A stretch of DNA of 64,000 nt from positions 2,356,001-2,420,000 of the forward strand of contig NZ_CP157355.1 of NCBI RefSeq assembly GCF_040047665.1. Reading direction: 5' to 3'. Origin of the DNA: Chitinibacter sp. FCG-7 (GTDB lineage: Bacteria > Pseudomonadota > Gammaproteobacteria > Burkholderiales > Chitinibacteraceae). The translations under genes and the position numbers were made by a program. The first letter of the stretch is position 1. Each line of letters starts with the position of its first letter. Positions 1 to 64,000 of this stretch are shown here, one piece after another. Under the pieces are notes generated by a model that saw nothing but the letters and a program-made list of their open reading frames with translations, did no database searches and was not told the DNA's origin.

Positions 1-1466
1 CGCTGGTGCCGCTGCTGCCCACCGGCTTTGTACCGGCCGATGATCGATCACAAACGCTGGTGAATATTGAGCTGCCACCGGGCGCGACCTTGCAAGATAC
101 CTTTGCGGTCACCGAGCAGGCGCGGCATATTCTGGAAAAGCAGCCTTATATCACTCGTATTTACACGGCGATTGGCGGCGGCAAGGCCGGGAGTGATCCG
201 TTTGCCGGTGGTTCAAGCGGGGTGAACAAGGCCAGCATCACGCTGACGCTGGCTGATCGCACCGAGCGGCCGATCAAGAAAACGCAGATTGAGAAAAATC
301 TGCGCGAAGCGCTGGCCGTTTTACCTGGCGCGCGCGTCAAGATCGGTCTGGGGCAATCGGGTGAAAAGCTGCAGATGATTATCAAATCGGATGACCCGGA
401 AAGCCTGGCGCTGGCGGCCAAAAATGTTGAGCAGGATTTGCGCACGCTGCAAGGCGTTGGTGCGATTACATCGAGTGCGAGTCTGGTTCGCCCTGAGGTG
501 ATTATTCGTCCCGATATGGGCAAAGCGGCCGATCTGGGCGTAACCGGTCTGGCGATTGCCAATACGATCCGTGTGGCGACGGTCGGTGATTTTGACACTG
601 CGCTGGCCAAGCTCAATTTACCCGAGCGTCAGGTGCCTATAGTGGTGCGTTTGCCCGATACATTCCGCACCGATCTGGAGGCGATCAAGCGTTTGACTGT
701 GCCATCGACTCAGGGCGATGTGATGCTTGGGCAGGTGGCAGATGTAGAAATCTCCAGCGGTCCTAGCCTGATCAGCCGCTACGATAGGGCGCGTAATGTG
801 ATTTTTGACGTCGAACTCAATGGCCGTACCTTGGGTGAGGTCAGTGCCGAGTTGGATGAATTACCTGCACTCAAAAATCTGCCTGCAGGCGTAACGCGCG
901 CCGAGTTTGGCGATGCCGAAGAGATGAAAAAGCTGTTTGCGAGTTTTGGTTTGGCGATGCTGACCGGTGTGCTGTGCATTTATATGGTGCTGGTGCTGCT
1001 GTTCCGCGACTTTATGCAGCCGGTGACGATTCTGGCGGCGTTGCCGTTGTCGATTGGCGGTGCCTTTGTTGCGCTCTTGATTGCCAATAGCGCGTTTGCG
1101 ATGCCGTCCTTGATTGGCCTGATTATGTTGATGGGGATTGCGACCAAAAACTCGATCTTGCTGGTGGAGTACGCGATTGTCGCAAGGCGCGAAGGGAAAA
1201 ACCGCTTTGATGCGCTGATGGACGCGTGCCATAAACGGGCGCGGCCGATTGTGATGACGACGATTGCAATGGGCGCGGGTATGTTGCCAATTGCACTGGG
1301 CTGGGGGGCGGATTCGAGTTTTCGTTCGCCAATGGCGATTGCGGTGATCGGCGGCTTGATTACCTCAACTTTCCTTAGCTTGCTGGTGATTCCGGTGGTG
1401 TTTACCTTTGTCGATGATTTCGTGCAATGGTGGGCGCGAAAACGCAAGAAGGCACAAGTGGCCTAA
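1..1466 (+). CDS. RND efflux transporter permease, C-terminal part (5' end outside window)
   Basis: C-terminal half of an inner-membrane proton-driven RND (AcrB/HAE1-type) transporter. The reading frame is open to the left window edge, so the annotated part begins mid-protein. Visible are periplasmic porter sequence (FVPADDRSQTLVNIELPPG and onward), then a cluster of transmembrane helices including LVLLFRDFMQPVTILAALPL and the conserved GLIMLMGIATKNSILLVEYA region typical of RND helices 10-11. It ends in a basic cytoplasmic tail (WWARKRKKAQVA). A strong terminator follows the stop directly, so this is the last gene of its operon. Adaptor and outer-membrane partners must lie upstream. Substrate cannot be told from the sequence. 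Confidence 0.93.
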   Translation, partial: LVPLLPTGFVPADDRSQTLVNIELPPGATLQDTFAVTEQARHILEKQPYITRIYTAIGGGKAGSDPFAGGSSGVNKASITLTLADRTERPIKKTQIEKNLREALAVLPGARVKIGLGQSGEKLQMIIKSDDPESLALAAKNVEQDLRTLQGVGAITSSASLVRPEVIIRPDMGKAADLGVTGLAIANTIRVATVGDFDTALAKLNLPERQVPIVVRLPDTFRTDLEAIKRLTVPSTQGDVMLGQVADVEISSGPSLISRYDRARNVIFDVELNGRTLGEVSAELDELPALKNLPAGVTRAEFGDAEEMKKLFASFGLAMLTGVLCIYMVLVLLFRDFMQPVTILAALPLSIGGAFVALLIANSAFAMPSLIGLIMLMGIATKNSILLVEYAIVARREGKNRFDALMDACHKRARPIVMTTIAMGAGMLPIALGWGADSSFRSPMAIAVIGGLITSTFLSLLVIPVVFTFVDDFVQWWARKRKKAQVA

Positions 1467-1470
1467 ACAA

Positions 1471-1500
1471 AAAGGGCTTTGCGATGGCAAAGCCCTTTTT
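1471..1500 (+). terminator. Rho-independent terminator after RND gene
   Basis: Perfect 12-bp stem AAAGGGCTTTGC / GCAAAGCCCTTT with a 4-nt loop (GATG), followed by a T run, starting 5 bp after the RND stop codon. The stem also reads with an A-rich flank, so it could serve the convergent PH-domain gene on the other strand. Confidence 0.9.
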
Positions 1501-1520
1501 ACTTTTATACGTTTAGAAAT

Positions 1521-2135
1521 TTACGCTTTGAGATAACGTTCAAATACAAAGCCAAAATCCTTGACGATGTATTTCTGCTGCGCAGCGGAGAGCCAGCTAA
1601 ACGCGGTTTGATTCAGCTCTTTAAACGCTTCCACCACCGGCGTGCCGCCGACCTGACCGCGACCCAGTGTGGTGGCGGCAAGCTCAAGGCTGGCTTTGGC
1701 GTTCTCATGCATCAGCTCGTTCTCGTGCATGATTTCGGCGATGCGCAGCAGCGATTTGTACAGGTCTTTCAATTCTTCCAGGTGCTTTTTATGCACGTCG
1801 ATAGAGAATTCCTTATGGCCGAAAGTGAATTTGATCTCGATATCCATATCCACCGTGCCAGCGGTTTCCAGATGGACATTGGTGATCGGGTTTGAATGGT
1901 AGCTATAGCGATAGAGCATGCGCTTTTTGCTCATCGCGCTGGTGCCGTCCAGATGAATCAGCGCTTTATTGGTAAAGCAGTATTCGTCGGTTTTGGACTT
2001 GATCAGAAAGAAAATCTTCTCGCTGTCTTCGTGAAACACATAATCATCAGCGTCGACCTTGTCGTAGTCTTCCACTTTGACGACCGAGCCAATATCGCTC
2101 AATCCCAGTGCATCTGCGGCTAATTTACCAAACAT
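1521..2135 (-). CDS. PH domain-like protein (YvbH/bPH family)
   Basis: 204-residue cytoplasmic protein without signal peptide or membrane segment. The N-terminal ~125 residues (GLSDIGSVVKVEDYDKVDAD, then FFLIKSKTDEYCFTNKALIH and RYSYHSNPITNVHLETAG) match the bacterial pleckstrin-homology-like fold known from the YvbH/DUF1696 family. The C-terminal part is helical and resembles the YvbH oligomerisation region. Members form ring-like oligomers, but their role is unknown. It stands alone, convergent with the RND gene and divergent from the cyclase. Start chosen at ATG 2135, preceded by a purine-rich AAGGAAG. Family assignment rests on pattern recognition. Confidence 0.8.
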   Translation of the reverse strand: MFGKLAADALGLSDIGSVVKVEDYDKVDADDYVFHEDSEKIFFLIKSKTDEYCFTNKALIHLDGTSAMSKKRMLYRYSYHSNPITNVHLETAGTVDMDIEIKFTFGHKEFSIDVHKKHLEELKDLYKSLLRIAEIMHENELMHENAKASLELAATTLGRGQVGGTPVVEAFKELNQTAFSWLSAAQQKYIVKDFGFVFERYLKA

Positions 2136-2267
2136 GGCGGCTTCCTTTTTTTGAGTGAAGAGACCTGACCAGTCTAGTCAAAAATCGGGCTGTAGTGGAT
2201 TTTTTGCTGACCTTGCTATTTGGTGCAAATCGCGTTTACTAAAACCATCTTCAGGATGGAGCAGGGC

Positions 2268-4412
2268 ATGCGCTATGGCAGCTGGGTTGCCGCCGTGATG
2301 ATCGTAATGGCGGTATTGGGGCAGACGCAAGGCTTGTTGCCGGGGCTGGAGCGCTGGTCCTACGATGTGCGGGTACGCCTGTCGGCGACGGGGAACGTGC
2401 CCTTGCAGCAGGTGGCCACGATCCGTATTGACGACGCCAGCTTGCAGCAAATTGGCCGCTGGCCGTGGCCGCGTGAAACGCAGGCGCAATTGCTGGAGAT
2501 TTTGGTTCACGATTACGGGGTGAGGTTGATCGGACTTGATATTGTGCTGGCCGAGCCCGAGCAAAATCAGTTGCAGCGTGAATGGGCAGCGCTATGCCGT
2601 GATCTGGGCGGCGAGCAAGACTCGCGCTGCCAGCAATGGCAACAACGCCTGCAGCCATTGTTGCTGCCCGAGCAGCGCCTGATGCGCGCCTTGACGCAGC
2701 TGCCTGTGGTGGGTGGCATGTATTTTCTGCCTGAAGTGCGCCAGTCGGGCGCATTGCCGGAGGGGATCGCGCTTGAGTCCGGCTTGAATCTGTTTCCGGT
2801 GGCGCGTGGGTTTGGCGGCAACTGGCAGGGGCTGGCCAAGGCCTTGCCCGATGCAGGCTTTCTGAATACCCAGGTTGACGATGATGGTGTGGTCAGGCGC
2901 GTGCCGCTCCTGATCCGCTATCAGGAGCGCCTCTATCCCGCGCTGGCGGCGCGGATGGCGGCCCGCCTTGCCGATCCTGCTGCGCCGGTGATTGAGCCGC
3001 TGATGCTCAGTGACGACTCGGGCGCGCGCGTGCTCGATGGCGTCCGGCTTGGGCAGCGTGTTGTCCATCGCCTTGATACGGCTGGCCGTGTGCTGCTGCC
3101 CCAGTTTGGCCCGGCAGGAGCTGTGCCGGGCTTTTCCGCGGCGGATATTTTGCATCGCAGGGTGGACAAATCAGCCTTGCAGGGGAAGGCGGTTCTGATC
3201 GGGGCGACCGCTCCGGGCTTACAGGATATCCGGGCTACGCCAGTGAGCCCGATTTATCCCGGTCTGGAGGCGCAAGCCTCTTTGCTGATCGGCATTTTGT
3301 CGGGCCAGCTGGCATGGCAGCCGCCTTTGGCCACACTGCTGATGTTGCCACTGATGGTCATCATCGGCGGCTTGCTGGCCTGGCGTTTTGCCCGCGATGA
3401 TTTTTTGCGCTGCCATCTGTGGTTTGCACTCGCGATTGGCGCACTGATTGGGCAGGCCTATTGGGCCTGGCAGCAGTTTAGATGGGTATTGCCTGTAGTG
3501 TGGCCTCTGATCATGGTTGTGGCTCTATACCTGCGGATGGTATTGGCAAGCCGTTTTCTGGCTTTTCGCCAGCACCGTTTGCTCAAAGCGCGTTTTGGCG
3601 AATATATCCCGCCGCAAATTGTGGCCAAGCTCGATAGCGCCACCTTGCAGCAGGGTATGAGCCCGGAGGTCAGGTCGATGACGGTGCTGTTTGCCGATGT
3701 GTGCGATTTCACCGCGATTGCCGAACAGCTGAGCCCGGATGATCTGGCCGAATTGCTCAATCTGTATCTGAGCGCAATGACCGAGCAGATCCACGCCAAT
3801 CAGGGCGTGGTGGATAAATACATTGGCGACGCGATTATGGCGTTCTGGGGGGCGCCGGTGGCCGATGAGCTACAGCATGCACACGCGGTGCAGGCCAGTC
3901 TGGATATGCAATCGAGCCTGATCGAACTGAACCGCCAGTTTGCTGTGCGAGGCTGGCCCGAGCTGGCGATGGGCATTGCGCTGCATGCTGGGTCGATGCG
4001 CGTCGGCAATATGGGCTCGCGCTACCGCCGCGCCTATACCGTGATGGGCGATGCGGTGAATGTGGCGGCCAGAACCGAAAGCCTGACCCGTGTTTACCAG
4101 CAAGGCTTTCTGGTGACCGAGGCGTTAGTGCAGGCTTTACCGCAATACGCCTGGCTGGAGATTGACCGGGTCAGGGTGAAGGGGCGGCAGCAAGCCATTT
4201 CACTCTATACCTTGCCACCCGCAAGCGATCTGCGCTGGCTTGCAGCGTGGCAGCCATTGCGTGCGGCTTGTCTGCAGGGGGATGCGGTACTGGCGGCTGA
4301 GTATTTGGCGCAATGCCGTGCGCTCGGCTTGCCAGATGGTCTATATCACAGCTATCAGGCTCGCTTAGCCAACTGGCCAGCAGATGGGATCTGGAGCTGG
4401 CAGTCCAAATAG
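2268..4412 (+). CDS. CHASE2-domain adenylate/guanylate cyclase (class III)
   Basis: Membrane-bound class III nucleotide cyclase of about 714 residues. An N-terminal membrane anchor is followed by a large periplasmic CHASE2 sensor (about 30-340, with RWPWPRETQAQLLEIL and GLDIVLAEPEQ), three closely spaced transmembrane helices (about 345-430) and a cytoplasmic catalytic domain. Metal-binding aspartates are visible in TVLFADVCDFTAIAEQLSPD and in VDKYIGDAIMAFWGAP. Starts at TTG 2220 or ATG 2256 are possible; ATG 2268 has GGAG six bases upstream and leads straight into the anchor helix. A FecR-domain gene follows 16 bp downstream, a pairing often seen with CHASE2 cyclases. Part of the third helix (3484-3532) looks like a copy of the 49-nt repeat found elsewhere here. 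Confidence 0.92.
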   Translation: MRYGSWVAAVMIVMAVLGQTQGLLPGLERWSYDVRVRLSATGNVPLQQVATIRIDDASLQQIGRWPWPRETQAQLLEILVHDYGVRLIGLDIVLAEPEQNQLQREWAALCRDLGGEQDSRCQQWQQRLQPLLLPEQRLMRALTQLPVVGGMYFLPEVRQSGALPEGIALESGLNLFPVARGFGGNWQGLAKALPDAGFLNTQVDDDGVVRRVPLLIRYQERLYPALAARMAARLADPAAPVIEPLMLSDDSGARVLDGVRLGQRVVHRLDTAGRVLLPQFGPAGAVPGFSAADILHRRVDKSALQGKAVLIGATAPGLQDIRATPVSPIYPGLEAQASLLIGILSGQLAWQPPLATLLMLPLMVIIGGLLAWRFARDDFLRCHLWFALAIGALIGQAYWAWQQFRWVLPVVWPLIMVVALYLRMVLASRFLAFRQHRLLKARFGEYIPPQIVAKLDSATLQQGMSPEVRSMTVLFADVCDFTAIAEQLSPDDLAELLNLYLSAMTEQIHANQGVVDKYIGDAIMAFWGAPVADELQHAHAVQASLDMQSSLIELNRQFAVRGWPELAMGIALHAGSMRVGNMGSRYRRAYTVMGDAVNVAARTESLTRVYQQGFLVTEALVQALPQYAWLEIDRVRVKGRQQAISLYTLPPASDLRWLAAWQPLRAACLQGDAVLAAEYLAQCRALGLPDGLYHSYQARLANWPADGIWSWQSK
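3484..3532 (+). repeat. 49-nt element, degenerate copy M, inside cyclase coding region
   Basis: Exactly 49 nt from GGGTATTGCC to GGCTCTATACCT. Its last 19 positions match copy H (61195-61243) at 16 of 19. It encodes part of the third transmembrane helix of the cyclase. The middle is poorly conserved, so chance similarity is not excluded. Confidence 0.4.
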
Positions 4413-4428
4413 TTTTTGGGAGGTTTTC

Positions 4429-5058
4429 ATGGCATCCATTCGTCGTCGCACTTTCATGCTTTTGCTTGCTGCGTTTCCGCTGTCCCGTGTCTGGGCAATG
4501 AGCGGTTTTCTGTATCGCCCCGGCCTGCGAGCGATTCAGGGTAGTGTCAAAATCAACGGTAGCCCAGCCACTGAGGGTATGCCGGTCTCCTGGGGGGATA
4601 CGGTGGAAACCGGCGTGAAATCCAGCGCGGTGTTTGTATTGGGCCAAGACGCATTTTTGCTGCGTGAAAATAGCCGGGTACAGCTGGGGCTGGAAGCCGC
4701 AAGCCGCTTTATCCGCCTGCAAACCGGCAAATTGCTCTCGGTGTTTGGCCCCGGCGAAAAAACGCTGGAAACGCAGGCGGTGACGCTGGGAATCCGTGGT
4801 ACCGGCTGCTATCTAGAAGCCGAAGGCGCTGGCACCTATGTCTGTCTGTGTTATGGGCATGCCATCCTGACCCCGAAAGCCGCGCCAGAGCAGATGATCG
4901 AATACAAAACCATGCATCACGACAAGCCATACTGGGTGGAAGGCGCGCAAGTGCGTCCCGGTGGCGTGCGCAATCACACCGACGCCGAGCTGATCATGCT
5001 TGAAGCTTTGCTGGGGCGAAAACCGCCTTTTTCGTCGTCGGATCAATATCGCTACTGA
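4429..5058 (+). CDS. FecR-domain exported protein
   Basis: 209-residue protein with an Arg-rich N-terminus and hydrophobic signal sequence (MASIRRRTFMLLLAAFPLSR), followed by a FecR-like domain: GMPVSWGDTVETGVKSSAVF, ENSRVQLGLEAASRFIRLQT and LGIRGTGCYLEAEGAGTYVC. The start at ATG 4429 is set by a strong GGGAGG 5 bases upstream; the longer frame from 4384 lacks one. It lies 16 bp after the CHASE2 cyclase stop, so the two are almost surely co-transcribed. A periplasmic FecR-type protein could present a signal to the CHASE2 sensor; that is inference. Its stop overlaps the stop of the convergent LysE gene by 7 bp. Confidence 0.88.
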   Translation: MASIRRRTFMLLLAAFPLSRVWAMSGFLYRPGLRAIQGSVKINGSPATEGMPVSWGDTVETGVKSSAVFVLGQDAFLLRENSRVQLGLEAASRFIRLQTGKLLSVFGPGEKTLETQAVTLGIRGTGCYLEAEGAGTYVCLCYGHAILTPKAAPEQMIEYKTMHHDKPYWVEGAQVRPGGVRNHTDAELIMLEALLGRKPPFSSSDQYRY

Positions 5059-5663
5059 GTCAGCGCCAAGAGGCCGCCGACCAGAAAGAATGCCAGCGCG
5101 CAGCAACGGTTAAAGCGCCTGATTCGTCCCGGAGCTTGCAGCCACTGCGCCAGTTGATGGCCACCCCAGGCATAGGCCACTTGCCATACGCTTTCAATGC
5201 AGAAAAAAGACACGAGCAAAATCAGCCATTGCGGCCCTTGTGGCTGATTCAGGTCGATAAATTGCGGCAGAAAAGCCCCGGCAAACAGAATGGCTTTGGG
5301 GTTGGACAAGGCGACAGTGAAGCCGGTCTGGTAGCGCGCATACGCGGTATTGGCGCTTTTTTCCGGCATATTCATTGTTTCTCCGGCGCGCCAGCATTGC
5401 GCTCCCAGATAAATCAGGTAGACGCCACCGACCAGTTTCAAACCCTGAAAAAGGGTAGGTGAAGCCATTAAAATGGCGCCAACGCCCAGTGCAGACAGGC
5501 CGATCAGGATAGCCAGGCCACTGATCGCTCCGGCCATGGTGGCCAGCGTCGCCCGCCAGCCATAGCGGGCGCCATGGCTCAGCATCAGCAACATATTCGG
5601 GCCTGGCGTGGCTGAAATAAAAATGGTACTGGCAAGAAATATAATCCACAGATTGAGGTTCAT
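5052..5663 (-). CDS. LysE/RhtB family amino acid exporter
   Basis: 203-residue inner-membrane exporter of the LysE/RhtB superfamily with about six hydrophobic helices. The N-terminus carries the family signature ISATPGPNMLLMLSHGARYG, and the second helix region reads GAISGLAILIGLSALGVGAI. Family members export amino acids or homoserine lactones by proton antiport; the substrate here is unknown. It is transcribed alone and converges on the FecR gene with overlapping stops and no terminator hairpin between them. Confidence 0.9.
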   Translation of the reverse strand: MNLNLWIIFLASTIFISATPGPNMLLMLSHGARYGWRATLATMAGAISGLAILIGLSALGVGAILMASPTLFQGLKLVGGVYLIYLGAQCWRAGETMNMPEKSANTAYARYQTGFTVALSNPKAILFAGAFLPQFIDLNQPQGPQWLILLVSFFCIESVWQVAYAWGGHQLAQWLQAPGRIRRFNRCCALAFFLVGGLLALTQ

Positions 5664-5893
5664 GGTGTCCAGTGTGTTTTGAATAAGGATCGCCGACTCA
5701 TCGGCTGTGTACGTGTATTAAAGGGTAGTGATCTGCAATTTTGCTACCCAGTTTAAGCATTTTGTCAGCAAATAAAGCCTTGTTTTGCTACGCTTTACTA
5801 TGATTGCTTGCCTTCAGTGGGCTTTGTCATAAAAATAATGGGGTTTTACCCCGCTTCAAATTGCCGACTCTGCCTTTATAAGAGAAATATCCT
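5664..5893. other. Intergenic region between divergent LysE and GGDEF-EAL genes
   Basis: 230 bp, AT-richer than the flanks, holding the promoters of both divergent genes. No convincing -35/-10 pair or operator palindrome could be assigned by eye. Confidence 0.5.
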
Positions 5894-8800
5894 GTGTCTC
5901 GTAATCGATTAAATCAGCAAGTTGACGATTCCGGCTATTCATTTGGCCGAATCCGTAAAGTGCTGATCTTTTTATCCCTGTCGGTTTGCGTGATTGCACT
6001 GGCTATTCTGGCGCAGTCCACCTGGCGCAGCCGCCAGGAGGCGCTGAGCAAGGCCGAGCAAGAGATGTTGCTGCTGTCCCGCACGATGGAAGAGCACATT
6101 GGCCGTTCGATGGAAGGCACGCTGTCCGCCATGAATGGCGTTGCACATGATGAGATTTTCACCTCCTGTCTGGCGGCGCGCGACGAAGCCTGTTTGCATG
6201 CCTATCTGCAGCGCACGGTAGGGCGCTATCCGCAAATTGCCACGCTGGCGCTGGCGTATCCCGATGGCGATCTGGCTGCGTCCAGCACAATTTATCCGGT
6301 TGAGGCACGCAATCTCTCCAGCGCGCCGTATTTCCGCGCAATGCGTAGCCGTGCTCAGGCACCTTACTATATCGGCGAGCAGCAAACCGATCCCACCGGC
6401 AAACTGGAAATGATTCCATTTGTCGTCAGTGTGTCTGACCCGCAAACCAAGATGGCTGCAGTGCTGGTGGCCGGTCTGGCACCTGATTTTTACCAGCAGT
6501 TTTACGATTCGATCAATCTGGATCGGCAGCTGGTGATCCGTTTATTCCGTGAAGACGGCATTTCGCTGGTGCGCTTTCCCAAAGCTAACGAAGAAATCGG
6601 GCGCGATATTTCACAGCGTAGTTTTTTTGACAAAGTATTTCGTGATTCGCCAACCGGCATTTTTTATGAAACCAGCAAAATTGATTTTCTAACCCGGATT
6701 TATGGCTGGCGTCGCGTTCAGGGCTGGCCATTGGGGGTTTCGGTGGGCGTTGATCGTGAACTGGTGCTCGCCCAGTGGCGGCAGGACACGTTGGTCAATG
6801 TGGCGATTGCACTGTTGCTGGTGCTCTCGGGCGTGGTATTGCTGTTTTATGTTTTGCGCCAGCTGCGCCGTCTGGAGCGCACCGAAGATACGCTATTTTT
6901 AACCAAGGTTGCCGTTGAAAATGGTGCCGATATGGCGATCTGGCTCGATCCGCAGGGGCATATCCGCTATGTTAATGCCACCAGCAGCAAGCGGCTGGGT
7001 TACAGCGAAAGCGAGCTGATGGCGATGCGTTTTCGCGATATTCACCCCAATTTCAAAGCGGATGGATGGCCCAAATTCTGGCAAAAACTGCGGCATCACC
7101 GTCATCTGTTTGACGAGATTGTGCTGCGTACCCGTACGGGTGAAGAGTTTCCTAGCGAAATGCACTCGAACTATATTCTGTTCCAGGGGCAGGAATACAA
7201 CTGTGCCGTGGTACGCGATATTTCCGAGCGCCGCATGGCCGAAGAAGCCATCGGCAAATCCGAGCAGCAATTGCGTCTGGCACTGGAAGCCTCGAATACC
7301 GGTTTGTTTGATATGCCGCTCGATGGTCGCCGCACAGCCGTGACCAGCCCCGAGTACGATAAATTGCTCGGCTATCAGCCAGGCGAGCTCATTGAAACAT
7401 TCGAGAAATGGAAAGAGCAGCTTCATCCTACCGATCGCGAACAGGCAGTCTCGGCTTATCGTGATTACTATGTCGGCAATTCGGCCCAATTTACCGTCGA
7501 TTTTCGCCGCCGGACCAAACTGGGCGAGTTTCGCTGGTATCAGACCCGTGGCAAGTTTGTCGATTTTGATTCACGAGGCAAACCGAGCCGCCTGATCGGC
7601 ACCATGACCGATATTACCGAGCGTAAGGAAGCGCAGGATCGCATTACCGAGCTGGCCAATTTTGATACCGTCACCGGGCTGGCCAACCGTAATTTGCTGC
7701 GCGACGAGTTGCGCCTTGCGCTGGCTTCTGCCGAGCGCTACAAACGCAAACTGGCCTTGCTGTTTCTGGATCTGGATCGCTTTAAAACGATTAATGATTC
7801 ATTGGGCCATGCGGCGGGCGATATGGTGCTGGCGCAAGTTGCGCTGCGTTTGCGCAGCATTGTGGGCAAGCAGGATATTCTGTCGCGCCTGGGCGGCGAC
7901 GAATTTGTGCTGGTGCTGGCCGATCTGCCCAATGCGCTGGTCGCCGGAGACGTGGCCGAGCGGATTCTGGCGTCGTTTGGCGAGCCGTTTGTGCTTGAGG
8001 CGGGCAATTTTGCGACGTCCACCTCAATCGGTATCAGCGTGTACCCGGATGACGGTCAGGATGCTGACGAGCTGATCAAAAATGCCGACGTGGCCATGTA
8101 TCAGGCCAAAAGCAATGGCCGCAATAATTACCAATTTTTCACTGCAGATATGAATGCCAGAGCGTCCGAGCGTCTAAGCCTGGAAACCAGCATGCGCCAA
8201 GCGCTGGATCGCGGTGAATTCGAAGTGTATTTTCAGCCGCAAGTTGGGCTGGATCAGGGCGGGATTATTGGCGCTGAAGCGCTGATCCGCTGGAATCACC
8301 CGACGCAGGGGCTGGTGCCGCCCGGCAAATTTATCCCGATTGCCGAAGAGTCGCGCATGATTGTGCCATTGGGTAACTGGATTTTGCGTCGCTCTTGCGA
8401 GCTGGCCGCGCAATGGCAAAGAGATGGTTTGCCGCCGATTACGATTGCCGTGAATCTGTCGCCTTTGCAGTTGCATCAGGCCAATTTGCTGGATCTGATT
8501 CAGGACGCGCTCGATACCGCCGGGCTGGATGCCAAATATCTGGAGCTGGAAGTCACCGAATCGGTCGTGATGCAGGAAGTCGAGCATGTCATGGCCATGT
8601 TGCATGGTATCAAGCAGCTGGGGGTCAAGCTCTCGCTTGATGACTTTGGTACTGGTTATTCCAGCTTGTCGTATCTGAAACGCTTTGCCTTTAATAAGCT
8701 CAAAGTGGATCAAAGCTTTGTCCGCGATATCAGCTCCGATCCAAACGATGCGGCCATTGTGCTGGCGATTATTGGTCTGGGCAAAACGCTGGGGATGTCG

Positions 8801-8983
8801 GTGCTGGCTGAAGGTGTTGAAACCGAGCTGCAGCTGGAATTTTTGCGCCGTGCCAAAACTGATTCGATTCAGGGTTATCTGTTTAGCCGCCCGGTTCGTG
8901 CCGATGAATTCCGGCAATTGCTGCAAGAGCAGCGGCAGCTCAAGCTACCCGAGATTGAAATGACCACAGTCATTCCGGAGTAA
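5894..8983 (+). CDS. Membrane sensor with PAS-PAS-GGDEF-EAL (c-di-GMP cyclase/phosphodiesterase)
   Basis: 1029-residue bifunctional c-di-GMP protein. A transmembrane helix at about 22-42, an extracytoplasmic CACHE-like sensor (about 45-295), a second helix near 300-322, two PAS domains (about 335-450 and 455-580), GGDEF (about 590-750) and EAL (about 765-1015). The cyclase motif is intact (LSRLGGDEFVLVL, about residue 666), as are the phosphodiesterase motifs GAEALIRWNHP (about 794), DDFGTGYSSLSYLKRF and KVDQSFVRDI. Both activities are therefore possible; which one dominates cannot be read off. The GTG start at 5894 is preceded by AAGAGAA. Monocistronic, ended by a long hairpin. Confidence 0.95.
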   Translation: MSRNRLNQQVDDSGYSFGRIRKVLIFLSLSVCVIALAILAQSTWRSRQEALSKAEQEMLLLSRTMEEHIGRSMEGTLSAMNGVAHDEIFTSCLAARDEACLHAYLQRTVGRYPQIATLALAYPDGDLAASSTIYPVEARNLSSAPYFRAMRSRAQAPYYIGEQQTDPTGKLEMIPFVVSVSDPQTKMAAVLVAGLAPDFYQQFYDSINLDRQLVIRLFREDGISLVRFPKANEEIGRDISQRSFFDKVFRDSPTGIFYETSKIDFLTRIYGWRRVQGWPLGVSVGVDRELVLAQWRQDTLVNVAIALLLVLSGVVLLFYVLRQLRRLERTEDTLFLTKVAVENGADMAIWLDPQGHIRYVNATSSKRLGYSESELMAMRFRDIHPNFKADGWPKFWQKLRHHRHLFDEIVLRTRTGEEFPSEMHSNYILFQGQEYNCAVVRDISERRMAEEAIGKSEQQLRLALEASNTGLFDMPLDGRRTAVTSPEYDKLLGYQPGELIETFEKWKEQLHPTDREQAVSAYRDYYVGNSAQFTVDFRRRTKLGEFRWYQTRGKFVDFDSRGKPSRLIGTMTDITERKEAQDRITELANFDTVTGLANRNLLRDELRLALASAERYKRKLALLFLDLDRFKTINDSLGHAAGDMVLAQVALRLRSIVGKQDILSRLGGDEFVLVLADLPNALVAGDVAERILASFGEPFVLEAGNFATSTSIGISVYPDDGQDADELIKNADVAMYQAKSNGRNNYQFFTADMNARASERLSLETSMRQALDRGEFEVYFQPQVGLDQGGIIGAEALIRWNHPTQGLVPPGKFIPIAEESRMIVPLGNWILRRSCELAAQWQRDGLPPITIAVNLSPLQLHQANLLDLIQDALDTAGLDAKYLELEVTESVVMQEVEHVMAMLHGIKQLGVKLSLDDFGTGYSSLSYLKRFAFNKLKVDQSFVRDISSDPNDAAIVLAIIGLGKTLGMSVLAEGVETELQLEFLRRAKTDSIQGYLFSRPVRADEFRQLLQEQRQLKLPEIEMTTVIPE

Positions 8984-9020
8984 TCGCCCGAGTCATTTTT
9001 GATGCTAGGTTGATGCGATA

Positions 9021-9062
9021 CCCAAACAAAATGCCACGTCTTTGCGTGGCATTTTGTTTGGG
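9021..9062. terminator. Bidirectional terminator between GGDEF-EAL and ACBP genes
   Basis: Perfect 18-bp stem starting CCCAAACAAAATGCCACG with a 6-nt loop. Both arms contain A/T-rich stretches so it can act in both directions between the convergent genes. Confidence 0.85.
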
Positions 9063-9073
9063 ACAGCACGGGC

Positions 9074-9340
9074 TTAATCGTCGTTGGCTTTGAGCTCTTC
9101 CACCAGATCAATATAGCTTTGCATGGCCTGCTCGCGATCCAGCCCCGCCAGTTTGGCCCAGGCGTCAAATTTGGCTTGCGCTACAAACTGAATGGCTGAA
9201 GGGCGCTCGCCTTGGACATCACCTTCGCTCGCCTGCTTGTACAGGGCGTACAGCTTGAGTTTGGTTTGTACATCAGGCGCTTCGTTCAGTTCGACCACTT
9301 CGTTTTGTGCGGTTTGAAAGCGTTGAGCCAGTTCAGACAT
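9074..9340 (-). CDS. Acyl-CoA-binding protein
   Basis: 88-residue cytoplasmic four-helix acyl-CoA-binding protein that holds medium and long-chain acyl-CoA esters. The signature is clear: YALYKQASEGDVQGERPS (family YxxYKQATxGD) followed by FDAWAKLAGLDREQAMQSYI. Length equals the eukaryotic family (86-90). ATG 9340 is preceded by GGAGG on the coding strand. The reading frame stays open far upstream, but that is antisense to the aminotransferase gene and not coding. Divergent from the dat operon; convergent with the GGDEF-EAL gene. Confidence 0.94.
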   Translation of the reverse strand: MSELAQRFQTAQNEVVELNEAPDVQTKLKLYALYKQASEGDVQGERPSAIQFVAQAKFDAWAKLAGLDREQAMQSYIDLVEELKANDD

Positions 9341-9541
9341 AAAACCTCCGGTAAAACGATCGTTTGAAATTGTGACCAGTATAGGCAGCAAATCCCGGCG
9401 TGCCAAGCCCTGCGCCGACCGCTGACGCCTTGCGCTGTCGGTCTGTGCATGAAAAAGGGTAAAATATAATTCGAGTCTGTCGATGCTTGGTTTTGCAGAC
9501 GGCAAAGCAAGCGCCAACAGACTCTTCAAGGAGTTCATCTG
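9341..9541. promoter_or_regulatory. Divergent promoter region, candidate -10 for dat operon
   Basis: 201-bp region between the ACBP gene and dat. A consensus TATAAT at 9465-9470 lies about 72 bp upstream of dat on the + strand, but no good -35 hexamer sits 16-18 bp before it, so the promoter may be extended or activator-dependent. Confidence 0.4.
9465..9470 (+). promoter_or_regulatory. TATAAT hexamer upstream of dat
   Basis: Perfect -10 sequence in AAAATATAATTCGAG, 72 bp before the dat ATG; -35 not convincing. Confidence 0.4.
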
Positions 9542-10438
9542 ATGCACACCCCAAATCTGATTGCTTATCTGAATGGCCAGTTTGCGCCACTGAACGAGCT
9601 GAAAATCCCGGTGCTGGACAGAGGTTTTTTGTTTGGCGATGGTGTGTATGAAATGATTCCGGTGTATTCGCGCTGCGTTTTCCGGCTGGATGAGCACCTG
9701 CAGCGTCTGGCGCGCAGCTTGGCGGCGGTGGGGATTGCCAATCCGCATGAGCTGGCTGTGTGGCGGCAGATTGTGTTGCAACTGGTGGCTCAGCAGGATT
9801 TTGCCGACCAGTCGGTATACCTGCAGATTACGCGCGGCGTAGCTTATCCGCGCAATCATGCTTTTCCGTCGACGGACACCGCGCCGACGGTGTTTGCATT
9901 TAGCGACCCGCTGGAGATGCCGGCTGCTGCGCTGTGTGCGCAAGGCGTTGCCGCTGTCACTACGCGCGATATCCGCTGGCTGCGTTGTGACATTAAGGCG
10001 ATCTCGCTGCTGGCCAATGTGCTGGCCAAACAGCAAGCGGTGGAGGCGGGTGCGGCAGAAGCCATCATGCTGCGCGATGGCAGACAAGGGGAAGAAGCCC
10101 TGATGATCGAAGGCGCGGCGAGCAATATTTTTATTGTTAAAAATGGCGTGATCTATGCGCCGCAAACCAGTGAGCTGATGCTGGCCGGGATTACCTACGA
10201 GCTGGTAATCGAGCTGGCAGAGCAGCATCAGTTGGCGCTGGTGCTGGGCGAGGTGAGCGAGGCCATGCTGCGTGATGCTGACGAGGTATGGCTGACTTCA
10301 TCATCGAAAGAAATTTTGCCCATTGTCGAACTTGACGGCTTGCCAGTAGGAAATGGCAAACCTGGCCCCATATACCAGCAAATGCTGTCGATTTATCAAA
10401 CCTACAAAGCCACGGTGATGCGCCGTGGTGAGGACTGA
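9542..10438 (+). CDS. dat: D-amino acid aminotransferase (class IV PLP enzyme)
   Basis: 298-residue fold-type IV aminotransferase. N-terminal motif VLDRGFLFGDGVYEMIPVYS and the PLP lysine in IRWLRCDIKAISLLANVLA (family Lys about 145). The C-terminal EVWLTSSSKEILPIVELDG is typical of D-amino acid transaminases rather than IlvE. It interconverts D-alanine and D-glutamate with their keto acids, feeding peptidoglycan precursors. SD AAGGAG precedes ATG 9542. It is the first gene of the operon dat-ybeD-lipB-lipA, a gene order common in Betaproteobacteria; ybeD starts two bases after the dat stop. A lyase-type class IV enzyme is a less likely alternative. Confidence 0.9.
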   Translation: MHTPNLIAYLNGQFAPLNELKIPVLDRGFLFGDGVYEMIPVYSRCVFRLDEHLQRLARSLAAVGIANPHELAVWRQIVLQLVAQQDFADQSVYLQITRGVAYPRNHAFPSTDTAPTVFAFSDPLEMPAAALCAQGVAAVTTRDIRWLRCDIKAISLLANVLAKQQAVEAGAAEAIMLRDGRQGEEALMIEGAASNIFIVKNGVIYAPQTSELMLAGITYELVIELAEQHQLALVLGEVSEAMLRDADEVWLTSSSKEILPIVELDGLPVGNGKPGPIYQQMLSIYQTYKATVMRRGED

Positions 10439-10440
10439 AT

Positions 10441-10737
10441 ATGGCTTTAATTGATATTCCGAACCAGAAACTTGAAGATCTGGTGACTTTTCCTGCCCTG
10501 ATTCCCGTGAAAGCGGTCAGCCATAAAAACATCGCCGAACACGAATTTCGTGCCGCCGTGCTGGCCGTGACGCGCGAGCTGGTACCGGTGTTTCTGGAAG
10601 AACACATCACGATTCGTGCCTCGAGCGCCGGCAGCTATTTTTCGGCCACGCTGATGGTGACATTCGAGCACATTGATCAGGTGTACGCACTCGACACTGC
10701 ACTGCGCGCCCACCCGCTGGTATTGCGTGTTCTGTAA
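10441..10737 (+). CDS. ybeD: YbeD/DUF493 family protein
   Basis: 98-residue cytoplasmic protein of the YbeD/DUF493 family, a small alpha/beta fold resembling the ACT-like regulatory domain. Typical features are [16 protein letters not shown] at the N-terminus and [20 protein letters not shown] in the core. The molecular role is unknown, but the family is nearly always beside lipB, as here. It starts two bases after dat, and its TAA overlaps the annotated lipB ATG by one base. Confidence 0.92.
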
Positions 10738-11456
10738 TGATGCTTGCTGAAGATACATTGGCAGGTATTGATCTACAGGCAATATCCATTCTGCCCTACA
10801 GCGATATACCCTTAGAGCCATTTGCGCATGTGCTGCGTGTGCGGCAGCTGGGCCAAGTTGATTACCAGCCCGTCTGGCAAGCCATGCAGCGTTTCACCGC
10901 CGAGCGCGATGCGCAGACGGTGGACGAACTCTGGCTGCTGGAGCACCCGCCGGTCTTTACGCAGGGGCAGGCGGGTAAAGCCGAGCATATTCTGGCCAGC
11001 AGCGATATTCCGGTGGTGCAGATTGATCGCGGCGGGCAGGTGACCTATCACGGCCCCGGCCAGCTAGTGGCTTACTTGCTGCTCGATTTGCGCCGCTACA
11101 AAATGGGCGTGCGCGATCTGGTGCGCAAGCTGGAAAACAGCGTCATCGGCATTCTGGCCGATCATGGCATTGCGGCGTATGGCAAAGTCGACGCGCCCGG
11201 CGTGTATGTCAGCGATGAATACGCCGAATCCAAGATCGCCAGTCTGGGCTTGCGGATTCGCAATGGCTGCTGTTATCACGGGCTGGCGCTGAATGTGAGC
11301 ATGGATCTAGCGCCGTTCGGCCTGATTAATCCTTGCGGTTATCAGGGTTTGCAGGTCACGCGCATGGCTGATTTTGGCCTTGACGAGACACCCGCGACAT
11401 TAGCCGCTAAAATGGCGGACAAAATTGCCCACCAAATCAAAACTTTAACCGTTTAG
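10737..11456 (+). CDS. lipB: Octanoyl-[ACP]:protein octanoyltransferase
   Basis: Transfers octanoyl groups from acyl carrier protein to lipoyl domains, the first step of lipoate synthesis. Core motifs are [58 protein letters not shown] and APGVYV with a conserved Lys in [19 protein letters not shown]. The first ~31 residues (to AHV) are not typical: LipB normally begins just before VRQLG. That extension coincides with a 49-nt repeat copy (10763-10811), so GTG 10830, after the repeat, is a real alternative start. The ATG at 10737 overlaps the ybeD stop, which favours translational coupling, but lacks a clear SD. Confidence 0.93.
10763..10811 (+). repeat. 49-nt element, copy K (in lipB 5' region)
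   Basis: 49 nt, AGGTATTGATCTACAGGC at the left end and CTACAGCGATATACCC at the right end. Ends and length match the family. It lies between ybeD and the conserved LipB core, encoding most of the unusual N-terminal extension if translation starts at 10737. Confidence 0.65.
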
Positions 11457-11479
11457 TTTGTACGGTTATCGGGAAAAAA

Positions 11480-12454
11480 ATGACTGAAGAAATCAAAACA
11501 CCGGCAAAACCAGGCAAAGAAGTTGGGGTCAAACTCAAGGGCGAAGCCAAAACTGCACGTATTCCAATCAAAATCGTGCAGCTGGAAACCAAGCTGAAAA
11601 AGCCCGAATGGATTCGCGTTCAGGCCGCTAGCCACAATAGCCGCTTCTACGAAATCAAGGAAATCCTGCGCGAGCAAAAGCTGCATACCGTTTGTGAAGA
11701 AGCGTCGTGCCCGAATATCGGCGAATGTTTCGGTAAGGGTACGGCCACTTTCATGATCATGGGCGACATCTGTACGCGGCGCTGCCCCTTCTGTGACGTC
11801 GGCCACGGCCGCCCCAATCCGCTCGATGAAAACGAGCCGCGCCATCTGGGCGAAACCATCGCCGCGCTCAAACTCAAATATGTCGTGATTACCTCGGTTG
11901 ATCGCGACGATTTGCGCGATGGCGGTGCGGCACACTTTGTTGAGTGTATCCAGAAAACGCGTGAGTTAAGCCCTGAGACGCAAATCGAAGTGCTGGTGCC
12001 CGATTTCCGTGGCCGCATGGACATCGCGCTCGATATTTTTGCGCAGGCCTTGCCCGACGTCATGAATCACAATCTGGAAACCGCGCCACGCCTGTATAAG
12101 CAGGCTCGCCCCGGCTCGGATTACCAGCACTCGCTCGATCTGTTGAAAGAATTCAAACGCCTGTACCCGCAGGTGAATACCAAATCCGGCATTATGGTGG
12201 GCTTGGGTGAGACGGACGAAGAAGTCTACCAAGTTATGGAAGACATGCGCGCGCACGACATCGACATGATTACCATTGGCCAGTATCTGCAGCCATCGAA
12301 TGGTCATTTGCCAGTATTGCGCTACGTGCATCCGGATCAGTTTAAGGCTTTTGAAAAACGTGCTTACGAGCTGGGCTTCAAACACGCTGCCGTTGGCGCA
12401 ATGGTTCGCAGTTCATACCATGCTGATCAGCAGGCGCATAATGCAGGTCTTTGA
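11480..12454 (+). CDS. lipA: Lipoyl synthase (radical SAM)
   Basis: 324-residue radical SAM enzyme that inserts two sulfurs into octanoyl groups on lipoyl domains. The auxiliary cluster cysteines are in [16 protein letters not shown] and the radical SAM cluster in [16 protein letters not shown]. The C-terminal SSYHADQ carries the conserved serine that ligates the auxiliary cluster. Length is standard. It lies 23 bp after lipB in the same operon and acts directly on its product. A terminator follows. Confidence 0.97.
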
Positions 12455-12482
12455 GCGTTTGCGTGTTGCAGCAACATCAAAC

Positions 12483-12506
12483 AACGGGGCATTGCCCCGT
12501 TTTTTA
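12483..12506 (+). terminator. Terminator of the lip operon
   Basis: Stem AACGGGGC / GCCCCGTT with ATT loop and a T run, 29 bp after the lipA stop. Confidence 0.88.
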
Positions 12507-12567
12507 TTGGTATTGCCCACTAGCAAGCGAATAATATGCTTTTCAGAGCAATACATTGCGAGGGTAT

Positions 12568-13023
12568 ATGAGCGATTTACCACGGCATGAGCTGGCCATG
12601 ACGGTGTTGATGACGCCCGATATGGCCAATTTTTCTGGCAAGGTACACGGTGGTGCTTTGCTCAAGCAGCTTGATCAGGTGGCCTACGCCTGCGCCAGCC
12701 GATACGCCGGTGCGTATGCGGTGACATTGTCGGTGGATCAGGTGATGTTCAAGCAGCCGATCAATGTGGGCGAGCTGGTGCATTTTCTGGCCAGCGTGAA
12801 CTACACCGGGCGCACCTCGATGGAAGTGGGCATCCGGGTGGTGGCAGAAAATATCCGCGAACAAACGCAGCGACACACCAATAGCTGTTATTTCACCATG
12901 GTAGCCATGAGCGCCCAGGGCACGCCGCTGACCATCCCGGCGCTGCAGATTAGCAACCCGGTGCAGCAGCAACGCTGGGACGAAGCTTTGGCGCGGCGCA
13001 ATATCCGCCTGGCGAATGGTTAA
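12568..13023 (+). CDS. Acyl-CoA thioesterase (hotdog fold, YciA-like)
   Basis: 151-residue cytoplasmic hotdog thioesterase. Family motifs: TVLMTPDMANFSGKVHGGAL (catalytic loop, conserved N/F/G-x-HGG), LDQVAYACASRYAGAYAVTL (catalytic Asp helix) and VNYTGRTSMEVGIRV. Hydrolyses acyl-CoA esters; chain-length preference unknown. ATG 12568 is preceded by GCGAGGGT; the in-frame TTG at 12556 would add four residues without support. Monocistronic between the lip operon terminator and the convergent ankyrin gene. Confidence 0.92.
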   Translation: MSDLPRHELAMTVLMTPDMANFSGKVHGGALLKQLDQVAYACASRYAGAYAVTLSVDQVMFKQPINVGELVHFLASVNYTGRTSMEVGIRVVAENIREQTQRHTNSCYFTMVAMSAQGTPLTIPALQISNPVQQQRWDEALARRNIRLANG

Positions 13024-13047
13024 GTCAAACAGCGGGGGAGGTGGGCC

Positions 13048-13950
13048 TTAGCCAACTTGCAGATCGAAGCGATGCTTGATGAAGAGTTGCCGGATGTCCG
13101 GGTTGGTATGGCTCAGCCCCTGGGCCAGCGTGGCCTGATGCTTGCTTTTGCTGGCGGGATCTAGCTTGGCAAATTGCAGTAGCAAGGTTTCGCTGCTGCG
13201 ATAGTGGTTGGTTTGCAGGGCATAACTCAGCGCGGATTGTCCGTGATCGTCCAGCAGGCCCAGATCGGCCCCGGCTTCGAGCAAGGTGCGGATGGCGGCA
13301 TGGTGTCCGCGTGATGCGGCTTGCATCAGCGGAGTAATGCCGGCCTTGCTTTGCGCATTCACCGCCGCACCGTGTTCAAGCAGCAGCGCCAGTGACGATA
13401 GATTGCCAGCAGCTGCAGCCCAGTGCAGAGCGGTAAAGCCGCCCAGATCGCGTGTTTCGGTATTGGCATTGCGCGATAGCAGCAGGCCAACCAGCGCAAG
13501 ATGCGATTGGGTCGCCGCCCAGATTAGCGCGGTTTTGCCATATTCATCGCCCGTTTCAATGTTGATGCCTGCCTTCAGGTGAACCAGCACGCGCAGCGTA
13601 TTGCCGGTTTCGGCGGCTTGAAAGTAATCTTTTTGCGTGCCGTTGACTTCGTAAAAGCTCAGCCCGTCGTCTTGCAGTTTGACATGATCCCAGGTTTGTT
13701 CCTGTTCGGGCTCGCCGCCAAAGCGCTGGGTATGCAGCTGATAAAGTGTAAATAACTCGGATGCCACTGCAGGCGGAAAGCCCTGGCGCGTGCCGCGCTC
13801 ATCGACGGCCAGCTCGCTGATAAAAGGCTCGAGCTGTTCGCTACCCCACAGCGCAACAACCTGCTCCAGTATGCGCGGGTATTGTTGCTCAAGGTGGTGC
13901 GGGTAGAAATCGCCATCATTACCCAGTAAGGCCACAACTGCAGGTGTCAA
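13048..13950 (-). CDS. Ankyrin-repeat protein
   Basis: 300-residue cytoplasmic protein. The first ~100 residues (HLEQQYPRILEQVVALWGSE, then ERGTRQGFPPAVASELFTLY) form an unrecognised helical domain. Residues about 105-270 hold four to five ankyrin repeats, for example DEYGKTALIWAATQSHLALV, GGFTALHWAAAAGNLSSLAL and AGITPLMQAASRGHHAAIRT. Such proteins mediate protein contacts; the partner is unknown. No ATG is available at the N-terminus, so a TTG start at 13950 is used, supported by AAAGAGA upstream. It is transcribed alone, downstream of the groEL terminator on the same strand. Confidence 0.85.
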   Translation of the reverse strand: MTPAVVALLGNDGDFYPHHLEQQYPRILEQVVALWGSEQLEPFISELAVDERGTRQGFPPAVASELFTLYQLHTQRFGGEPEQEQTWDHVKLQDDGLSFYEVNGTQKDYFQAAETGNTLRVLVHLKAGINIETGDEYGKTALIWAATQSHLALVGLLLSRNANTETRDLGGFTALHWAAAAGNLSSLALLLEHGAAVNAQSKAGITPLMQAASRGHHAAIRTLLEAGADLGLLDDHGQSALSYALQTNHYRSSETLLLQFAKLDPASKSKHQATLAQGLSHTNPDIRQLFIKHRFDLQVG

Positions 13951-14016
13951 AACAATCTCTTTATCGTTTAGGTGCTGTCGTCAAACTCTACCGATTGCGG
14001 GTATGAAGTTCAAGGT

Positions 14017-14054
14017 AAAAAAAACGCCACCGGTGGAGCCAGTGGCGTTTTTTT
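14017..14054 (-). terminator. Terminator downstream of groEL
   Basis: Stem AACGCCAC / GTGGCGTT flanked by A and T runs on both sides (11-nt loop). Lies 14 bp after the groEL stop on the - strand and upstream of the ankyrin gene. Confidence 0.85.
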
Positions 14055-14067
14055 GCGCTGGGGCAAA

Positions 14068-15708
<1,641 letters not shown>

Positions 15709-15769
15709 TCAATTCTCCAAATTCATGATCATCCGGCGTAATGCCGGGAAACAATGTTTGATTGTGGGA

Positions 15770-16054
15770 TTACTCAACGATCGCGAAAATTTCTTCTTCA
15801 CGGACAACAACCAGCTCTTCGCCGTCGATTTTCACGCTTTGCGCGTATTTGCCCAGCAATACTTTGTCGCCGACTTTAACGGTGAGCGCTTGAACGCTGC
15901 CGTTGTCCAGTACTTTGCCTGCACCAACTGCAATCACTTCACCCAGATCCGGTTTCTCTGCTGCGCTGCCTGCGAGCAAGATGCCTGATGCGGTTTTTTC
16001 TTCAGCTTCAACGCGCTTGATCACAACACGGTCATGCAATGGACGGATTTTCAT
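15770..16054 (-). CDS. groES: Co-chaperonin GroES (Hsp10)
   Basis: 94-residue GroEL cap. The mobile loop region [20 protein letters not shown], the core [20 protein letters not shown] and the C-terminal EEEIFAIVE are all typical. ATG 16054 is chosen over an upstream in-frame start because it gives the family N-terminus [16 protein letters not shown] and has AGGAG about 12 bases upstream. First gene of groES-groEL, preceded by a perfect CIRCE element and a promoter with both sigma70 and sigma32-like hexamers. Confidence 0.97.
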
Positions 16055-16115
16055 GGTGTTTAAAACTCCTGAGTACAAGTTCGTTAATTCAGAATTTGAT
16101 TGGCAGAAGAGGCAT

Positions 16116-16142
16116 TTAGCACTCTCTGCGCTTGAGTGCTAA
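16116..16142 (-). promoter_or_regulatory. CIRCE operator (HrcA binding site)
   Basis: Perfect inverted repeat TTAGCACTC-N9-GAGTGCTAA, identical to the CIRCE consensus bound by the heat-shock repressor HrcA. It sits about 60 bp upstream of groES, directly downstream of the -10 hexamer, so HrcA would block transcription starting there. Confidence 0.96.
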
Positions 16143-16171
16143 ATAGTAGGGGCGAGTGCAGGGCTTTTCAA
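16143..16171 (-). promoter_or_regulatory. groES-groEL promoter (sigma70, overlapping sigma32-like)
   Basis: On the - strand: TTGAAA (16171-16166), 17-bp spacer, TACTAT (16148-16143), a good sigma70 promoter. The same bases read CTTGAA, 14 bp, CCCCTACT, close to the heat-shock sigma32 pattern CTTGAA-N13-17-CCCCATnT. Dual control with the adjoining CIRCE element is inferred. Confidence 0.75.
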
Positions 16172-16310
16172 GAGGCTGACGCTAAAAATCATCGGCTTTT
16201 TACGGGGCAGCAGCTTTGCTTGTTCTAAAAGTGGCGGTTGTTGGTGCTGGCGATCGTTGTGTCTTTCGCAGACGAGGTTGCAGTAGGTGATGCTGCTGGA
16301 TTTTTGCTTG

Positions 16311-16359
16311 GGGTATATGCCTGAAGGCTAGGAGCAGACTGCTCTGCGGGGCAATACCC
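16311..16359 (+). repeat. 49-nt element, copy A
   Basis: Exactly 49 nt, left end GGGTATATGCCTGAAGGC, right end CTGCGGGGCAATACCC. It lies 11 bp from the tRNA-Ser terminator in otherwise featureless DNA. Confidence 0.75.
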
Positions 16360-16370
16360 CGGGGAAATGA

Positions 16371-16400
16371 AAAATGCCCTGAGCAAGCTCAGGGCATTTT
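16371..16400 (-). terminator. Terminator of tRNA-Ser copy 1
   Basis: Perfect 14-bp stem AAAATGCCCTGAGC / GCTCAGGGCATTTT with a 2-nt centre, 9 bp beyond the CCA end of the tRNA on the - strand. Confidence 0.85.
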
Positions 16401-16408
16401 GGAATTTT

Positions 16409-16498
16409 TGGCGGAAGCGCAGAGATTCGAACTCTGGGGGGACTCACATCCCCGACGGTTTTCAAGACCGCTGCCTTAAACCACTCAGCCACGCTTCC
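16409..16498 (-). tRNA. tRNA-Ser(UGA), copy 1
   Basis: 90-nt type II tRNA including encoded CCA. Acceptor GGAAGCG / CGCTTCC, anticodon loop CTTGAAA (anticodon TGA), long variable arm (GGGGATGTGAGTCCCC) and T-loop TTCGAAT. Sequence identical to the copy at 16564-16653. Confidence 0.97.
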
Positions 16499-16522
16499 GT
16501 ACTTTTAAATTGTATTTCGAAT

Positions 16523-16548
16523 AAAAAAGCCCCGACAGCGTCAGAGCT
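16523..16548 (-). terminator. Weak terminator between the tRNA-Ser copies
   Basis: On the - strand AGCTCTGA, 5-nt loop, TCGGGGCT (8 bp with two G-T pairs), then a T run. It may partly end transcripts from the upstream tRNA-Ser. Confidence 0.6.
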
Positions 16549-16563
16549 CATTTATGTATTCAT

Positions 16564-16653
16564 TGGCGGAAGCGCAGAGATTCGAACTCTGGGGGGACTC
16601 ACATCCCCGACGGTTTTCAAGACCGCTGCCTTAAACCACTCAGCCACGCTTCC
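16564..16653 (-). tRNA. tRNA-Ser(UGA), copy 2
   Basis: Same 90-nt tRNA-Ser(TGA) with encoded CCA, 155 bp from copy 1 (start to start). First in transcription order, directly downstream of its own promoter at 16672-16700. Confidence 0.97.
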
Positions 16654-16671
16654 GTTCTTGAATAGGTGCGC

Positions 16672-16700
16672 ATATTAGCAAGGTTTTTTGCGCTTGTCTC
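16672..16700 (-). promoter_or_regulatory. tRNA-Ser promoter
   Basis: On the - strand GAGACA (16700-16695), 17-bp spacer, TAATAT (16677-16672), followed by a GC-rich discriminator (GCGCACC) fitting a stable-RNA promoter. Confidence 0.6.
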
Positions 16701-16718
16701 GCTTTTTTGCAATTTTTT

Positions 16719-18236
16719 TTACAATTTTTCCAAAACAGCGAAATTAGCCAGTGATGCATTGGCCGTGTGTTCAATCGCCGGTGAGAGCCGGATGCGGTAG
16801 GTTTTACCTTGCGCAGCAAGGCGGAATTCGCGATTGTCGGCAAAAAACGCTTGCGGTACGACCAGGAAACGATTCTGGTTGATCGTGGTGTTTTCTGGCG
16901 AATACACGCCAAAAAAACTGCGATTGCCCAGTAGCGGCGTGAGCTCAACGACGATGGGCGTTTGCGACACCGTTTCAATGCCGACATTCACCTGACCTTC
17001 GCGGGTTTTGGTAATGCGGCGTACGATGCCGACCGAAACCGGGCTCATGCCGACACCATCCATACCAACGATTTCACCCACTTGCAGCGCGTCTTCGCGA
17101 TCTGTCTGGTAATTCACGCCAAAGCCGGTGGCGCTTTCATTATCAATCGTCCAGCGATCCCGGCTCGATTGCTGCGGTGGCGTGCCGCGCAGATGGCTGA
17201 TGACATCATCGAGCCCGCGTGTGACATTAATCGATTTTTGCGTGGCGCGGCGCTCCGACTTGCGTACCGGCGCTGGTGCGTCGCGTGACCAGAGCGAGAT
17301 CAGATGTTGCATCAAGTCCAGATTGGCGGCATTGGCCGAATCCGGTGGCAGCCCCAACTGGCTGGCTTCTTCGCCCTGATTTAGTTTTTCGATGGTTTCC
17401 TTGATGTGCAAAACCAAGGTTTCGGTAAACCAGTAGCGCCAGTTTTCACCGACCATATCGCGGCGCAAACGTTTGGGTGGGGTTGATCCGGCCACATTAA
17501 TGGCAAATAGCTGGCGGTTGGGGTTGATCTGGGTTTCCAGATCGATCCGGCTAACCCAGCGCTTGAGCCACTGGGTCACCAGCTCGATTTGCGCCGATTG
17601 CATTTTTTCCGGGTGCGCCAGCGACAGCATCATCAGCACCATGTATTCGCGGCGCACGTCGGTGATTTCCATTTCCGGATACGGCTGCAAAGGGGTTGAG
17701 GCAAAACCCTGTTGCTCGGCGTATAGGTAAAGGCGGTTCAAGTTGCGCCAGGTGCGGCTATCGACTTCCATGTAGCGCAAATAAGACCAGCGAGCCTGTT
17801 CGACAAAATACATGATGCCGCGCAGCGTAAACACTTGCAGCTCTTTTTCTAGGCCGCGTGGCAGGCTTTGGCTGGCTTGTTTGACGCAGAAACGATAGGC
17901 ATCGCCCATATCGTTCCAGAATGCCAGTAAGGTCGGTAAAACCTGCTTCGGGCTGGCACCGTCGTCCAGTGTTTTGCCCTGATAGATTTCCACCAGATGC
18001 GCCTGCAGTGAGCGGGCTTTTTCATCCAAGTAAGGAACGGTTTTAAAGCGTTCCTTGGCGCTGGTTTTCGGGTTGCTATTAAGTTGTTTGAGTGCTTTTA
18101 CAATTTCGATTTGCGCTTGCAGGATGTCGCTCTCGGGGAGCTCCTGCATCATAATCGTGGCCGACTTGTAGTTGTGGACGCCTTCTTGTTCGCGTTTTCC
18201 GAGCAGCGCCCCGATCAGACTTTTAAAGTCAAACAT
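16719..18236 (-). CDS. Hypothetical protein with C-terminal PilZ-like domain
   Basis: 505-residue cytoplasmic protein without membrane segments. The N-terminal ~330 residues are helical and not recognised (ERFKTVPYLDEKARSLQAHL, then WSYLRYMEVDSRTWRNLNRL). The C-terminal part resembles PilZ: a basic patch KSERRATQK, then WTIDNESATGFGVNY with the (D/N)xSxxG motif (NESATG), then VSVGIVRRITKTREGQVNVG. PilZ domains bind c-di-GMP, which would fit the many GGDEF proteins nearby; binding here is inference because the Arg motif is not canonical. Stands alone between the tRNA-Ser promoter and ybiT. Confidence 0.82.
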   Translation of the reverse strand: MFDFKSLIGALLGKREQEGVHNYKSATIMMQELPESDILQAQIEIVKALKQLNSNPKTSAKERFKTVPYLDEKARSLQAHLVEIYQGKTLDDGASPKQVLPTLLAFWNDMGDAYRFCVKQASQSLPRGLEKELQVFTLRGIMYFVEQARWSYLRYMEVDSRTWRNLNRLYLYAEQQGFASTPLQPYPEMEITDVRREYMVLMMLSLAHPEKMQSAQIELVTQWLKRWVSRIDLETQINPNRQLFAINVAGSTPPKRLRRDMVGENWRYWFTETLVLHIKETIEKLNQGEEASQLGLPPDSANAANLDLMQHLISLWSRDAPAPVRKSERRATQKSINVTRGLDDVISHLRGTPPQQSSRDRWTIDNESATGFGVNYQTDREDALQVGEIVGMDGVGMSPVSVGIVRRITKTREGQVNVGIETVSQTPIVVELTPLLGNRSFFGVYSPENTTINQNRFLVVPQAFFADNREFRLAAQGKTYRIRLSPAIEHTANASLANFAVLEKL

Positions 18237-18526
18237 AGGGTTATTCCTAGCTATGCCTTAATTATTAAATATATTTTTATCCTGCAACGATAAACGTGTT
18301 CTTGGCTTTGCGGCAAGCTTTGCCTTTGTTTTTCCAAGATATAGTGCCCGCGCTGTTGCAGTAATGTGATGTTGCGCACATTTTGCCCGAATCATGCTGT
18401 TTTGTAATTACAAAACCAGACGCAGGGGCTGTGATAAAATACTGCGTTTTCAGCCGCTTGGCTGCGCGCTTTGCGGCGAGCTTGAGCGAATTCTTCTCGC
18501 TGATGGTGATAGGGCACACGCACAAT
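18237..18526. other. Intergenic region between divergent PilZ-like gene and ybiT
   Basis: 290 bp. The left end is very AT-rich and holds the likely promoter of the PilZ-like gene. The right part contains a TAAAAT hexamer (GTGATAAAATACTGCG, about 100 bp before ybiT) but no matching -35. No hairpin or ORF of interest. Confidence 0.5.
18259..18287 (-). promoter_or_regulatory. Candidate promoter of the PilZ-like gene
   Basis: On the - strand TTGCAG (18287-18282), 17-bp spacer, TAATTA (18264-18259), about 25 bp upstream of the ATG at 18236. Sequence-only prediction in an AT-rich stretch. Confidence 0.4.
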
Positions 18527-20131
18527 ATGATTAGTTCTAATGGCATTACGATGCAGTTTGGCGCCAAGCCACTGTTCGAAAAAGTCTCGGTAAAATTTGG
18601 CGATGGTAATCGCTATGGTTTGATTGGCGCCAATGGTTGCGGTAAATCGACCTTTATGAAAATCCTCGGTGGCGATCTGGAGCCGAGTGCAGGTAATGTT
18701 TCGCTCGAGCCGGGCGTTCGCCTCGGTAAATTAAAGCAGGATCAGTTTGCCTACGAAGATCAGCGCGTGCTCGATGTCGTGATGCAAGGGCACGTTGAAT
18801 TGTGGGCGGCGATCCACGAGCGTGATGCCATTTACGCCAATCTGGATGCGACCGAGGACGACTATATGCGTGCTGCCGAGCTGGAAGGCTTGGTCGCTGA
18901 ATATGATGGTTATACCGCCGAAGCGCGCGCGGGCGCATTGCTACTTGGCGCGGGCGTGCCGATTGAGCAGCACAATGGCCCGATGTCAGATGTGGCACCG
19001 GGTTGGAAATTGCGCGTTTTGCTCGCGCAAGCGCTGTTCAGTAACCCTGACGTGCTGCTGCTCGATGAGCCGACCAATAACTTGGACATCAACACGATTC
19101 GCTGGCTGGAACACACGTTGAACGAGCGTAATTCAACGATGATCATTATTTCCCATGACCGTCACTTCTTGAATCAGGTGTGTACGCATGTGGCCGACGT
19201 TGATTACGGCAATATCCAGATTTACCCGGGTAATTACGACGATTATATGCTGGCATCGACTCAGGCTCGCGAGCGCGCGCTGACCGATAACAGCAAGGCC
19301 AAAGAGCGCGTGGCCGAGTTGCAGGCGTTTGCGCAGCGTTTTGCGGCGAATAAATCGAAAAGCCGTCAGGCGACCAGCCGTTTGAAACTGGCGGACAAGA
19401 TCAAGGAAGGTATGGTTGAAGTGAAGCCATCTTCACGTCAGAACCCGTATATCCGCTTTGAAATGGACGAGAAGCAAAAGCTGCATCGCCAAGCGTTTGA
19501 AATGACCAATGTATCCAAAGCCTTCGACAAAACGCTGTTTTCCAAGCTGAACTTCATTTTTGAAGCGGGCCAGAAAATGGCGGTGATCGGTGGGAATGGC
19601 GTGGGTAAATCGACGCTGATGAAAATGCTGGTGGGGGTCTTGGAGCCGGATGCCGGTACGATCAAATGGGCAGAAAAAGCCGAGCCGGGCTATTTTGCGC
19701 AGGATCATGAAGAAGACTTCGCTGAAGACATCACGCTATTTGACTGGATGAAGCAATGGGGCCAGCCTGGTGATGATGACCAAGTGATTCGTGGCATCTT
19801 GGGTCGCCTGTTGTTTGGCGGCGATGATGTGAAAAAATCGGTCAAAGTACTATCGGGTGGTGAAAAAGGCCGCATGCTGTACGGCAAGCTGATTTTGCAA
19901 AAGCCAAACGTGCTGGTGATGGATGAGCCAACCAATCACATGGATATGGAATCGATCGAGTCGTTGAATATGGCGCTGGAGCTGTATAAAGGTACGCTGA
20001 TTTTCGTTTCGCACGACCGCCAGTTTGTATCGTCTTTGGCGACGCAGATTCTGGAATTGAATGGCGATGGTACGTACACCCACTTCCTGGGTGGTTACGA
20101 GGAATACCTCGAAAGCCGTGGTCTGGAATAA
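18527..20131 (+). CDS. ybiT: ABC-F family ATPase YbiT
   Basis: 534-residue soluble ABC-F protein with two nucleotide-binding domains and no membrane part. Domain 1 has Walker [18 protein letters not shown] and Walker [13 protein letters not shown]. Domain 2 has [17 protein letters not shown], signature LSGGEKGRM and [20 protein letters not shown], the last stretch being characteristic of YbiT. ABC-F proteins act on the ribosome E site and tune translation. ATG 18527 gives the family start [12 protein letters not shown]; an upstream in-frame start adds an unusual leader. Monocistronic, ended by a strong terminator. Confidence 0.93.
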
Positions 20132-20158
20132 GCTGTACAGTATTGAAGGTATTCAAAC

Positions 20159-20188
20159 AAAAAACCCAGCGCTGGCTGGGTTTTTTTT
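20159..20188 (+). terminator. Terminator of ybiT
   Basis: Stem AACCCAGC / GCTGGGTT with a GCTG loop, followed by eight T residues; 27 bp after the stop. Confidence 0.92.
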
Positions 20189-20226
20189 ATGGTGCGCATT
20201 GCTTTGTGATGCGGTGTGAAGGGCAA

Positions 20227-20250
20227 TAAAAAACCGAGCCTAAGCTCGGT
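20227..20250 (-). terminator. Terminator of infA
   Basis: On the - strand ACCGAGC, TTAG loop, GCTCGGT followed by a T run. It lies about 57 bp past the infA stop, with element copy I between them. Confidence 0.85.
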
Positions 20251-20254
20251 CTTG

Positions 20255-20303
20255 GGGTATTGCCTTGTAGCCCAGTATGCACTTGGCTTACGGCGCTATA
20301 CCC
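20255..20303 (+). repeat. 49-nt element, copy I
   Basis: Exactly 49 nt, left end GGGTATTGCCTTGTAGCC, right end TTACGGCGCTATACCC. It ends 3 bp from the infA stop codon and so forms part of the infA 3' untranslated region, before the terminator. Confidence 0.75.
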
Positions 20304-20306
20304 GTA

Positions 20307-20570
20307 TTAGCGGCGGCGGAAGTTGCCACCTGCAGGAGGGCCGCCACGCTCGTCTTTGTGACGGAAAGTGACGCGACCTTTGGTCAAGTCATAGGGTGAC
20401 ATTTCAACAGTCACACGGTCGCCCGCGATAATACGGATGTGGTTTTGACGAATCTTGCCTGAAGCGTAGGCAGTGATTTCGATCCCATTCGTCAGAGTTA
20501 CACGAAAGCGCGTGTCCGGGAAAACCTCGGCCACAACACCTTCCATTTCAACTACGTCTTCTTTTGACAT
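20307..20570 (-). CDS. infA: Translation initiation factor IF-1 (long form)
   Basis: 87-residue S1/OB-fold protein that binds the ribosomal A site during initiation. The IF-1 core is intact ([54 protein letters not shown]). Most IF-1 proteins end near residue 72; this one carries a Gly/Pro/Arg tail ([16 protein letters not shown]). Betaproteobacteria often have a second infA encoding such a longer form outside the ribosomal protein operon, and this is probably that copy. Monocistronic. Confidence 0.95.
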
Positions 20571-20762
20571 GCTTTATTCCAGTAAGGCTGACGCCGATCT
20601 GTTTGAGCGTCATTTTTTTAAATAAGGGCGAACTATACAGGTTTTAGCCGAAAATTGCGCCACTTTTTGTGCGTTTTTGAGCGTAACCATTTGTATTTAT
20701 GCTTGATTCAGTGTAGCAGCAACTTTAAGCTTGCCGCCTCTATGAAGTGGAATCGAATACCA

Positions 20763-21983
20763 ATGCGTCGGATCTTGATATTAAGCGCGGCTTTGCTCCT
20801 TGCTGCCTGTGCCAGCCAGCCCGTAACAGCGCCGCTGGCCACGCCTAGCGTGAGCCCGGAGCCCACCGCAACAGCGCAGAGCATGCCTGCCCAAACTCCC
20901 CAGCCTACGCCTAGCGTGAGCCCAATACCCAGCACAGCGCCAACGGTGAGGCCGAGCGCGCGTCCGCAGATCAGCGAGGCGCAGGGGCGGGTACTGATGG
21001 GCAAGCTACTCCCCGCCAAAATGCCAGATCGCGAGGGCTGGATTGACGATATGCTCGACGCGTTTACCGCGCTCAAGCTGGCCTATACGCCGGAATATAT
21101 TTGCGCGCTGGCCGCCACCATTGAGCAGGAGTCGAGCTGGCAAGGCGATCCGGTGGTGCCGGGTTTGCCAAAAATTGTCTGGGGCGCGATTGAAGATCGG
21201 GCAGAAAAATATCATCTGCCGCTGCTTGCGGTGCAGACCGCGCTGCTGAAAACATCGCCCACTGGAAAAAGCTACAAAGCCCGCATTGACAGCTTGCGCA
21301 CCGAGCGTGAAATGAACGATCTATTTGAAGATTTGGCGGCCGAGGCCAAGAATCTGAACTTGCCGCTGAATATGAAAAACCCGATTCGTACTGGCGGGCC
21401 CATGCAGGTGAGCATCGAGTTTGCCCAGTCGCATGTCAAAGTGTGGCCTTATCCGTATGCGATGAAAGGCAGCGTGCGCAGCGAAGTATTTACTCGCCGG
21501 GGAGGGGTGTATTTTGGTACAGCCATTCTGCTGCAATATCCAGCGCCCTATACTGATATGGTGTATCGCTTTGCCGATTTTAATGCCGGGCGCTATGCCA
21601 GCCGCAACGCGGCCTTTCAGCAGGTGGTATCGCATCTGAGTGGCAAGGAGTTGGTTGAAGACGGTGATTTGTTACGCTACCAGAATGGCAATCCAAGCGG
21701 CACCAGCAGTGTGCAATCGGCTTTGTACGGGATGTCTACGCAGCTGGGCCTGAGTCGGGATGAAATTTTGCGCGATCTAAAGCTGGAAAAACTCAATGCG
21801 TTTGCCCAGTCGCCCCTGTATCAAAAAGTGTATGCGCTGGCCGAGCGCAACGGCAAAAGCTGGCCGCGCGCCAGCATGCCGCAGATTGATTTGAAGAGCC
21901 CGAAAATTACCCGCAAGCTCACCACCGAATGGTTTGCCAACCGGGTTAAATGGCGTTACGACACCTGCATGAAGCGGCTTTGA
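20763..21983 (+). CDS. DUF1615 lipoprotein
   Basis: 406-residue predicted lipoprotein: signal MRRILILSAALLLAAC with lipobox LAAC, then a Pro/Thr/Ser-rich linker containing two copies of a TPSVSP-type repeat (about residues 25-65), then a large domain of the DUF1615 type (ALAATIEQESSWQGDPVVPG, MKNPIRTGGPMQVSIEFAQS, FADFNAGRYASRNAAFQQ). The glutamate in IEQESSW and the NAGRYASRNA motif recall lysozyme-like/SLT folds, so a peptidoglycan function is possible but unproven. ATG 20763 chosen to place the lipobox correctly. Monocistronic. Confidence 0.86.
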   Translation: MRRILILSAALLLAACASQPVTAPLATPSVSPEPTATAQSMPAQTPQPTPSVSPIPSTAPTVRPSARPQISEAQGRVLMGKLLPAKMPDREGWIDDMLDAFTALKLAYTPEYICALAATIEQESSWQGDPVVPGLPKIVWGAIEDRAEKYHLPLLAVQTALLKTSPTGKSYKARIDSLRTEREMNDLFEDLAAEAKNLNLPLNMKNPIRTGGPMQVSIEFAQSHVKVWPYPYAMKGSVRSEVFTRRGGVYFGTAILLQYPAPYTDMVYRFADFNAGRYASRNAAFQQVVSHLSGKELVEDGDLLRYQNGNPSGTSSVQSALYGMSTQLGLSRDEILRDLKLEKLNAFAQSPLYQKVYALAERNGKSWPRASMPQIDLKSPKITRKLTTEWFANRVKWRYDTCMKRL

Positions 21984-22072
21984 TGCACCGATTGCCGATG
22001 TCGATGATTGCTTCGCCTGCCGCCTATATTTATAATTTGGATTAATCAATTCAATTTTATTGAAGGCGCAGA

Positions 22073-22999
22073 ATGAAATTCACCCTGAGGCAATTGGAAG
22101 TTTTCGTCGCTGTGGGGCAGGGGGAGAGTGTATCGCGCGCCGCCGAGCAGTTGAAAATGTCGCAATCGGCAACCAGCACGGCGCTGGCCGAGCTGGAGCG
22201 CCAGTATGAGATGCGGCTGTTTGACCGCGTTGGCAAGCGCTTGCAGCTCAATGAATTGGGTGCGCTGCTGCTGCCGCGTGCGATTGAATTGCTCGACCGG
22301 GTGCAAAGCATGGATGCCATGCTCAGTGGCCAGCATGGCTTTGGCCCTTTGCGTGTTGGCGCTACGCTGACGATAGGCAATTATCTGGCAACCCTGCTGA
22401 TTGGTGATTTTATGCGCCAGCATCCGGGGTGTCGCGTGAGCTTGGCCGTGCATAACACCGCGACGATTGTGAATCAGGTGGTGCATTTTGAGCTGGATCT
22501 GGGGCTGATTGAGGGCGATTGCCAGCACCCAGATTTGATTGTCTTGCCGTGGGTTGCCGATGAACTAGTCGTCTTTGCCGCGCCGCAGCATCCGTTGGCG
22601 CAGCAGAAAAAAGTCAGCTTTGAAGATTTGGTGGCGGCATCATGGATTGTGCGCGAGCAGGGCTCGGGAACGCGGCAAACCTTCGAATTCGCCATGCGCC
22701 ACGCTTTGTCGCAGCTGGATATCCGGCTGGAGCTGGAGCATACCGAAGCGATTAAACGCGCGGTTGAATCCGGCCTTGGTATTGGTTGTATTTCGCGGCT
22801 GGCGCTGAAAGACGCCTTCCGGCGCGGTAGCCTGGTACCGCTGGATGTTGCGGGGCTGGATCTGGCGCGGCAATTTCATTTTGTGGTGCACAAGCAGAAA
22901 TACCAGACGCCCAGCATGGGGGCTTTTCTGGACTTATGCAAAACGGCAACGGCAGGCATTCGCCGCAGCGACGAAATTGCCATGCCTTATATCCCTTAG
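22073..22999 (+). CDS. LysR-family transcriptional regulator (YeiE-like)
   Basis: 308-residue LysR-type regulator: N-terminal winged helix (LRQLEVFVAVGQGESVSRAA, SQSATSTALAELERQYEMRL, LFDRVGKRLQLNE) and C-terminal effector domain from about 90 (FGPLRVGATLTIGNYLATLL, AVESGLGIGCISRLAL). The N-terminus and the DRVGKRL motif resemble YeiE. Target genes unknown; no divergent partner, as the gene upstream runs the same way. Its TAG stop abuts element copy B directly. Confidence 0.92.
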   Translation: MKFTLRQLEVFVAVGQGESVSRAAEQLKMSQSATSTALAELERQYEMRLFDRVGKRLQLNELGALLLPRAIELLDRVQSMDAMLSGQHGFGPLRVGATLTIGNYLATLLIGDFMRQHPGCRVSLAVHNTATIVNQVVHFELDLGLIEGDCQHPDLIVLPWVADELVVFAAPQHPLAQQKKVSFEDLVAASWIVREQGSGTRQTFEFAMRHALSQLDIRLELEHTEAIKRAVESGLGIGCISRLALKDAFRRGSLVPLDVAGLDLARQFHFVVHKQKYQTPSMGAFLDLCKTATAGIRRSDEIAMPYIP

Positions 23000-23048
23000 G
23001 GGTATATTGCTGAAAGTATTTCCAGTATTAATTTAGAGGGGCATACCC
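23000..23048 (+). repeat. 49-nt element, copy B
   Basis: Exactly 49 nt, left end GGGTATATTGCTGAAAG, right end TTAGAGGGGCATACCC. Begins at the base after the LysR stop codon and ends just before the bidirectional terminator. Confidence 0.72.
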
Positions 23049-23051
23049 TTC

Positions 23052-23085
23052 AATGAAAAAGCCCGCATTGCGGGCTTTTTCATTG
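23052..23085. terminator. Bidirectional terminator, LysR / ABC permease
   Basis: Perfect 15-bp stem beginning AATGAAAAAGCCCGC with an ATT loop, A and T runs on both flanks, between convergent genes. Confidence 0.92.
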
Positions 23086-23100
23086 AGCAGAACAGGCGGC

Positions 23101-23901
23101 TTAGTGAATACCACCGCTTTGCTGGTAGCGTTTCTCCAGATGATTCACCCCGGCAGCCAGTACCAGCGTCATGATCAGATAGATCAGTGAAATGGTCAGG
23201 TAGGGTTCCCAGTAGCGTGAATAGGCGCCGGCCACCGTACGGGCGGCGTAGGCCAGCTCGCCCAAGCCAATGGCGGAAACCAGCGAGCTATCTTTAAGCA
23301 GCATGATCGCTTCATTGCCCAGCGGCGGCAGCATGCGGCGAAAGGCTTGCGGCACAATAATAAAGCGCATGGTTTGGCCGTAGCTCATGCCCAGCGAGCG
23401 GGCGGCTTCAAACTGCCCTTTGGCAATCGACTGAATCCCGGCGCGAAAAATTTCGGTGATGTAGGCACCGGCATTGAGCGTGAGGGCGACAAGGCCGGAT
23501 AGAAAAGCGCCGTATTCCTGGCGCAGTGTTGAAGCCATTTCACCGCTTAGAATCAAGCCATGGTCTGGGTGAACCAGCAGGGGCATGACGGCAAAGTGGG
23601 TCAGCAAAATCTGTACAAAGAGCGGTGTGCCACGAAAAAAAGTGACATAAGCGGTGGCGGGCCAGCGCAGAAAAAATCTGACCGGATACTTCCACGGACC
23701 GTGCTTGACGTCGGCCAGACGTGCCATGCCGGCAAACAAGCCGATCAGCGTACCCAAAATAACGGCAATCAGCGTAATGCCCAGCGTCATTTTGATGCCG
23801 TCGATAAAGAGCTCACGATACTCCCAGACCATCTGGAGCTGGAAGTTTTCTAGCAGCGGGACGGCATGCTGCACTTGTTGCCAAAATTGATTGAAATCCA
23901 T
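23101..23901 (-). CDS. Polar amino acid ABC transporter permease
   Basis: 266-residue inner-membrane permease of the His/Glu/Gln/Arg (HisM/GlnP) family with about five helices. The EAA loop that docks the ATPase is clear: EAARSLGMSYGQTMRFIIVP followed by QAFRRMLPPLGNEAI. ATG 23901 gives MDFNQFWQQV; the frame extends four residues further without support. It follows the solute-binding protein gene by 92 bp on the same strand. No ATP-binding subunit gene is adjacent, as the operon ends in a terminator after the permease. Confidence 0.93.
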   Translation of the reverse strand: MDFNQFWQQVQHAVPLLENFQLQMVWEYRELFIDGIKMTLGITLIAVILGTLIGLFAGMARLADVKHGPWKYPVRFFLRWPATAYVTFFRGTPLFVQILLTHFAVMPLLVHPDHGLILSGEMASTLRQEYGAFLSGLVALTLNAGAYITEIFRAGIQSIAKGQFEAARSLGMSYGQTMRFIIVPQAFRRMLPPLGNEAIMLLKDSSLVSAIGLGELAYAARTVAGAYSRYWEPYLTISLIYLIMTLVLAAGVNHLEKRYQQSGGIH

Positions 23902-23993
23902 TGCGTGTACCAATCTGTTCGCTCAAGACAATAAAGCACAACTCAAGGTTGCGCTTTATTGTGCTTCGCTAATGAGCCAAAAAGGCCGATGCC

Positions 23994-24746
23994 TTATTTG
24001 CCGAAATACTGTTTATAAATCTTGTCGTAAGTACCATCAGCCTTGATTGCGGCGATGCCTTTATTGATTTGATCCAGCAGCGCTTTATTGCCTTTTTTCA
24101 CCACAATGCCGTAGTACTCTTTGGCAAATGTCGCATCATCAATGGTTTTAAGCTTGGCTTTAGGATTGTTGGCCACGTAGTTAACCACAACGCCGTTATC
24201 AGCAATCACCGCGTCAACGCCGCCAGTTTGCAGTTCCTGAATCGCCAGTGGCGTTGATTCAAAACGTTTGATATTCGGGCTGGTTTTGCCGAGCAGCTTT
24301 TGCGCTACTTCATCGCCGGTTGTGCCGGTTTGTACGCCAATTTTCTTGCCTTTCAGATCTGCCAGCTTGCTGACTTTGCTGCTTTGGCCAACAGCGATCA
24401 GCTGTTTGGCTTCAAAGTAAGGCTCAGAGAAATCCATGGATTGCTTGCGTTCCGGGGTGATGGTCACCGCTGAAATCACAATGTCACGATCGCCATTGTT
24501 CAGTGAGGCGAAAATGCCTTCCCAAGGGGTGTTGACGAACTTGATCTTCAGCCCTGCTTTGGCGGCAACGGCTTTCATGATGTCCATATCAAAGCCAACG
24601 GCTTCTTTTTTCTCGTTCAGCGATTCGAACGGGGCATAAGCGGCATCGGTAGCAACCTGATAGGTTTTGGCGGCATGCGCTGGAGCATTGAGCATCAGAC
24701 CGGCCAGTAGAGCTGTAGTTAAGAAGCGAAATGGGGTGCGCAACAT
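23994..24746 (-). CDS. Periplasmic amino acid-binding protein (SBP family 3)
   Basis: 250-residue periplasmic substrate-binding protein. Signal peptide MLRTPFRFLTTALLAGLMLN ending APAHA, then the type-3 fold: ATDAAYAPFESLNEKKEAVG, FDMDIMKAVAAKAGLKI, ITPERKQSMDFSEPY and GVQTGTTGDEVAQKLL. The acidic pocket residue lies in GVDAVIADNGVV. Binds a polar amino acid, identity unknown. ATG 24746 has GGAGA upstream. First gene of a two-gene operon with the permease; a structured terminator lies upstream and separates it from the HDOD gene. Confidence 0.94.
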   Translation of the reverse strand: MLRTPFRFLTTALLAGLMLNAPAHAAKTYQVATDAAYAPFESLNEKKEAVGFDMDIMKAVAAKAGLKIKFVNTPWEGIFASLNNGDRDIVISAVTITPERKQSMDFSEPYFEAKQLIAVGQSSKVSKLADLKGKKIGVQTGTTGDEVAQKLLGKTSPNIKRFESTPLAIQELQTGGVDAVIADNGVVVNYVANNPKAKLKTIDDATFAKEYYGIVVKKGNKALLDQINKGIAAIKADGTYDKIYKQYFGK

Positions 24747-24769
24747 TGTGAATTCTCCAGCGATGTAAA

Positions 24770-24819
24770 GAAAAAGGGCAGACATCATAACCGATCTTAC
24801 GGTTTCAATGCTCTGCCCT
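24770..24819 (-). terminator. Terminator of HDOD gene (long hairpin)
   Basis: On the - strand AGGGCAGA ... TCTGCCCT encloses an inner stem AACCG / CGGTT, followed by TTTTCTTT. It lies about 90 bp after the HDOD stop and 23 bp upstream of the SBP start codon, so it could also act in the SBP leader. Confidence 0.65.
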
Positions 24820-24911
24820 GATGCTAGTAAGCTTTAGCTATTGAGATAATCAGGTCTTTCCCTATTTTTCTCTATGGCCACGACTTTGATGCAAAAACTT
24901 CAGTTTGCCAA

Positions 24912-25739
24912 TTAGGCAATTAATTCGTCCAGTCCGCTAGAGAGATCGGCCAATTCAACCAGTTTCTCAATAAGGCCGCCGTGATCCAAACCAGCCAGTT
25001 GGGTAATGCTTTCAGAAATGGCTGCTGCCATTTCGTCACTGGATGCCGATTCCTGCAATTGGTGAGTGATGACTTTGGCTAGATGCAAAATTGCCGAGAG
25101 TTTGTCTGAAGGCTCCTGATCGCTAGGCTGATTTTGGTATTTGATCGCTTGCTGGATCGCCACCGGGAAATTCCAGCGGCGGGCAAGTTCTTCGCCAACC
25201 ATGACGTAGTCAAAACCGATATTGTTGTCTTCCAGTGCCACCCGGTCGGCTGCGCCGTTTTCGACAAACTGGTCAATTTTGACAGCAATTTCGGGTGCCA
25301 CAATGTGAATCAGCATTTCGCCAATATTGTGAATCATGCCCGCAGTGAAGGCGACTTCACCGTTGATTTTGGCTAATTTGGAGAGCCATTTGGCGACCGT
25401 GGCCACTTGCAGACTGTTTTTCCAGAATTTCTTGCGGTCAAAACCCGGAGTAGCGACAAATGCACCTGTGATGCCCGAGGCGACAACCAGAGTTCTGACG
25501 GTATTAAAACCCAAGACCACCACGGCTTCTTGGACTGAACCAATCTGGCGGCTGGCACCAAAATGGGCTGAATTAGCCAAACGTAATACTTTGGCAGTAA
25601 TAACCTGGTCTAGCGCGATCTTTTTGGCAATGGTGTCGATGTCGATATCGTCATTGCTGAAACTATCGATCAATTCTTGTACTACCTTTGGAATCGTTGG
25701 TAGTTTATGCGTTTGTTCGAACACTTCTTCCAATTTCAT
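24912..25739 (-). CDS. HDOD domain protein
   Basis: 275-residue cytoplasmic protein consisting of an HDOD domain (about 10-205), a non-catalytic relative of the HD phosphohydrolases: LPTIPKVVQELIDSFSNDDI, KIALDQVITAKVLRLANSAH, GSVQEAVVVLGFNTVRTLVV and FTAGMIHNIGEMLIHIVAP. HDOD proteins are signalling or regulatory modules, often tied to c-di-GMP or stress networks. The C-terminal ~50 residues are acidic and helical. Monocistronic; no partner adjacent. Confidence 0.9.
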   Translation of the reverse strand: MKLEEVFEQTHKLPTIPKVVQELIDSFSNDDIDIDTIAKKIALDQVITAKVLRLANSAHFGASRQIGSVQEAVVVLGFNTVRTLVVASGITGAFVATPGFDRKKFWKNSLQVATVAKWLSKLAKINGEVAFTAGMIHNIGEMLIHIVAPEIAVKIDQFVENGAADRVALEDNNIGFDYVMVGEELARRWNFPVAIQQAIKYQNQPSDQEPSDKLSAILHLAKVITHQLQESASSDEMAAAISESITQLAGLDHGGLIEKLVELADLSSGLDELIA

Positions 25740-25823
25740 GACAACACTCCCGTGGGCATTTTTCTTATCGGTTTAAAACCAATTCCATACTAGAACAGAC
25801 GAACGGGCTCTGCTAGCTGGAAA

Positions 25824-25858
25824 ATAAAAAAACCACACCTTTTGGGTGTGGTTTTTTT
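25824..25858 (-). terminator. Terminator of rne
   Basis: Perfect stem AAACCACACC / GGTGTGGTTT with A/T runs on both sides (TTTT loop), 15 bp after the rne stop. Confidence 0.92.
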
Positions 25859-25873
25859 CAGGGTGATGTCAGT

Positions 25874-28774
25874 TTATTGCTTGGTTTCTACTTGGGCGAG
25901 TGTGGCTTGCGCACTGTCTTCATTTGAGACGCTCGCCTGTACGTCTTTGCGGCGACGGCGAGCAGGTGCTGCAACGGCAACTTCTTCCGCTGCGACAGCC
26001 GCTGCAGAGCGGGTTTCAACCAGTTGTAATGGCTCCGCAGTCACTGTCGTTTCAGTGGTGTTGCTTTGCACATCCTTGCGGCGACGGCGTTGTGGTAGCG
26101 CTGGCTCGGCTTCGGCAGCAGGGCTTGGCTCTGCGCGTGTCGCAACCTGAGTCAGGCCGACTTCGGCCGGGCTGGCTACAACAAACTCCGTAGCCGCAAC
26201 AGGTGCTACTTCCGCGACGGCAGCAACAATTGGTGCTGGCTCAGCACTGGCTGCTTCTGCAGCAGGTACTTCGCTGGCTATTTCTACCGTAACGTCTGCA
26301 GCTGCGCTGCTTGTAGTGTTTTCAGTTGCAGTTTGTACCGCCTCAGTAACAGGGGTAGAGGCTGCTTCGCTTGCGATGGTCGCCGATGCTGCCACGGGTG
26401 TTGCTTCTTCTACCTGTACTTTCACAAGCTCTACCGCTGGAGCGCTTGGCTCGCTTGCCGCTGGTGTCGCAACTGGTGCTGCTTCGGCTACTGCGGTGGC
26501 CTGTGCGGTTTCTGCCGCTTGTTGGGCCTGCTGCTGCAAGATCACCTCGTTAGGCACAAAGGCAGGTGCTGTAACTTCTTCGGTGTCTGCTGTCGTGCTG
26601 TTGTCAGCCGTATGAGTGCGATCATTGCGGTCGCGACGATCACGGCGGCTGCGACGACGGCGATTGCGTGTTTCACCATTTGCTTCTGTATTCGCGCTTG
26701 GCTCAGCGGTCGCTGCATCATTCAGCTCTAGTGCAGGTGTATTCAATGGCTCCTGCACTTGCTCTGCGCGCGCTTCCTGACGCTGGCGCTCTTCGCGCGG
26801 TTGACGCTCGCCACGAGGAGGGCGCTGTTGACGCTCTTCGCGTTTCTGGATGTCTTCCTCGATGCGTGGTTTGCCAGAACGGTTGTTGCGATCAGTACGT
26901 TCCGGACGTTCGGCTTTTTCGCCGCGTTCACTGCGCTCGCGTGGCGCTTGGCCTTCACGATTTTCGCGATTTTCATTACGATCAAAGCGGCCATTACGAC
27001 GCTCGTTGCGACCACGTGGTTGGCGTGGTGCAGGCTTGGCTTCTTCAACCGGTTTTGCAGCTTCCGGCTCGCTGCTAAACCACGCGACGATTTTTTTCCA
27101 CAACGAAGTTTGTGCTGGTGCCACTTTTACTTCCGGTTTGCTAACACGTTCGGTGCTGGCGGGAGCCGGTTGCGCTGGCGTAATGCCTTTCACCGCCGCT
27201 TCCTGACGCTTGGCTTGTTCTTCTTTGGCTTTGCCAGGCTTGTAACCTTCTTCGGCAGGTTGTTCCACCATGCGGTATGATGGCAGGGCATCTTCGTAAG
27301 ACAATACGTCTTCCGAGCGCACGCGAGTAATGCTGTAGTTTGGTGTTTCCAAATGCATATTTGGAATCAGCATCACGCCAACTTTCAGGCGAGCTTCAAC
27401 GGCGAACAATTCCGCGCGTTTTTCATTGAGCAAGAAGGTTGCAACATCCACTGGCACTTGAGCATGCAAGGCTCCGGTGTTTTCCTTCATCGCTTCTTCC
27501 TGAATGATACGCAGGATGTGCAAGGCCGATGATTCGATGCCGCGGATAAAGCCTGTGCCATGACAGCGTGGGCAGGCGATATGGCTGGTTTCTTCCAGTG
27601 ATGGTTGCAGGCGTTGGCGAGACAATTCCATCAAACCAAAACGGCTGATTTTGCCGGTTTGCACGCGAGCACGGTCGTGATGAAGCGCTTCACGCACGCG
27701 GTTTTCAACGTCGCGTTGGTTTTTCGGGTTTTCCATGTCGATAAAATCGATCACGATCAAACCACCAACGTCGCGCAAACGCATCTGGCGCGCGATTTCA
27801 TCGGCCGCTTCCAAGTTGGTGCGCAATGCCGTTTCTTCGATGTCGCCACCGCGTGTGGCTTTGGCCGAGTTCACGTCGATTGACCACAAGGCTTCGGTAC
27901 GATCCAACACGATGGCGCCGCCTGATGGCAGGCTCACTTCACGCGAGTAGGCGGTTTCGATCTGGTGTTCGATCTGGAAGCGCGAGAACAATGGCACGTC
28001 GTCTTGGTAGAACTTCACCTTATGCACATTGTTCGGCATCACGTGGCTCATGAACTGCTGAGCTTGCTCGTAGATATCGCGCTTATCGATCAACAATTCG
28101 CCAATATCAGGCTGGAAGTAATCACGAATTGCACGGATAACGAGACTGGATTCCTGATAAATCAGGAAGGCACCAGTCTGGGTATTGGCTGCACCTTCAA
28201 TCGCACGCCAGAGTTGCAGCAGATACCCCAGGTCCCACTGCAATTCTTCGGCGTTGCGGCCAATCGCTGCTGTGCGTGCGATCAGGCTCATGCCGTTTGG
28301 CGTTTCAAGTTGATCCATCGCGGCGCGCAATTCATTGCGCTCTTCGCCTTCGATGCGACGCGATACGCCGCCGCCACGTGGGTTATTTGGCATCAGCACG
28401 AGGTAACGCCCCGCCAAGCTGATGTAAGTGGTGAGTGCCGCGCCTTTATTGCCACGCTCGTCTTTTTCCACCTGAACAATCAGTTGCTGGCCTTCTTTCA
28501 GGCTATCAGCGATGCGACCACGGCCACCATCACCTTCGCTGAGGTAAGCACGGGCGATTTCTTTGAAGGGCAAAAAGCCGTGGCGATCGCAACCGTAATC
28601 GACAAAACACGCTTCGAGCGACGGCTCGATGCGGGTAATAATGCCTTTGTAAATATTGGATTTGCGTTGTTCTTTGCCGACAGTTTCGATGTCGAGGTCG
28701 ATCAGTTTCTGGCCGTCGACAATCGCAACGCGTAACTCTTCGGCTTGGGTTGCATTAAAAAGCATACGCTTCAT
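25874..28774 (-). CDS. rne: Ribonuclease E
   Basis: 966-residue endoribonuclease and RNA degradosome scaffold. The N-terminal catalytic half has the S1 domain ([20 protein letters not shown]), the 5' sensor/RNase H-like region, the catalytic aspartates in [20 protein letters not shown] and [11 protein letters not shown], and the zinc-link CPRCHGTG. From about 530 it is low-complexity: Arg/Glu-rich blocks ([17 protein letters not shown]), a long Ala/Val/Pro/Glu region, and two copies of RRRRKDVQ near the C-terminus. The start at 28774 gives the family [16 protein letters not shown] and has GGAG upstream. Divergent from rluC across a long leader. Confidence 0.96.
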
Positions 28775-29078
28775 GGGTGTAGGGCTCCTGCGCGCACCCC
28801 ACGGCAGAACTGTGGATTTTGACAGGCAGATCGATTGTGACGGCAGTTCGGCAATACAAAATTGCAACCTTTGCTGGCCGCTCATTGCTGGTATTCACCA
28901 TCTTCGCCCCTGCTTGTATCAGGTTTGAGGCTGCATGCAGCGCGATGGGGCAGGCTTTCGTTTGCGGTTTGAATTCAAACGCATCGACAAGCTGGAATTA
29001 AAGCAAGCTGAACGGGGTTCAAAGCTAAAGGCCTAGCCGTGGGCTAGTTTGGCGGAAAATCGTATTGGCTTAGGAACT

Positions 29079-29125
29079 GGGTATCGTTACTCCGGTGATC
29101 TGTATGCTCTGTCGGGCGAACACCC
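29079..29125 (+). repeat. 49-nt element, degenerate copy L (47 nt)
   Basis: Starts GGGTATCGTTACTCC and contains TCTGTATGCTCTGTCGGGCG, nearly the same as the right half of copy D with a base lost; ends AACACCC. Confidence 0.5.
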
Positions 29126-29466
29126 AGCCAGCGTCTTGGCATGGCTAGGCGTATAAAATCCGGTGAGTGCGCTAATGTAATAAATCAATTACCATCGCTA
29201 CTTCTTGTTGAGCGGTGAGCGTCATAACCGCCAATCACTGCTTTCACTAGCGTTGTACACCAGACACTTTCATTTTGTGAGTCCCGCGCAGCTGCTCTAT
29301 GTCGAGTAGGCAACGTCATCCGTTACGGCGGGAAAGAAATCACAATCGTGAAAGTAGGGTACTCGCTGTAAAATAAGCGATTATTAATTCCAATATTGAG
29401 TCAAGACAGCTCGTAGCCGGCAGCCAAAATAGGTCTGCGCAAACGCGTTTGCTGTGGTCTTGACTC

Positions 29467-29495
29467 ATCCCGTAAAGGCAGAGCCTTTGCGGGAT
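29467..29495 (+). promoter_or_regulatory. Strong hairpin in rluC leader
   Basis: ATCCCGTAAAGGC, AGA loop, GCCTTTGCGGGAT: a 13-bp stem with one T-G pair, ending 45 bp before the rluC ATG. No T run follows, so it is not a typical terminator; a regulatory or RNase-processing site is possible. Confidence 0.5.
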
Positions 29496-29540
29496 AACCA
29501 GCTGCTTTATATTGCAGCGTGCCATAGAGTATATGCCAAT

Positions 29541-30512
29541 ATGTCCGAGACTAGCAAAGCGTCTGTGAGCTTCGTGACGGTCGATGAAGAAGATGCCGGT
29601 CAGCGGCTCGATAATTTCTTGCTTAAGCGCCTGAAAGGCGTGCCCAAAAGCCATGTTTATCGCATCGTTCGTTCGGGTGAAGTGCGGGTGAATAAAGGCC
29701 GTGCTGATGTCACGACGCGCGTTTGTGCGGGTGATGTGATTCGCCTGCCACCCGTGCGTGTCGCCGAGCAGCCCAAAGCGCCCAACAATGCCACGGCCGC
29801 TGCCGATACGATGCAATTGCCGATTGTGTATGAAGACGATGCACTGCTAGTGATTGATAAACCGGCGGGTATTGCCGTACACGGCGGCTCGGGGATCAGC
29901 TTTGGCGTGATCGAATTACTGCGCGCGCAGCGCCCGCAAGCGAAGTTCTTAGAGCTGGTGCATCGACTTGACCGCGAAACATCGGGTTTGTTGCTGGTGG
30001 CCAAAAAACGCAGTGCTTTGGTGAAAATGCACGAAGTGCTGCGCGAAAGCCATGGCATTGACAAGCGTTACCTCGCCTTGGTCGAAGGTGTCTGGCCGCA
30101 TACGCGCTGTCACGTCAAAATGAAATTGCTGAAATACGAAACGCCCGATGGCGAGCGCCGCGTCAAAGTGCATGCCGATGGCCTTAGCTCGCACACAGTG
30201 GTCAATCGCCAGCAAGCTTGGCCTAGCGCGTCCTTGCTGGAGTGTGAATTGAAGACCGGCCGTACGCATCAGATCCGCGTGCATTTATCGGCCAGTGGTC
30301 ACGCGATTCTGGGCGATGATAAATATGGCGATTCGGCGGTGAACCGGGCGTTACCCAAACAAGGCCTGCGCCGGATGTTCTTGCATGCCTGGCGCTTGAC
30401 GCTCAACCATCCGCTCACTGGCGAGAAAATGACGTTGGAAGCGCCGTTGCCTGCTGATTTGCAGGCTTATATTCATCAACTCAATTCCAATCAATCCAAC
30501 ACGCAAGGTTAG
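29541..30512 (+). CDS. rluC: 23S rRNA pseudouridine synthase RluC
   Basis: 323-residue enzyme that isomerises uridines 955, 2504 and 2580 (E. coli numbering) of 23S rRNA. An N-terminal S4 RNA-binding domain (DEEDAGQRLDNFLLKRLKGV, SHVYRIVRSGEVRVNKGR) precedes the RluA-type catalytic domain with the catalytic Asp in LVHRLDRETSGLLLVAKK and the KTGRTHQIRVHLSASGH motif. Divergent from rne, a conserved arrangement in Proteobacteria. Start at ATG 29541 fits the family length. HAD phosphatase follows after 4 bp. Confidence 0.94.
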   Translation: MSETSKASVSFVTVDEEDAGQRLDNFLLKRLKGVPKSHVYRIVRSGEVRVNKGRADVTTRVCAGDVIRLPPVRVAEQPKAPNNATAAADTMQLPIVYEDDALLVIDKPAGIAVHGGSGISFGVIELLRAQRPQAKFLELVHRLDRETSGLLLVAKKRSALVKMHEVLRESHGIDKRYLALVEGVWPHTRCHVKMKLLKYETPDGERRVKVHADGLSSHTVVNRQQAWPSASLLECELKTGRTHQIRVHLSASGHAILGDDKYGDSAVNRALPKQGLRRMFLHAWRLTLNHPLTGEKMTLEAPLPADLQAYIHQLNSNQSNTQG

Positions 30513-30516
30513 GGCT

Positions 30517-31173
30517 ATGTCACGACGTTTTGATTTGGTCGTTTTTGATTGGGACGGCACGCTCATGGACAGCACCGGCATGATTGCGCGCTCAATCCAG
30601 CGGGCTTTTGACGATGTCGGGCTAGCGGTGCCGAGCGATCAGGAGGCGCGCTATGTGATCGGTTATGGTCTGGGCGAGGCGATGGCGCATCTGGCGCCCA
30701 ATGCGACCGAGGCGCAGATTCGCCAGGTGGTTGATGCTTACCGCACGCATTTTCTGGCCAAAGATCAGGATTTGAAGCTTTACGATGGCGTGGAAGAAGG
30801 GCTTGCCCGTTTGCGTGCTGCCAACTTCCGCATGGCGGTGGCCACTGGCAAATCGCGCGCGGGGCTCGATCGCGTGCTCAAGGCCACGCAGCTGGGGGGA
30901 TTTTTTGAAGTTACTCGCACGGCTGATGAAGCTTTTTCCAAACCCCACCCAGCCATGCTTGAATACATCCTGGGGTATGCCGCTGTAGAGCCCGAGCGTG
31001 CTGTGATGGTGGGCGATACCACCCATGATTTGCAGCTGGCTTTGAATGCTGGCACGGCGAGCTTGGGTTTGACCTACGGCGCGCACGAAGGCGAAGCCCT
31101 GCTTGATTTGCAAGCGCTGGCTTTGTTTGACGATTTTAATTCGCTGATTGAATGGATTTTGACCCATGGTTGA
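30517..31173 (+). CDS. HAD-family hydrolase (phosphoglycolate phosphatase-like)
   Basis: 218-residue HAD-IA phosphatase. Nucleophile motif VVFDWDGTLMDS (Asp11, Asp13), motif II Thr in VATGKSRAGLDR, motif III Lys in AFSKPHPAML and motif IV VMVGDTTHDLQLA. Substrate unknown; the family includes Gph and nucleotidases. It lies 4 bp after rluC and overlaps the Rieske gene by 8 bp, part of the conserved betaproteobacterial run rluC-HAD-Rieske-sppA. Confidence 0.92.
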   Translation: MSRRFDLVVFDWDGTLMDSTGMIARSIQRAFDDVGLAVPSDQEARYVIGYGLGEAMAHLAPNATEAQIRQVVDAYRTHFLAKDQDLKLYDGVEEGLARLRAANFRMAVATGKSRAGLDRVLKATQLGGFFEVTRTADEAFSKPHPAMLEYILGYAAVEPERAVMVGDTTHDLQLALNAGTASLGLTYGAHEGEALLDLQALALFDDFNSLIEWILTHG

Positions 31174-31510
31174 AATTTGCAGCTCGGCGCAATTGCTTGA
31201 GCGTGGTCTGGCGGTGCGCTTTCAGGTCTTGCTGGCGGGCGTAATGAGGCCAGCGATTGCTTTGCGCTATGATGGTCAGGTTTACGCCTACCTGAACGAA
31301 TGCGCGCATATTCCGATCGAGCTTGATTTCAACCCTGGTGATGTATTTGATCTCAGCCGGCAATATTTGATTTGTTCGACGCACGGCGCATATTATGATC
31401 CGACCACGGGTTTGTGTCTGGGAGGGCCGTGTAGCGGGCGGCGCTTGAAAAAATTACCCGTTGAAGAGAAAGACAATGCAGTCTGGCTGCTTGAGGAAGA
31501 TAAATTATGA
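31166..31510 (+). CDS. Rieske [2Fe-2S] ferredoxin-like protein
   Basis: 114-residue soluble protein that is a single Rieske domain. Cluster ligands are Cys46 and His48 (NECAHIP) and Cys70 and His73 (LICSTHGAYYDP). No partner oxygenase or reductase is adjacent. It is translationally coupled to both neighbours: it overlaps the HAD gene by 8 bp and its TGA overlaps the sppA ATG (ATGA). Confidence 0.93.
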   Translation: MVEICSSAQLLERGLAVRFQVLLAGVMRPAIALRYDGQVYAYLNECAHIPIELDFNPGDVFDLSRQYLICSTHGAYYDPTTGLCLGGPCSGRRLKKLPVEEKDNAVWLLEEDKL

Positions 31511-32445
31511 GTGATTCAATCGAGCGCGATGCGCTCAATGCCATTTTGACCGCTTCAGTGAAAGAGCAGCGCAGTGCGCGCCGCTGGGGGATTTTCTTCA
31601 AGCTGTTGACGTTCACTTATCTGTTTGTGATTCTGGCCCTGATGATGGGCTGGGTCGGCGGTCAGCAGAGCGAGAGTGCCTCCGCCGATGCGCATGTGGC
31701 GGTCGTGAATCTGCAGGGCGCTATTTCATCCGATAGCGATGCCAGCAGTGCGCTGATTTTGCAGGGATTGAGCAACGCTTTTGAAGACAAAAACACCAAG
31801 GCCGTGATTTTGCGCGCCAACAGCCCCGGCGGTAGCCCGGTGCAGTCGGGCATGATGTACGACGAAATTGCACGCTTGAAGAAGAAACATCCCAAAATCC
31901 CGTTTTATGTCGTGGTTGAGGATGTGTGTGCTTCCGGTTGCTATTATGCCGCCGTGTCGGCCGACAAAATTTTTGCCGATAAAGCGTCGATTGTCGGCTC
32001 GATTGGGGTATTGATGGATGGCTTTGGTTTTACCGGCACGATGGAAAAACTGGGCGTCGAGCGGCGCCTGATCACCGCCGGGGCCAATAAAGGTTTCCTC
32101 GATCCGTTTTCGCCACAAAGCGAAGAGCAAAAGCAAAAAGCGGTCACCATGCTGGCTGAAGTGCACCAGCAGTTTATCAATGTGGTGAAGCAAGGGCGTG
32201 GCAAGCGTCTGGTGCAAGACAATCCTGATCTGTTCTCGGGTCTGGTCTGGTCGGGTGAATCGGCCCTCAAGCTGGGTCTGATCGACGCGCTGGGCTCGGT
32301 TGATAGTGTGGCGCGCGATGTGGTCAAGGTGGATAACGTCGTCGATTTCACGCCACAGCCTACCTACGCTGACCGTTTGGCGCGCCAGCTTGGTGTCGCC
32401 GTCGCGACGACGCTGGGCGCCAAAATGGAATGGCAGCTGAAATAA
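31507..32445 (+). CDS. sppA: Signal peptide peptidase SppA, S49 family (36K type)
   Basis: 312-residue inner-membrane serine protease that degrades signal peptides left after export. One N-terminal transmembrane helix (about 31-50) precedes a periplasmic protease domain. The S49 motifs are NSPGGSPVQSG, CASGCYYAAVSADKI with the likely nucleophile Ser143, and AGANKGFLDPFSP with the likely general-base Lys196, giving the Ser/Lys dyad. Short single-domain type as in B. subtilis. Starts within the Rieske stop (ATGA). Element copy C begins 8 bp after its stop. Confidence 0.94.
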   Translation: MSDSIERDALNAILTASVKEQRSARRWGIFFKLLTFTYLFVILALMMGWVGGQQSESASADAHVAVVNLQGAISSDSDASSALILQGLSNAFEDKNTKAVILRANSPGGSPVQSGMMYDEIARLKKKHPKIPFYVVVEDVCASGCYYAAVSADKIFADKASIVGSIGVLMDGFGFTGTMEKLGVERRLITAGANKGFLDPFSPQSEEQKQKAVTMLAEVHQQFINVVKQGRGKRLVQDNPDLFSGLVWSGESALKLGLIDALGSVDSVARDVVKVDNVVDFTPQPTYADRLARQLGVAVATTLGAKMEWQLK

Positions 32446-32453
32446 TCTACTAT

Positions 32454-32502
32454 GGGTATGTGGCTGTAGGCTAATTTGGTATTGGCTCGTGGCGATATAC
32501 CC
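32454..32502 (+). repeat. 49-nt element, copy C
   Basis: Exactly 49 nt, left end GGGTATGTGGCTGTAGGC, right end TCGTGGCGATATACCC. It fills the gap between the sppA stop (8 bp away) and the motD-like start (16 bp away). Confidence 0.78.
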
Positions 32503-32518
32503 ATTGATCGAGGCAGAT

Positions 32519-33292
32519 ATGGCGCGTAGAAAAAGAGTCGAAGAGCATGAAAACCACGAGCGCTGGCTGGTGTCGTATGCCGACTTTATTACGCTGCTCT
32601 TTGCCTTTTTCGTCGTGATGTACGCGATTTCTTCGGTCAATGAAGGCAAGTACAAAGTCTTGTCCAATTCGCTGGTCGACGCCTTCAAGCAGCCCAAACA
32701 ATCGGCCGATGCCATTCGCCTGAATGACCAGAATACACCCGGCGCGCCGCAAAAACTGATTGTGATCCCCGGCGCCACCATGATGCCCAATGCCGGGAAA
32801 TTTGAAGAGCAAGCCAAGAAGATGCAAGGCATTGCCGGCGATTTGCGCCAATCACTGGGCTCCTTGATTGACCAGGGCAAGGTCAGGGTGACGCAGTCCA
32901 AACGCGGGATTGCGGTGGAAATCAGCGATTCGATCCTGTTTGCCACCGGGCGCGCCGATTTGCAGGAAGAATCAGCCAGCGCCCTGCTGGCTATCGCTGA
33001 TCTGGTCAAAAATTCCGACAATCTGATCCAGATCGAAGGCCACACCGACAACCAACCGATCCGCGGCGGTTTATTCCCCAGCAACTGGGAGCTATCGTCA
33101 GCGCGTGCGGCCAGCGTTGTGCGCCTGTTTCAAAGCGCGGGCGTGGCACCGCAAAGAATGGTCGCGGTGGGCTACGCCGAATTCCGTCCTGTTGAATCCA
33201 ATGATACTGTCGATAGCCGGGCCAGAAACCGCCGTGTGACTTTGAATATTCTGGCCGATAATCAGGATGAAGTCGCCGTTATCTCCCCCTGA
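32519..33292 (+). CDS. MotB/MotD-like flagellar stator protein (OmpA domain)
   Basis: 257-residue inner-membrane protein. Basic N-terminus, one transmembrane helix with the proton-carrying Asp22 ([20 protein letters not shown]), a plug/linker region, and a C-terminal OmpA-like peptidoglycan-binding domain ([46 protein letters not shown]). It resembles MotD of the MotCD stator. No MotA/MotC partner gene is adjacent, which is unusual. ATG 32519 has GAGGCA upstream. The start is only 16 bp after element copy C. Confidence 0.88.
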
Positions 33293-33339
33293 TCGTCCGC
33301 CCTGAACGCCATAAACGGAATACATCGAGAATCTGTTTG

Positions 33340-35103
33340 ATGAATGCTCATGAATCAAGCCTAGATAAAGCCAAACACCCCGCAGTGGTAGAGCGCATCA
33401 CCAAGCTGGTGTATCGCAATTCGGTTTCCGGGCAAATTATCTGCATTTTAATCTCGGCCGTGCTGGCGATGGCGTATTTTGGCCATTTGAGCCAGTTGGC
33501 GTTGGGCTACTGGATTGCGTCTACCTGGCTGATTGCCTTGTGGCGTTTGTACACCGCCCAGCAATATCATCAGGCTATCCAGAGTGCTCAGGTGGACTAT
33601 GGCACCTGGAGCAAGCGCTTTTATCTGGGCGTCAATGTGTCTGGTCTGGTCTGGGGTGTAGGCGGTTTTATTCTGATGCAAAACGCCTCCGACTCGTTGC
33701 GACTGTTTACTGCGTTTGTGATGTCGGGCGTGGTTTCGGGCGCGGTACCGATTCTGGGGGCGCACTATCAGGCATTTCGCAATTTCACGCTGTTTATTTT
33801 ATTGCCCGTGCTGGTGTCGGCTTTGCTGGGGCAAGGCTCGCTCGATACTGTGCTGGCGATCATGTGTTTTATGTATATGGTCGTCGTCATTAAAGGCGTG
33901 CGCAATTACAACGAAGCAATTATTGAAAGCATTGTGCTTGAGCTTGAGCAAAAAAATCTGGTCAGTAATTTGCAGCAGGCGCGCAATGCGGCCGAAGCGG
34001 CCAGCCGGGCCAAAAGCGAATTTATTGCTAATGTCAGCCATGAAATCCGCACCCCGATGAATGGCATCGTTGGCATGGCCAATTTACTGGCCCAATCGGA
34101 TCTGGACGAGCAGCAACAGCAGGAGCTGGCGGTGATTTTATCGTCGTCCGATTTATTGCTGGCACTGGTGAATGATGTGCTGGATATTGCCAAGATTGAG
34201 GCAGGGCAATTTGAAATCGTCGAAAAAGATTTCGATCTGGCTGTGCTGCTCAATAACACCAATAAGATGTTTGCCGTAACGGCGAAAAAGAAAAACGTCG
34301 AGTTGATCCTGAAAGCCAGCTATGCCGGCAATTGGTGGGTGCACGGCGATGCGATTCGCCTGCAGCAGATTCTGGTTAATCTGCTGGGCAATGCGGTTAA
34401 ATTTACGCACGCAGGCCGGGTCGAGCTCGATTGCCATGTGGCCGAAAATCGCCTGCAATTTGCCGTGCGTGATACGGGAATTGGTATCCCACCATCCCAT
34501 CTGGCGCGTATTTTTGATGCTTTTGTTCAGGGTGATGGTTCGCTGTCGCGCCAGTACGGCGGTACCGGTTTGGGGCTCACGATTGCCAAAAAGCTGACCG
34601 ACTATCTGGGCGGTGAATTAACCGTCAATTCCGTACATGGGCAAGGCACCGAATTTTCATTTTCCATTCCCTTGAAAGCGGCCAAGGAAGCTGTTCACAC
34701 CGAAAGTGCGCCAGCAGCAACCGAAAATCAGCTCCGTATTCTGTTGGCAGAAGATAATCCAACCAATCGTCTGGTTGCCACCCGGATTTTGCAGGCGGCC
34801 GGACATCAGGTAATTTGCGCCGAAAATGGTGAGGAGGCGCTCGGCTTGGCGCAGAGTCAGCAGTTTGATCTGGTTCTGATGGATGTCCAGATGCCGGTGA
34901 TGGATGGGCTGGAAGCCACCAGGCTGATTCGGGCGCAGCAGTCGCAGCGTGCAATCCCGATTATCGCGTTGACTGCCAATGCCATGGATGCCGATCGTGA
35001 TGCCTGTTTTGCTGCCGGTATGGACGGGTTTATTACCAAGCCGGTTCGGCCGGAACAATTGGCTGCTGCGATCAAGGCTGCACTCGAGTCTGGCCGATCC
35101 TAG
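33340..35103 (+). CDS. Hybrid sensor histidine kinase with receiver domain
   Basis: 587-residue membrane kinase. About six transmembrane helices (30-195) without a large periplasmic loop, a coiled linker, HisKA with phosphoacceptor His234 ([13 protein letters not shown]), HATPase with G1/G2 motifs ([34 protein letters not shown]) and a C-terminal receiver with Asp515 ([13 protein letters not shown]) and Lys in [10 protein letters not shown]. The signal probably comes from the membrane or cytoplasm. ATG 33340. It lies 71 bp upstream of two TPR genes and a TPR-kinase, so it may head or belong to the signalling cluster. Confidence 0.93.
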
Positions 35104-35174
35104 CTTTGCTGCGTGGATTGTGATCAATCCGTTCGCCCTCTATAAATAAACATTGGCGTACAAGGTAAGCGGGC

Positions 35175-36629
35175 GTGGATAATTTGAACCTGATTGATGC
35201 GGTGGATGTCCCCGAGTTGCTGGGGAAAATCGAATCCTGCCTGTTGCAGGATGTCGATCAGGCATTGATGCTGAGTTCTGCGCTGCAGCAGCGTTGCAAA
35301 CACCTGTCGCTTGAGCCCGAACTGAAGGTGCATGTCTACCTCAACCATGCCAAGGTGTTGTGGAGCTCGGGTAATTTGCGCCCGGCTTTAAGGCTGATCA
35401 ACCGGACGATCCAGCTCTCCAACCAGTTGCCGCTGAATCATTTTCGGGCTGAGATTTATCTGACGCGCGGCAAAATCAACTACAACCTGAAACGTTATTC
35501 GGCAGCCATTGACGATTTTGCCCTTGCCGCTGATGTTGCGGTTGATTTGCTCAGTGTCGACGTCGCAATTGAAGCCTATCTGTATATCGGTAGCATTTAT
35601 ATTGTCTTTGGCAGGCACGACCAATCGTACGAAGTGCTCAATTTTGGCTACAAAATGGCGCACGCCATCAATAGCGCCAAACTGATTTCCAAAAGTGCCA
35701 TTTTTCTATCCGGCTATTTGCTTGACCAGCATCGCTATCAGGATGCGTTAAGAATCATGTACCAAAGCGAGCCTAGCTTGCTGGAATACGGCGATATGAC
35801 CTGGCTGATCGAGTGCGGCAAAACAATGGCGGTTTGTTATCAGCATCTGGGTCGCGAGGAAGATGCCGATCTGTATTTCAATTGCATGCTGGCCATTGCC
35901 AAAGGCTTGAATGTCAAATGGGCGGGTGCCTTGGTCGCTATCAACTATGCCCGCTTTTTGCTCCTGAAAACACAATCGGCTCAAGCGATTGAAATGCTTG
36001 ATTCGGCGGAAGAAAATCTGGCTGATTTCGACGATGTTTATTTGGCGCAGCAAAGTGCTGAGTATCGTGTATCGGCCTACAAGCAGCAAAAAGATTATCA
36101 AAATGCTTTGCACGGGCTTAAAAAACTGGAAACCATCAAACTAAGATGGATACAGCTTAATGCTTCAATTCGCGAAGTGAACCGCTATGGCCGCTTTAAT
36201 GATTTGCAGAAAGTCATTACGCTGGTCGATAAAACCCGGCAGGAATTTGAAAGGCTGCTGGGTTTGATTATTTCCCGCAGCTCGATCGGCAGAGAGAGCG
36301 TGCTACTGGAGAAATGTAAAAACCTGCCTGCCGCAGAGACCATTTTCCTGATGAAAATCGATGCCCAATTGATGTACCGGCGTTTGGTGGAAAACAAAGT
36401 CGATTCGGTTTTTCGCGAGTTATGCATGGACGGCGATTTATGGGTGCGCACCATCACCGGGGAGTATCTGGTCTATTTTGCCGATTCGCCGCGCGAGCAC
36501 GCTGCGCTGCTGACTGGGACGATTACCGATTTTCCCTGGTCCTGGCATGAGTGTGAAAATCCGAAAATAGAAGCGCACTGGCTAACGCCAGCTGAAGCGC
36601 TGTTGAAGCTGCAAGCACGGGTTGCCTGA
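35175..36629 (+). CDS. TPR-repeat signalling protein, paralogue 1
   Basis: 484-residue cytoplasmic protein of TPR-like helical repeats (about 35-330; for example LTRGKINYNLKRYSAAIDDF and AYLYIGSIYIVFGRHDQSYE) plus an unrecognised C-terminal domain (about 335-484; LVDKTRQEFERLLGLIISR, then CMDGDLWVRTITGEYLVYFA). It is a paralogue of the next gene, with the same layout and matching phrases such as INSAKLISKSAIFLSGYLLD versus INNKKLIAKSGVFLSDFLIE. GTG start at 35175 with AAGGTAAG upstream. Its TGA overlaps the next ATG by one base. Probably a scaffold or input protein for the TPR-kinase downstream; inference. Confidence 0.85.
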   Translation: MDNLNLIDAVDVPELLGKIESCLLQDVDQALMLSSALQQRCKHLSLEPELKVHVYLNHAKVLWSSGNLRPALRLINRTIQLSNQLPLNHFRAEIYLTRGKINYNLKRYSAAIDDFALAADVAVDLLSVDVAIEAYLYIGSIYIVFGRHDQSYEVLNFGYKMAHAINSAKLISKSAIFLSGYLLDQHRYQDALRIMYQSEPSLLEYGDMTWLIECGKTMAVCYQHLGREEDADLYFNCMLAIAKGLNVKWAGALVAINYARFLLLKTQSAQAIEMLDSAEENLADFDDVYLAQQSAEYRVSAYKQQKDYQNALHGLKKLETIKLRWIQLNASIREVNRYGRFNDLQKVITLVDKTRQEFERLLGLIISRSSIGRESVLLEKCKNLPAAETIFLMKIDAQLMYRRLVENKVDSVFRELCMDGDLWVRTITGEYLVYFADSPREHAALLTGTITDFPWSWHECENPKIEAHWLTPAEALLKLQARVA

Positions 36630-38098
36630 TGAGCGCGCATTTTCCGGAACTTGATACCCGAATTGCCGAACTCATTAGCGGTATCGAGCTGGCATATTGG
36701 GAGTCAAACCAGTCGCAGCATGACGACAGCAAGTCTTTGCTTGAGCTGTGTTTGCAATGCAAGCACCCGCTGTTGGGCTATGCCTATCTGCTGTATGGAC
36801 GCACTTTAATGCTGGTGGGCGAGCTTGAGCAGGCCTTGCTGATGATGGAGCAGGGGGTGGCGTGGTGTCGCAAGAAAAAAGACCAAGCCCATTTGGCTCT
36901 GGGTTTGCTCTGGCTCGGTTCACTGCTCAGTAAACAGAAAAAATATCCTCAGGCTTTGAAAATCTGGGTCAAGTCGCTTGATCTGGCTCTGGCGCAGGAA
37001 AATCTGGAAATCGCCGTCGAGATTTATCTGAATCTTGGCTGCCTTTATTTGATGCTGGGTTTGCGTGAGGAATGTTATGCCATTCTGATGGATGGCTTTT
37101 CTCTGGCCGAAACCATTAATAATAAAAAGCTGATTGCAAAAAGCGGTGTTTTTCTATCTGATTTTTTGATCGAATCGGGTCAGTATTTGTCGGCAATGTC
37201 GATTATTGCCCGCTCCGAGCTCGATATCATCCGGCATGCCGACTTTACATGGGTGATTGAGCTGTGCAAAAACAAGGCATGCTGTTTATGGAAAATGGGG
37301 TACGCCGAAGATGCCATGGCCTGTTTTGAATCGGGCATTATTCTGGCCAGAAAATTTGATCTGGCTTGGGCTTGTATCATGCTCTCGATTGTTTACGCCG
37401 AATTTTTGCTTGAACAAGAAAAGGCCGGATTAGCCCGGCAGCATCTGGACAATATTCGATCGTATTTCAATGCCTATTCGGATGCCGAGCTTTACCGTAA
37501 ATGGTGTTTTGTACATTATCAATGTGCCAAAGCGGAAAAAGATTTTCAGCTGGCATTGGCATCATTAAAAGCCCATCAAGCCTGCCAGACGCATTCAATC
37601 TTTGAATTTGTGCTGTCCAGCACGATGGTCAAGCTGAAAACCAGTTTAAAGAAACTCTATCCGGGTTTAAGGCGGGATTTTCGCAATATCACCCATCTGG
37701 GTGATGCGCCCAGTATTTTTATGACCATGAAGCAATTGCTTGAATTTAAAAAGCGTTGCGAAAGCGGCCTTGATTCAGCCAGGGTGATCGAAGTATGTGT
37801 ACCCTGCAGGGGAGAAAAACAGGCCGAACAGCGGGTGTTACTGATTATCAACGACTATTGTTCGGTTAAGGACGTCTGGATTCGCGCATCGCCCGATTCC
37901 TATTATGTTTTTCCCAGTCATGAACAAAAAAGCCTGCATGCATTCTCGACTCGTTTGTTGCGGGCGATTGCCACCCAACCCTGGGCCCGGTTGAAAACAG
38001 CGCCCGTGCAGGCGCGGACGCGCATTTTGATGGTCAGCCAGGACTTTATCCGTCAGGTTGACCAGATTATTCAAAGAGGCTGGCATGACGCAAGATGA
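36629..38098 (+). CDS. TPR-repeat signalling protein, paralogue 2
   Basis: 489-residue cytoplasmic protein, paralogue of the preceding gene: TPR-like repeats (about 40-330; LGLLWLGSLLSKQKKYPQAL, IYLNLGCLYLMLGLREECYA) then the same kind of unrecognised C-terminal domain (about 345-489), here with VCVPCRGEKQAEQRVLLIIN and DVWIRASPDSYYVFPSHEQK. No enzyme motif seen. Starts on the last base of the paralogue 1 stop codon and its own end overlaps the start of the TPR-kinase by 14 bp, so the three are translationally coupled. Confidence 0.85.
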   Translation: MSAHFPELDTRIAELISGIELAYWESNQSQHDDSKSLLELCLQCKHPLLGYAYLLYGRTLMLVGELEQALLMMEQGVAWCRKKKDQAHLALGLLWLGSLLSKQKKYPQALKIWVKSLDLALAQENLEIAVEIYLNLGCLYLMLGLREECYAILMDGFSLAETINNKKLIAKSGVFLSDFLIESGQYLSAMSIIARSELDIIRHADFTWVIELCKNKACCLWKMGYAEDAMACFESGIILARKFDLAWACIMLSIVYAEFLLEQEKAGLARQHLDNIRSYFNAYSDAELYRKWCFVHYQCAKAEKDFQLALASLKAHQACQTHSIFEFVLSSTMVKLKTSLKKLYPGLRRDFRNITHLGDAPSIFMTMKQLLEFKKRCESGLDSARVIEVCVPCRGEKQAEQRVLLIINDYCSVKDVWIRASPDSYYVFPSHEQKSLHAFSTRLLRAIATQPWARLKTAPVQARTRILMVSQDFIRQVDQIIQRGWHDAR

Positions 38099-41030
38099 TT
38101 TCACTGCATGCCTTGATCGGCAGGCGCAGTACCGGCTGAGAAATTACGATCAGGCGTATGAGCTGGCGCTTGAGCTGGAAAAGATGGCGGCAGGGATGAG
38201 CGATCCAGCCAGACTCGAATTGGCGCTTTACCTGAAAGGCGAAGCGCTGGAAAAACTGGGCAATTTTAGCGAAGCCAAATCGGTATTGCTGGCGCTGGAA
38301 AAGAAATTGCTACAGCGCAGCAAGAAAGAGTTTCTATTGCTTGATTTGTATGAGTGCCTCGGCAAGGCCTGCTACGCGATTGGCGAGCTGAATCTGGCGC
38401 TGGAATACTGGAGCGCCTGCCTTGAATTATCGCTTGAGCACCAATCAATTGTGCATTACATCAAGGCCTACACCGGTATTGGTGGTGTTTATCTGTACTA
38501 CGGCTTTTTTGAAGATTCATTGCGGCATCACCTGCTGGCGCTGGATTACGCCAAAGAGCTGGATGACCCGGTGTTGTTAATGATGCTCAATTTGTGGCTG
38601 GGCAGTGATTACAATGAATTGGGTCAGTATGAGGAAGCGCTCAAGCATTTGTCGCTGGCGCAGAATTTCTACCGGCGGCAAGCCGATACCGGGCAGGTGA
38701 GCGAAGTCCTGATGCATATGGGCTTTTCCTATCTGGGGCTGGGCAATATTGTCGAGGCATTCAGGGCCTTTAATGATGCGGTGCAAATTGCCGAAAGTAA
38801 CCACCATGCCTGGCCTATGTCGATGGCGCATCTGGGAATGAGCGAATTGTTTTTGCTGCAGGCACGCTATAAGGACGCGCTCAATTACGCACAAAAAGCC
38901 CAGGAATTCGCCGTGAGCGTCAAGTCGGTGCATCATGAGTTGCGTGCTTGCCGTGTCAAATCGGCCGCGTATGAAGGCTTGAATGAATTTGAAAATGCTC
39001 TGCTCGCCTACGAGCGGCATTATGAATTGTCGGTCAAGCTGGCGCAGGAAATCACCATGACGCAATTGCAGAGCAGTGCCTTGCGCCGGATTAACCGCTC
39101 TGAAATCCGTCTGAAATTATTGCGTACCGAGCAGCAGAAAAAGAATCTGGAAAACGAAAGCATTTTAAGACAGGCCGAGTTTCTGGCCGAGAAAAATGCC
39201 CTGATGGCTGTCAATCAGGCCAAGAGCGAATTTCTGGCGCTGGTGAGTCACGAAATCAGAACGCCGCTCTCCGGGGTTATCGGTATGCTGCGCCTGGCCA
39301 AGGCGCAGAAGGAGCTGCGGCCCAATACCCGTGAGCAAATCAGTATCGGGCTGGAAAATGCCGAAATGCTGATGGGCATTATTAATGATCTGCTCGACGC
39401 GTCAAAAATCGAGGCGGGCAAGATTTCAATCGAAACCATTCCGTTTGATCTGCACCGGATTATTGCCCAGGTTAGCGCCCTGTTTGCGCCCAAGGCCGAG
39501 GAAAAAGGTTTGGCGTTTCTGGTTGATGTCGCGCACTTGCCGCATGAAGGCTGCCTGGGCGATCCGACCCGCTTGCGTCAGGTCCTAATCAATCTGGTCA
39601 GCAATGCGATCAAGTTTACCGAGCAAGGTTCGGTCAAACTCGGTGCTTATCGGGATGGCGAACAGATCAAGTTTTCGGTGGTTGATACCGGCATTGGCCT
39701 GGATGAACAAAGTCTGGGGCGCATTTTCAACAAATTCGAGCAAGCCGATACCTCGACCACGCGCAAATACGGTGGAACCGGTCTGGGATTGTCAATCTGT
39801 CATGCGCTCATCGAATTGATGCAAGGCTCTATCGCCGTAACCAGCCAGCTGGGCGAGGGGACGTGCTTTCGCGTTGACGTGCCGCTTGAGCCGGTGCAAT
39901 TGATGAGCGAGCCCGAAGCCGAACCGATCGTGCTCGCACCGCTGCCTTACCAGCTTAAAATCCTCTATGCCGAAGACATTGTGACCAATCAGCTGATTGT
40001 CGGCGCGCTACTCGAAGAAATGGGGCTGGGCTTGCAGGTGGTCGGCACGGGCTTGGCGGCCATTGAGGCGCTGGCCAAAGAGCAGTTTGATCTGGTGCTG
40101 ATGGATGGCCGCATGCCGGTCATGGATGGCTTGACTGCGACCCGGCTGATCCGTCAGGGTGGGTATCAGGGGCTAACGGTCAATGACCCCGAAGTGTATA
40201 TCGTGGCCTTGACGGCCAATGCTGCGCAGGAAGACCGGCAATTTGGTCTTGAAGTGGGAATGAATGATTATTTATTAAAACCGATCGATCCGATCAAGCT
40301 GAGAAAAGTCATTATGGATGCCTGCGAATATCAGTTAAACCGGGGCCGCAGCCTGCAGCCGCTGTTCAAGCCTGCTGCGGCGAGCAATCAGGCTTTGTCG
40401 GTGGACGATGTGCAGTTATTGCATCAGCTGGAGCTGGCGGGTGTCGCCGTCAACGAGGCCTTGCAGCGGCTGAATGGCAATGTGATGCGTTTCAAACGCT
40501 GGCTCTGGCAGTTTTTTCAGGAGCAGCAAAATTTCTTTGCCGAACTGGACGAGCTGGTGCTGGGACGTGATATTCCGCAATTGATCAGCAAAGTGCACGC
40601 CTTGCGTGGTGTGGCCGGAACGCTGGGCTTGACGGCGCTGTATGAGCAAGCGAGCTTGCTGGAGCAAAATCTGAACCACTTTACCCGGCATGGCGGGGTA
40701 TGCCCAGACGCCAATCGCCTGAGTCAGGCCTGGGCACACGCACAGCAAACCATCTGGCCTCTGGTGCAGATAACCAGCCAGATCGTCGAGCATCAGCCTT
40801 TGTCCAAACCCTTGCCCAAACCCTACTGGCCGCAGGCGGGGCAATTGCAGCAAGCGCTGGAGTCCAATAGCCTCAGAGCCCGGCACAAGCTGCAGGAATT
40901 GCTGGTCTTGCTGGAGGACAGCCAAGCCAAAGCGTCGCTCGGCGGAGTGATTGCTGCACTGGACAGGCTGGATTATCCGGCCGCTTTGCAGGCTTTGCAG
41001 GCCATCATGGTTGAGGGCGCAGATGAATAG
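38085..41030 (+). CDS. TPR-containing hybrid histidine kinase (HisKA-HATPase-REC-Hpt)
   Basis: 981-residue soluble kinase without membrane helices. N-terminal TPR array (about 10-330; GIGGVYLYYGFFEDSLRHHL, LHMGFSYLGLGNIVEAF-like repeats), coiled coil, HisKA with His389 ([13 protein letters not shown]), HATPase ([34 protein letters not shown]), receiver with Asp674 (LVLMDGRMPVMDG) and Lys in LLKPIDPIK, then an Hpt domain with His838 (KVHALRGVAGTLGL). A full phosphorelay in one chain. ATG 38085 has AAAGAGG upstream. The TPRs resemble those of the two genes before it, suggesting a common ligand or complex. The REC-GGDEF gene starts inside its 3' end. Confidence 0.93.
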   Translation: MTQDDFTACLDRQAQYRLRNYDQAYELALELEKMAAGMSDPARLELALYLKGEALEKLGNFSEAKSVLLALEKKLLQRSKKEFLLLDLYECLGKACYAIGELNLALEYWSACLELSLEHQSIVHYIKAYTGIGGVYLYYGFFEDSLRHHLLALDYAKELDDPVLLMMLNLWLGSDYNELGQYEEALKHLSLAQNFYRRQADTGQVSEVLMHMGFSYLGLGNIVEAFRAFNDAVQIAESNHHAWPMSMAHLGMSELFLLQARYKDALNYAQKAQEFAVSVKSVHHELRACRVKSAAYEGLNEFENALLAYERHYELSVKLAQEITMTQLQSSALRRINRSEIRLKLLRTEQQKKNLENESILRQAEFLAEKNALMAVNQAKSEFLALVSHEIRTPLSGVIGMLRLAKAQKELRPNTREQISIGLENAEMLMGIINDLLDASKIEAGKISIETIPFDLHRIIAQVSALFAPKAEEKGLAFLVDVAHLPHEGCLGDPTRLRQVLINLVSNAIKFTEQGSVKLGAYRDGEQIKFSVVDTGIGLDEQSLGRIFNKFEQADTSTTRKYGGTGLGLSICHALIELMQGSIAVTSQLGEGTCFRVDVPLEPVQLMSEPEAEPIVLAPLPYQLKILYAEDIVTNQLIVGALLEEMGLGLQVVGTGLAAIEALAKEQFDLVLMDGRMPVMDGLTATRLIRQGGYQGLTVNDPEVYIVALTANAAQEDRQFGLEVGMNDYLLKPIDPIKLRKVIMDACEYQLNRGRSLQPLFKPAAASNQALSVDDVQLLHQLELAGVAVNEALQRLNGNVMRFKRWLWQFFQEQQNFFAELDELVLGRDIPQLISKVHALRGVAGTLGLTALYEQASLLEQNLNHFTRHGGVCPDANRLSQAWAHAQQTIWPLVQITSQIVEHQPLSKPLPKPYWPQAGQLQQALESNSLRARHKLQELLVLLEDSQAKASLGGVIAALDRLDYPAALQALQAIMVEGADE

Positions 41031-41931
41031 TGATTCATATATTCTGGTCGTCGATGACCAGATGGCCAATATCGAAGCGCTGGGCGAATTATTGGCCGAT
41101 CAATACGATGTGCATTTTGCCCTCAGCGGGCAGGCGGCTTTGGCGCAGGTGGCCAAGTCCAAGCCCGATCTGATCCTGCTCGACATTATGATGCCGGATA
41201 TGGACGGTTACGCGGTCTGCCGGCAACTGCAAAGCCAGCTTGAAACCGCCGATATTCCGGTTATGTTTATCACTGCGCTGGCCACGCCGGACGAGGAAAC
41301 GCGCGGGCTGGACGCCGGGGCGGTTGATTACATTGTCAAACCGTTCAATCCGACCATTGTGCGCGCTAGGGTGCGCAACCATCTGGCCTTCAAGCACGCC
41401 AAAGATCAATTGCGCTTATTGGCACAAACCGATGGGCTCACTGGTCTGGCCAATCGGCGCTATTTGTTCGAGCGCTTGCAGGCCGAGCTGGAACGGGTGC
41501 GGGAGCAGGCGGCGCAGCCTTTTTCGCTGATCCTGATCGACGTCGATCATTTCAAGCATTACAACGACAGCCAAGGGCACGTGGCCGGGGACTTGTGTTT
41601 GCAGCGCGTGGCCGGCGTGCTCAAGGCCGAATTGCGCAATCCCGACGATATGATGGCCCGCTATGGCGGCGAGGAATTTTGCTGCCTGCTGCCGCATACC
41701 GGCTTGGCCGATGCCGAGCAGATCGCCCTGCGCATTTGCCGCCGGATCAATGAGCTGGCGATTCCGAATGCCGATGTCGAGCACGACGCGCAACGCGTGG
41801 TGACGGTGAGCGCGGGGGTGGCCTTGTGCACGGCAGCAATGGCCAGTGTCGAAACCTTGCTGCAGCAGGCTGATCGGGCGCTTTACACGGCCAAAGCCGC
41901 CGGGCGCAATCAGGTTAAGGTATGGGTATAG
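41023..41931 (+). CDS. Response regulator diguanylate cyclase (REC-GGDEF)
   Basis: 302-residue cytoplasmic response regulator. Receiver domain with acidic pocket (VVDDQMAN), phospho-acceptor Asp54 (LILLDIMMPDMDG) and Lys in YIVKPFNP; then a diguanylate cyclase domain with GGEEF at 215-219 (MARYGGEEFCCLLP), so activity is expected. An RxxD product-inhibition site at the usual spacing is not evident (RNPDDMMARY is one residue off). Its start overlaps the TPR-kinase end by 8 bp, so it is the likely output of the phosphorelay. The final VWV-stop codons lie in element copy D. Confidence 0.94.
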   Translation: MNSDSYILVVDDQMANIEALGELLADQYDVHFALSGQAALAQVAKSKPDLILLDIMMPDMDGYAVCRQLQSQLETADIPVMFITALATPDEETRGLDAGAVDYIVKPFNPTIVRARVRNHLAFKHAKDQLRLLAQTDGLTGLANRRYLFERLQAELERVREQAAQPFSLILIDVDHFKHYNDSQGHVAGDLCLQRVAGVLKAELRNPDDMMARYGGEEFCCLLPHTGLADAEQIALRICRRINELAIPNADVEHDAQRVVTVSAGVALCTAAMASVETLLQQADRALYTAKAAGRNQVKVWV

Positions 41932-41972
41932 TCATGCAGGCTTTATCTGTATTGCTCTGTAGGGCTATACCC
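41924..41972 (+). repeat. 49-nt element, copy D
   Basis: Exactly 49 nt, left end GGGTATAGTCATGCAGGC, right end CTGTAGGGCTATACCC (outer stem GGGTATAG / CTATACCC, 8 bp perfect). It supplies the TAG stop codon of the diguanylate cyclase and ends 7 bp from the RND permease stop on the other strand. Confidence 0.8.
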
Positions 41973-41979
41973 TTAATGG

Positions 41980-44900
41980 CTATTTGAGCTTTTTCTCTAG
42001 CTTGGCCAGGCTGATATACAGCACTGGCGTGATATACAGCGTGATCAGCTGTGAGAACAGCAGGCCACCGACGATAGCGACGCCCAGTGGCTGGCGCAGC
42101 TCGGCGCCCGCTCCCAGACCCAGCGCCAGCGGCATAGCACCCATCATCGCGGCCAGTGTGGTCATCATAATGGGTCTAAACCGTTTGGCGCTGGCTTCGC
42201 GGATGGCCGCGATAGAATCGAGCTGCTCTTTGCGCTCGGCCTCCAGTGCAAAGTCGATCATCATGATGGCGTTCTTTTTCACAATCCCGACCAAGAGCAA
42301 AATGCCGATCATCGCAATAAAGGTCAGCTCCAGCCCGATCAGCTGCAAGGCCAGCAGCGCGCCAATTGCTGCCGATGGAATGCCGGCCAGAATCGTGAGC
42401 GGATGAATCCAGCTTTCGTACAGCACGCCCAGCACCAGATAAATCACCGCCACCGCAGCTAGAATTAGCCAGAGCTGGCTGGTCTGGGTCTGGTTATACA
42501 GCGCCGCATCACCGGCAAAACCGCCGAAAATATACTCGGGCAGGCCTATCGCCTGCTCGGATGCCTTGATCTCCCGTGCGGCATCCGACAATGACGTCCC
42601 TTCGGCCAGATTGAAAGACAGTGTAATCGCTGGCAATTGTCCCTGGTGATGAATGGTGGTGGTGACGGCGGTGCGCTCGACGGTGGCAAAGCTCGATAGC
42701 GGAATCAGGGCGCCAGTCTGGCTGCGCACGTGCAATTTGCTCAGTTTGCTCTCGTCGCTGCGGTCTTGCTCATCCAGCTGCATCAGCACCGAGTAGCTAT
42801 CCTGCGGCGCGTAGATGCTGGCGACTTCGCGCTCGCCATAGGCGGCGTACAGCGTGTCGCGCAAGGACTGCATATTCACACCCAGCTCGGCGGCACGGTC
42901 GCGCTGGATATTGAGCTTGGCTTGCAGCGTTTTTTGCTCGGCATCGGAATTGACATCGCGGAAAGCCGGGTTTTTCCCTAGCTCGGCCAGCAAGCGATTG
43001 CTCCATTCTTCCAGATCATTGGCATTCACCGCCTGCAGCGTGTACTGATAGCTGCTTTTCCCGCTGCGGCCACCAATATTCAGATTCTGCGTCGGGCGAT
43101 AAAACACGCTAACGCCAGCAATCTTGCCGGTGCTTTTGCGCAGGCTTTCCAGCGTTTTTTGCATATTGTCACGCTCGCTACGCGGTTTGAGCGTAATAAA
43201 TAGGCGGCCTCCGCTGCCGCTGCTGCCTAGGCTTGACGCCACCGTGGCGACGTTCGGATTGCTGGCCACGGCTGAAGCGACGCGCTGCTGTAGCTTGAGG
43301 AGCGCCGGGTAGCTGATATCGGGCGCAGCATCAACGCTGGCCTGAATCTGGCCGATGTCTTCTTGCGGGAAAAAGCCTTTCGGAATGGCCATATACAGCC
43401 AGACGGTGACGCCAAAAGTGGCCAGCGTCAGCAGCAGCATCCAGACCCGGTGGTGCAAAACCCAGGCCAGACTGCCCTGATAAGCCGCCAGCAAACGGTT
43501 GAATCCGGCTTCAAAGCAACGGCTCCAGGCCGGAGCCTGATGCTGGGCATCGTGTGGCTCGGGCTTGAGAAAGCGCGCGGCGAACAGCGGAATCAGTGTC
43601 AGCGACACTAGCATCGACACCAGAATGGCCAGCGCCACGACAACAGCAAATTCATGAAACAGCAGCCCCATCGTGCCGGGCATAAAAAAGATGGGGATAA
43701 ATACAGCCACCAGCGAAATCGAAATAGACACCACGGTAAAGCCCACTTCACCCGCACCCTTGATCGCGGCCTCCATCGGCGTGATGCCGTCCCCGGCTTC
43801 TTCGAGGTGGCGAACGATGTTTTCCAGCACCACAATCGCGTCGTCAACGACCAGCCCCAAGGCCACCGTCAGCCCCATTAGCGAGATATTGTCCAGGCTA
43901 TACCCCAGCCAGTACATCAATGCAAACGTTGCCAGTAAAGAGATAGGGAGAGATACCGAGGGGATCAGCGTGGCCGCCGCGCGGCGCAGAAAAAGCAGTA
44001 CCGACATCACGACCAGCGCCAGAGTCAGCAGCAAGGTCAGATTGACGTCATGGATGGATTCGCGAATCGACACCGATCTGTCGTTGAGGACGCGAACATT
44101 AACCGAGTCGGGCATTTGCGCTTCCAGCCTGGGCATCATGGCCTTGATCGCATCGACGGTGGCGACCGTATTAGCGCCGGGCTGGCGCTGCACGGCCAGA
44201 ATAATCGAGCGCTCGCCATTGACCCAGCTACCGGATTTAATGCTCTCCACGCTGTCTTCAACGCTGGCCACATCCTTGAGCCTGACCAGCCCGCCTGCAG
44301 CGCTGGTGCCGACGACCACTTCGGCAAATTCAGCCGCATTTTTCAGTTGCTCATTCGCCTGCAGCATCAGCGTCTGGCGCTCGCCTTCGAGCTGGCCAAC
44401 GGGTGAATTGGCATTGACGGTTTTTAGTGCATTTGAGAGCTCTGGCAGCGAAATATTACGGGCTGCGAGCTTGTCCGGGTCAACGGCAATCCGGATGGCG
44501 TATTTTTTCTGGCCGTATACCTGTACCTGCGCGACGCCATCAATGGTCGATAGCGCGGGGGCGATCAGATTGTCGGAAAAATCATTGAGCTGCGACAGCG
44601 ACATCGACGGCGAATTGATCGCCAACATCAGAATCGGCGCATCGGACGGGTTTACCTTGCGGTAGCTCGGCGGGCTTTTCATATCGCTGGGCAAGCCGCG
44701 TGTGGCACGATACAGCGCAGCCTGCACATCGACTGCCGCAGATTCGATATCACGGCTGGGGGCAAACTCCAGCGTGATCGACGTGCTGCCCAGACGGCTG
44801 CTGGAGCTCATCATCGCCAGGCCGGGAATGGTCGAAAACTGTTTTTCCAGCGGGGTGGCGACCGAATTGGCCATGGTTTCCGGCGAGGCGCCGCTGAGCG

Positions 44901-45054
44901 AGGCCGACACATTGATCGTTGGCGTGTCGTAGCTGGGTAGCGCCGAAATCGGCAAGTGAAACCACGCAATGCCACCCGCGACCATCACGGCCAGCCAGAG
45001 CAGCAGCGTGGCGACGGGGCGGTGGATGGCCCACCATGAAATTCCCTGTTTCAT
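41980..45054 (-). CDS. RND multidrug efflux permease (HAE1/MdtB-like)
   Basis: 1024-residue inner-membrane proton antiporter with the duplicated RND layout: helix 1, periplasmic porter loop, helices 2-6, second loop, helices 8-12. Signature stretches are GLTVALGLVVDDAIVVLENI (helix 4 with the proton-relay Asp pair), AIPKGFFPQEDIGQIQASVD and IGILLLVGIVKKNAIMMIDF. Substrates are unknown. Its ATG overlaps the stop of the adaptor gene upstream by 4 bp, making a two-gene operon. An outer-membrane channel gene is not present in the window, so a separate TolC-like protein is presumably used. Confidence 0.96.
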   Translation of the reverse strand: MKQGISWWAIHRPVATLLLWLAVMVAGGIAWFHLPISALPSYDTPTINVSASLSGASPETMANSVATPLEKQFSTIPGLAMMSSSSRLGSTSITLEFAPSRDIESAAVDVQAALYRATRGLPSDMKSPPSYRKVNPSDAPILMLAINSPSMSLSQLNDFSDNLIAPALSTIDGVAQVQVYGQKKYAIRIAVDPDKLAARNISLPELSNALKTVNANSPVGQLEGERQTLMLQANEQLKNAAEFAEVVVGTSAAGGLVRLKDVASVEDSVESIKSGSWVNGERSIILAVQRQPGANTVATVDAIKAMMPRLEAQMPDSVNVRVLNDRSVSIRESIHDVNLTLLLTLALVVMSVLLFLRRAAATLIPSVSLPISLLATFALMYWLGYSLDNISLMGLTVALGLVVDDAIVVLENIVRHLEEAGDGITPMEAAIKGAGEVGFTVVSISISLVAVFIPIFFMPGTMGLLFHEFAVVVALAILVSMLVSLTLIPLFAARFLKPEPHDAQHQAPAWSRCFEAGFNRLLAAYQGSLAWVLHHRVWMLLLTLATFGVTVWLYMAIPKGFFPQEDIGQIQASVDAAPDISYPALLKLQQRVASAVASNPNVATVASSLGSSGSGGRLFITLKPRSERDNMQKTLESLRKSTGKIAGVSVFYRPTQNLNIGGRSGKSSYQYTLQAVNANDLEEWSNRLLAELGKNPAFRDVNSDAEQKTLQAKLNIQRDRAAELGVNMQSLRDTLYAAYGEREVASIYAPQDSYSVLMQLDEQDRSDESKLSKLHVRSQTGALIPLSSFATVERTAVTTTIHHQGQLPAITLSFNLAEGTSLSDAAREIKASEQAIGLPEYIFGGFAGDAALYNQTQTSQLWLILAAVAVIYLVLGVLYESWIHPLTILAGIPSAAIGALLALQLIGLELTFIAMIGILLLVGIVKKNAIMMIDFALEAERKEQLDSIAAIREASAKRFRPIMMTTLAAMMGAMPLALGLGAGAELRQPLGVAIVGGLLFSQLITLYITPVLYISLAKLEKKLK

Positions 45055-46175
45055 CGGCTTTGTACTCCGCTTGCAGCAGCAGGGCGGCTCGCTTCGCTCA
45101 CCGCGCCGCCAGGGCGAACATTCTGCCCGCCTTCGCGGATCACTTTAGTGCCAGCCTCGACACCGCTAATCAGTGCCTGTCCTTCATGAATACGCAAGAC
45201 CTGTACCGCTTGCACCTGTGCCTTGCCGTCGGCGGCGATGCGATAGACAAAACGCTGTTCCGGGCCGGTCTGGATGGCTTGCAAAGGCAGAATCAGGCCT
45301 TGTTCCATGCCCAGCTGGACTTTGATGCCTGTGCTCAAACCTGGCCAGAGCTGGCGGTCGCCATTGGCAAACTCGGCTTTGGCCAGTACGGTGCCGCTGC
45401 TTTTATCCACCATGCTATCGAGAAATACCAGCTTGCCCTGGCGCACGCTGCCATCGGGCAGGCTGGCTTCAACGCCGATTCCGGCGGGAGCGGCTAGCAG
45501 GGCGGGCAGGTCGCGTTCGGCTACGCTAAAGCTGATGCGCACCGGGTCTAGCTGGGTCAGCGTAACCAGCGGTTCGCTGCTATTGGCCTGTACCAGACTG
45601 CCGCTGCGGGCATTGATTTTGCCGGTGCGTCCGGCAAATGGCGCGACAATCCGGGTGTAGGATAGCTGTGCCGTGCTGGCGGCCTGATCAGCCTTGGCTG
45701 CCGCCAGCTGCGCACGCAAGGCATCGGCTTTGGCGCGAGCCGTATCTACGGCCGACGGTGAAATAAATTTGGCTTGTGCCAGCTCGATCGAGCGCGCCAG
45801 ATTGCGGTCGGCTTCGAGCAATTGGGCGTTGACCTGCATCACGGTGGCTTTGCTGCGCTGCGCCTGAGCTGCATCGATGCGCGAATCGAGCGTGAATAGC
45901 AGCTGGCCTGCACGTACTTCGTCGCCTTCCTTGAAATGCACACTGGCGAGCTGGGCGCTGATTTGCGAGCGGATATCTATCATCTGGACGGCTTCAACGT
46001 GGCCATTGGTGGTGATAATGCGGGGCAGCTCACCGGCTTTGACCACGCTGCTCACCACCACGGTGGGGCGCTCGTTTTTGCCGGCCGGTTTGTTGCTACC
46101 ACCCTGACCACAGGCCGCCAATAAGCTGCAAACAAGCAGGGTGCCAAGCAGCGGAGTTCTTGTTCTTGTCATCAT
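45051..46175 (-). CDS. RND efflux periplasmic adaptor (MFP), lipoprotein
   Basis: 374-residue membrane fusion protein linking the RND pump to an outer-membrane channel. Lipoprotein signal with lipobox LLAACG (Cys about 22), then the barrel-lipoyl-hairpin order: GHVEAVQMIDIRSQISAQLA, VHFKEGDEVRAGQLLFTLDS, alpha-hairpin about 100-160, and RIVAPFAGRTGKINARSGSL. ATG 46175 or 46172; an AAAGAA precedes. First gene of the operon with the RND permease. No regulator gene adjoins, so control is not apparent. Confidence 0.94.
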   Translation of the reverse strand: MMTRTRTPLLGTLLVCSLLAACGQGGSNKPAGKNERPTVVVSSVVKAGELPRIITTNGHVEAVQMIDIRSQISAQLASVHFKEGDEVRAGQLLFTLDSRIDAAQAQRSKATVMQVNAQLLEADRNLARSIELAQAKFISPSAVDTARAKADALRAQLAAAKADQAASTAQLSYTRIVAPFAGRTGKINARSGSLVQANSSEPLVTLTQLDPVRISFSVAERDLPALLAAPAGIGVEASLPDGSVRQGKLVFLDSMVDKSSGTVLAKAEFANGDRQLWPGLSTGIKVQLGMEQGLILPLQAIQTGPEQRFVYRIAADGKAQVQAVQVLRIHEGQALISGVEAGTKVIREGGQNVRPGGAVSEASRPAAASGVQSR

Positions 46176-46227
46176 GTTCTTTATGCCTAAGGGTGCGTGG
46201 ACGCTTTTCTTTACTGGTTAACGGTGC

Positions 46228-47520
46228 TCAATCATGCAGCAGCCCCTGCCTGAGACTTTGGCGATAACGCAGGATGATCCAGCTCATCACCAAAATCACT
46301 AGTCCGCCAAAGCCGATAATGATTAGATACATCGGCGGCATGCCGTTGTGCGCAAATTGCTGTTGCAACAAGGCGCTGCTGTCGGCGGCCAGCGGGCTGC
46401 TCCAGTTTTTGACCAGCCAAGCATGCAGGCCAACCATGACCAGAATGCCCAGATTTTCATTAAAATTCTGGACCGCAATCGAGTGCCCCGCGCCCATCAG
46501 CGCATGCCCGCGATGTTGCAGCATGGCATTGAGCGGCACGACAAAAAATCCCGACAGCGCACCAATAATCAACATCAATAACGCAGCCAGCCAGATCTGG
46601 TTGACCCAGAGCATTGAAATTAGCAAAGCCCCCATGGCCACACCGGCCCACAGCACGCTGAACGCTTTGTGTAGCGGGATCCAGCGGCCGGCGGCGATGG
46701 CGCCAAAAGCAATGCCGACGGCGACCAGCGCAATCAGCTGGCTGGCTTGTTCGAGTTTGAGAGACAGCCAGATGACCGCCCAGTTCAATACCACCAGCCT
46801 CATCGTCGCGCCCGCGCCCCAGAACAGCGTGGTGACGCCCAGTGAGAGCTGGCCTTGCGGGTCACGCCACAGGCGCTTGACGCACCAGGCGAATTCTTTG
46901 GCCTGATGCACCGGATCAAGATGCAGGGGCTTGAGGCGTACGGCCAACTTGGGGATGTAGAGATTGATATACGCGGCCAGACAATACAGCAGCACCGTAG
47001 CGCAGATCGCAAATTCGGCCGGGCTCAGATACTTACCCAGTGTATTGCCTGTTAGCCAATTTTGAATGTGGCTTCCAGATAAATACCCCCCAATCACTGT
47101 GCCAAGGATAATCGCGGCGACGGTGGCACCTTCCAGCCAGCCATTGGCGGCTACCAGTTTTTCATGCGGCAGATATTCGGTAATGATGCCGTATTTGGCC
47201 GGAGAGTAAGCGGCCGCGCCAAAGCCGACAATGGCGTAGGCAAAAATTGGCGGCATGCCGACGATCATGCTGGCGCAGCCCAGTAGCTTGATGCCATTGC
47301 AGATCAGCATGGCCCGGCCTTTGTGCATGGAATCGGCAAAAGCGCCGGCATAAGGCGCAATCACGACATAGGAAACAGTGAACGCCCAGAGCAGCATGGA
47401 TAAATGCCATTCCGGTGCTTTTTGCTCTTTTAACAAGGCCAGCGCGGCGAAAAACAGCGCGTTGTCGGCCAGCGCGGAGAAAAATTGCGCGCCCAGAATG
47501 GTAAAAAATCCACGGTTCAT
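46228..47520 (-). CDS. lplT: Lysophospholipid transporter LplT (MFS)
   Basis: 430-residue MFS-type flippase with about 12 helices that moves lysophospholipids across the inner membrane for re-acylation. Family features: FFTILGAQFFSALADNALFF at the N-terminus, FADSMHKGRAMLICNGIKLL and AAYSPAKYGIITEYLPHEKL. The partner acyltransferase/acyl-ACP synthetase (Aas) is not adjacent. ATG 47520 gives the conserved N-terminus; the longer frame adds 20 unrelated residues. The segment around SGSHIQNWLTGNTLGKYLSP resembles a degenerate 49-nt element on the DNA level (47040-47088). Confidence 0.92.
   Translation of the reverse strand: MNRGFFTILGAQFFSALADNALFFAALALLKEQKAPEWHLSMLLWAFTVSYVVIAPYAGAFADSMHKGRAMLICNGIKLLGCASMIVGMPPIFAYAIVGFGAAAYSPAKYGIITEYLPHEKLVAANGWLEGATVAAIILGTVIGGYLSGSHIQNWLTGNTLGKYLSPAEFAICATVLLYCLAAYINLYIPKLAVRLKPLHLDPVHQAKEFAWCVKRLWRDPQGQLSLGVTTLFWGAGATMRLVVLNWAVIWLSLKLEQASQLIALVAVGIAFGAIAAGRWIPLHKAFSVLWAGVAMGALLISMLWVNQIWLAALLMLIIGALSGFFVVPLNAMLQHRGHALMGAGHSIAVQNFNENLGILVMVGLHAWLVKNWSSPLAADSSALLQQQFAHNGMPPMYLIIIGFGGLVILVMSWIILRYRQSLRQGLLHD
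47040..47088 (+). repeat. Possible degenerate 49-nt element (copy N) inside lplT
   Basis: 49 nt beginning GTGTATTGCCTGTTAGCC and ending CCAGATAAATACCC. Length and ends fit, and the left part resembles copy I; the right part is weak. May be chance. Confidence 0.3.
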
Positions 47521-47673
47521 AGCAATACACTTTCGCAGCGAGGGTTCACGTCTGCTGCTTATATCACGGATTGATGACATTCAAGCTGCGCCTTGTCATC
47601 TCTTTGCAGCAAATTAAAAACGCCGCGCTCGTGCTATCATCGCCGCCATTGGCCTTTTTTGTGACGGTTTGTC

Positions 47674-48282
47674 ATGGATATTCTCCAGTCGCTCATCGGA
47701 ATTTTTACCGACTACGGCTATTTGGCTGTCTTTACTGTGCTGCTGATTTGCGGGTTTGGCGTGCCGATTCCGGAGGACGTTTCTCTGGTGGCGGGCGGCG
47801 TGATCTCCGGCTTGGGTTATGCCAATGTGCATACGATGTTTGCCGTGGGCATGGCGGGCGTACTGATTGGCGATAGTGCCATGTTCCTACTTGGGCGTTA
47901 CTGCGGTGAAAACTTGCTTGAGCATCGCTATTTCAAGCGCATGATGACGCCGGAGCGCTATCAGGCCGTGCAGGACAAATTCGAGCGTTACGGCAACCGG
48001 GTACTGTTTGTTGCCCGCTTTCTGCCAGGCTTGCGTGCCCCGATCTATCTGACCGCGGGCATGTCGCGGCGCATCTCATATTTACGCTTTTTGCTGCTCG
48101 ATGGTTTTGCCGCGCTGATTAGCGTTCCAATCTGGGTGTATCTGGGTTATTACGGTGCGTCCAACCATCAATGGCTGATGACCTGGCTGGGACGTGGACA
48201 AACGGCGATTCTGGTGCTGGTTGGCATTATCGCGCTGATTGTGGCGGTCTGGTACGTGCGCAACCGCAAGCAGAAAAACTGA
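47674..48282 (+). CDS. DedA family membrane protein
   Basis: 202-residue inner-membrane protein of the DedA/VTT superfamily, linked to undecaprenyl-phosphate or phospholipid flipping and membrane homeostasis. Motifs: ICGFGVPIPEDVSLVAGG (re-entrant loop with conserved acidic residue), FLLGRYCGENL, and FVARFLPGLRAPIYLTAGMS with the essential arginines. About five hydrophobic segments and a basic tail (VRNRKQKN). Upstream of alr by 131 bp on the same strand. Confidence 0.93.
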   Translation: MDILQSLIGIFTDYGYLAVFTVLLICGFGVPIPEDVSLVAGGVISGLGYANVHTMFAVGMAGVLIGDSAMFLLGRYCGENLLEHRYFKRMMTPERYQAVQDKFERYGNRVLFVARFLPGLRAPIYLTAGMSRRISYLRFLLLDGFAALISVPIWVYLGYYGASNHQWLMTWLGRGQTAILVLVGIIALIVAVWYVRNRKQKN

Positions 48283-48413
48283 GCGGGCTGCTTTCATCTT
48301 TCGTCCGGGCTGGAATCGCATCCAGCCTTTCCCGTACTTTGCTCGGCACTGGCTTGCCTAAGACGCAGGCGAGGGCGCATCATTTATTCCCGTCTTTGAG
48401 TTGCGATACCACC

Positions 48414-49484
48414 ATGTCTCGTCCGATAGAGGCTGTGATCCACAGCGCCGCACTGGCACATAATTACCAGCAGATTAAAAAAACCGCACCGACGGCTCGC
48501 GCGTTTGCCGTCGTCAAAGCCAATGCCTACGGTCACGGGCTGGAACGCGTGATTACCGCGCTGCCGCAGGCCGATGGTTTTGCCATTCTGGAGTTTGATG
48601 CGGCCATCGCCCTGCGCGAGCTGGGCGTCAAACAGCCCATCTTGTTGCTCGAAGGCGTATTTAGCATCGCGCAGCTGCAACAAAGCGCCGCACACCAGCT
48701 GATGCTGGCGATTCACGAGCCACGGCATTTACTCTGGTTGCGTGACACGCCGCTGAGCGCGCCCGTCGATGTGTTTCTGAAACTCAATACCGGCATGAAC
48801 CGCCTCGGCTTTGCGCCCGAGCAGGCCGCCGATCTGCTCGCGCAGCTGCGCGACATGCCCAATGTTGCCAGCGTCACACTGATGACCCATTTTGCCACCG
48901 CCGACGATCCGGCCAAAGGGATTGCCCGGCAATGGGCACGCTTTCAGGCGCAAACGGCAGGGCTGGATTGCCCGCGCTCGCTGGCCAATTCGGCCGCGAC
49001 GCTGGCCTACCCTGAGGTGCACGCAGACTGGGTACGCCCCGGCATTGCCCTGTATGGCTCCTCTCCCTTTGCTGATCGCAGCGCGCAGTCGCTTAATTTG
49101 CAGCCCGCCATGAGTTTGCGTTCGCGAATTATCGCCGTGCAGCAGCTGCAGGCGGGCGATGAGGTGGGCTATGGGGCGACTTTTATTGCTGATAAAGCGA
49201 TGCGTATTGGAGTAGTGGCCTGTGGTTATGCCGATGGCTATCCACGGCATGCCCCAACCGGAACGCCGATTATCGTGGCAGGTAAAGTGAGCCGACTGCT
49301 AGGCAGAGTATCTATGGATATGTTGTGCGTTGATCTGAGCGAGATTGCCGAGGCAGAAATTGATAGCGAAGTGGAACTTTGGGGCCAGGGCTTGTCCATT
49401 GATCTGGTCGCGCAGGCGGCAGGAACAATCGCTTATGAATTGATGTGTGCAGTTGCCCCGCGTGTTCCGGTGTGTATGGATTGA
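48414..49484 (+). CDS. alr: Alanine racemase
   Basis: 356-residue PLP enzyme making D-alanine for peptidoglycan. PLP lysine motif AFAVVKANAYGHGLERVI (Lys about 34), second catalytic base Tyr in DEVGYGATFIADK, and the C-terminal VSMDMLCVDLSEI. ATG 48414 gives the standard start (SRPIEAVIHSAALAHNYQQI). The frame is open upstream through dedA but lacks family similarity there. D-alanine produced here connects with the D-amino acid aminotransferase at 9.5 kb. Confidence 0.95.
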   Translation: MSRPIEAVIHSAALAHNYQQIKKTAPTARAFAVVKANAYGHGLERVITALPQADGFAILEFDAAIALRELGVKQPILLLEGVFSIAQLQQSAAHQLMLAIHEPRHLLWLRDTPLSAPVDVFLKLNTGMNRLGFAPEQAADLLAQLRDMPNVASVTLMTHFATADDPAKGIARQWARFQAQTAGLDCPRSLANSAATLAYPEVHADWVRPGIALYGSSPFADRSAQSLNLQPAMSLRSRIIAVQQLQAGDEVGYGATFIADKAMRIGVVACGYADGYPRHAPTGTPIIVAGKVSRLLGRVSMDMLCVDLSEIAEAEIDSEVELWGQGLSIDLVAQAAGTIAYELMCAVAPRVPVCMD

Positions 49485-49584
49485 ATGCGTTTATATGGCG
49501 TTTTGATGTCGAAATACCCTATTTGACGCAGTTTCCATTACAATAATCCGGTTTTTATTAATTTTTCCAGCCTGCAGGTTAATC

Positions 49585-50811
49585 ATGGCATTGATCGTCC
49601 AAAAATATGGCGGCACATCGGTTGGGTCTCCTGACCGAATCAAAAACGTAGCGCGTCGCGTCGCCAAGTTTAAAGCCCAAGGGCATGACTTGGTGGTGGT
49701 TCTGTCTGCGATGTCTGGCGAAACCAATCGCCTGATCGCACTGGCTAAAGAAATGCAAGCCAATCCGGACCCACGTGAACTAGATGTAATTGTTTCGACT
49801 GGTGAACAAGTCACGATTGGCTTGCTGGCAATGGCGCTTAAAGACATCGGTCTGGATGCCGTGTCCTACACCGGCTCACAGGTCAAAATCCTGACCGACA
49901 GCTCGCACACCAAGGCGCGGATTCAGCATATTGACGATGCCAATATGCGTGCCGATCTGAACGCCGGTCGTGTGGTGATCGTGGCGGGCTTCCAAGGCGT
50001 GGACGCCAACGGCAATATCACGACTCTGGGTCGTGGCGGCTCGGATACTTCGGGCGTTGCCTTGGCCGCAGCACTGAAAGCCGACGAATGCCAGATTTAT
50101 ACCGACGTGGACGGCGTTTATACGACCGACCCACGTGTGGTGCCAGAAGCGAAAAAGCTCAAAACGATTACGTTTGAAGAAATGCTGGAAATGGCCAGCT
50201 TGGGCTCGAAAATCTTGCAGATTCGCTCGGTTGAATTTGCAGGCAAATACAATGTGAAATTGCGCGTATTGTCCTCGTTCCAGGAAGAGGGCGAGGGTAC
50301 GTTGATTACTTTTGAGGAAGACTCTACCGTGGAAAAACCAGTCATCTCCGGCATCGCCTTTAATCGCGACGAAGCCCGTATCAATGTGATCGGTGTTCCT
50401 GACAAGCCAGGTATCGCTTATCAAATCTTGGGCCCGGTGGCGGATGCAAACATCGACGTGGATATGATTATCCAGAACGTCGGTCAGGACGGCACTACCG
50501 ATTTCTCGTTCACCGTGCCAAAAGGCGAAATGGCGCGTGCCATCAAGGTGCTGGAAGGCGTACAAAGCCAGATCGGTGGCAAATCGGTGTCGGGTGACGA
50601 CAAGATTTGTAAAGTATCCATCGTTGGCGTGGGTATGCGCTCGCACGTGGGCGTGGCCTCAACGATGTTCCGCACGCTGGCGGAAGAGGGTATCAATATC
50701 CAGATGATCTCGACTTCTGAAATCAAAATTTCTGTCGTAGTGGATGAGAAGTATCTTGAGTTGGCTGTGCGCGTACTGCACAAAGCCTTTGGTCTGGAGC
50801 AGCAAGGCTAA
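49585..50811 (+). CDS. lysC: Aspartate kinase
   Basis: 408-residue aspartokinase catalysing the first step of lysine, threonine and methionine synthesis. N-terminal kinase domain (VQKYGGTSVGSPDRIKNVA, VLSAMSGETNRL, GRGGSDTSGVALAAALKADE) and two C-terminal ACT domains (VPDKPGIAYQILGPVADANI, GVGMRSHVGVASTMFRTLAE) for feedback inhibition. Length fits the class with an internal start for a beta subunit. A 100-bp leader shows no lysine-riboswitch-like structure. A strong terminator follows, then a tRNA operon. Confidence 0.97.
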   Translation: MALIVQKYGGTSVGSPDRIKNVARRVAKFKAQGHDLVVVLSAMSGETNRLIALAKEMQANPDPRELDVIVSTGEQVTIGLLAMALKDIGLDAVSYTGSQVKILTDSSHTKARIQHIDDANMRADLNAGRVVIVAGFQGVDANGNITTLGRGGSDTSGVALAAALKADECQIYTDVDGVYTTDPRVVPEAKKLKTITFEEMLEMASLGSKILQIRSVEFAGKYNVKLRVLSSFQEEGEGTLITFEEDSTVEKPVISGIAFNRDEARINVIGVPDKPGIAYQILGPVADANIDVDMIIQNVGQDGTTDFSFTVPKGEMARAIKVLEGVQSQIGGKSVSGDDKICKVSIVGVGMRSHVGVASTMFRTLAEEGINIQMISTSEIKISVVVDEKYLELAVRVLHKAFGLEQQG

Positions 50812-50838
50812 TCGCCGTCCTGATCTCTTTGCCAGTCC

Positions 50839-50874
50839 AAGCCGCCGTTACTGCTGTGCAGACGGCGGCTTTTT
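50839..50874 (+). terminator. Terminator of lysC
   Basis: Stem AAGCCGCCGT / ACGGCGGCTT with a 13-nt loop, followed by TTTC; 28 bp after the stop. Confidence 0.85.
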
Positions 50875-50992
50875 CTTGGGCGCAGGCTGCACCGATTACC
50901 CTGTGTTTCTTGTTCTCCAGGAGCAATGAGAATATTTTGCCTTTGCTGTGAGGTACTTACGCAACCAGTCGGAAAAATTTAGCGATAAGTGT

Positions 50993-51020
50993 TGACGAGT
51001 ATCCGGGGTGTGGGTATTAT
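50993..51020 (+). promoter_or_regulatory. Promoter of the five-gene tRNA operon
   Basis: TTGACG (50993-50998), 16-bp spacer, TATTAT (51015-51020), then CTCGCTTCTC. Starts about 15-20 bp before tRNA-Ser(GCU). Strong sigma70 type. Confidence 0.8.
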
Positions 51021-51035
51021 CTCGCTTCTCTGAAC

Positions 51036-51129
51036 GGAGACGTGGATGAGTGGCTGAAATCACCTCCCTGCTAAGGAGACATACGGGCTAAAACCTGTAT
51101 CGAGGGTTCGAATCCCTCCGTCTCCGCCA
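51036..51129 (+). tRNA. tRNA-Ser(GCU)
   Basis: 94-nt type II tRNA with encoded CCA. Acceptor GGAGACG / CGTCTCC, anticodon loop CTGCTAA (GCT), long variable arm, T-loop TTCGAAT. Confidence 0.97.
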
Positions 51130-51154
51130 GAGGCTTTAAATTGTTGTGTATAGT

Positions 51155-51231
51155 GCGCCCGTAGCTCAGTTGGATAGAGTATTTGGCTACGAACCAAAGG
51201 GTCGGGCGTTCGAATCGCTCCGGGCGCACCA
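51155..51231 (+). tRNA. tRNA-Arg(ACG), copy 1
   Basis: 77 nt with encoded CCA. Acceptor GCGCCCG / CGGGCGC, anticodon loop CTACGAA (ACG; A34 presumably edited to inosine), T-loop TTCGAAT. Identical to copy 2. Confidence 0.97.
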
Positions 51232-51261
51232 ACACCACAATGTAGTACTGATTTTTGAAGT

Positions 51262-51336
51262 GTCCCTATAGTTTAGCGGTTAGAACACTGCCCTTTCACG
51301 GCGGCGGCCGGGGTTCGATTCCCCGTGGGGACGCCA
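51262..51336 (+). tRNA. tRNA-Glu(UUC), copy 1
   Basis: 75 nt with encoded CCA. Acceptor GTCCCTA / TGGGGAC, anticodon loop CTTTCAC (TTC), T-loop TTCGATT. Identical to copy 2. Confidence 0.97.
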
Positions 51337-51375
51337 AAAGCGTCAAGTAATACAGTATTGCCAGTTTAAATCAGT

Positions 51376-51452
51376 GCGCCCGTAGCTCAGTTGGATAGAG
51401 TATTTGGCTACGAACCAAAGGGTCGGGCGTTCGAATCGCTCCGGGCGCACCA
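51376..51452 (+). tRNA. tRNA-Arg(ACG), copy 2
   Basis: Same 77-nt tRNA as at 51155, 221 bp further on, part of a duplicated Arg-Glu pair. Confidence 0.97.
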
Positions 51453-51479
51453 ATTTAAATCTGCATGTAGTTCAAGTAT

Positions 51480-51554
51480 GTCCCTATAGTTTAGCGGTTA
51501 GAACACTGCCCTTTCACGGCGGCGGCCGGGGTTCGATTCCCCGTGGGGACGCCA
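51480..51554 (+). tRNA. tRNA-Glu(UUC), copy 2
   Basis: Same 75-nt tRNA as at 51262, second half of the duplicated Arg-Glu pair; last tRNA of the operon. Confidence 0.97.
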
Positions 51555-51593
51555 AATTTAGAAACGTTGGTATCCGCCAGCGGTTCGCACTAG

Positions 51594-51625
51594 AAAAAGC
51601 TGATCCAATTGGGTCGGCTTTTTTC
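51594..51625 (+). terminator. Terminator of tRNA operon
   Basis: Stem AGCTGATCC / GGGTCGGCT (9 bp with two G-T pairs), AATT loop, then six T residues. Confidence 0.82.
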
Positions 51626-51729
51626 ATTTAGAGCTGTCATTCCAATAATGGGCGGCGGCTTGCATTGTCTTTTCTGCGCCTTTCGTTTTATTTCTGGCAC
51701 GGCCATCCCTTGGTGTGTATTTTTCCTAA

Positions 51730-51778
51730 GGGTATATTCCTGCAGGCTATACCAGTAGATGGATGTGGATTAATACTT
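51730..51778 (+). repeat. 49-nt element, copy E (right end degenerate)
   Basis: Left end GGGTATATTCCTGCAGGC matches the family well, and TGTGG falls at the same offset as TGTAG in copy D. The right end is TTAATACTT instead of GCTATACCC. Confidence 0.55.
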
Positions 51779-51805
51779 GCATAGAGTATGTGAGCTGTTT
51801 ATTCT
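51777..51805 (+). promoter_or_regulatory. Candidate promoter of the ubiH-family gene
   Basis: TTGCAT (51777-51782), 17-bp spacer, TATTCT (51800-51805). The heptanucleotide repeat starts two bases later, so transcription would begin within the repeat. Confidence 0.5.
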
Positions 51806-51806
51806 G

Positions 51807-51869
51807 CACCTCACACCTCACACCTCACACCTCACACCTCACACCTCACACCTCACACCTCACACCTCA
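51807..51869 (+). repeat. Tandem repeat, nine copies of CACCTCA
   Basis: 63 bp made of nine perfect 7-bp units CACCTCA without a single mismatch, ending 26 bp before the ATG of the ubiH-family gene. Perfect short repeats of this kind are prone to slipped-strand length change. Confidence 0.98.
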
Positions 51870-51895
51870 TTCCGTCGCAATGTTAAACTGTCGCC

Positions 51896-53071
51896 ATGAA
51901 AAGCTATGACGCAGATTTAATCATTGTGGGTGGTGGGTTGGTTGGTGCCGCCTTGGCGCTGGCGCTGAAAAACACCACGCTGGACATTATTTTGCTGGAA
52001 GGGCGCGAACCACAGCTCGATTGGCCGCTGGCAAGCTGGGATCAGCGAGTGTACGCGATTAGCCGCGCCAGCCGCCGCTTGCTAACCGACATTGGCGCGT
52101 GGCCACTAACCCGGCCAGAACGTTTGTGTCCGGTATCGGCGATGCGAATTGCAGGCGATCAGCCACACAGCCGGTTGGAGTTTGCTGCGCTGGAAAGCGG
52201 CGTCGACGAGCTGGCGTTTATTGTGGAAAATCGTGAATTGCAACGCGCTTTATGGCTGGCGCTGGCGCAATGTAGCAATGTGCGGGTGATCACCGGCGTG
52301 AGCGCACAGGGCCTGGAGATCAGTGCCGACGCCGCACAATTGAGCCTGGATAATGGCAGCACGCTCAAGGCCAAGCTGCTGATCGGTGCTGATGGCGCCA
52401 ATTCCTGGGTGCGCCAGCAGCGTGATATGCCTGCGAGTGCCAAATCATACGAGCAGTACGGTGTAGTCGCCAACTTTGCCTGCGAAAAGCCGCATTACGG
52501 CGTGGCGCAGCAATGGTTTATGCCCGATGACATTCTGGCCTGGCTGCCGCTGCCCGATCAGCAGATGTCGATGGTCTGGTCATGTTATCAAGACCGTCGG
52601 GATGAACTTTTGGGCCTTTCGGCTGATCAATTGGCCGCGCGTGTTAGCCTGGCAGGACAATCGAGCTTGGGTTCGCTCAAGCTGATTACACCGCCTGCTG
52701 CTTTTCCGTTGAAACTGACTCAGGTGCCACAGATCGCCCGTTCCCGCGTTGCCTTGGTTGGGGATGCTGCACATACCGTCCACCCGCTGGCAGGGCAGGG
52801 CGTGAATCTGGGTTTTGGCGATGTGGCTGAGCTGGCCAAAGTGCTCGCCAGTGTGCACCCCGAGCGGATTGGTGATGCCCTGGTATTGCGCCGCTACGAG
52901 CGCGCCCGCCGTGAATCGGTCTTGCTGATGCAAACAGTGTGCGATGGATTACAGTCTTTATTTAATAATCACAACCCGATACTTAAATCTTTGCGTAATA
53001 TCGGGCTTTCAATGACCGACTCTGTACCGTGGATCAAGCGTCAACTGATCCGCCATGCAATGGATTCCTAA
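51896..53071 (+). CDS. UbiH/UbiF family FAD-dependent hydroxylase (ubiquinone biosynthesis)
   Basis: 391-residue flavoprotein monooxygenase that probably hydroxylates the ubiquinone ring. FAD-binding motifs: IIVGGGLVGAALALAL (Rossmann), LLIGADGANSWVRQQRDM (DG motif) and VALVGDAAHTVHPLAGQGVN (GD motif with the Ubi-specific AHTxHPLAGQG). Which ring position it attacks (UbiH, UbiF, UbiI or UbiM type) cannot be assigned from this alone. No strong SD before ATG 51896, which lies 26 bp after the heptanucleotide repeat. dsbC follows 8 bp downstream. Confidence 0.92.
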   Translation: MKSYDADLIIVGGGLVGAALALALKNTTLDIILLEGREPQLDWPLASWDQRVYAISRASRRLLTDIGAWPLTRPERLCPVSAMRIAGDQPHSRLEFAALESGVDELAFIVENRELQRALWLALAQCSNVRVITGVSAQGLEISADAAQLSLDNGSTLKAKLLIGADGANSWVRQQRDMPASAKSYEQYGVVANFACEKPHYGVAQQWFMPDDILAWLPLPDQQMSMVWSCYQDRRDELLGLSADQLAARVSLAGQSSLGSLKLITPPAAFPLKLTQVPQIARSRVALVGDAAHTVHPLAGQGVNLGFGDVAELAKVLASVHPERIGDALVLRRYERARRESVLLMQTVCDGLQSLFNNHNPILKSLRNIGLSMTDSVPWIKRQLIRHAMDS

Positions 53072-53079
53072 GGAAGAAA

Positions 53080-53826
53080 ATGAAATACCTTACTCGTTTG
53101 ATGCTTGCTGCAGGTGTATTGGCAATGGCTGCATGTTCAGCGCAAAGCTCGGCTACGACTGAAGCACCGCCGAAAAATCTGAAAGGCATTATTGCCAAAA
53201 AACTGGGCCGTCCGGTTGATAGTGTGAACCCGACGCCAGTGAAAGGCATTTACGAAGTCGTCATGGGCAAGCGCCAGATTATCTATACCGATGCCAAAGG
53301 CGAGTACGCTTTTGTCGGCGAGCTGGTCGATATTGCCAAGCAGGAAAGTATCACCGAAAAACGTATGGCCGCTTTGATGAGTACCGATTTTAGCAAGCTG
53401 CCGCTGGCCGATGCGGTCAAGATTGTTCGTGGCGATGGCTCCCGCAAGCTTGCCGTCTTTACCGATCTGGATTGCCCGTTCTGCAAACGTCTGGAGCAAC
53501 AAAGTCTGGCCGGTATCGACAATGTCACCATTTACAACTTTATGATGCCGCTGCCACAACTTCACCCTGATGCAGCACGTAAATCAGCGATGGTCTGGTG
53601 TAGCAGTGATCCGGCCGCTGCGTGGCATAACTGGTTCTTTGAGGGTAAATTACCCGAAAATGCCAGCAACTGCGCCAATCCGGTGCAGCGCAATATGGAG
53701 CTGGGTGCTGCGCTGGGTATCAATGGCACACCTGCGCTGATTTTTGTCGATGGTCAGATCGTGTCTGGTGCCATTCCGAAAGAGCAAATCGAAGACTTGC
53801 TCAATAAAGCCAAGCCAAAAAAATAA
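53080..53826 (+). CDS. dsbC: Thiol:disulfide interchange protein DsbC, predicted lipoprotein
   Basis: 248-residue disulfide isomerase/reductase of the DsbC/DsbG family. N-terminal dimerisation domain (about 30-105), thioredoxin-like domain with active site Cys132-Pro-Phe-Cys135 (FTDLDCPFCKRLEQQ), cis-Pro loop INGTPALIF, and a second cysteine pair (VWCSS ... ASNCANP) as in E. coli DsbC. The signal MKYLTRLMLAAGVLAMAAC fits a lipobox (MAAC, Cys19), so it is probably membrane-anchored, unlike soluble E. coli DsbC. ATG 53080 has AAGGAAG upstream. Follows the ubiH-family gene by 8 bp. Confidence 0.92.
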   Translation: MKYLTRLMLAAGVLAMAACSAQSSATTEAPPKNLKGIIAKKLGRPVDSVNPTPVKGIYEVVMGKRQIIYTDAKGEYAFVGELVDIAKQESITEKRMAALMSTDFSKLPLADAVKIVRGDGSRKLAVFTDLDCPFCKRLEQQSLAGIDNVTIYNFMMPLPQLHPDAARKSAMVWCSSDPAAAWHNWFFEGKLPENASNCANPVQRNMELGAALGINGTPALIFVDGQIVSGAIPKEQIEDLLNKAKPKK

Positions 53827-53846
53827 TCCCGCAGTAATCCGGATTG

Positions 53847-53876
53847 CAAAAAGCCACCGAATTCGGTGGCTTTTTC
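53847..53876. terminator. Terminator after dsbC
   Basis: Perfect stem AAAAAGCCACCGA / CGGTGGCTTTTT region with ATT loop and A/T runs on both sides. Confidence 0.9.
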
Positions 53877-53929
53877 ATTGGCTTCATTTAGGTTTGCTGA
53901 TGGCGAGCGACAAATATGTAGTCTTCTAT

Positions 53930-53978
53930 GGGTATTACTCGCTATATATTATTTCAATTGACTTGTAGAGCTATACCC
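53930..53978 (+). repeat. 49-nt element, copy F
   Basis: Exactly 49 nt, left end GGGTATTACTCGCTATAT, right end CTTGTAGAGCTATACCC. Its last base abuts the stop codon of the outer-membrane protein gene on the other strand. Confidence 0.78.
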
Positions 53979-54536
53979 CTAGAAGCCAATTTTTAGCTGT
54001 GCGGCCACAAAGCCTTCCACATCGACGGCTTGAATCGTCGGCACGATAAATAGATTCAAGCCCAAGTGGTAATCGGTTTCCAGCGAGACCAGAAAACCAC
54101 CAGCCGGCACAATCGGATAGCCTTTATCGGTGTTTTGATAGCCACTCACCAAGCCTGCCGCTGCGCCGAGCGACAGGCTGGCTTTATCGCTAAATTGCCA
54201 TTGCAGCGGCGTCCAGCCCAGCTGTGCGTAGATCGACGGATCGCGCAGCGAGTTGCGATAGGCGCCTAGCATCCAGTGCCAGCGGCCATTACTGCGCTCA
54301 ATGCCGATACCCGGATTGCTCTCGCTCAGATTGTCGTCAATCACCGCCTGGCGATCAAAGTGCCGCGTCATTACGGGGGCCACCGCCCACGTTTTCCACG
54401 CTTGATCGGTATTCATGCCCTGCAGCCAAGCGGGCGTTGCCTCGCCAAAGGCCTGATGATCAGCAGCCTGCACACCATTGCTAGTTATACCCAGAGCTAG
54501 TATCGCTTTACAGACTAATTTGAGAATTTTCTTCAT
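53979..54536 (-). CDS. Small outer-membrane beta-barrel protein (hypothetical)
   Basis: 185-residue exported protein. Signal peptide MKKILKLVCKAILALGITSN ending GVQA, then alternating amphipathic strands: NPGIGIERSNGRWHWMLGAY, SIYAQLGWTPLQWQFSDKAS, LGAAAGLVSGYQ, and a C-terminal strand ending in Phe (FVAAQLKIGF), as expected for an outer-membrane barrel. Size and strand layout recall PagP-like eight-stranded barrels, but no catalytic residues could be matched. Its start codon and first 13 codons lie in element copy J, and its stop abuts copy F, so the gene fits precisely between two repeats. Confidence 0.78.
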   Translation of the reverse strand: MKKILKLVCKAILALGITSNGVQAADHQAFGEATPAWLQGMNTDQAWKTWAVAPVMTRHFDRQAVIDDNLSESNPGIGIERSNGRWHWMLGAYRNSLRDPSIYAQLGWTPLQWQFSDKASLSLGAAAGLVSGYQNTDKGYPIVPAGGFLVSLETDYHLGLNLFIVPTIQAVDVEGFVAAQLKIGF

Positions 54537-54546
54537 GGCTATACCC
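54498..54546 (-). repeat. 49-nt element, copy J (contains OMP start codon)
   Basis: Exactly 49 nt. On the - strand it begins GGGTATAGCCATGAAGAA and ends CTGTAAAGCGATACTA. The ATG within it is the start codon of the outer-membrane protein gene. The other end lies 2 bp from the fosX stop. Confidence 0.65.
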
Positions 54547-54548
54547 TA

Positions 54549-54956
54549 TTATTTTTCTCGGTAGCTTGCTAGTCGTTCTGCCAGCGTGCCGGTATGTAGT
54601 TCAAATAAATGATTGTCGAAATCATAAAAATACAGCGATTGAGCCTCACCAGCGATGCGCGGACGTGGCGGTTTGATTTCGACGCCCAGCGTAATTAATC
54701 GCGCGGTGATCGCCGCTAAATCGGCTTCACTCACTGCAAATGCCACGTGCTGATAGCTACGCTCGGTCGGCGGCTCGCCTTTCATTGCTGCGATCCAGAG
54801 TTCGCCCAACAGGAAGAATTTTTCTGGTGCAATTGAAAAAGTTTGCGCGCCGCTGTCATACACCTCGGTAGCGCCCAGCCCCTCACACAGAAAACGCGCC
54901 ATCCGTTCCAGATCTTTCACAATAAAAGTGAGATGACTGATGCCGCTAATCTGCAC
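54549..54956 (-). CDS. fosX: FosX-family fosfomycin resistance hydrolase
   Basis: 135-residue vicinal-oxygen-chelate (glyoxalase-fold) metalloenzyme. It follows Listeria-type FosX along its whole length: ISHLTFIVKDLERMARFLCE, YDSGAQTFSIAPEKFFLLGE, GVEIKPPRPRIAGEAQSLYF and FDNHLFELHTGTLAERL. Metal ligands His8, His70 and Glu119 are all present, as is Glu45, the general base that marks FosX (epoxide hydration) apart from the thiol transferases FosA/FosB. Resistance activity is inferred. The gene sits between element copies J (2 bp from its stop) and G (16 bp from its start), a sign of acquisition as a unit. Confidence 0.88.
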   Translation of the reverse strand: MQISGISHLTFIVKDLERMARFLCEGLGATEVYDSGAQTFSIAPEKFFLLGELWIAAMKGEPPTERSYQHVAFAVSEADLAAITARLITLGVEIKPPRPRIAGEAQSLYFYDFDNHLFELHTGTLAERLASYREK

Positions 54957-54972
54957 TGTTAAATACCCTGCA

Positions 54973-55021
54973 TAGTATGTTTTTCAAGTCATTGTAGGCA
55001 TTGACCTTGCTGGTTATACCC
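54973..55021 (-). repeat. 49-nt element, copy G
   Basis: Exactly 49 nt. On the - strand it begins GGGTATAACCAGCAAGG and ends TTGAAAAACATACTA, sharing the variant ATACTA end with copy J. It directly abuts the uvrB stop codon. Confidence 0.6.
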
Positions 55022-57040
55022 CTACTCATGGCCAAATGCTCGATCACGCAATTGCTTGAGTTCGTCGCGTAGCTGCGCGGCGCGTTCGAATTCCAGATTT
55101 TGCGCAGCGTTCATCATTTCTTTTTCGATGCGTTTGAGCTCTTTCGCGAGTTGTTTCTGATCCATCTCGGCGACGATGCGTTGTTTTTTCTCTTCGAGCC
55201 GCGCTGCGGTCGCTTCCTCGGCGTTATACACGCCGTCGATAATGTCCTTGATGCGTTTGACGACGCCGCGTGGCGTAATGTTGTTGGCCACATTAAACGC
55301 GATCTGTTTATCGCGGCGGCGCTGGGTTTCACCGATGGCTTTTTCCATCGAATTGGTAATGCGGTCCGCGTACAAAATTGCCTTGCCGTTCAGATTTCGC
55401 GCTGCGCGGCCTATGGTCTGAATCAAGCTGCGCTCACTGCGCAGGAAACCCTCTTTGTCGGCATCCAGAATCGCCACCAGCGACACCTCAGGAATATCCA
55501 AACCTTCGCGCAATAAGTTAATCCCGATCAGCACGTCAAATACGCCAAGTCGCAAATCGCGCAGGATTTCGACGCGCTCGACCGTATCAATATCCGAGTG
55601 CAAATAGCGCACCTTGATGCCATGCTCGGCAAGATAATCGGTGAGTTGTTCGGACATTTTTTTGGTGAGCGTCGTGACCAGCACGCGCTCACCCACGGCG
55701 GTGCGCAGCTTGATCTCGGATAGTAAATCATCGACTTGCGTGCCGACTGGGCGCACTTCGATAATCGGATCGACGAGCCCCGTGGGGCGCACGACTTGCT
55801 CGACCACTTGGCCTTGGTTTTTGGCTTCATAATCGGCCGGTGTAGCCGAGACGAAAATCGTTTGCGGCATCAGCCGTTCGAATTCTTCAAATTTCAGCGG
55901 GCGATTGTCCATCGCAGAGGGCAGGCGGAAACCGTAATCGACGAGGTTTTCCTTGCGCGAACGGTCGCCCTTATACATTGCGCCGACTTGGCCGATCATG
56001 ACGTGGCTCTCGTCCAGAATCATCAGGCCATCTTTAGGCAAATAATCGAGCAGCGTCGGTGGCGGCGAGCCTGCCGGTTTGCCGGAAAAATGTCGCGAGT
56101 AGTTCTCGATGCCTTTGCAAAAGCCCATCTCAGTCAGCATTTCCAAATCAAACCGCGTGCGCTGTTCCAGTCTTTGCGCCTCGACCAGTTTTTGCTCTTT
56201 GTAATAAAACGCCAAGCGATCGCGCAGCTCGTCTTTGATGGTTTCAATCGCACGCATGACGGTATCGCGCGGCGTGACATAGTGGCTGCTGGGGAAAATC
56301 GTATACCTGCCCACGCGCTGCTTCACATGGCCGGTGAGTGGGTCAAACAGACTGATGCGCTCGATCTCGTCGTCGAACATCGACACGCGCACCGCCAGCT
56401 CGGCCGACTCAGCTGGGAAAATATCAATCACATCGCCGCGCACGCGAAAATGCCCACGCGAAAAATCAAGCTCATTGCGGTCGTACTGCATCGTGGTCAG
56501 CCGTTTGATAATGTCGCGCTGGCCGATCTGTTCGCCCTCAACCAGATGCAAAATCATTGCGTGATACGAGCTAGGGTCGCCAATCCCGTAAATCGCCGAT
56601 ACGGTGGCGACGATAATGCAGTCTTTGCGCTCCAGCATTGCCTTGGTCGCACTCAAGCGCATCTGCTCGATATGCTCGTTAATTGCCGAGTCTTTTTCGA
56701 TAAACAGATCGCGACTCGGCACATAGGCTTCGGGCTGATAGTAATCGTAATAACTTACGAAATACTCGACCGCATTTTTCGGAAAGAACTCGCGCATCTC
56801 GGCATACAGCTGCGCCGCCAGCGTTTTATTCGGCGCCAGAATAATCGCCGGCCGCCCCGTGCGCGCAATCACGTTCGCCATCGTAAACGTCTTGCCCGAG
56901 CCGGTGACGCCCAGCAAAGTTTGAAAGCGCAAACCATCGTCCAAACCTTCGATCAGCTGCGCGATTGCCGTTGGCTGATCGCCCGCAGGCGGGAAGGGCT
57001 GAAAGAGGTGATAGGGCGAGTCTGGAAAGTCAACAAACAT
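55022..57040 (-). CDS. uvrB: Excinuclease ABC subunit B
   Basis: 672-residue DNA damage-verification helicase of nucleotide excision repair, acting with UvrA and UvrC. Walker [19 protein letters not shown], the damage-probing beta-hairpin region [20 protein letters not shown], Walker [11 protein letters not shown], helicase motif [11 protein letters not shown] and the C-terminal UVR motif ([20 protein letters not shown]). Length is standard. Monocistronic; its TAG stop abuts element copy G. Confidence 0.97.
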
Positions 57041-57265
57041 GGCGGCTGCGCTGCATTAAGGCAAAAGAGTATTGTCGGCGCAACTGGGTTTGGGTTCAAG
57101 CGTGTTGAACGTTTGTACTATAAACGCTGCAGAGTGCAATGCACGTTGCTCTGTTGAGTGGCGTGGTGTGAGCGCTTCACCATTGAACTATCGCTTTTAT
57201 GGGGGCGCTCGCAATCTTGAATTTATCCAATATTTTAGGGGTAGCTCCGACCCTAAGCAGACTGC
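57041..57265. other. Intergenic region between uvrB and small membrane protein
   Basis: 225 bp, AT-richer than the flanks, containing the uvrB upstream region. TAGGGGTAGCTCCGACCCTA near 57236-57255 is a short imperfect palindrome. No gene seen. Confidence 0.5.
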
Positions 57266-57550
57266 TTAATCACCATCAATGATCTTAGTGATATTTTTAA
57301 TAGAACTACCAGAAAGTCCAAAATCTTCTCCTGGGTCTTTCTCGCTCGGATATGTGCCAGAAGACTTTTCTTCTTGGCGATGAATGGCCAAAACAACAAT
57401 GGCGCCAACCAAGGGCAAGAACCAAACAAATATTAGCTGTGTAATTTTTTGTGTTTTCTCGGAGAAGGCGTCTCGAAAAACTAAAAGAGTGGCTTTGACA
57501 TTGAGCCAAATCGGGACTGTAACAACAACTAATAGCAAAACAATTTCCAT
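57266..57550 (-). CDS. Small membrane protein, hypothetical
   Basis: 94-residue protein with two hydrophobic segments (MEIVLLLVVVTVPIWL and LIFVWFLPLVGAIVVLAI), separated by a charged loop (FRDAFSEKTQKI), and a polar tail rich in Ser/Lys/Asp. The layout recalls short membrane proteins of the phospholipase D N-terminal-like type, but function is unknown. Codon use is AT-richer than neighbouring genes, suggesting recent transfer. ATG 57550 with AGAAGCTC upstream. Confidence 0.68.
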   Translation of the reverse strand: MEIVLLLVVVTVPIWLNVKATLLVFRDAFSEKTQKITQLIFVWFLPLVGAIVVLAIHRQEEKSSGTYPSEKDPGEDFGLSGSSIKNITKIIDGD

Positions 57551-57832
57551 GAGCTTCTACCTAACTATTAATCAGGTCTCACTAGTTGAGGCCTAACTCA
57601 AGCGGTGATGGCCTAGCTGTTGATTTTTATGAGTTATATGTTGGGTAAGCGATAACCGAAAGGTAGTTTACCGTAGTCACCTAAGTCGCATTACTCTCAG
57701 GCAGATTTGTGCAATACACAAATAGTCCGTTTCTGGCCGACTGCGGCCTCTGACTTAGTTTAATCCACTCCCTGTTTCCAAGCAGCATTGGCCTTTGGAT
57801 TGGGGGGTAAATCGAGCAATATTTTGTGGCTA
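57551..57832. other. AT-rich intergenic region with an attC-like stretch
   Basis: 282 bp without genes. GCCTAAC (starting near 57591) and GTTGGGT (about 45 bp further on) match the attC core patterns RYYYAAC and GTTRRRY, separated by a partly self-complementary stretch. TTGAGGCCTAACTCAA is itself a short palindrome. Integron origin is unproven. Confidence 0.35.
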
Positions 57833-58525
57833 CTAAGCTTGCGGGTCTTTGGCCATTAAATTGCGCTCAAAATTCACCAAATCTGCCCCTGCTTTAATCG
57901 AATACAGCTGTGCAAAGCGGCCGCCTGAGGCGGCTTTCTCTTCGTGGGCTTCAAACATTTCACTCGCTTCAATGCGCCGCATCAGGCTTTTGCGCTGGAT
58001 GGGTTTTTCAATGATGGTTTCGATCACTTGCTGCAATTGGGCGATGGTAAAGCGCTCGGGCAGGCAGAAGGCGGGGATCATTGAGTACAGCGTTTTTTGT
58101 TGCAGCCGCGCTTGCGCTAGCGCGATGATGTGGGCGTGATCGAAGGCGAGGGTGTATTGCGGCAAATCCTGCACTGCAATCCACTGCGCCAGCGCCACGC
58201 TGGCGATCTTGGGGCTGACATTCTGGTGGGCGACGAGCGCGTAGTAGGCCAGTGTGACGCTATAGCCGCGCGGATCGCGCTGTGCGCCTGAAATCACTTG
58301 TAGCTGCTCCAGATATTGCGGCGTAAAGCCGGTTTTATCGCGCAATTTGCGGTGAGCGGTGGCGTCGGTGTTGGCATCCTGATCGACATCGACAAAACCG
58401 CCGGGCAGTGCCCACAGGCCAAGAAAAGGCACTTCGGCGCGTTGCACCAACAGCACTTTGAGTGTGTTGTCGTGTACCGTGAACAGCGTGCTATCGACGG
58501 TGAATAGTGGGTTTTTATACGCCAT
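57833..58525 (-). CDS. nrtR: NrtR-type Nudix-related transcriptional regulator
   Basis: 230-residue regulator of NAD metabolism. N-terminal Nudix-like domain (STLFTVHDNTLKVLLVQRAE, GLWALPGGFVDVDQDAN) whose Nudix box has lost its catalytic glutamates (DATAHRKLRDKTGF in place of REUxEExG), so it senses ligand rather than hydrolyses it. The C-terminal winged helix includes PAFCLPERFTIAQLQQVIET and IQRKSLMRRIEASEMF. NrtR proteins repress NAD synthesis genes and release DNA on binding ADP-ribose. Divergent from prs-nadV, with a likely operator at each promoter. Confidence 0.93.
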   Translation of the reverse strand: MAYKNPLFTVDSTLFTVHDNTLKVLLVQRAEVPFLGLWALPGGFVDVDQDANTDATAHRKLRDKTGFTPQYLEQLQVISGAQRDPRGYSVTLAYYALVAHQNVSPKIASVALAQWIAVQDLPQYTLAFDHAHIIALAQARLQQKTLYSMIPAFCLPERFTIAQLQQVIETIIEKPIQRKSLMRRIEASEMFEAHEEKAASGGRFAQLYSIKAGADLVNFERNLMAKDPQA

Positions 58526-58543
58526 GGCAGAGTATCGCTTGGT

Positions 58544-58562
58544 TAGTGTCTGAGAGACATTT
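58544..58562 (-). promoter_or_regulatory. Likely NrtR operator 1 (autoregulation)
   Basis: TAGTGTC-TGAGA-GACATTT, an imperfect version of the operator at 58670. It overlaps the -10 of the nrtR promoter and lies 19 bp upstream of the nrtR start. Confidence 0.7.
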
Positions 58563-58587
58563 TAGCGAACAAAGTCATAAAGACCAA
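58559..58587 (-). promoter_or_regulatory. Candidate nrtR promoter
   Basis: On the - strand TTGGTC (58587-58582), 17-bp spacer, TAAAAT (58564-58559). The -10 runs into operator 1. Confidence 0.5.
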
Positions 58588-58663
58588 TGCGCTTGTGCTG
58601 GGGCTCTGATGTTGTCTGCTCAGTGATTTTCAACACAGTAAAAAAGTGGCACTGAAAAAACGT

Positions 58664-58692
58664 TTGACATAGTGTCTCTGCGACACTAATAT
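58664..58692 (+). promoter_or_regulatory. prs-nadV promoter
   Basis: Near-perfect sigma70 promoter: TTGACA (58664-58669), 17-bp spacer, TAATAT (58687-58692). The spacer consists almost entirely of the operator palindrome. Confidence 0.88.
58670..58688 (+). promoter_or_regulatory. Likely NrtR operator 2 in prs-nadV promoter spacer
   Basis: Perfect inverted repeat TAGTGTC-TCTGC-GACACTA lying between the -35 and -10 hexamers. Repressor bound here would exclude RNA polymerase. The same half-site TAGTGTC occurs in operator 1. Confidence 0.85.
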
Positions 58693-58802
58693 CAACTCAT
58701 CGCAAGAGAGTACGCAATTACAAGGTGATGTCAGATTTTGAAGTGAATGCTGGCGTTTGTTTGTGAATATGCTTACGATCTGCGGTGGATAAGGAGACGG
58801 TG

Positions 58803-59675
58803 ATGAGCTGCAATAATGTGCAATCTAGCTATGATTTACCCGCGCAAGGCGCGGCGGCGCAAGCCTTAAAGCTGTTTCAATTTGGTAGCGGCGAGCAGCA
58901 TGTGCAGGTGTTAAAACAGAGCGCAGCGCGTGTGCAAATTCGCTATCGCTACACCGGCGATGCATCGATCATGCAGTTGCTATTGCTGACCGATGCACTC
59001 AAACGCCAAGGTGCGAGCGAGATTGATTTGCTGATTCCGTACTTTCCCGGTGCGCGGCAAGACCGAGTGTGCAATGACGGCGAGGCTTTGTCGGTGAAGG
59101 TGTATGCCGATTTGATTAACCAGCAGCGTTATCGCCAAGTCACTTTGTTTGACCCGCACAGCGATGTGGTCGTCGCCTTGCTCGATCGGGCGCAAGTGGT
59201 CAAAAACTACGCATTGATTGAACGAGTACTCAGCCAGCTGGGTAATGATGTATTGCTGGTCTCTCCCGACGCGGGTGCGAATAAAAAGGTGTTTGCGCTG
59301 GCGACGCACTTGGGTGGTTTACCGGTGATTCGCGCCGACAAAATTCGTGATGTGCGCAACGGTGCGATTGTCGATACCGAGGTGTTTTGTGGTGATTTAT
59401 CCGGCAAAACCGCGCTGATCGTCGACGATATTTGCGCCGGTGGCCGCACCTTTATCGAGCTGGCGAAAAAGCTGAAGCAGAAAAACTGCGCGCGCATCGT
59501 GCTGGCGGTATCGCATTTTGAAGGGACGGCGAATTTGCAGCTATTGGCAAACAGCGGCATCGACGCGGTGTACACCACCAACAGCATTAATAATTTAAGC
59601 AGTGATGACTTTTTAACCATTCAGGATATTTGGTCGCTAATGCCAACTAATCCATGCGAAGGAGAGCAACAATGA
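58803..59675 (+). CDS. prs: Ribose-phosphate pyrophosphokinase (NAD-salvage type)
   Basis: 290-residue PRPP synthetase, shorter and more diverged than the housekeeping enzyme (about 315). The PRPP-binding loop is ALIVDDICAGGRTFIELAKK; other motifs are LLIPYFPGARQDRVCNDGEA and DPHSDVVVALLDRAQVV. It makes PRPP from ribose 5-phosphate and ATP, the co-substrate of NadV encoded next. ATG 58803 follows AAGGAG; an in-frame ATG at 58785 lacks a matching SD. Overlaps nadV by 4 bp (ATGA), so the two are coupled and presumably NrtR-controlled. Confidence 0.93.
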   Translation: MSCNNVQSSYDLPAQGAAAQALKLFQFGSGEQHVQVLKQSAARVQIRYRYTGDASIMQLLLLTDALKRQGASEIDLLIPYFPGARQDRVCNDGEALSVKVYADLINQQRYRQVTLFDPHSDVVVALLDRAQVVKNYALIERVLSQLGNDVLLVSPDAGANKKVFALATHLGGLPVIRADKIRDVRNGAIVDTEVFCGDLSGKTALIVDDICAGGRTFIELAKKLKQKNCARIVLAVSHFEGTANLQLLANSGIDAVYTTNSINNLSSDDFLTIQDIWSLMPTNPCEGEQQ

Positions 59676-61141
59676 GACTCAACCCAGTTACCGCGATTGA
59701 TGGCTATAAAGTCGATCACCGCCGTCAGTATCCGGACAATACCGAAATCATTTTTAGTAACCTCACCGCGCGCACCACGCGCCGCGATTACACCGATGAA
59801 ATGGTGTTTTTCGGCCTGCAGCACTTTGTAAAAGATTTTCTGATCGAGAGCTGGAATAAAGATTTTTTCCAACAACCGAAAGACGAAGTGATTCGCCGTT
59901 TTGCGCGCCGGATTAATAATTATCTGGGCCCGAACAATGTCGGCACGCAGCACATTGCCGATCTGCACGACTTGGGCTACTTGCCGATCAAAATTATGGC
60001 GCTGCCCGAAGGCACGGTTTACCCAGTGCGCTTGCCGTGCTTGGTGATTTACAACACCGACGAGCGTTTTTTCTGGCTGACTAATTATCTGGAAACGATT
60101 TTATCGACCAACATCTGGGGTATGTGCACCAGTGCCACAACTGCACACGAGTACAAGAAGATACTCACCCAATATGCTTTGGAAACCGATGGCAGCACCG
60201 AGTTTGTGAATTGGCAAGGCCACGATTTTAGCTTCCGTGGCATGTTTGGCGCCGAAGCGGCGATGATGAGCGGCGCAGCCCACTTGCTCAGCTTTACCGG
60301 TACCGACACGATTCCGGCGATTGATTTTCTGGAAGACTACTACGGCGCCAATAGCGATCTGGAGCTGGTCGGCGGCAGCGTGGCGGCGACCGAACACTCG
60401 GTGATGTGTGCGGGTGGCATGGATAATGAGCTGGAAACTTTCCGCCGCCTGATCGAAGACATTTACCCGGAAGGGATTGTTAGCATCGTGTCCGATTCAT
60501 GGGATTTCTGGCAGGTGATGACCGACTTTACCGTGCGCCTGAAAGACAAAATCTTGGCGCGCAACGGCAAAGTGGTGTTCCGTCCTGATTCGGGCGATCC
60601 GGTGAAAGTGATTTGCGGCGATGCCGATGCGCCCGTTGGCAGCCCCGAATACAAAGGTGCGGTGGAATGCTTGTGGGATGTGTTTGGTGGTACAACGACG
60701 AGTCAGGGTTACAAATTGCTCGACGCACATGTTGGCGTGATTTATGGTGATTCGATCACGTTTGAGCGGGCGCGCGCAATTTGCGCTGGCTTAAAAGCCA
60801 AAGGCTTTGCGTCGACCAATATCGTGTTTGGCATCGGCAGCTATACCTATCAGTATGTAACGCGTGACACCGACGGTTTTGCCGTGAAAGCCACCTTTGC
60901 CAAAGTAGCAGGGCAAGATCGCGAGATTTTCAAAGCACCGAAAACCGGCGACGGCACTAAAAACTCGGCCAAAGGCTTGGTGGCCGTGTACAAAAACGCA
61001 GAGGGTAAGCTGTATCTGAAAGATCAAGCCACTTGGGATGAAGTGAATCAGTGTGAATTTATCCCGGTGTTTGAAAATGGCCGCTTGCTCAATGAAACCA
61101 CGCTGGCTCAAGTGCGTGCCCGACTGGCGGCGACACTGTAA
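59672..61141 (+). CDS. nadV: Nicotinamide phosphoribosyltransferase
   Basis: 489-residue NAMPT/NadV enzyme converting nicotinamide and PRPP to nicotinamide mononucleotide, a direct route to NAD salvage. Length and motifs match NAMPT (human 491): ATEHSVMCAGG with the phospho-accepting His, KVVFRPDSGDPVKVICG with the Arg and Asp that bind substrate, and SDSWDFWQVMTDF. SD GGAGAG precedes ATG 59672. Last gene of the nrtR-regulated prs-nadV operon. Confidence 0.96.
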   Translation: MRLNPVTAIDGYKVDHRRQYPDNTEIIFSNLTARTTRRDYTDEMVFFGLQHFVKDFLIESWNKDFFQQPKDEVIRRFARRINNYLGPNNVGTQHIADLHDLGYLPIKIMALPEGTVYPVRLPCLVIYNTDERFFWLTNYLETILSTNIWGMCTSATTAHEYKKILTQYALETDGSTEFVNWQGHDFSFRGMFGAEAAMMSGAAHLLSFTGTDTIPAIDFLEDYYGANSDLELVGGSVAATEHSVMCAGGMDNELETFRRLIEDIYPEGIVSIVSDSWDFWQVMTDFTVRLKDKILARNGKVVFRPDSGDPVKVICGDADAPVGSPEYKGAVECLWDVFGGTTTSQGYKLLDAHVGVIYGDSITFERARAICAGLKAKGFASTNIVFGIGSYTYQYVTRDTDGFAVKATFAKVAGQDREIFKAPKTGDGTKNSAKGLVAVYKNAEGKLYLKDQATWDEVNQCEFIPVFENGRLLNETTLAQVRARLAATL

Positions 61142-61164
61142 ATTGATCCATGCATGGACAATGC

Positions 61165-61190
61165 AAAAGCCCTGCAGCTGCAGGGCTTTT
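61165..61190 (+). terminator. Terminator of prs-nadV operon
   Basis: Perfect 26-bp palindrome AAAAGCCCTGCAG / CTGCAGGGCTTTT, ending in a T run. Confidence 0.88.
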
Positions 61191-61194
61191 TATT

Positions 61195-61243
61195 GGGTAT
61201 AGCCTTATAAGCAATATCCTGATTGGGTTGTGGCAATATACCT
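61195..61243 (+). repeat. 49-nt element, copy H
   Basis: Exactly 49 nt, left end GGGTATAGCCTTATAAGC, right end TTGTGGCAATATACCT. Lies between the nadV terminator and the acs terminator. Confidence 0.75.
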
Positions 61244-61264
61244 GATGGTGTATTTCAAGTAGGC

Positions 61265-61297
61265 AAAAAAATACCCGCCATCCTGAAGATGGCGGGT
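61265..61297 (-). terminator. Terminator of acs
   Basis: On the - strand ACCCGCCATC, TTCAG loop, GATGGCGGGT followed by a T run, 51 bp after the acs stop. Confidence 0.9.
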
Positions 61298-61348
61298 AAA
61301 AGATACTGTGGTTTAACAGTACAAGCGTAATTGGTTGTTCGCTGAGGA

Positions 61349-63319
61349 TTAGATTGCAGACTGACGCAATTGCTCCAGAATCGCTGGGTTTTCCAGAGTG
61401 GAAGTATCCGCAGTAATTTCCAGGCCTTTAGCGATGTCACGCAACAGGCGACGCATGATCTTACCTGAGCGAGTTTTTGGCAGATTGTCGCCAAAACGGA
61501 TCTCGTCTGGCTGAGCAATCTTACCGATTTCGTGAGCTACCCATTCACGCAGCTCTTTAGCGATACGTTTAGCGTCTTCACCTTCTGGGCGAGCGCCTTT
61601 CAGTACCACATAGGCAACGACTGATTCGCCTTTGATATCGTGTGGTTTGCCCACGACGGCGGCTTCTGCTACCAGTGGGTTGGCAACCAGTGCTGACTCG
61701 ATTTCCATCGTGCCGAGGCGGTGGCCTGATACGTTCAATACGTCGTCAATCCGGCCCATGATCCAGATGTAGCCATTCTCGTCGCGGTGCGCCGAGTCGC
61801 CTGCCAGATACAATTTGCCGTTGTAGTCGTCCGGGAAGTAGGTTTTCTTGAAGCGATCTGCATCGCCCCAGATATTGCGCACCATCGATGGCCATGGTTT
61901 GCTCACCACGAGGAAACCACCTTTGCCCAGATCAACTTGTGCGCCAGATTCATCCACGATGTCGGCCATAATGCCTGGGATTGGCAAGGTGCAAGAGCCT
62001 GGTTTAGTCGCAACTGCACCTGGCAGTGGGGCGATCATATTGCAGCCGGTTTCTGTCTGCCACCACGTATCGACGATAGGGCAGCGGCTACCGCCAACCA
62101 CTTCGTAGTACCACATCCAAGCTTCTGGGTTGATCGGTTCACCCACGGTGCCCAATAGGCGTAGTGACGACAGATCATATTTCTTCGGCAAATCGCCACC
62201 GAGTTTGATCAATGAGCGGATCGCCGTTGGCGCGGTGTAGAACGTTGTGACTTCGTGTTTTTCAATCATTTGCCAGAAGCGCGAAGCATCTGGGTAAGTT
62301 GGCACGCCTTCAAATACAACTTGCGTCGCGCCGATGCCTAATGGACCGTAGGCGATGTAAGAGTGGCCAGTAATCCAGCCCACGTCGGCCGTGCACCAGT
62401 AAACGTCGGTTTCTTTGTAGTCGAATACCCATTTCATCGTCACTTGCGTACCGAGCAGGTAGCCTGCTGATGAGTGTTGAATCCCTTTTGGCTTACCGGT
62501 AGAGCCTGAGGTGTAGAGGATGAACAGTGGGTGTTCAGCTTCAACCCATTCTGGCTCGCACGTGTCGGCTTGGTCTTTCACCAGTTTGTGCCACCAGATA
62601 TTGCGCTCTTCGTTCCAGTGTTCTGGTTTGGTGCTAGTGCGTTGGAACACCACCACTTTGGATACTGACTCGCAACCACCCAAGCCCAAGGCTTCATCGG
62701 TGATTGATTTCAGCGGCGTCGCTTTGCCGCCACGCACTGTTTCGTTGGCCGTGATCACGACTTTGGCTTGTGCGTCCTGAATACGGTCGCGCAATGCGCC
62801 AGCCGAGAAGCCGCCGAATACTACTGAGTGAATCGCACCGATACGCGCACATGCTTGCATCGCTACCACAGCTTCAATCGTGTGTGGCATGTAGATCACC
62901 ACGCGGTCGCCCTTAGTAACGCCGAGTGATTTCAGACCATTGGCGAATTGGCAAACGCGGTGATACAGCTCGCGGTAGGTGATGCGAGTCACCGAGCCGT
63001 CGTCGGCTTCAAAAATAATCGCTACTTTATTGGCTTTGGTTTCTAGATGGCGGTCGATACAGTTGTACGACACATTCATCACGCCATCTTCAAACCATTT
63101 GTAGAACGGCGCGTTATCGCTGTTCAGAATCTTGGTGAAGGGTTTTTTCCAGTCGAGCATGGACTTGGCCAAGTCGCCCCAGAAGCCTTCGTAATCGTTG
63201 TTCGCTTTTTCGCACAGCGCGTTGTAGCCTTCCATGCCGGAAACGGTGGCGTTGACGCGGAAATCATCCGATGGCGGAAATGAACGGGTTTCTTTCAAAA
63301 CAGAATCGATACCACTCAT
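61349..63319 (-). CDS. acs: Acetyl-CoA synthetase
   Basis: 656-residue AMP-forming acetate-CoA ligase. ATP-binding P-loop-like motif [17 protein letters not shown], core [14 protein letters not shown], hinge region and the acetylatable lysine in [18 protein letters not shown]. Length equals the family (about 650). ATG 63319 with AGGAG upstream; the frame runs on 35 residues without family similarity. Monocistronic, with its own terminator. Activity would be reversibly silenced by lysine acetylation if the Pat/CobB system exists here (inference). Confidence 0.97.
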
Positions 63320-63461
63320 GCTGTGTACTCCTGCAAGCCAAGTTAAAAACAGTTGGTGAAAATTGGTACCGTGACTGTATGCCTGCGCCAAAATCAAAGC
63401 CAATTGTCTTTTCTGATGTGGCAAATCAATCTGGCTGATGCTGGATGTAAGTGCCTGTAAA

Positions 63462-64000
63462 TTAAGCGCTATTAGGGTTTTTACTTAGCTTTAGGAAGAT
63501 CATCGCGGCCATCAGTGCGTCATTCAGTGGGTCGTGCCGCGCCAGAGCGGGTAGATCCAGCGTGTGCAAAATCCGCTCCAGCCGTAGATCCACTTCCGGG
63601 CTATAGGCGCTGACCATGCGGTCGTAATACAGGCCCGATACATCAATGGCGCGGTTGGGCAAGGCGATTCCCAGCCACGGTTTGAGCTGGCGATTGATCA
63701 CTGCCAGATCAAACTCCAGATAGTAGCCTATGATCGGGCGCGAGCCGATGAAGTGCAGTAGCTGGCTGAGCGCGTCGTCCATCGCCAGCCCTTGCGCTAC
63801 GTCCTGCGCGCGCAAGCCGTGGATGGGGATGCTTTTAGGATCGAGCGCGCCGCTGGGCTTGATCAGTAGCGATAAAGCATCCGACAGCTCGATCCGTCTG
63901 CCCGAAATGCGTACCGCGGCGATGCTGATGATTTCGGCATTTCTGGGGTCAAGGCTGCTGGTCTCGCAATCGATGCTGACCCATTCCTGTGCCGGTTCGC
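63462..64000 (-). CDS. DnaQ-like 3'-5' exonuclease (5' end outside window)
   Basis: C-terminal ~179 residues of a DEDDh exonuclease; the frame is open to the right window edge. Exo I is visible in [19 protein letters not shown], Exo II in [14 protein letters not shown] and Exo III in [14 protein letters not shown] (His-x4-Asp). Related to the epsilon subunit of DNA polymerase III, but the local sequence fits a stand-alone 3'-5' exonuclease of the type found near CBS-domain signalling or acs/actP genes. Transcribed towards acs with a 142-bp gap. Confidence 0.9.

Follow-up and report, generated by a model that had tools for sequence, protein, structure and literature searches.

A dispersed 49-nt dyad of near-fixed length in Chitinibacter and two other genera, a candidate chromosomal recognition site

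REP and BIME elements, which occur with RAYT, are dispersed palindromes near gene ends. The Neisseria repeat dRS3 has the form ATTCCC-N8-GGGAAT, and the sites read by MatP, Noc and SlmA are short (~12–14 bp) and regionally biased. Spaced motif pairs of unknown function, described by Tong, Schliekelman and Mrazek (2017; PMC5217627), pair one conserved word with another at a constant distance across a variable spacer, in 9–125 copies. The parts of that study compared here place them, in many cases, close to the 3′ ends of genes and in convergent gaps, state that those listed were chosen for being mostly intergenic, and include GAATCCAT-N23-ATGGATTC in Bradyrhizobium with 52 copies (PMC5217627). 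DNA uptake sequences (DUS) of Neisseriaceae and Pasteurellaceae are presented in the sections drawn on here as single short non-palindromic words (PMC3630211, PMC1939737), with 35–65% of them inside reading frames (PMC1939737).

The element described here was recognized in a 64-kb stretch of the Chitinibacter sp. FCG-7 chromosome (the window) and has the form GGGTAT-N37-ATACCC. It shares with dRS3 short conserved inverted ends and a variable core of fixed length, and differs from it in sequence and spacing. One non-carrier genus has a dRS3-like word pair. Unlike REP and BIME elements, the 49-nt mark is not tracked by RAYT, does not need a hairpin, and has an interior that drifts freely. It resembles MatP, Noc and SlmA sites in being dispersed, palindromic and chromosomal, although a sequence-specific protein that reads it is only putative; those sites are shorter and regionally biased. 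The spaced motif pairs are similar in their fixed-distance words, variable spacer and location at gene 3′ ends. However, they have other words, spacers and bacterial hosts, whereas the 49-nt mark has a 37-nt spacer, roughly 960 sites per genome by estimate, one in about every 3.7 kb, and a third of its copies inside genes (48/133). Cross-species, synonymous-site and spacing-evenness tests go beyond the compared parts of that study (PMC5217627). Like DUS in the sources as excerpted, the mark is lineage-specific, present in many copies and found both in genes and at gene ends, with some DUS forming inverted pairs at terminators; it differs in being a fixed-spacing dyad (PMC3630211, PMC1939737). 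Among the literature matches listed, no paper dealt with a 49-nt GGGTAT/ATACCC element.

A genome-wide family of near-fixed length

The preliminary description of the window proposed a dispersed family whose length stays at 49 nt despite a drifting interior, and both parts were borne out. The window contains 13 matches with at most one end mismatch, against a shuffle mean of 0.02; 0/100 shuffles reached 13. The excess expected across the whole 3.58-Mb genome was clear, with 291 exact copies at 49 nt, none for the reversed control, 3 copies at 48 nt and 13 at 50 nt. In a 740-kb sample composed of the window and sampled stretches (20.6% of the genome), 71 exact copies had a length of 49 (20 in genes and 51 outside) and three, all in genes, a length of 50. 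Other lengths between 40 and 60 yielded zero exact copies in this sample, and end-word pairs over lengths 14–2999 averaged 0.11 per length. At other end distances the spacing test gave 12 matches at +1 (the 50-nt form), 15–39 at −2, +2, −6 and +6, which were taken for echoes of the same sites, and 0–4 at the rest. These counts confirm a genuine, genome-wide family of near-fixed length, in which one extra base pair is tolerated to a small extent beside the 49-nt excess. Of the 13 sites exact at 50 nt, six are likewise exact in genome G005 (complete lists from both genomes; binomial p = 0.004, against a baseline in which 13.4% of coding windows retain 12 such bases there by chance). Copies also occur inside housekeeping genes.

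Sites in the window, to which no strand is assigned, were scored with a profile trained on 120 copies from outside it; gene calls came from a codon-usage script, not standard annotation, and gene starts may be off. Exact ends at 49 nt, as originally reported, were found in copies A (16311..16359), I (20255..20303), B (23000..23048), C (32454..32502), D (41924..41972) and F (53930..53978). Copy A lies 50 nt from a tRNA-Ser pair, B directly 3′ of a stop codon between convergent genes, and C 8 nt after a stop codon; D occupies a whole convergent gap and F adjoins the next gene’s stop codon. Copies H (61195..61243, between convergent genes) and K (10763..10811, score 41.4, at the 5′ end of a called ORF, the true start of which is uncertain) keep the length with one end mismatch each. 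Copies J (54498..54546, score 32.5) and G (54973..55021, score 21.2, adjoining a stop codon) are likewise 49 nt, their variant ends having two mismatches each. Four copies had been listed as degenerate, and three of them stand: E (51730..51778, two end mismatches, score 23.5), which follows a tRNA cluster, M (3484..3532, one end mismatch, score 11.4), a borderline gene-internal site, and N (47040..47088, one end mismatch), inside a called ORF. The fourth, L at 29079, is no copy, with its right end at 47 nt and a profile score of −19.4. Two sites were absent from the earlier list, one at 12508..12556 between co-directional genes (score 20.8) and one with exact ends at 28180..28228 inside the RNase E gene (rne), where the whole-profile score is a low 10.7. 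Weak gene-internal matches at 21507, 30973 and 60118 may be chance.

Each half-site reads RGGTAT-N5-T-N2-A-N4-W, with T at position 12, A or purine at 15, G at 16 and A/T at 20; the opposite half repeats this in mirror image. These putative contact positions are common to gene-internal and intergenic copies and weaker in the former. Lone half-sites are rare, with 8 outside dyads in 740 kb versus ~2.5 expected from nine control words; the dyad with its fixed spacing is the unit, not the single half-site.

All 13 genomes from three genera, Chitinibacter included, carry 100–291 exact copies each. Other genomes carry 0–3; the wider survey covered 368 of them, one of which (G050) was already in the first survey. 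In a Lon tree drawn without genus g8, 13 carriers share the same side of a weakly supported branch (62/76; recovered in 59% of bootstrap trees). The same architecture with other words was not found in four non-carrier genera (100 kb each). The 49-nt mark is phylogenetically narrow: a few genera have it and their sister genera lack it, so gain and loss are directly comparable.

An alternative is a mark by which DNA of the own kind is recognized for uptake or recombination, DUS-like and spread by biased conversion, which seems to us decidedly unlikely. Chitinibacter belongs to the same order (Neisseriales) as the Neisseriaceae, and by eye no short DUS-like word is prominent among the top k-mers of carriers. 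The excerpted sources describe intragenic DUS and inverted DUS pairs near terminators (PMC3630211) and claim even spacing for uptake sequences (PMC1939737). However, the unit here is a 49-bp dyad whose half-sites almost never stand alone, whereas uptake sequences are characterized, in the portion of the account used, as non-palindromic, with ~10% in inverted repeats and mostly without bias to gene-downstream places (PMC1939737).

Conservation in place and at synonymous positions of lon

Between FCG-7 and genome G001, the 14 intergenic copies with at most one mismatch and fewer than three deleted bases changed at 5/166 end positions and 80/512 interior positions; four-fold sites changed at 3087/13548. 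The interiors have diverged more (0.156) than other intergenic DNA (0.070) and less than four-fold sites (0.228). Interiors diverge more than flanks, and hypermutation or gene conversion was at first suspected for that reason, but the higher divergence of four-fold sites ruled this out; lack of constraint appears to be the only explanation at hand for the excess over other intergenic DNA. Copy I stands at the same place in G001 with unchanged ends and six interior changes. Copy F shows nine changes there at positions 8–24 and zero further right, and its counterpart was not found in G005. In 5/5 other Chitinibacter genomes the counterpart of D is a 49-nt site (0–1 mismatches) with a different interior, and that of N is also 49 nt (0–2 mismatches). 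The rne site is present in G001, is by sequence among the exact matches of G005, and is absent in G004.

The comparison with G005 took FCG-7 sites with at most one mismatch (21 intergenic, 8 gene-internal). A 49-nt site with at most two mismatches lies at the same place for 16/21 intergenic sites, a count biased by the choice of G005 stretches from sites already known to be shared; it is 13/18 without the three intergenic anchors behind that choice (A420 12858, A420 39865 and A940 65565). By eye, none of the five sites without a counterpart is a clean empty site; most could be aligned only poorly, and one is a copy of altered length. Gene-internal sites with one mismatch have identical ends in G005 in 3/5 cases. 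The exact gene-internal sites are exact there in 3/3, which is no test since they themselves guided the stretch choice.

Within lon, the six g1 and six g11 genomes compared all retain GGTAT-N37-ATACC (12/12), which occurs in 0/18 non-carriers and is not intact in the single g10 carrier genome examined (loci from 30/43 genomes plus G014, leaving out an incomplete seventh g11 match, G062). The mark survives in g1 and g11 via synonymous codons and uses the Ile codon ATA, which makes up 3% of Ile codons; the copy lies within a gap-free segment of the protein alignment. The comparison shows a mark held at synonymous positions inside an ordinary gene, apparently by selection.

Folding, mobility and candidate binding proteins

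The arms of intergenic copies pair more than those of shuffled partners (714 vs 627, z = 5.0), and their hairpin energy is lower than that of interior shuffles (z = −2.48); gene-internal copies have no excess by either measure (z = −1.2 and −0.27). A few copies are near-perfect palindromes, with 14/16 interior pairs. Most are poor hairpins, contrary to the suggestion that every copy could fold. A search for compensatory changes, also suggested, covered 22 orthologous pairs (sites with at most two mismatches): real arms form 6.59 pairs and chimeric arms 6.52 (p = 0.76); the exception is the orthologues at 471139 in FCG-7 and 337140 in G005, both near-perfect palindromes with almost wholly different arms. 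An Rfam gathering-threshold search of the window returned seven tRNAs and no other family. What looks like strandedness in the interiors tracks local GC skew and not the direction of genes: the G.T/A.C asymmetry is 91/33 at positive and 15/38 at negative skew in FCG-7, 26/9 and 4/14 in g10, and 14/50 in g11, where all skew is negative. It does not exceed composition, which rules out an RNA strand signal. A structured RNA as a conserved trait, one of the roles previously left open, is ruled out by the Rfam null, the missing gene-internal folding excess and the lack of pairing co-maintained between species.

Intergenic copies could still be terminators or RNA 3′-end stabilizers, with gene-internal copies a side issue; we regard this as unlikely. 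Placement and the intergenic hairpin energy favor it: 33/56 intergenic copies lie at most 30 nt from a stop codon versus 12.6% of random intergenic places (56 of 57 copies counted, one at a stretch edge being left out), and copies occupy 30/66 convergent, 44/283 tandem and 6/78 divergent gaps. Signals resembling intrinsic terminators are rarer at convergent ends with a copy (11/45 vs 40/87; p = 0.023 by Fisher’s test, without correction for the two tests made), and one site without a G005 counterpart has, by eye, a terminator-like hairpin there instead. However, tandem gene ends show no clear deficit (5/37 with a copy vs 53/246, p = 0.38), and the flanks of 85 intergenic copies (both sides pooled) contain no T run, in agreement with the original view that these are not ordinary terminators. 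Such hairpins would also leave unexplained the fixed length, the third of copies that are gene-internal without pairing or folding excess, and the absence of co-maintained pairing between orthologues.

Decaying short selfish repeats, of REP or MITE type, would account for dispersed palindromes, some near perfect, and for a gene-end preference that resembles that of REPs, yet this origin is improbable and largely refuted already. PF01797 (Y1) is absent at E ≤ 1e-3 in 5/13 carriers (G004, G005, G014, G015 and G031; 100–272 exact copies each) and present in some non-carriers. The Y1 transposase thus does not track carriers, and REP/RAYT is ruled out. Identical flanks of 4–10 nt occur in 0–1 of 85 intergenic copies, the same as in shuffles, which leaves no target duplication of at least 4 nt; 2-nt identical flanks are in weak excess (12 vs 7.3), and mean flank matches lie slightly above shuffles (1.88 vs 1.64 over 6 nt, 3.19 vs 2.68 over 10 nt). 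Flank composition carries no signal. The ends have no other preferred distance up to 3000 bp, including any of transposon length. These flanks and end distances rule out a MITE, and positions stable between species, together with the lon copy, argue against selfish repeats of either kind. The REP-like and MITE-like roles once entertained therefore both fall.

A MatP gene was found in 0/43 family genomes, and the distribution of Mu-transposase C and Rep3 domains does not follow that of carriers; all three are ruled out as binders. No binding protein emerged among the four families tested (Y1/RAYT, MatP, Mu-type and Rep3), and genes near site clusters and divergent sites, viewed by eye with names not checked, included no obvious regulator.

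The copies appear better read as DNA-level dyad sites than as REP, MITE or structured RNA, because gene-internal copies lack a folding excess, the lon mark is retained synonymously, sites are conserved in place around a drifting middle, and the arms do not co-evolve.

Spacing along the chromosome and a proposed architectural role

Sites are more even than chance in two of four genomes tested. The coefficient of variation (CV) of spacing in FCG-7 is 0.66, versus 0.97 for a uniform null and 0.92 for a null that uses real intergenic slots, and 0/1000 simulations were as low in either null; sites with at most one mismatch give 0.61 versus 0.95. The CV in g10 is 0.59 (P = 0.004), and evenness falls short of significance in G001 (P = 0.06) and g11 (P = 0.13).

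Our best explanation, to which we assign a probability of roughly 0.55 from sequence comparison, is that a putative protein with two-fold symmetry binds the sites and plays an architectural role. Each copy would be a double-stranded recognition site of two-fold symmetry, 49 bp end to end. One protein dimer or tetramer would have to touch both inverted half-sites, which would keep them at one distance and leave the rest of the interior nearly free to drift. The ~960 sites would be set along the chromosome as marks, most of them in the permissive DNA immediately 3′ of genes and some inside housekeeping genes, giving a lineage-specific nucleoid or looping protein the regular anchor points it needs with promoters left unblocked. 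An architectural role alone does not require the 3′-end preference, the intergenic pairing excess or the near-perfect palindromes, and these count against it, as do the non-significant evenness in G001 and g11, the lon site that is not intact in g10 and the excess of interior over other intergenic divergence. A mark that covers the whole chromosome and holds a rare codon in lon would imply a global DNA-binding activity, matched to no named one, and the sites themselves could serve as bait for the putative protein. It is tempting to speculate, tentatively, about a hitherto undescribed chromosome-organizing system in which a lineage-specific protein grips two half-sites whose centres lie 43 bp apart, at ~1000 evenly spaced places, and imposes codon choice in a housekeeping gene. 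If true, bacteria would have a counterpart of a genome-wide code of anchor points or boundaries.

Transcription factor sites are typically two-fold symmetric with contacts about a helical turn apart, and the dyad would fit the operators of a single very large regulon. We consider this highly improbable given the few sites in divergent (promoter) gaps compared with convergent ones, the even spacing and the sites in housekeeping genes. Across 19 sampled 20-kb stretches, each contains 1–5 copies, with no void among them.

Abundance, length and distribution of the 49-nt sites

Thirteen segments of the window, each exactly 49 nt long, begin with GGGTAT and end with ATACCC with no more than one mismatch over the 12 end positions, compared with a mean of 0.02 in 100 dinucleotide shuffles. 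With a position profile built from 120 copies outside the window, 16 places in the window score 12 or higher at the true spacing, compared with 0–4 places at each of 30 other spacings. The excess of 49-nt copies proposed in the preliminary description extends across the 3.58-Mb FCG-7 genome, which has 291 exact copies (no end mismatch) and none when the pattern is read backwards. According to the profile, 740 kb of FCG-7 sequence (window plus sampled stretches) holds 198 sites, which extrapolates to ~960 per genome. The earlier list of copies required revision: the one at 29079 is not a copy, the one at 3484 is borderline, and a clear copy at 12508 and a gene-internal copy at 28180 (in rne) had been omitted.

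Length is constant despite interior drift, as originally described. Of the exact copies in the 740 kb, 71 measure 49 nt and 3 measure 50 nt, and no other length between 40 and 60 nt occurs; in the whole genome, the exact counts are 3 (48 nt), 291 (49 nt), and 13 (50 nt). All three exact copies of the minor 50-nt form in the sampled sequence are gene-internal, and several recur by sequence among Chitinibacter species. Each of six such species has 12–14 copies of this form. Six of the 13 in FCG-7 have an exact counterpart, matched by interior identity (0.76–0.89), in the further Chitinibacter species G005.

In a survey of 61 genomes, all 13 from genera g1 (which includes FCG-7), g10, and g11 of the family contain 100–291 exact copies, whereas the other 48 contain 0–3. 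A further survey of 368 genomes besides FCG-7 found 0–2 in each. The strict palindromic form matched only Chitinibacter sp. GC72 in a collection of named genomes, from which the window's own record may be omitted. An 8-kb locus of GC72 is 92.7% identical over 8019 columns to FCG-7 sequence around 471139, which identifies g1 as Chitinibacter. A single origin of the trait would be compatible with the Lon tree, which supports it weakly.

Half-sites, pairing and terminators

Information content is concentrated at positions 1–6 (RGGTAT), 12 (T), 13 (not T), 15 (A or G), 16 (G), and 20 (A or T), together with their mirror positions; flanks carry almost none. The same positions are informative in gene-internal copies, but more weakly. 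Between FCG-7 and its close relative G001, 14 intergenic copies have changed at 5 of 166 end positions and 80 of 512 interior positions; background divergence is 7.0% in other intergenic DNA and 22.8% at four-fold degenerate sites. G005 retains a 49-nt site (two or fewer mismatches) in place at 16 of 21 intergenic sites, or 13 of 18 once three sites that had steered the choice of stretches are removed. Interior identity is 0.52 between orthologous sites and 0.36 between unrelated ones. For window sites 41924 and 47040, each of the five other Chitinibacter genomes has a 49-nt counterpart. At FCG-7 position 2421993 (L057:1993), the G001 counterpart (contig 45) carries a ~100-nt insertion inside one 49-nt site that resembles a separate repeat.

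The suggestion that each copy could fold into a hairpin held in part. In intergenic copies, the two sides of the dyad form more pairs than they do with shuffled partners (714 vs 627; z = 5.0), but gene-internal copies show no such excess (222 vs 237). Compensatory changes were not apparent at orthologous sites, where real arms form 6.59 pairs against 6.52 for chimeric arms (p = 0.76); one orthologous pair is a strong exception. Since pairing is not co-maintained between orthologues and shows no gene-internal excess, the palindrome chiefly reflects the presence of two equal half-sites; hairpin function may be a second role in a subset of copies. The orthologous sites at 471139 in FCG-7 and 337140 in G005 are near-perfect palindromes (14 of 16 pairs each) with almost entirely different arms, in which seven pairs have changed on both sides.

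Intrinsic-terminator-like signals are rarer at convergent gene ends with a copy than at those without (11/45 vs 40/87; p = 0.023), and tandem ends show no clear difference (5/37 vs 53/246; p = 0.38). Where one FCG-7 site lacks a G005 counterpart, G005 has a terminator-like hairpin. In the window, a bidirectional intrinsic-terminator-like palindrome (AAAAAGCCACCG...CGGTGGCTTTTT; 53848–53877) lies upstream of the site at 53930.

Sites inside genes

Among the genes that contain an exact site, ten could be assigned by NCBIfam: cobT, nadD, ligA, rmlB, rmlD, rne, lon, cobQ, coaX (type III pantothenate kinase), and mnmC. All matches have E ≤ 1e-20, some falling below the best model's curated cut-off. 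The lon product contains the segment AGI(G/A)IATALTSVLTGIP, which varies slightly and aligns without gaps across 31 genomes. GGTAT and ATACC at 49-nt spacing are present in 12 of 12 g1 and g11 genomes and 0 of 18 non-carriers, and are not retained in the one g10 genome; the sharing between FCG-7 and G005 was known beforehand, unlike the results for g11 and the non-carriers. ATACC places an ATA codon at isoleucine, a choice made for 3% of isoleucine codons in FCG-7 genes. This pattern reflects selection at the level of DNA rather than on the structure of protein or RNA.

Placement, spacing and possible binders

In 520 kb, 33 of 56 intergenic copies have a gene 3′ end no more than 30 nt away, compared with 12.6% of random intergenic places; for 5′ ends at the same distance, the corresponding figures are 12 copies and 14.2%. 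Gap occupancy is 30/66 between convergent genes, 44/283 between tandem genes, and 6/78 between divergent genes. Across 380 contiguous kb of FCG-7, 98 inter-site gaps average 3.7 kb with a CV of 0.66, compared with 0.97 for uniform placement and 0.92 for a null model built on the real intergenic slots; 0 of 1000 simulations were as low in either. Elsewhere, the CV is 0.59 in g10 (P = 0.004), 0.71 in G001 (P = 0.06), and 0.84 in g11 (P = 0.13). Because sites are evenly spaced and scarce in promoter gaps, their role may be architectural or that of a boundary. In the most likely mechanism, a two-fold-symmetric protein would contact, on each side, GGTAT and then the next groove, about ten bases further in, and the constant distance between half-sites would be the ruler of the protein complex. 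MatP, Mu-type transposase, Rep3, and Y1 transposase were rejected as candidate binders because their family distributions do not track carriers; the result for Y1 transposase disfavors the RAYT-type transposase previously considered.

No publication on the 49-nt element was among the matches listed in literature searches. The nearest published class among these matches appears to be the spaced motif pairs described by Tong and colleagues (PMC5217627), to which no function has been assigned. DNA uptake sequences likewise occur both within genes and at their ends (PMC3630211), but PMC1939737 describes them as non-palindromic and as mostly lacking a bias towards positions downstream of genes.

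Other repeats were observed. At 51808–51870 of the window lies an array in which a 7-nt unit, CACCTCA (opposite strand, TGTGAGG), is repeated in tandem. The array is matched elsewhere in the FCG-7 genome, and the unit is among the commonest 12-mers in the FCG-7 sample and in non-carrier genus g3. ATTCC-N10-GGAAT occurs five times in 100 kb of the g3 genome G007 (L118–L122; corrected p = 2.6e-6) and resembles the Neisseria dRS3 repeat. The g11 genome G024 (L098–L107) contains the repeated word TTCGTGCTTTTCGTG at ~14 copies per 200 kb, 12-mers of both strands counted, along with ACGAAA dyads at a distance of 59.
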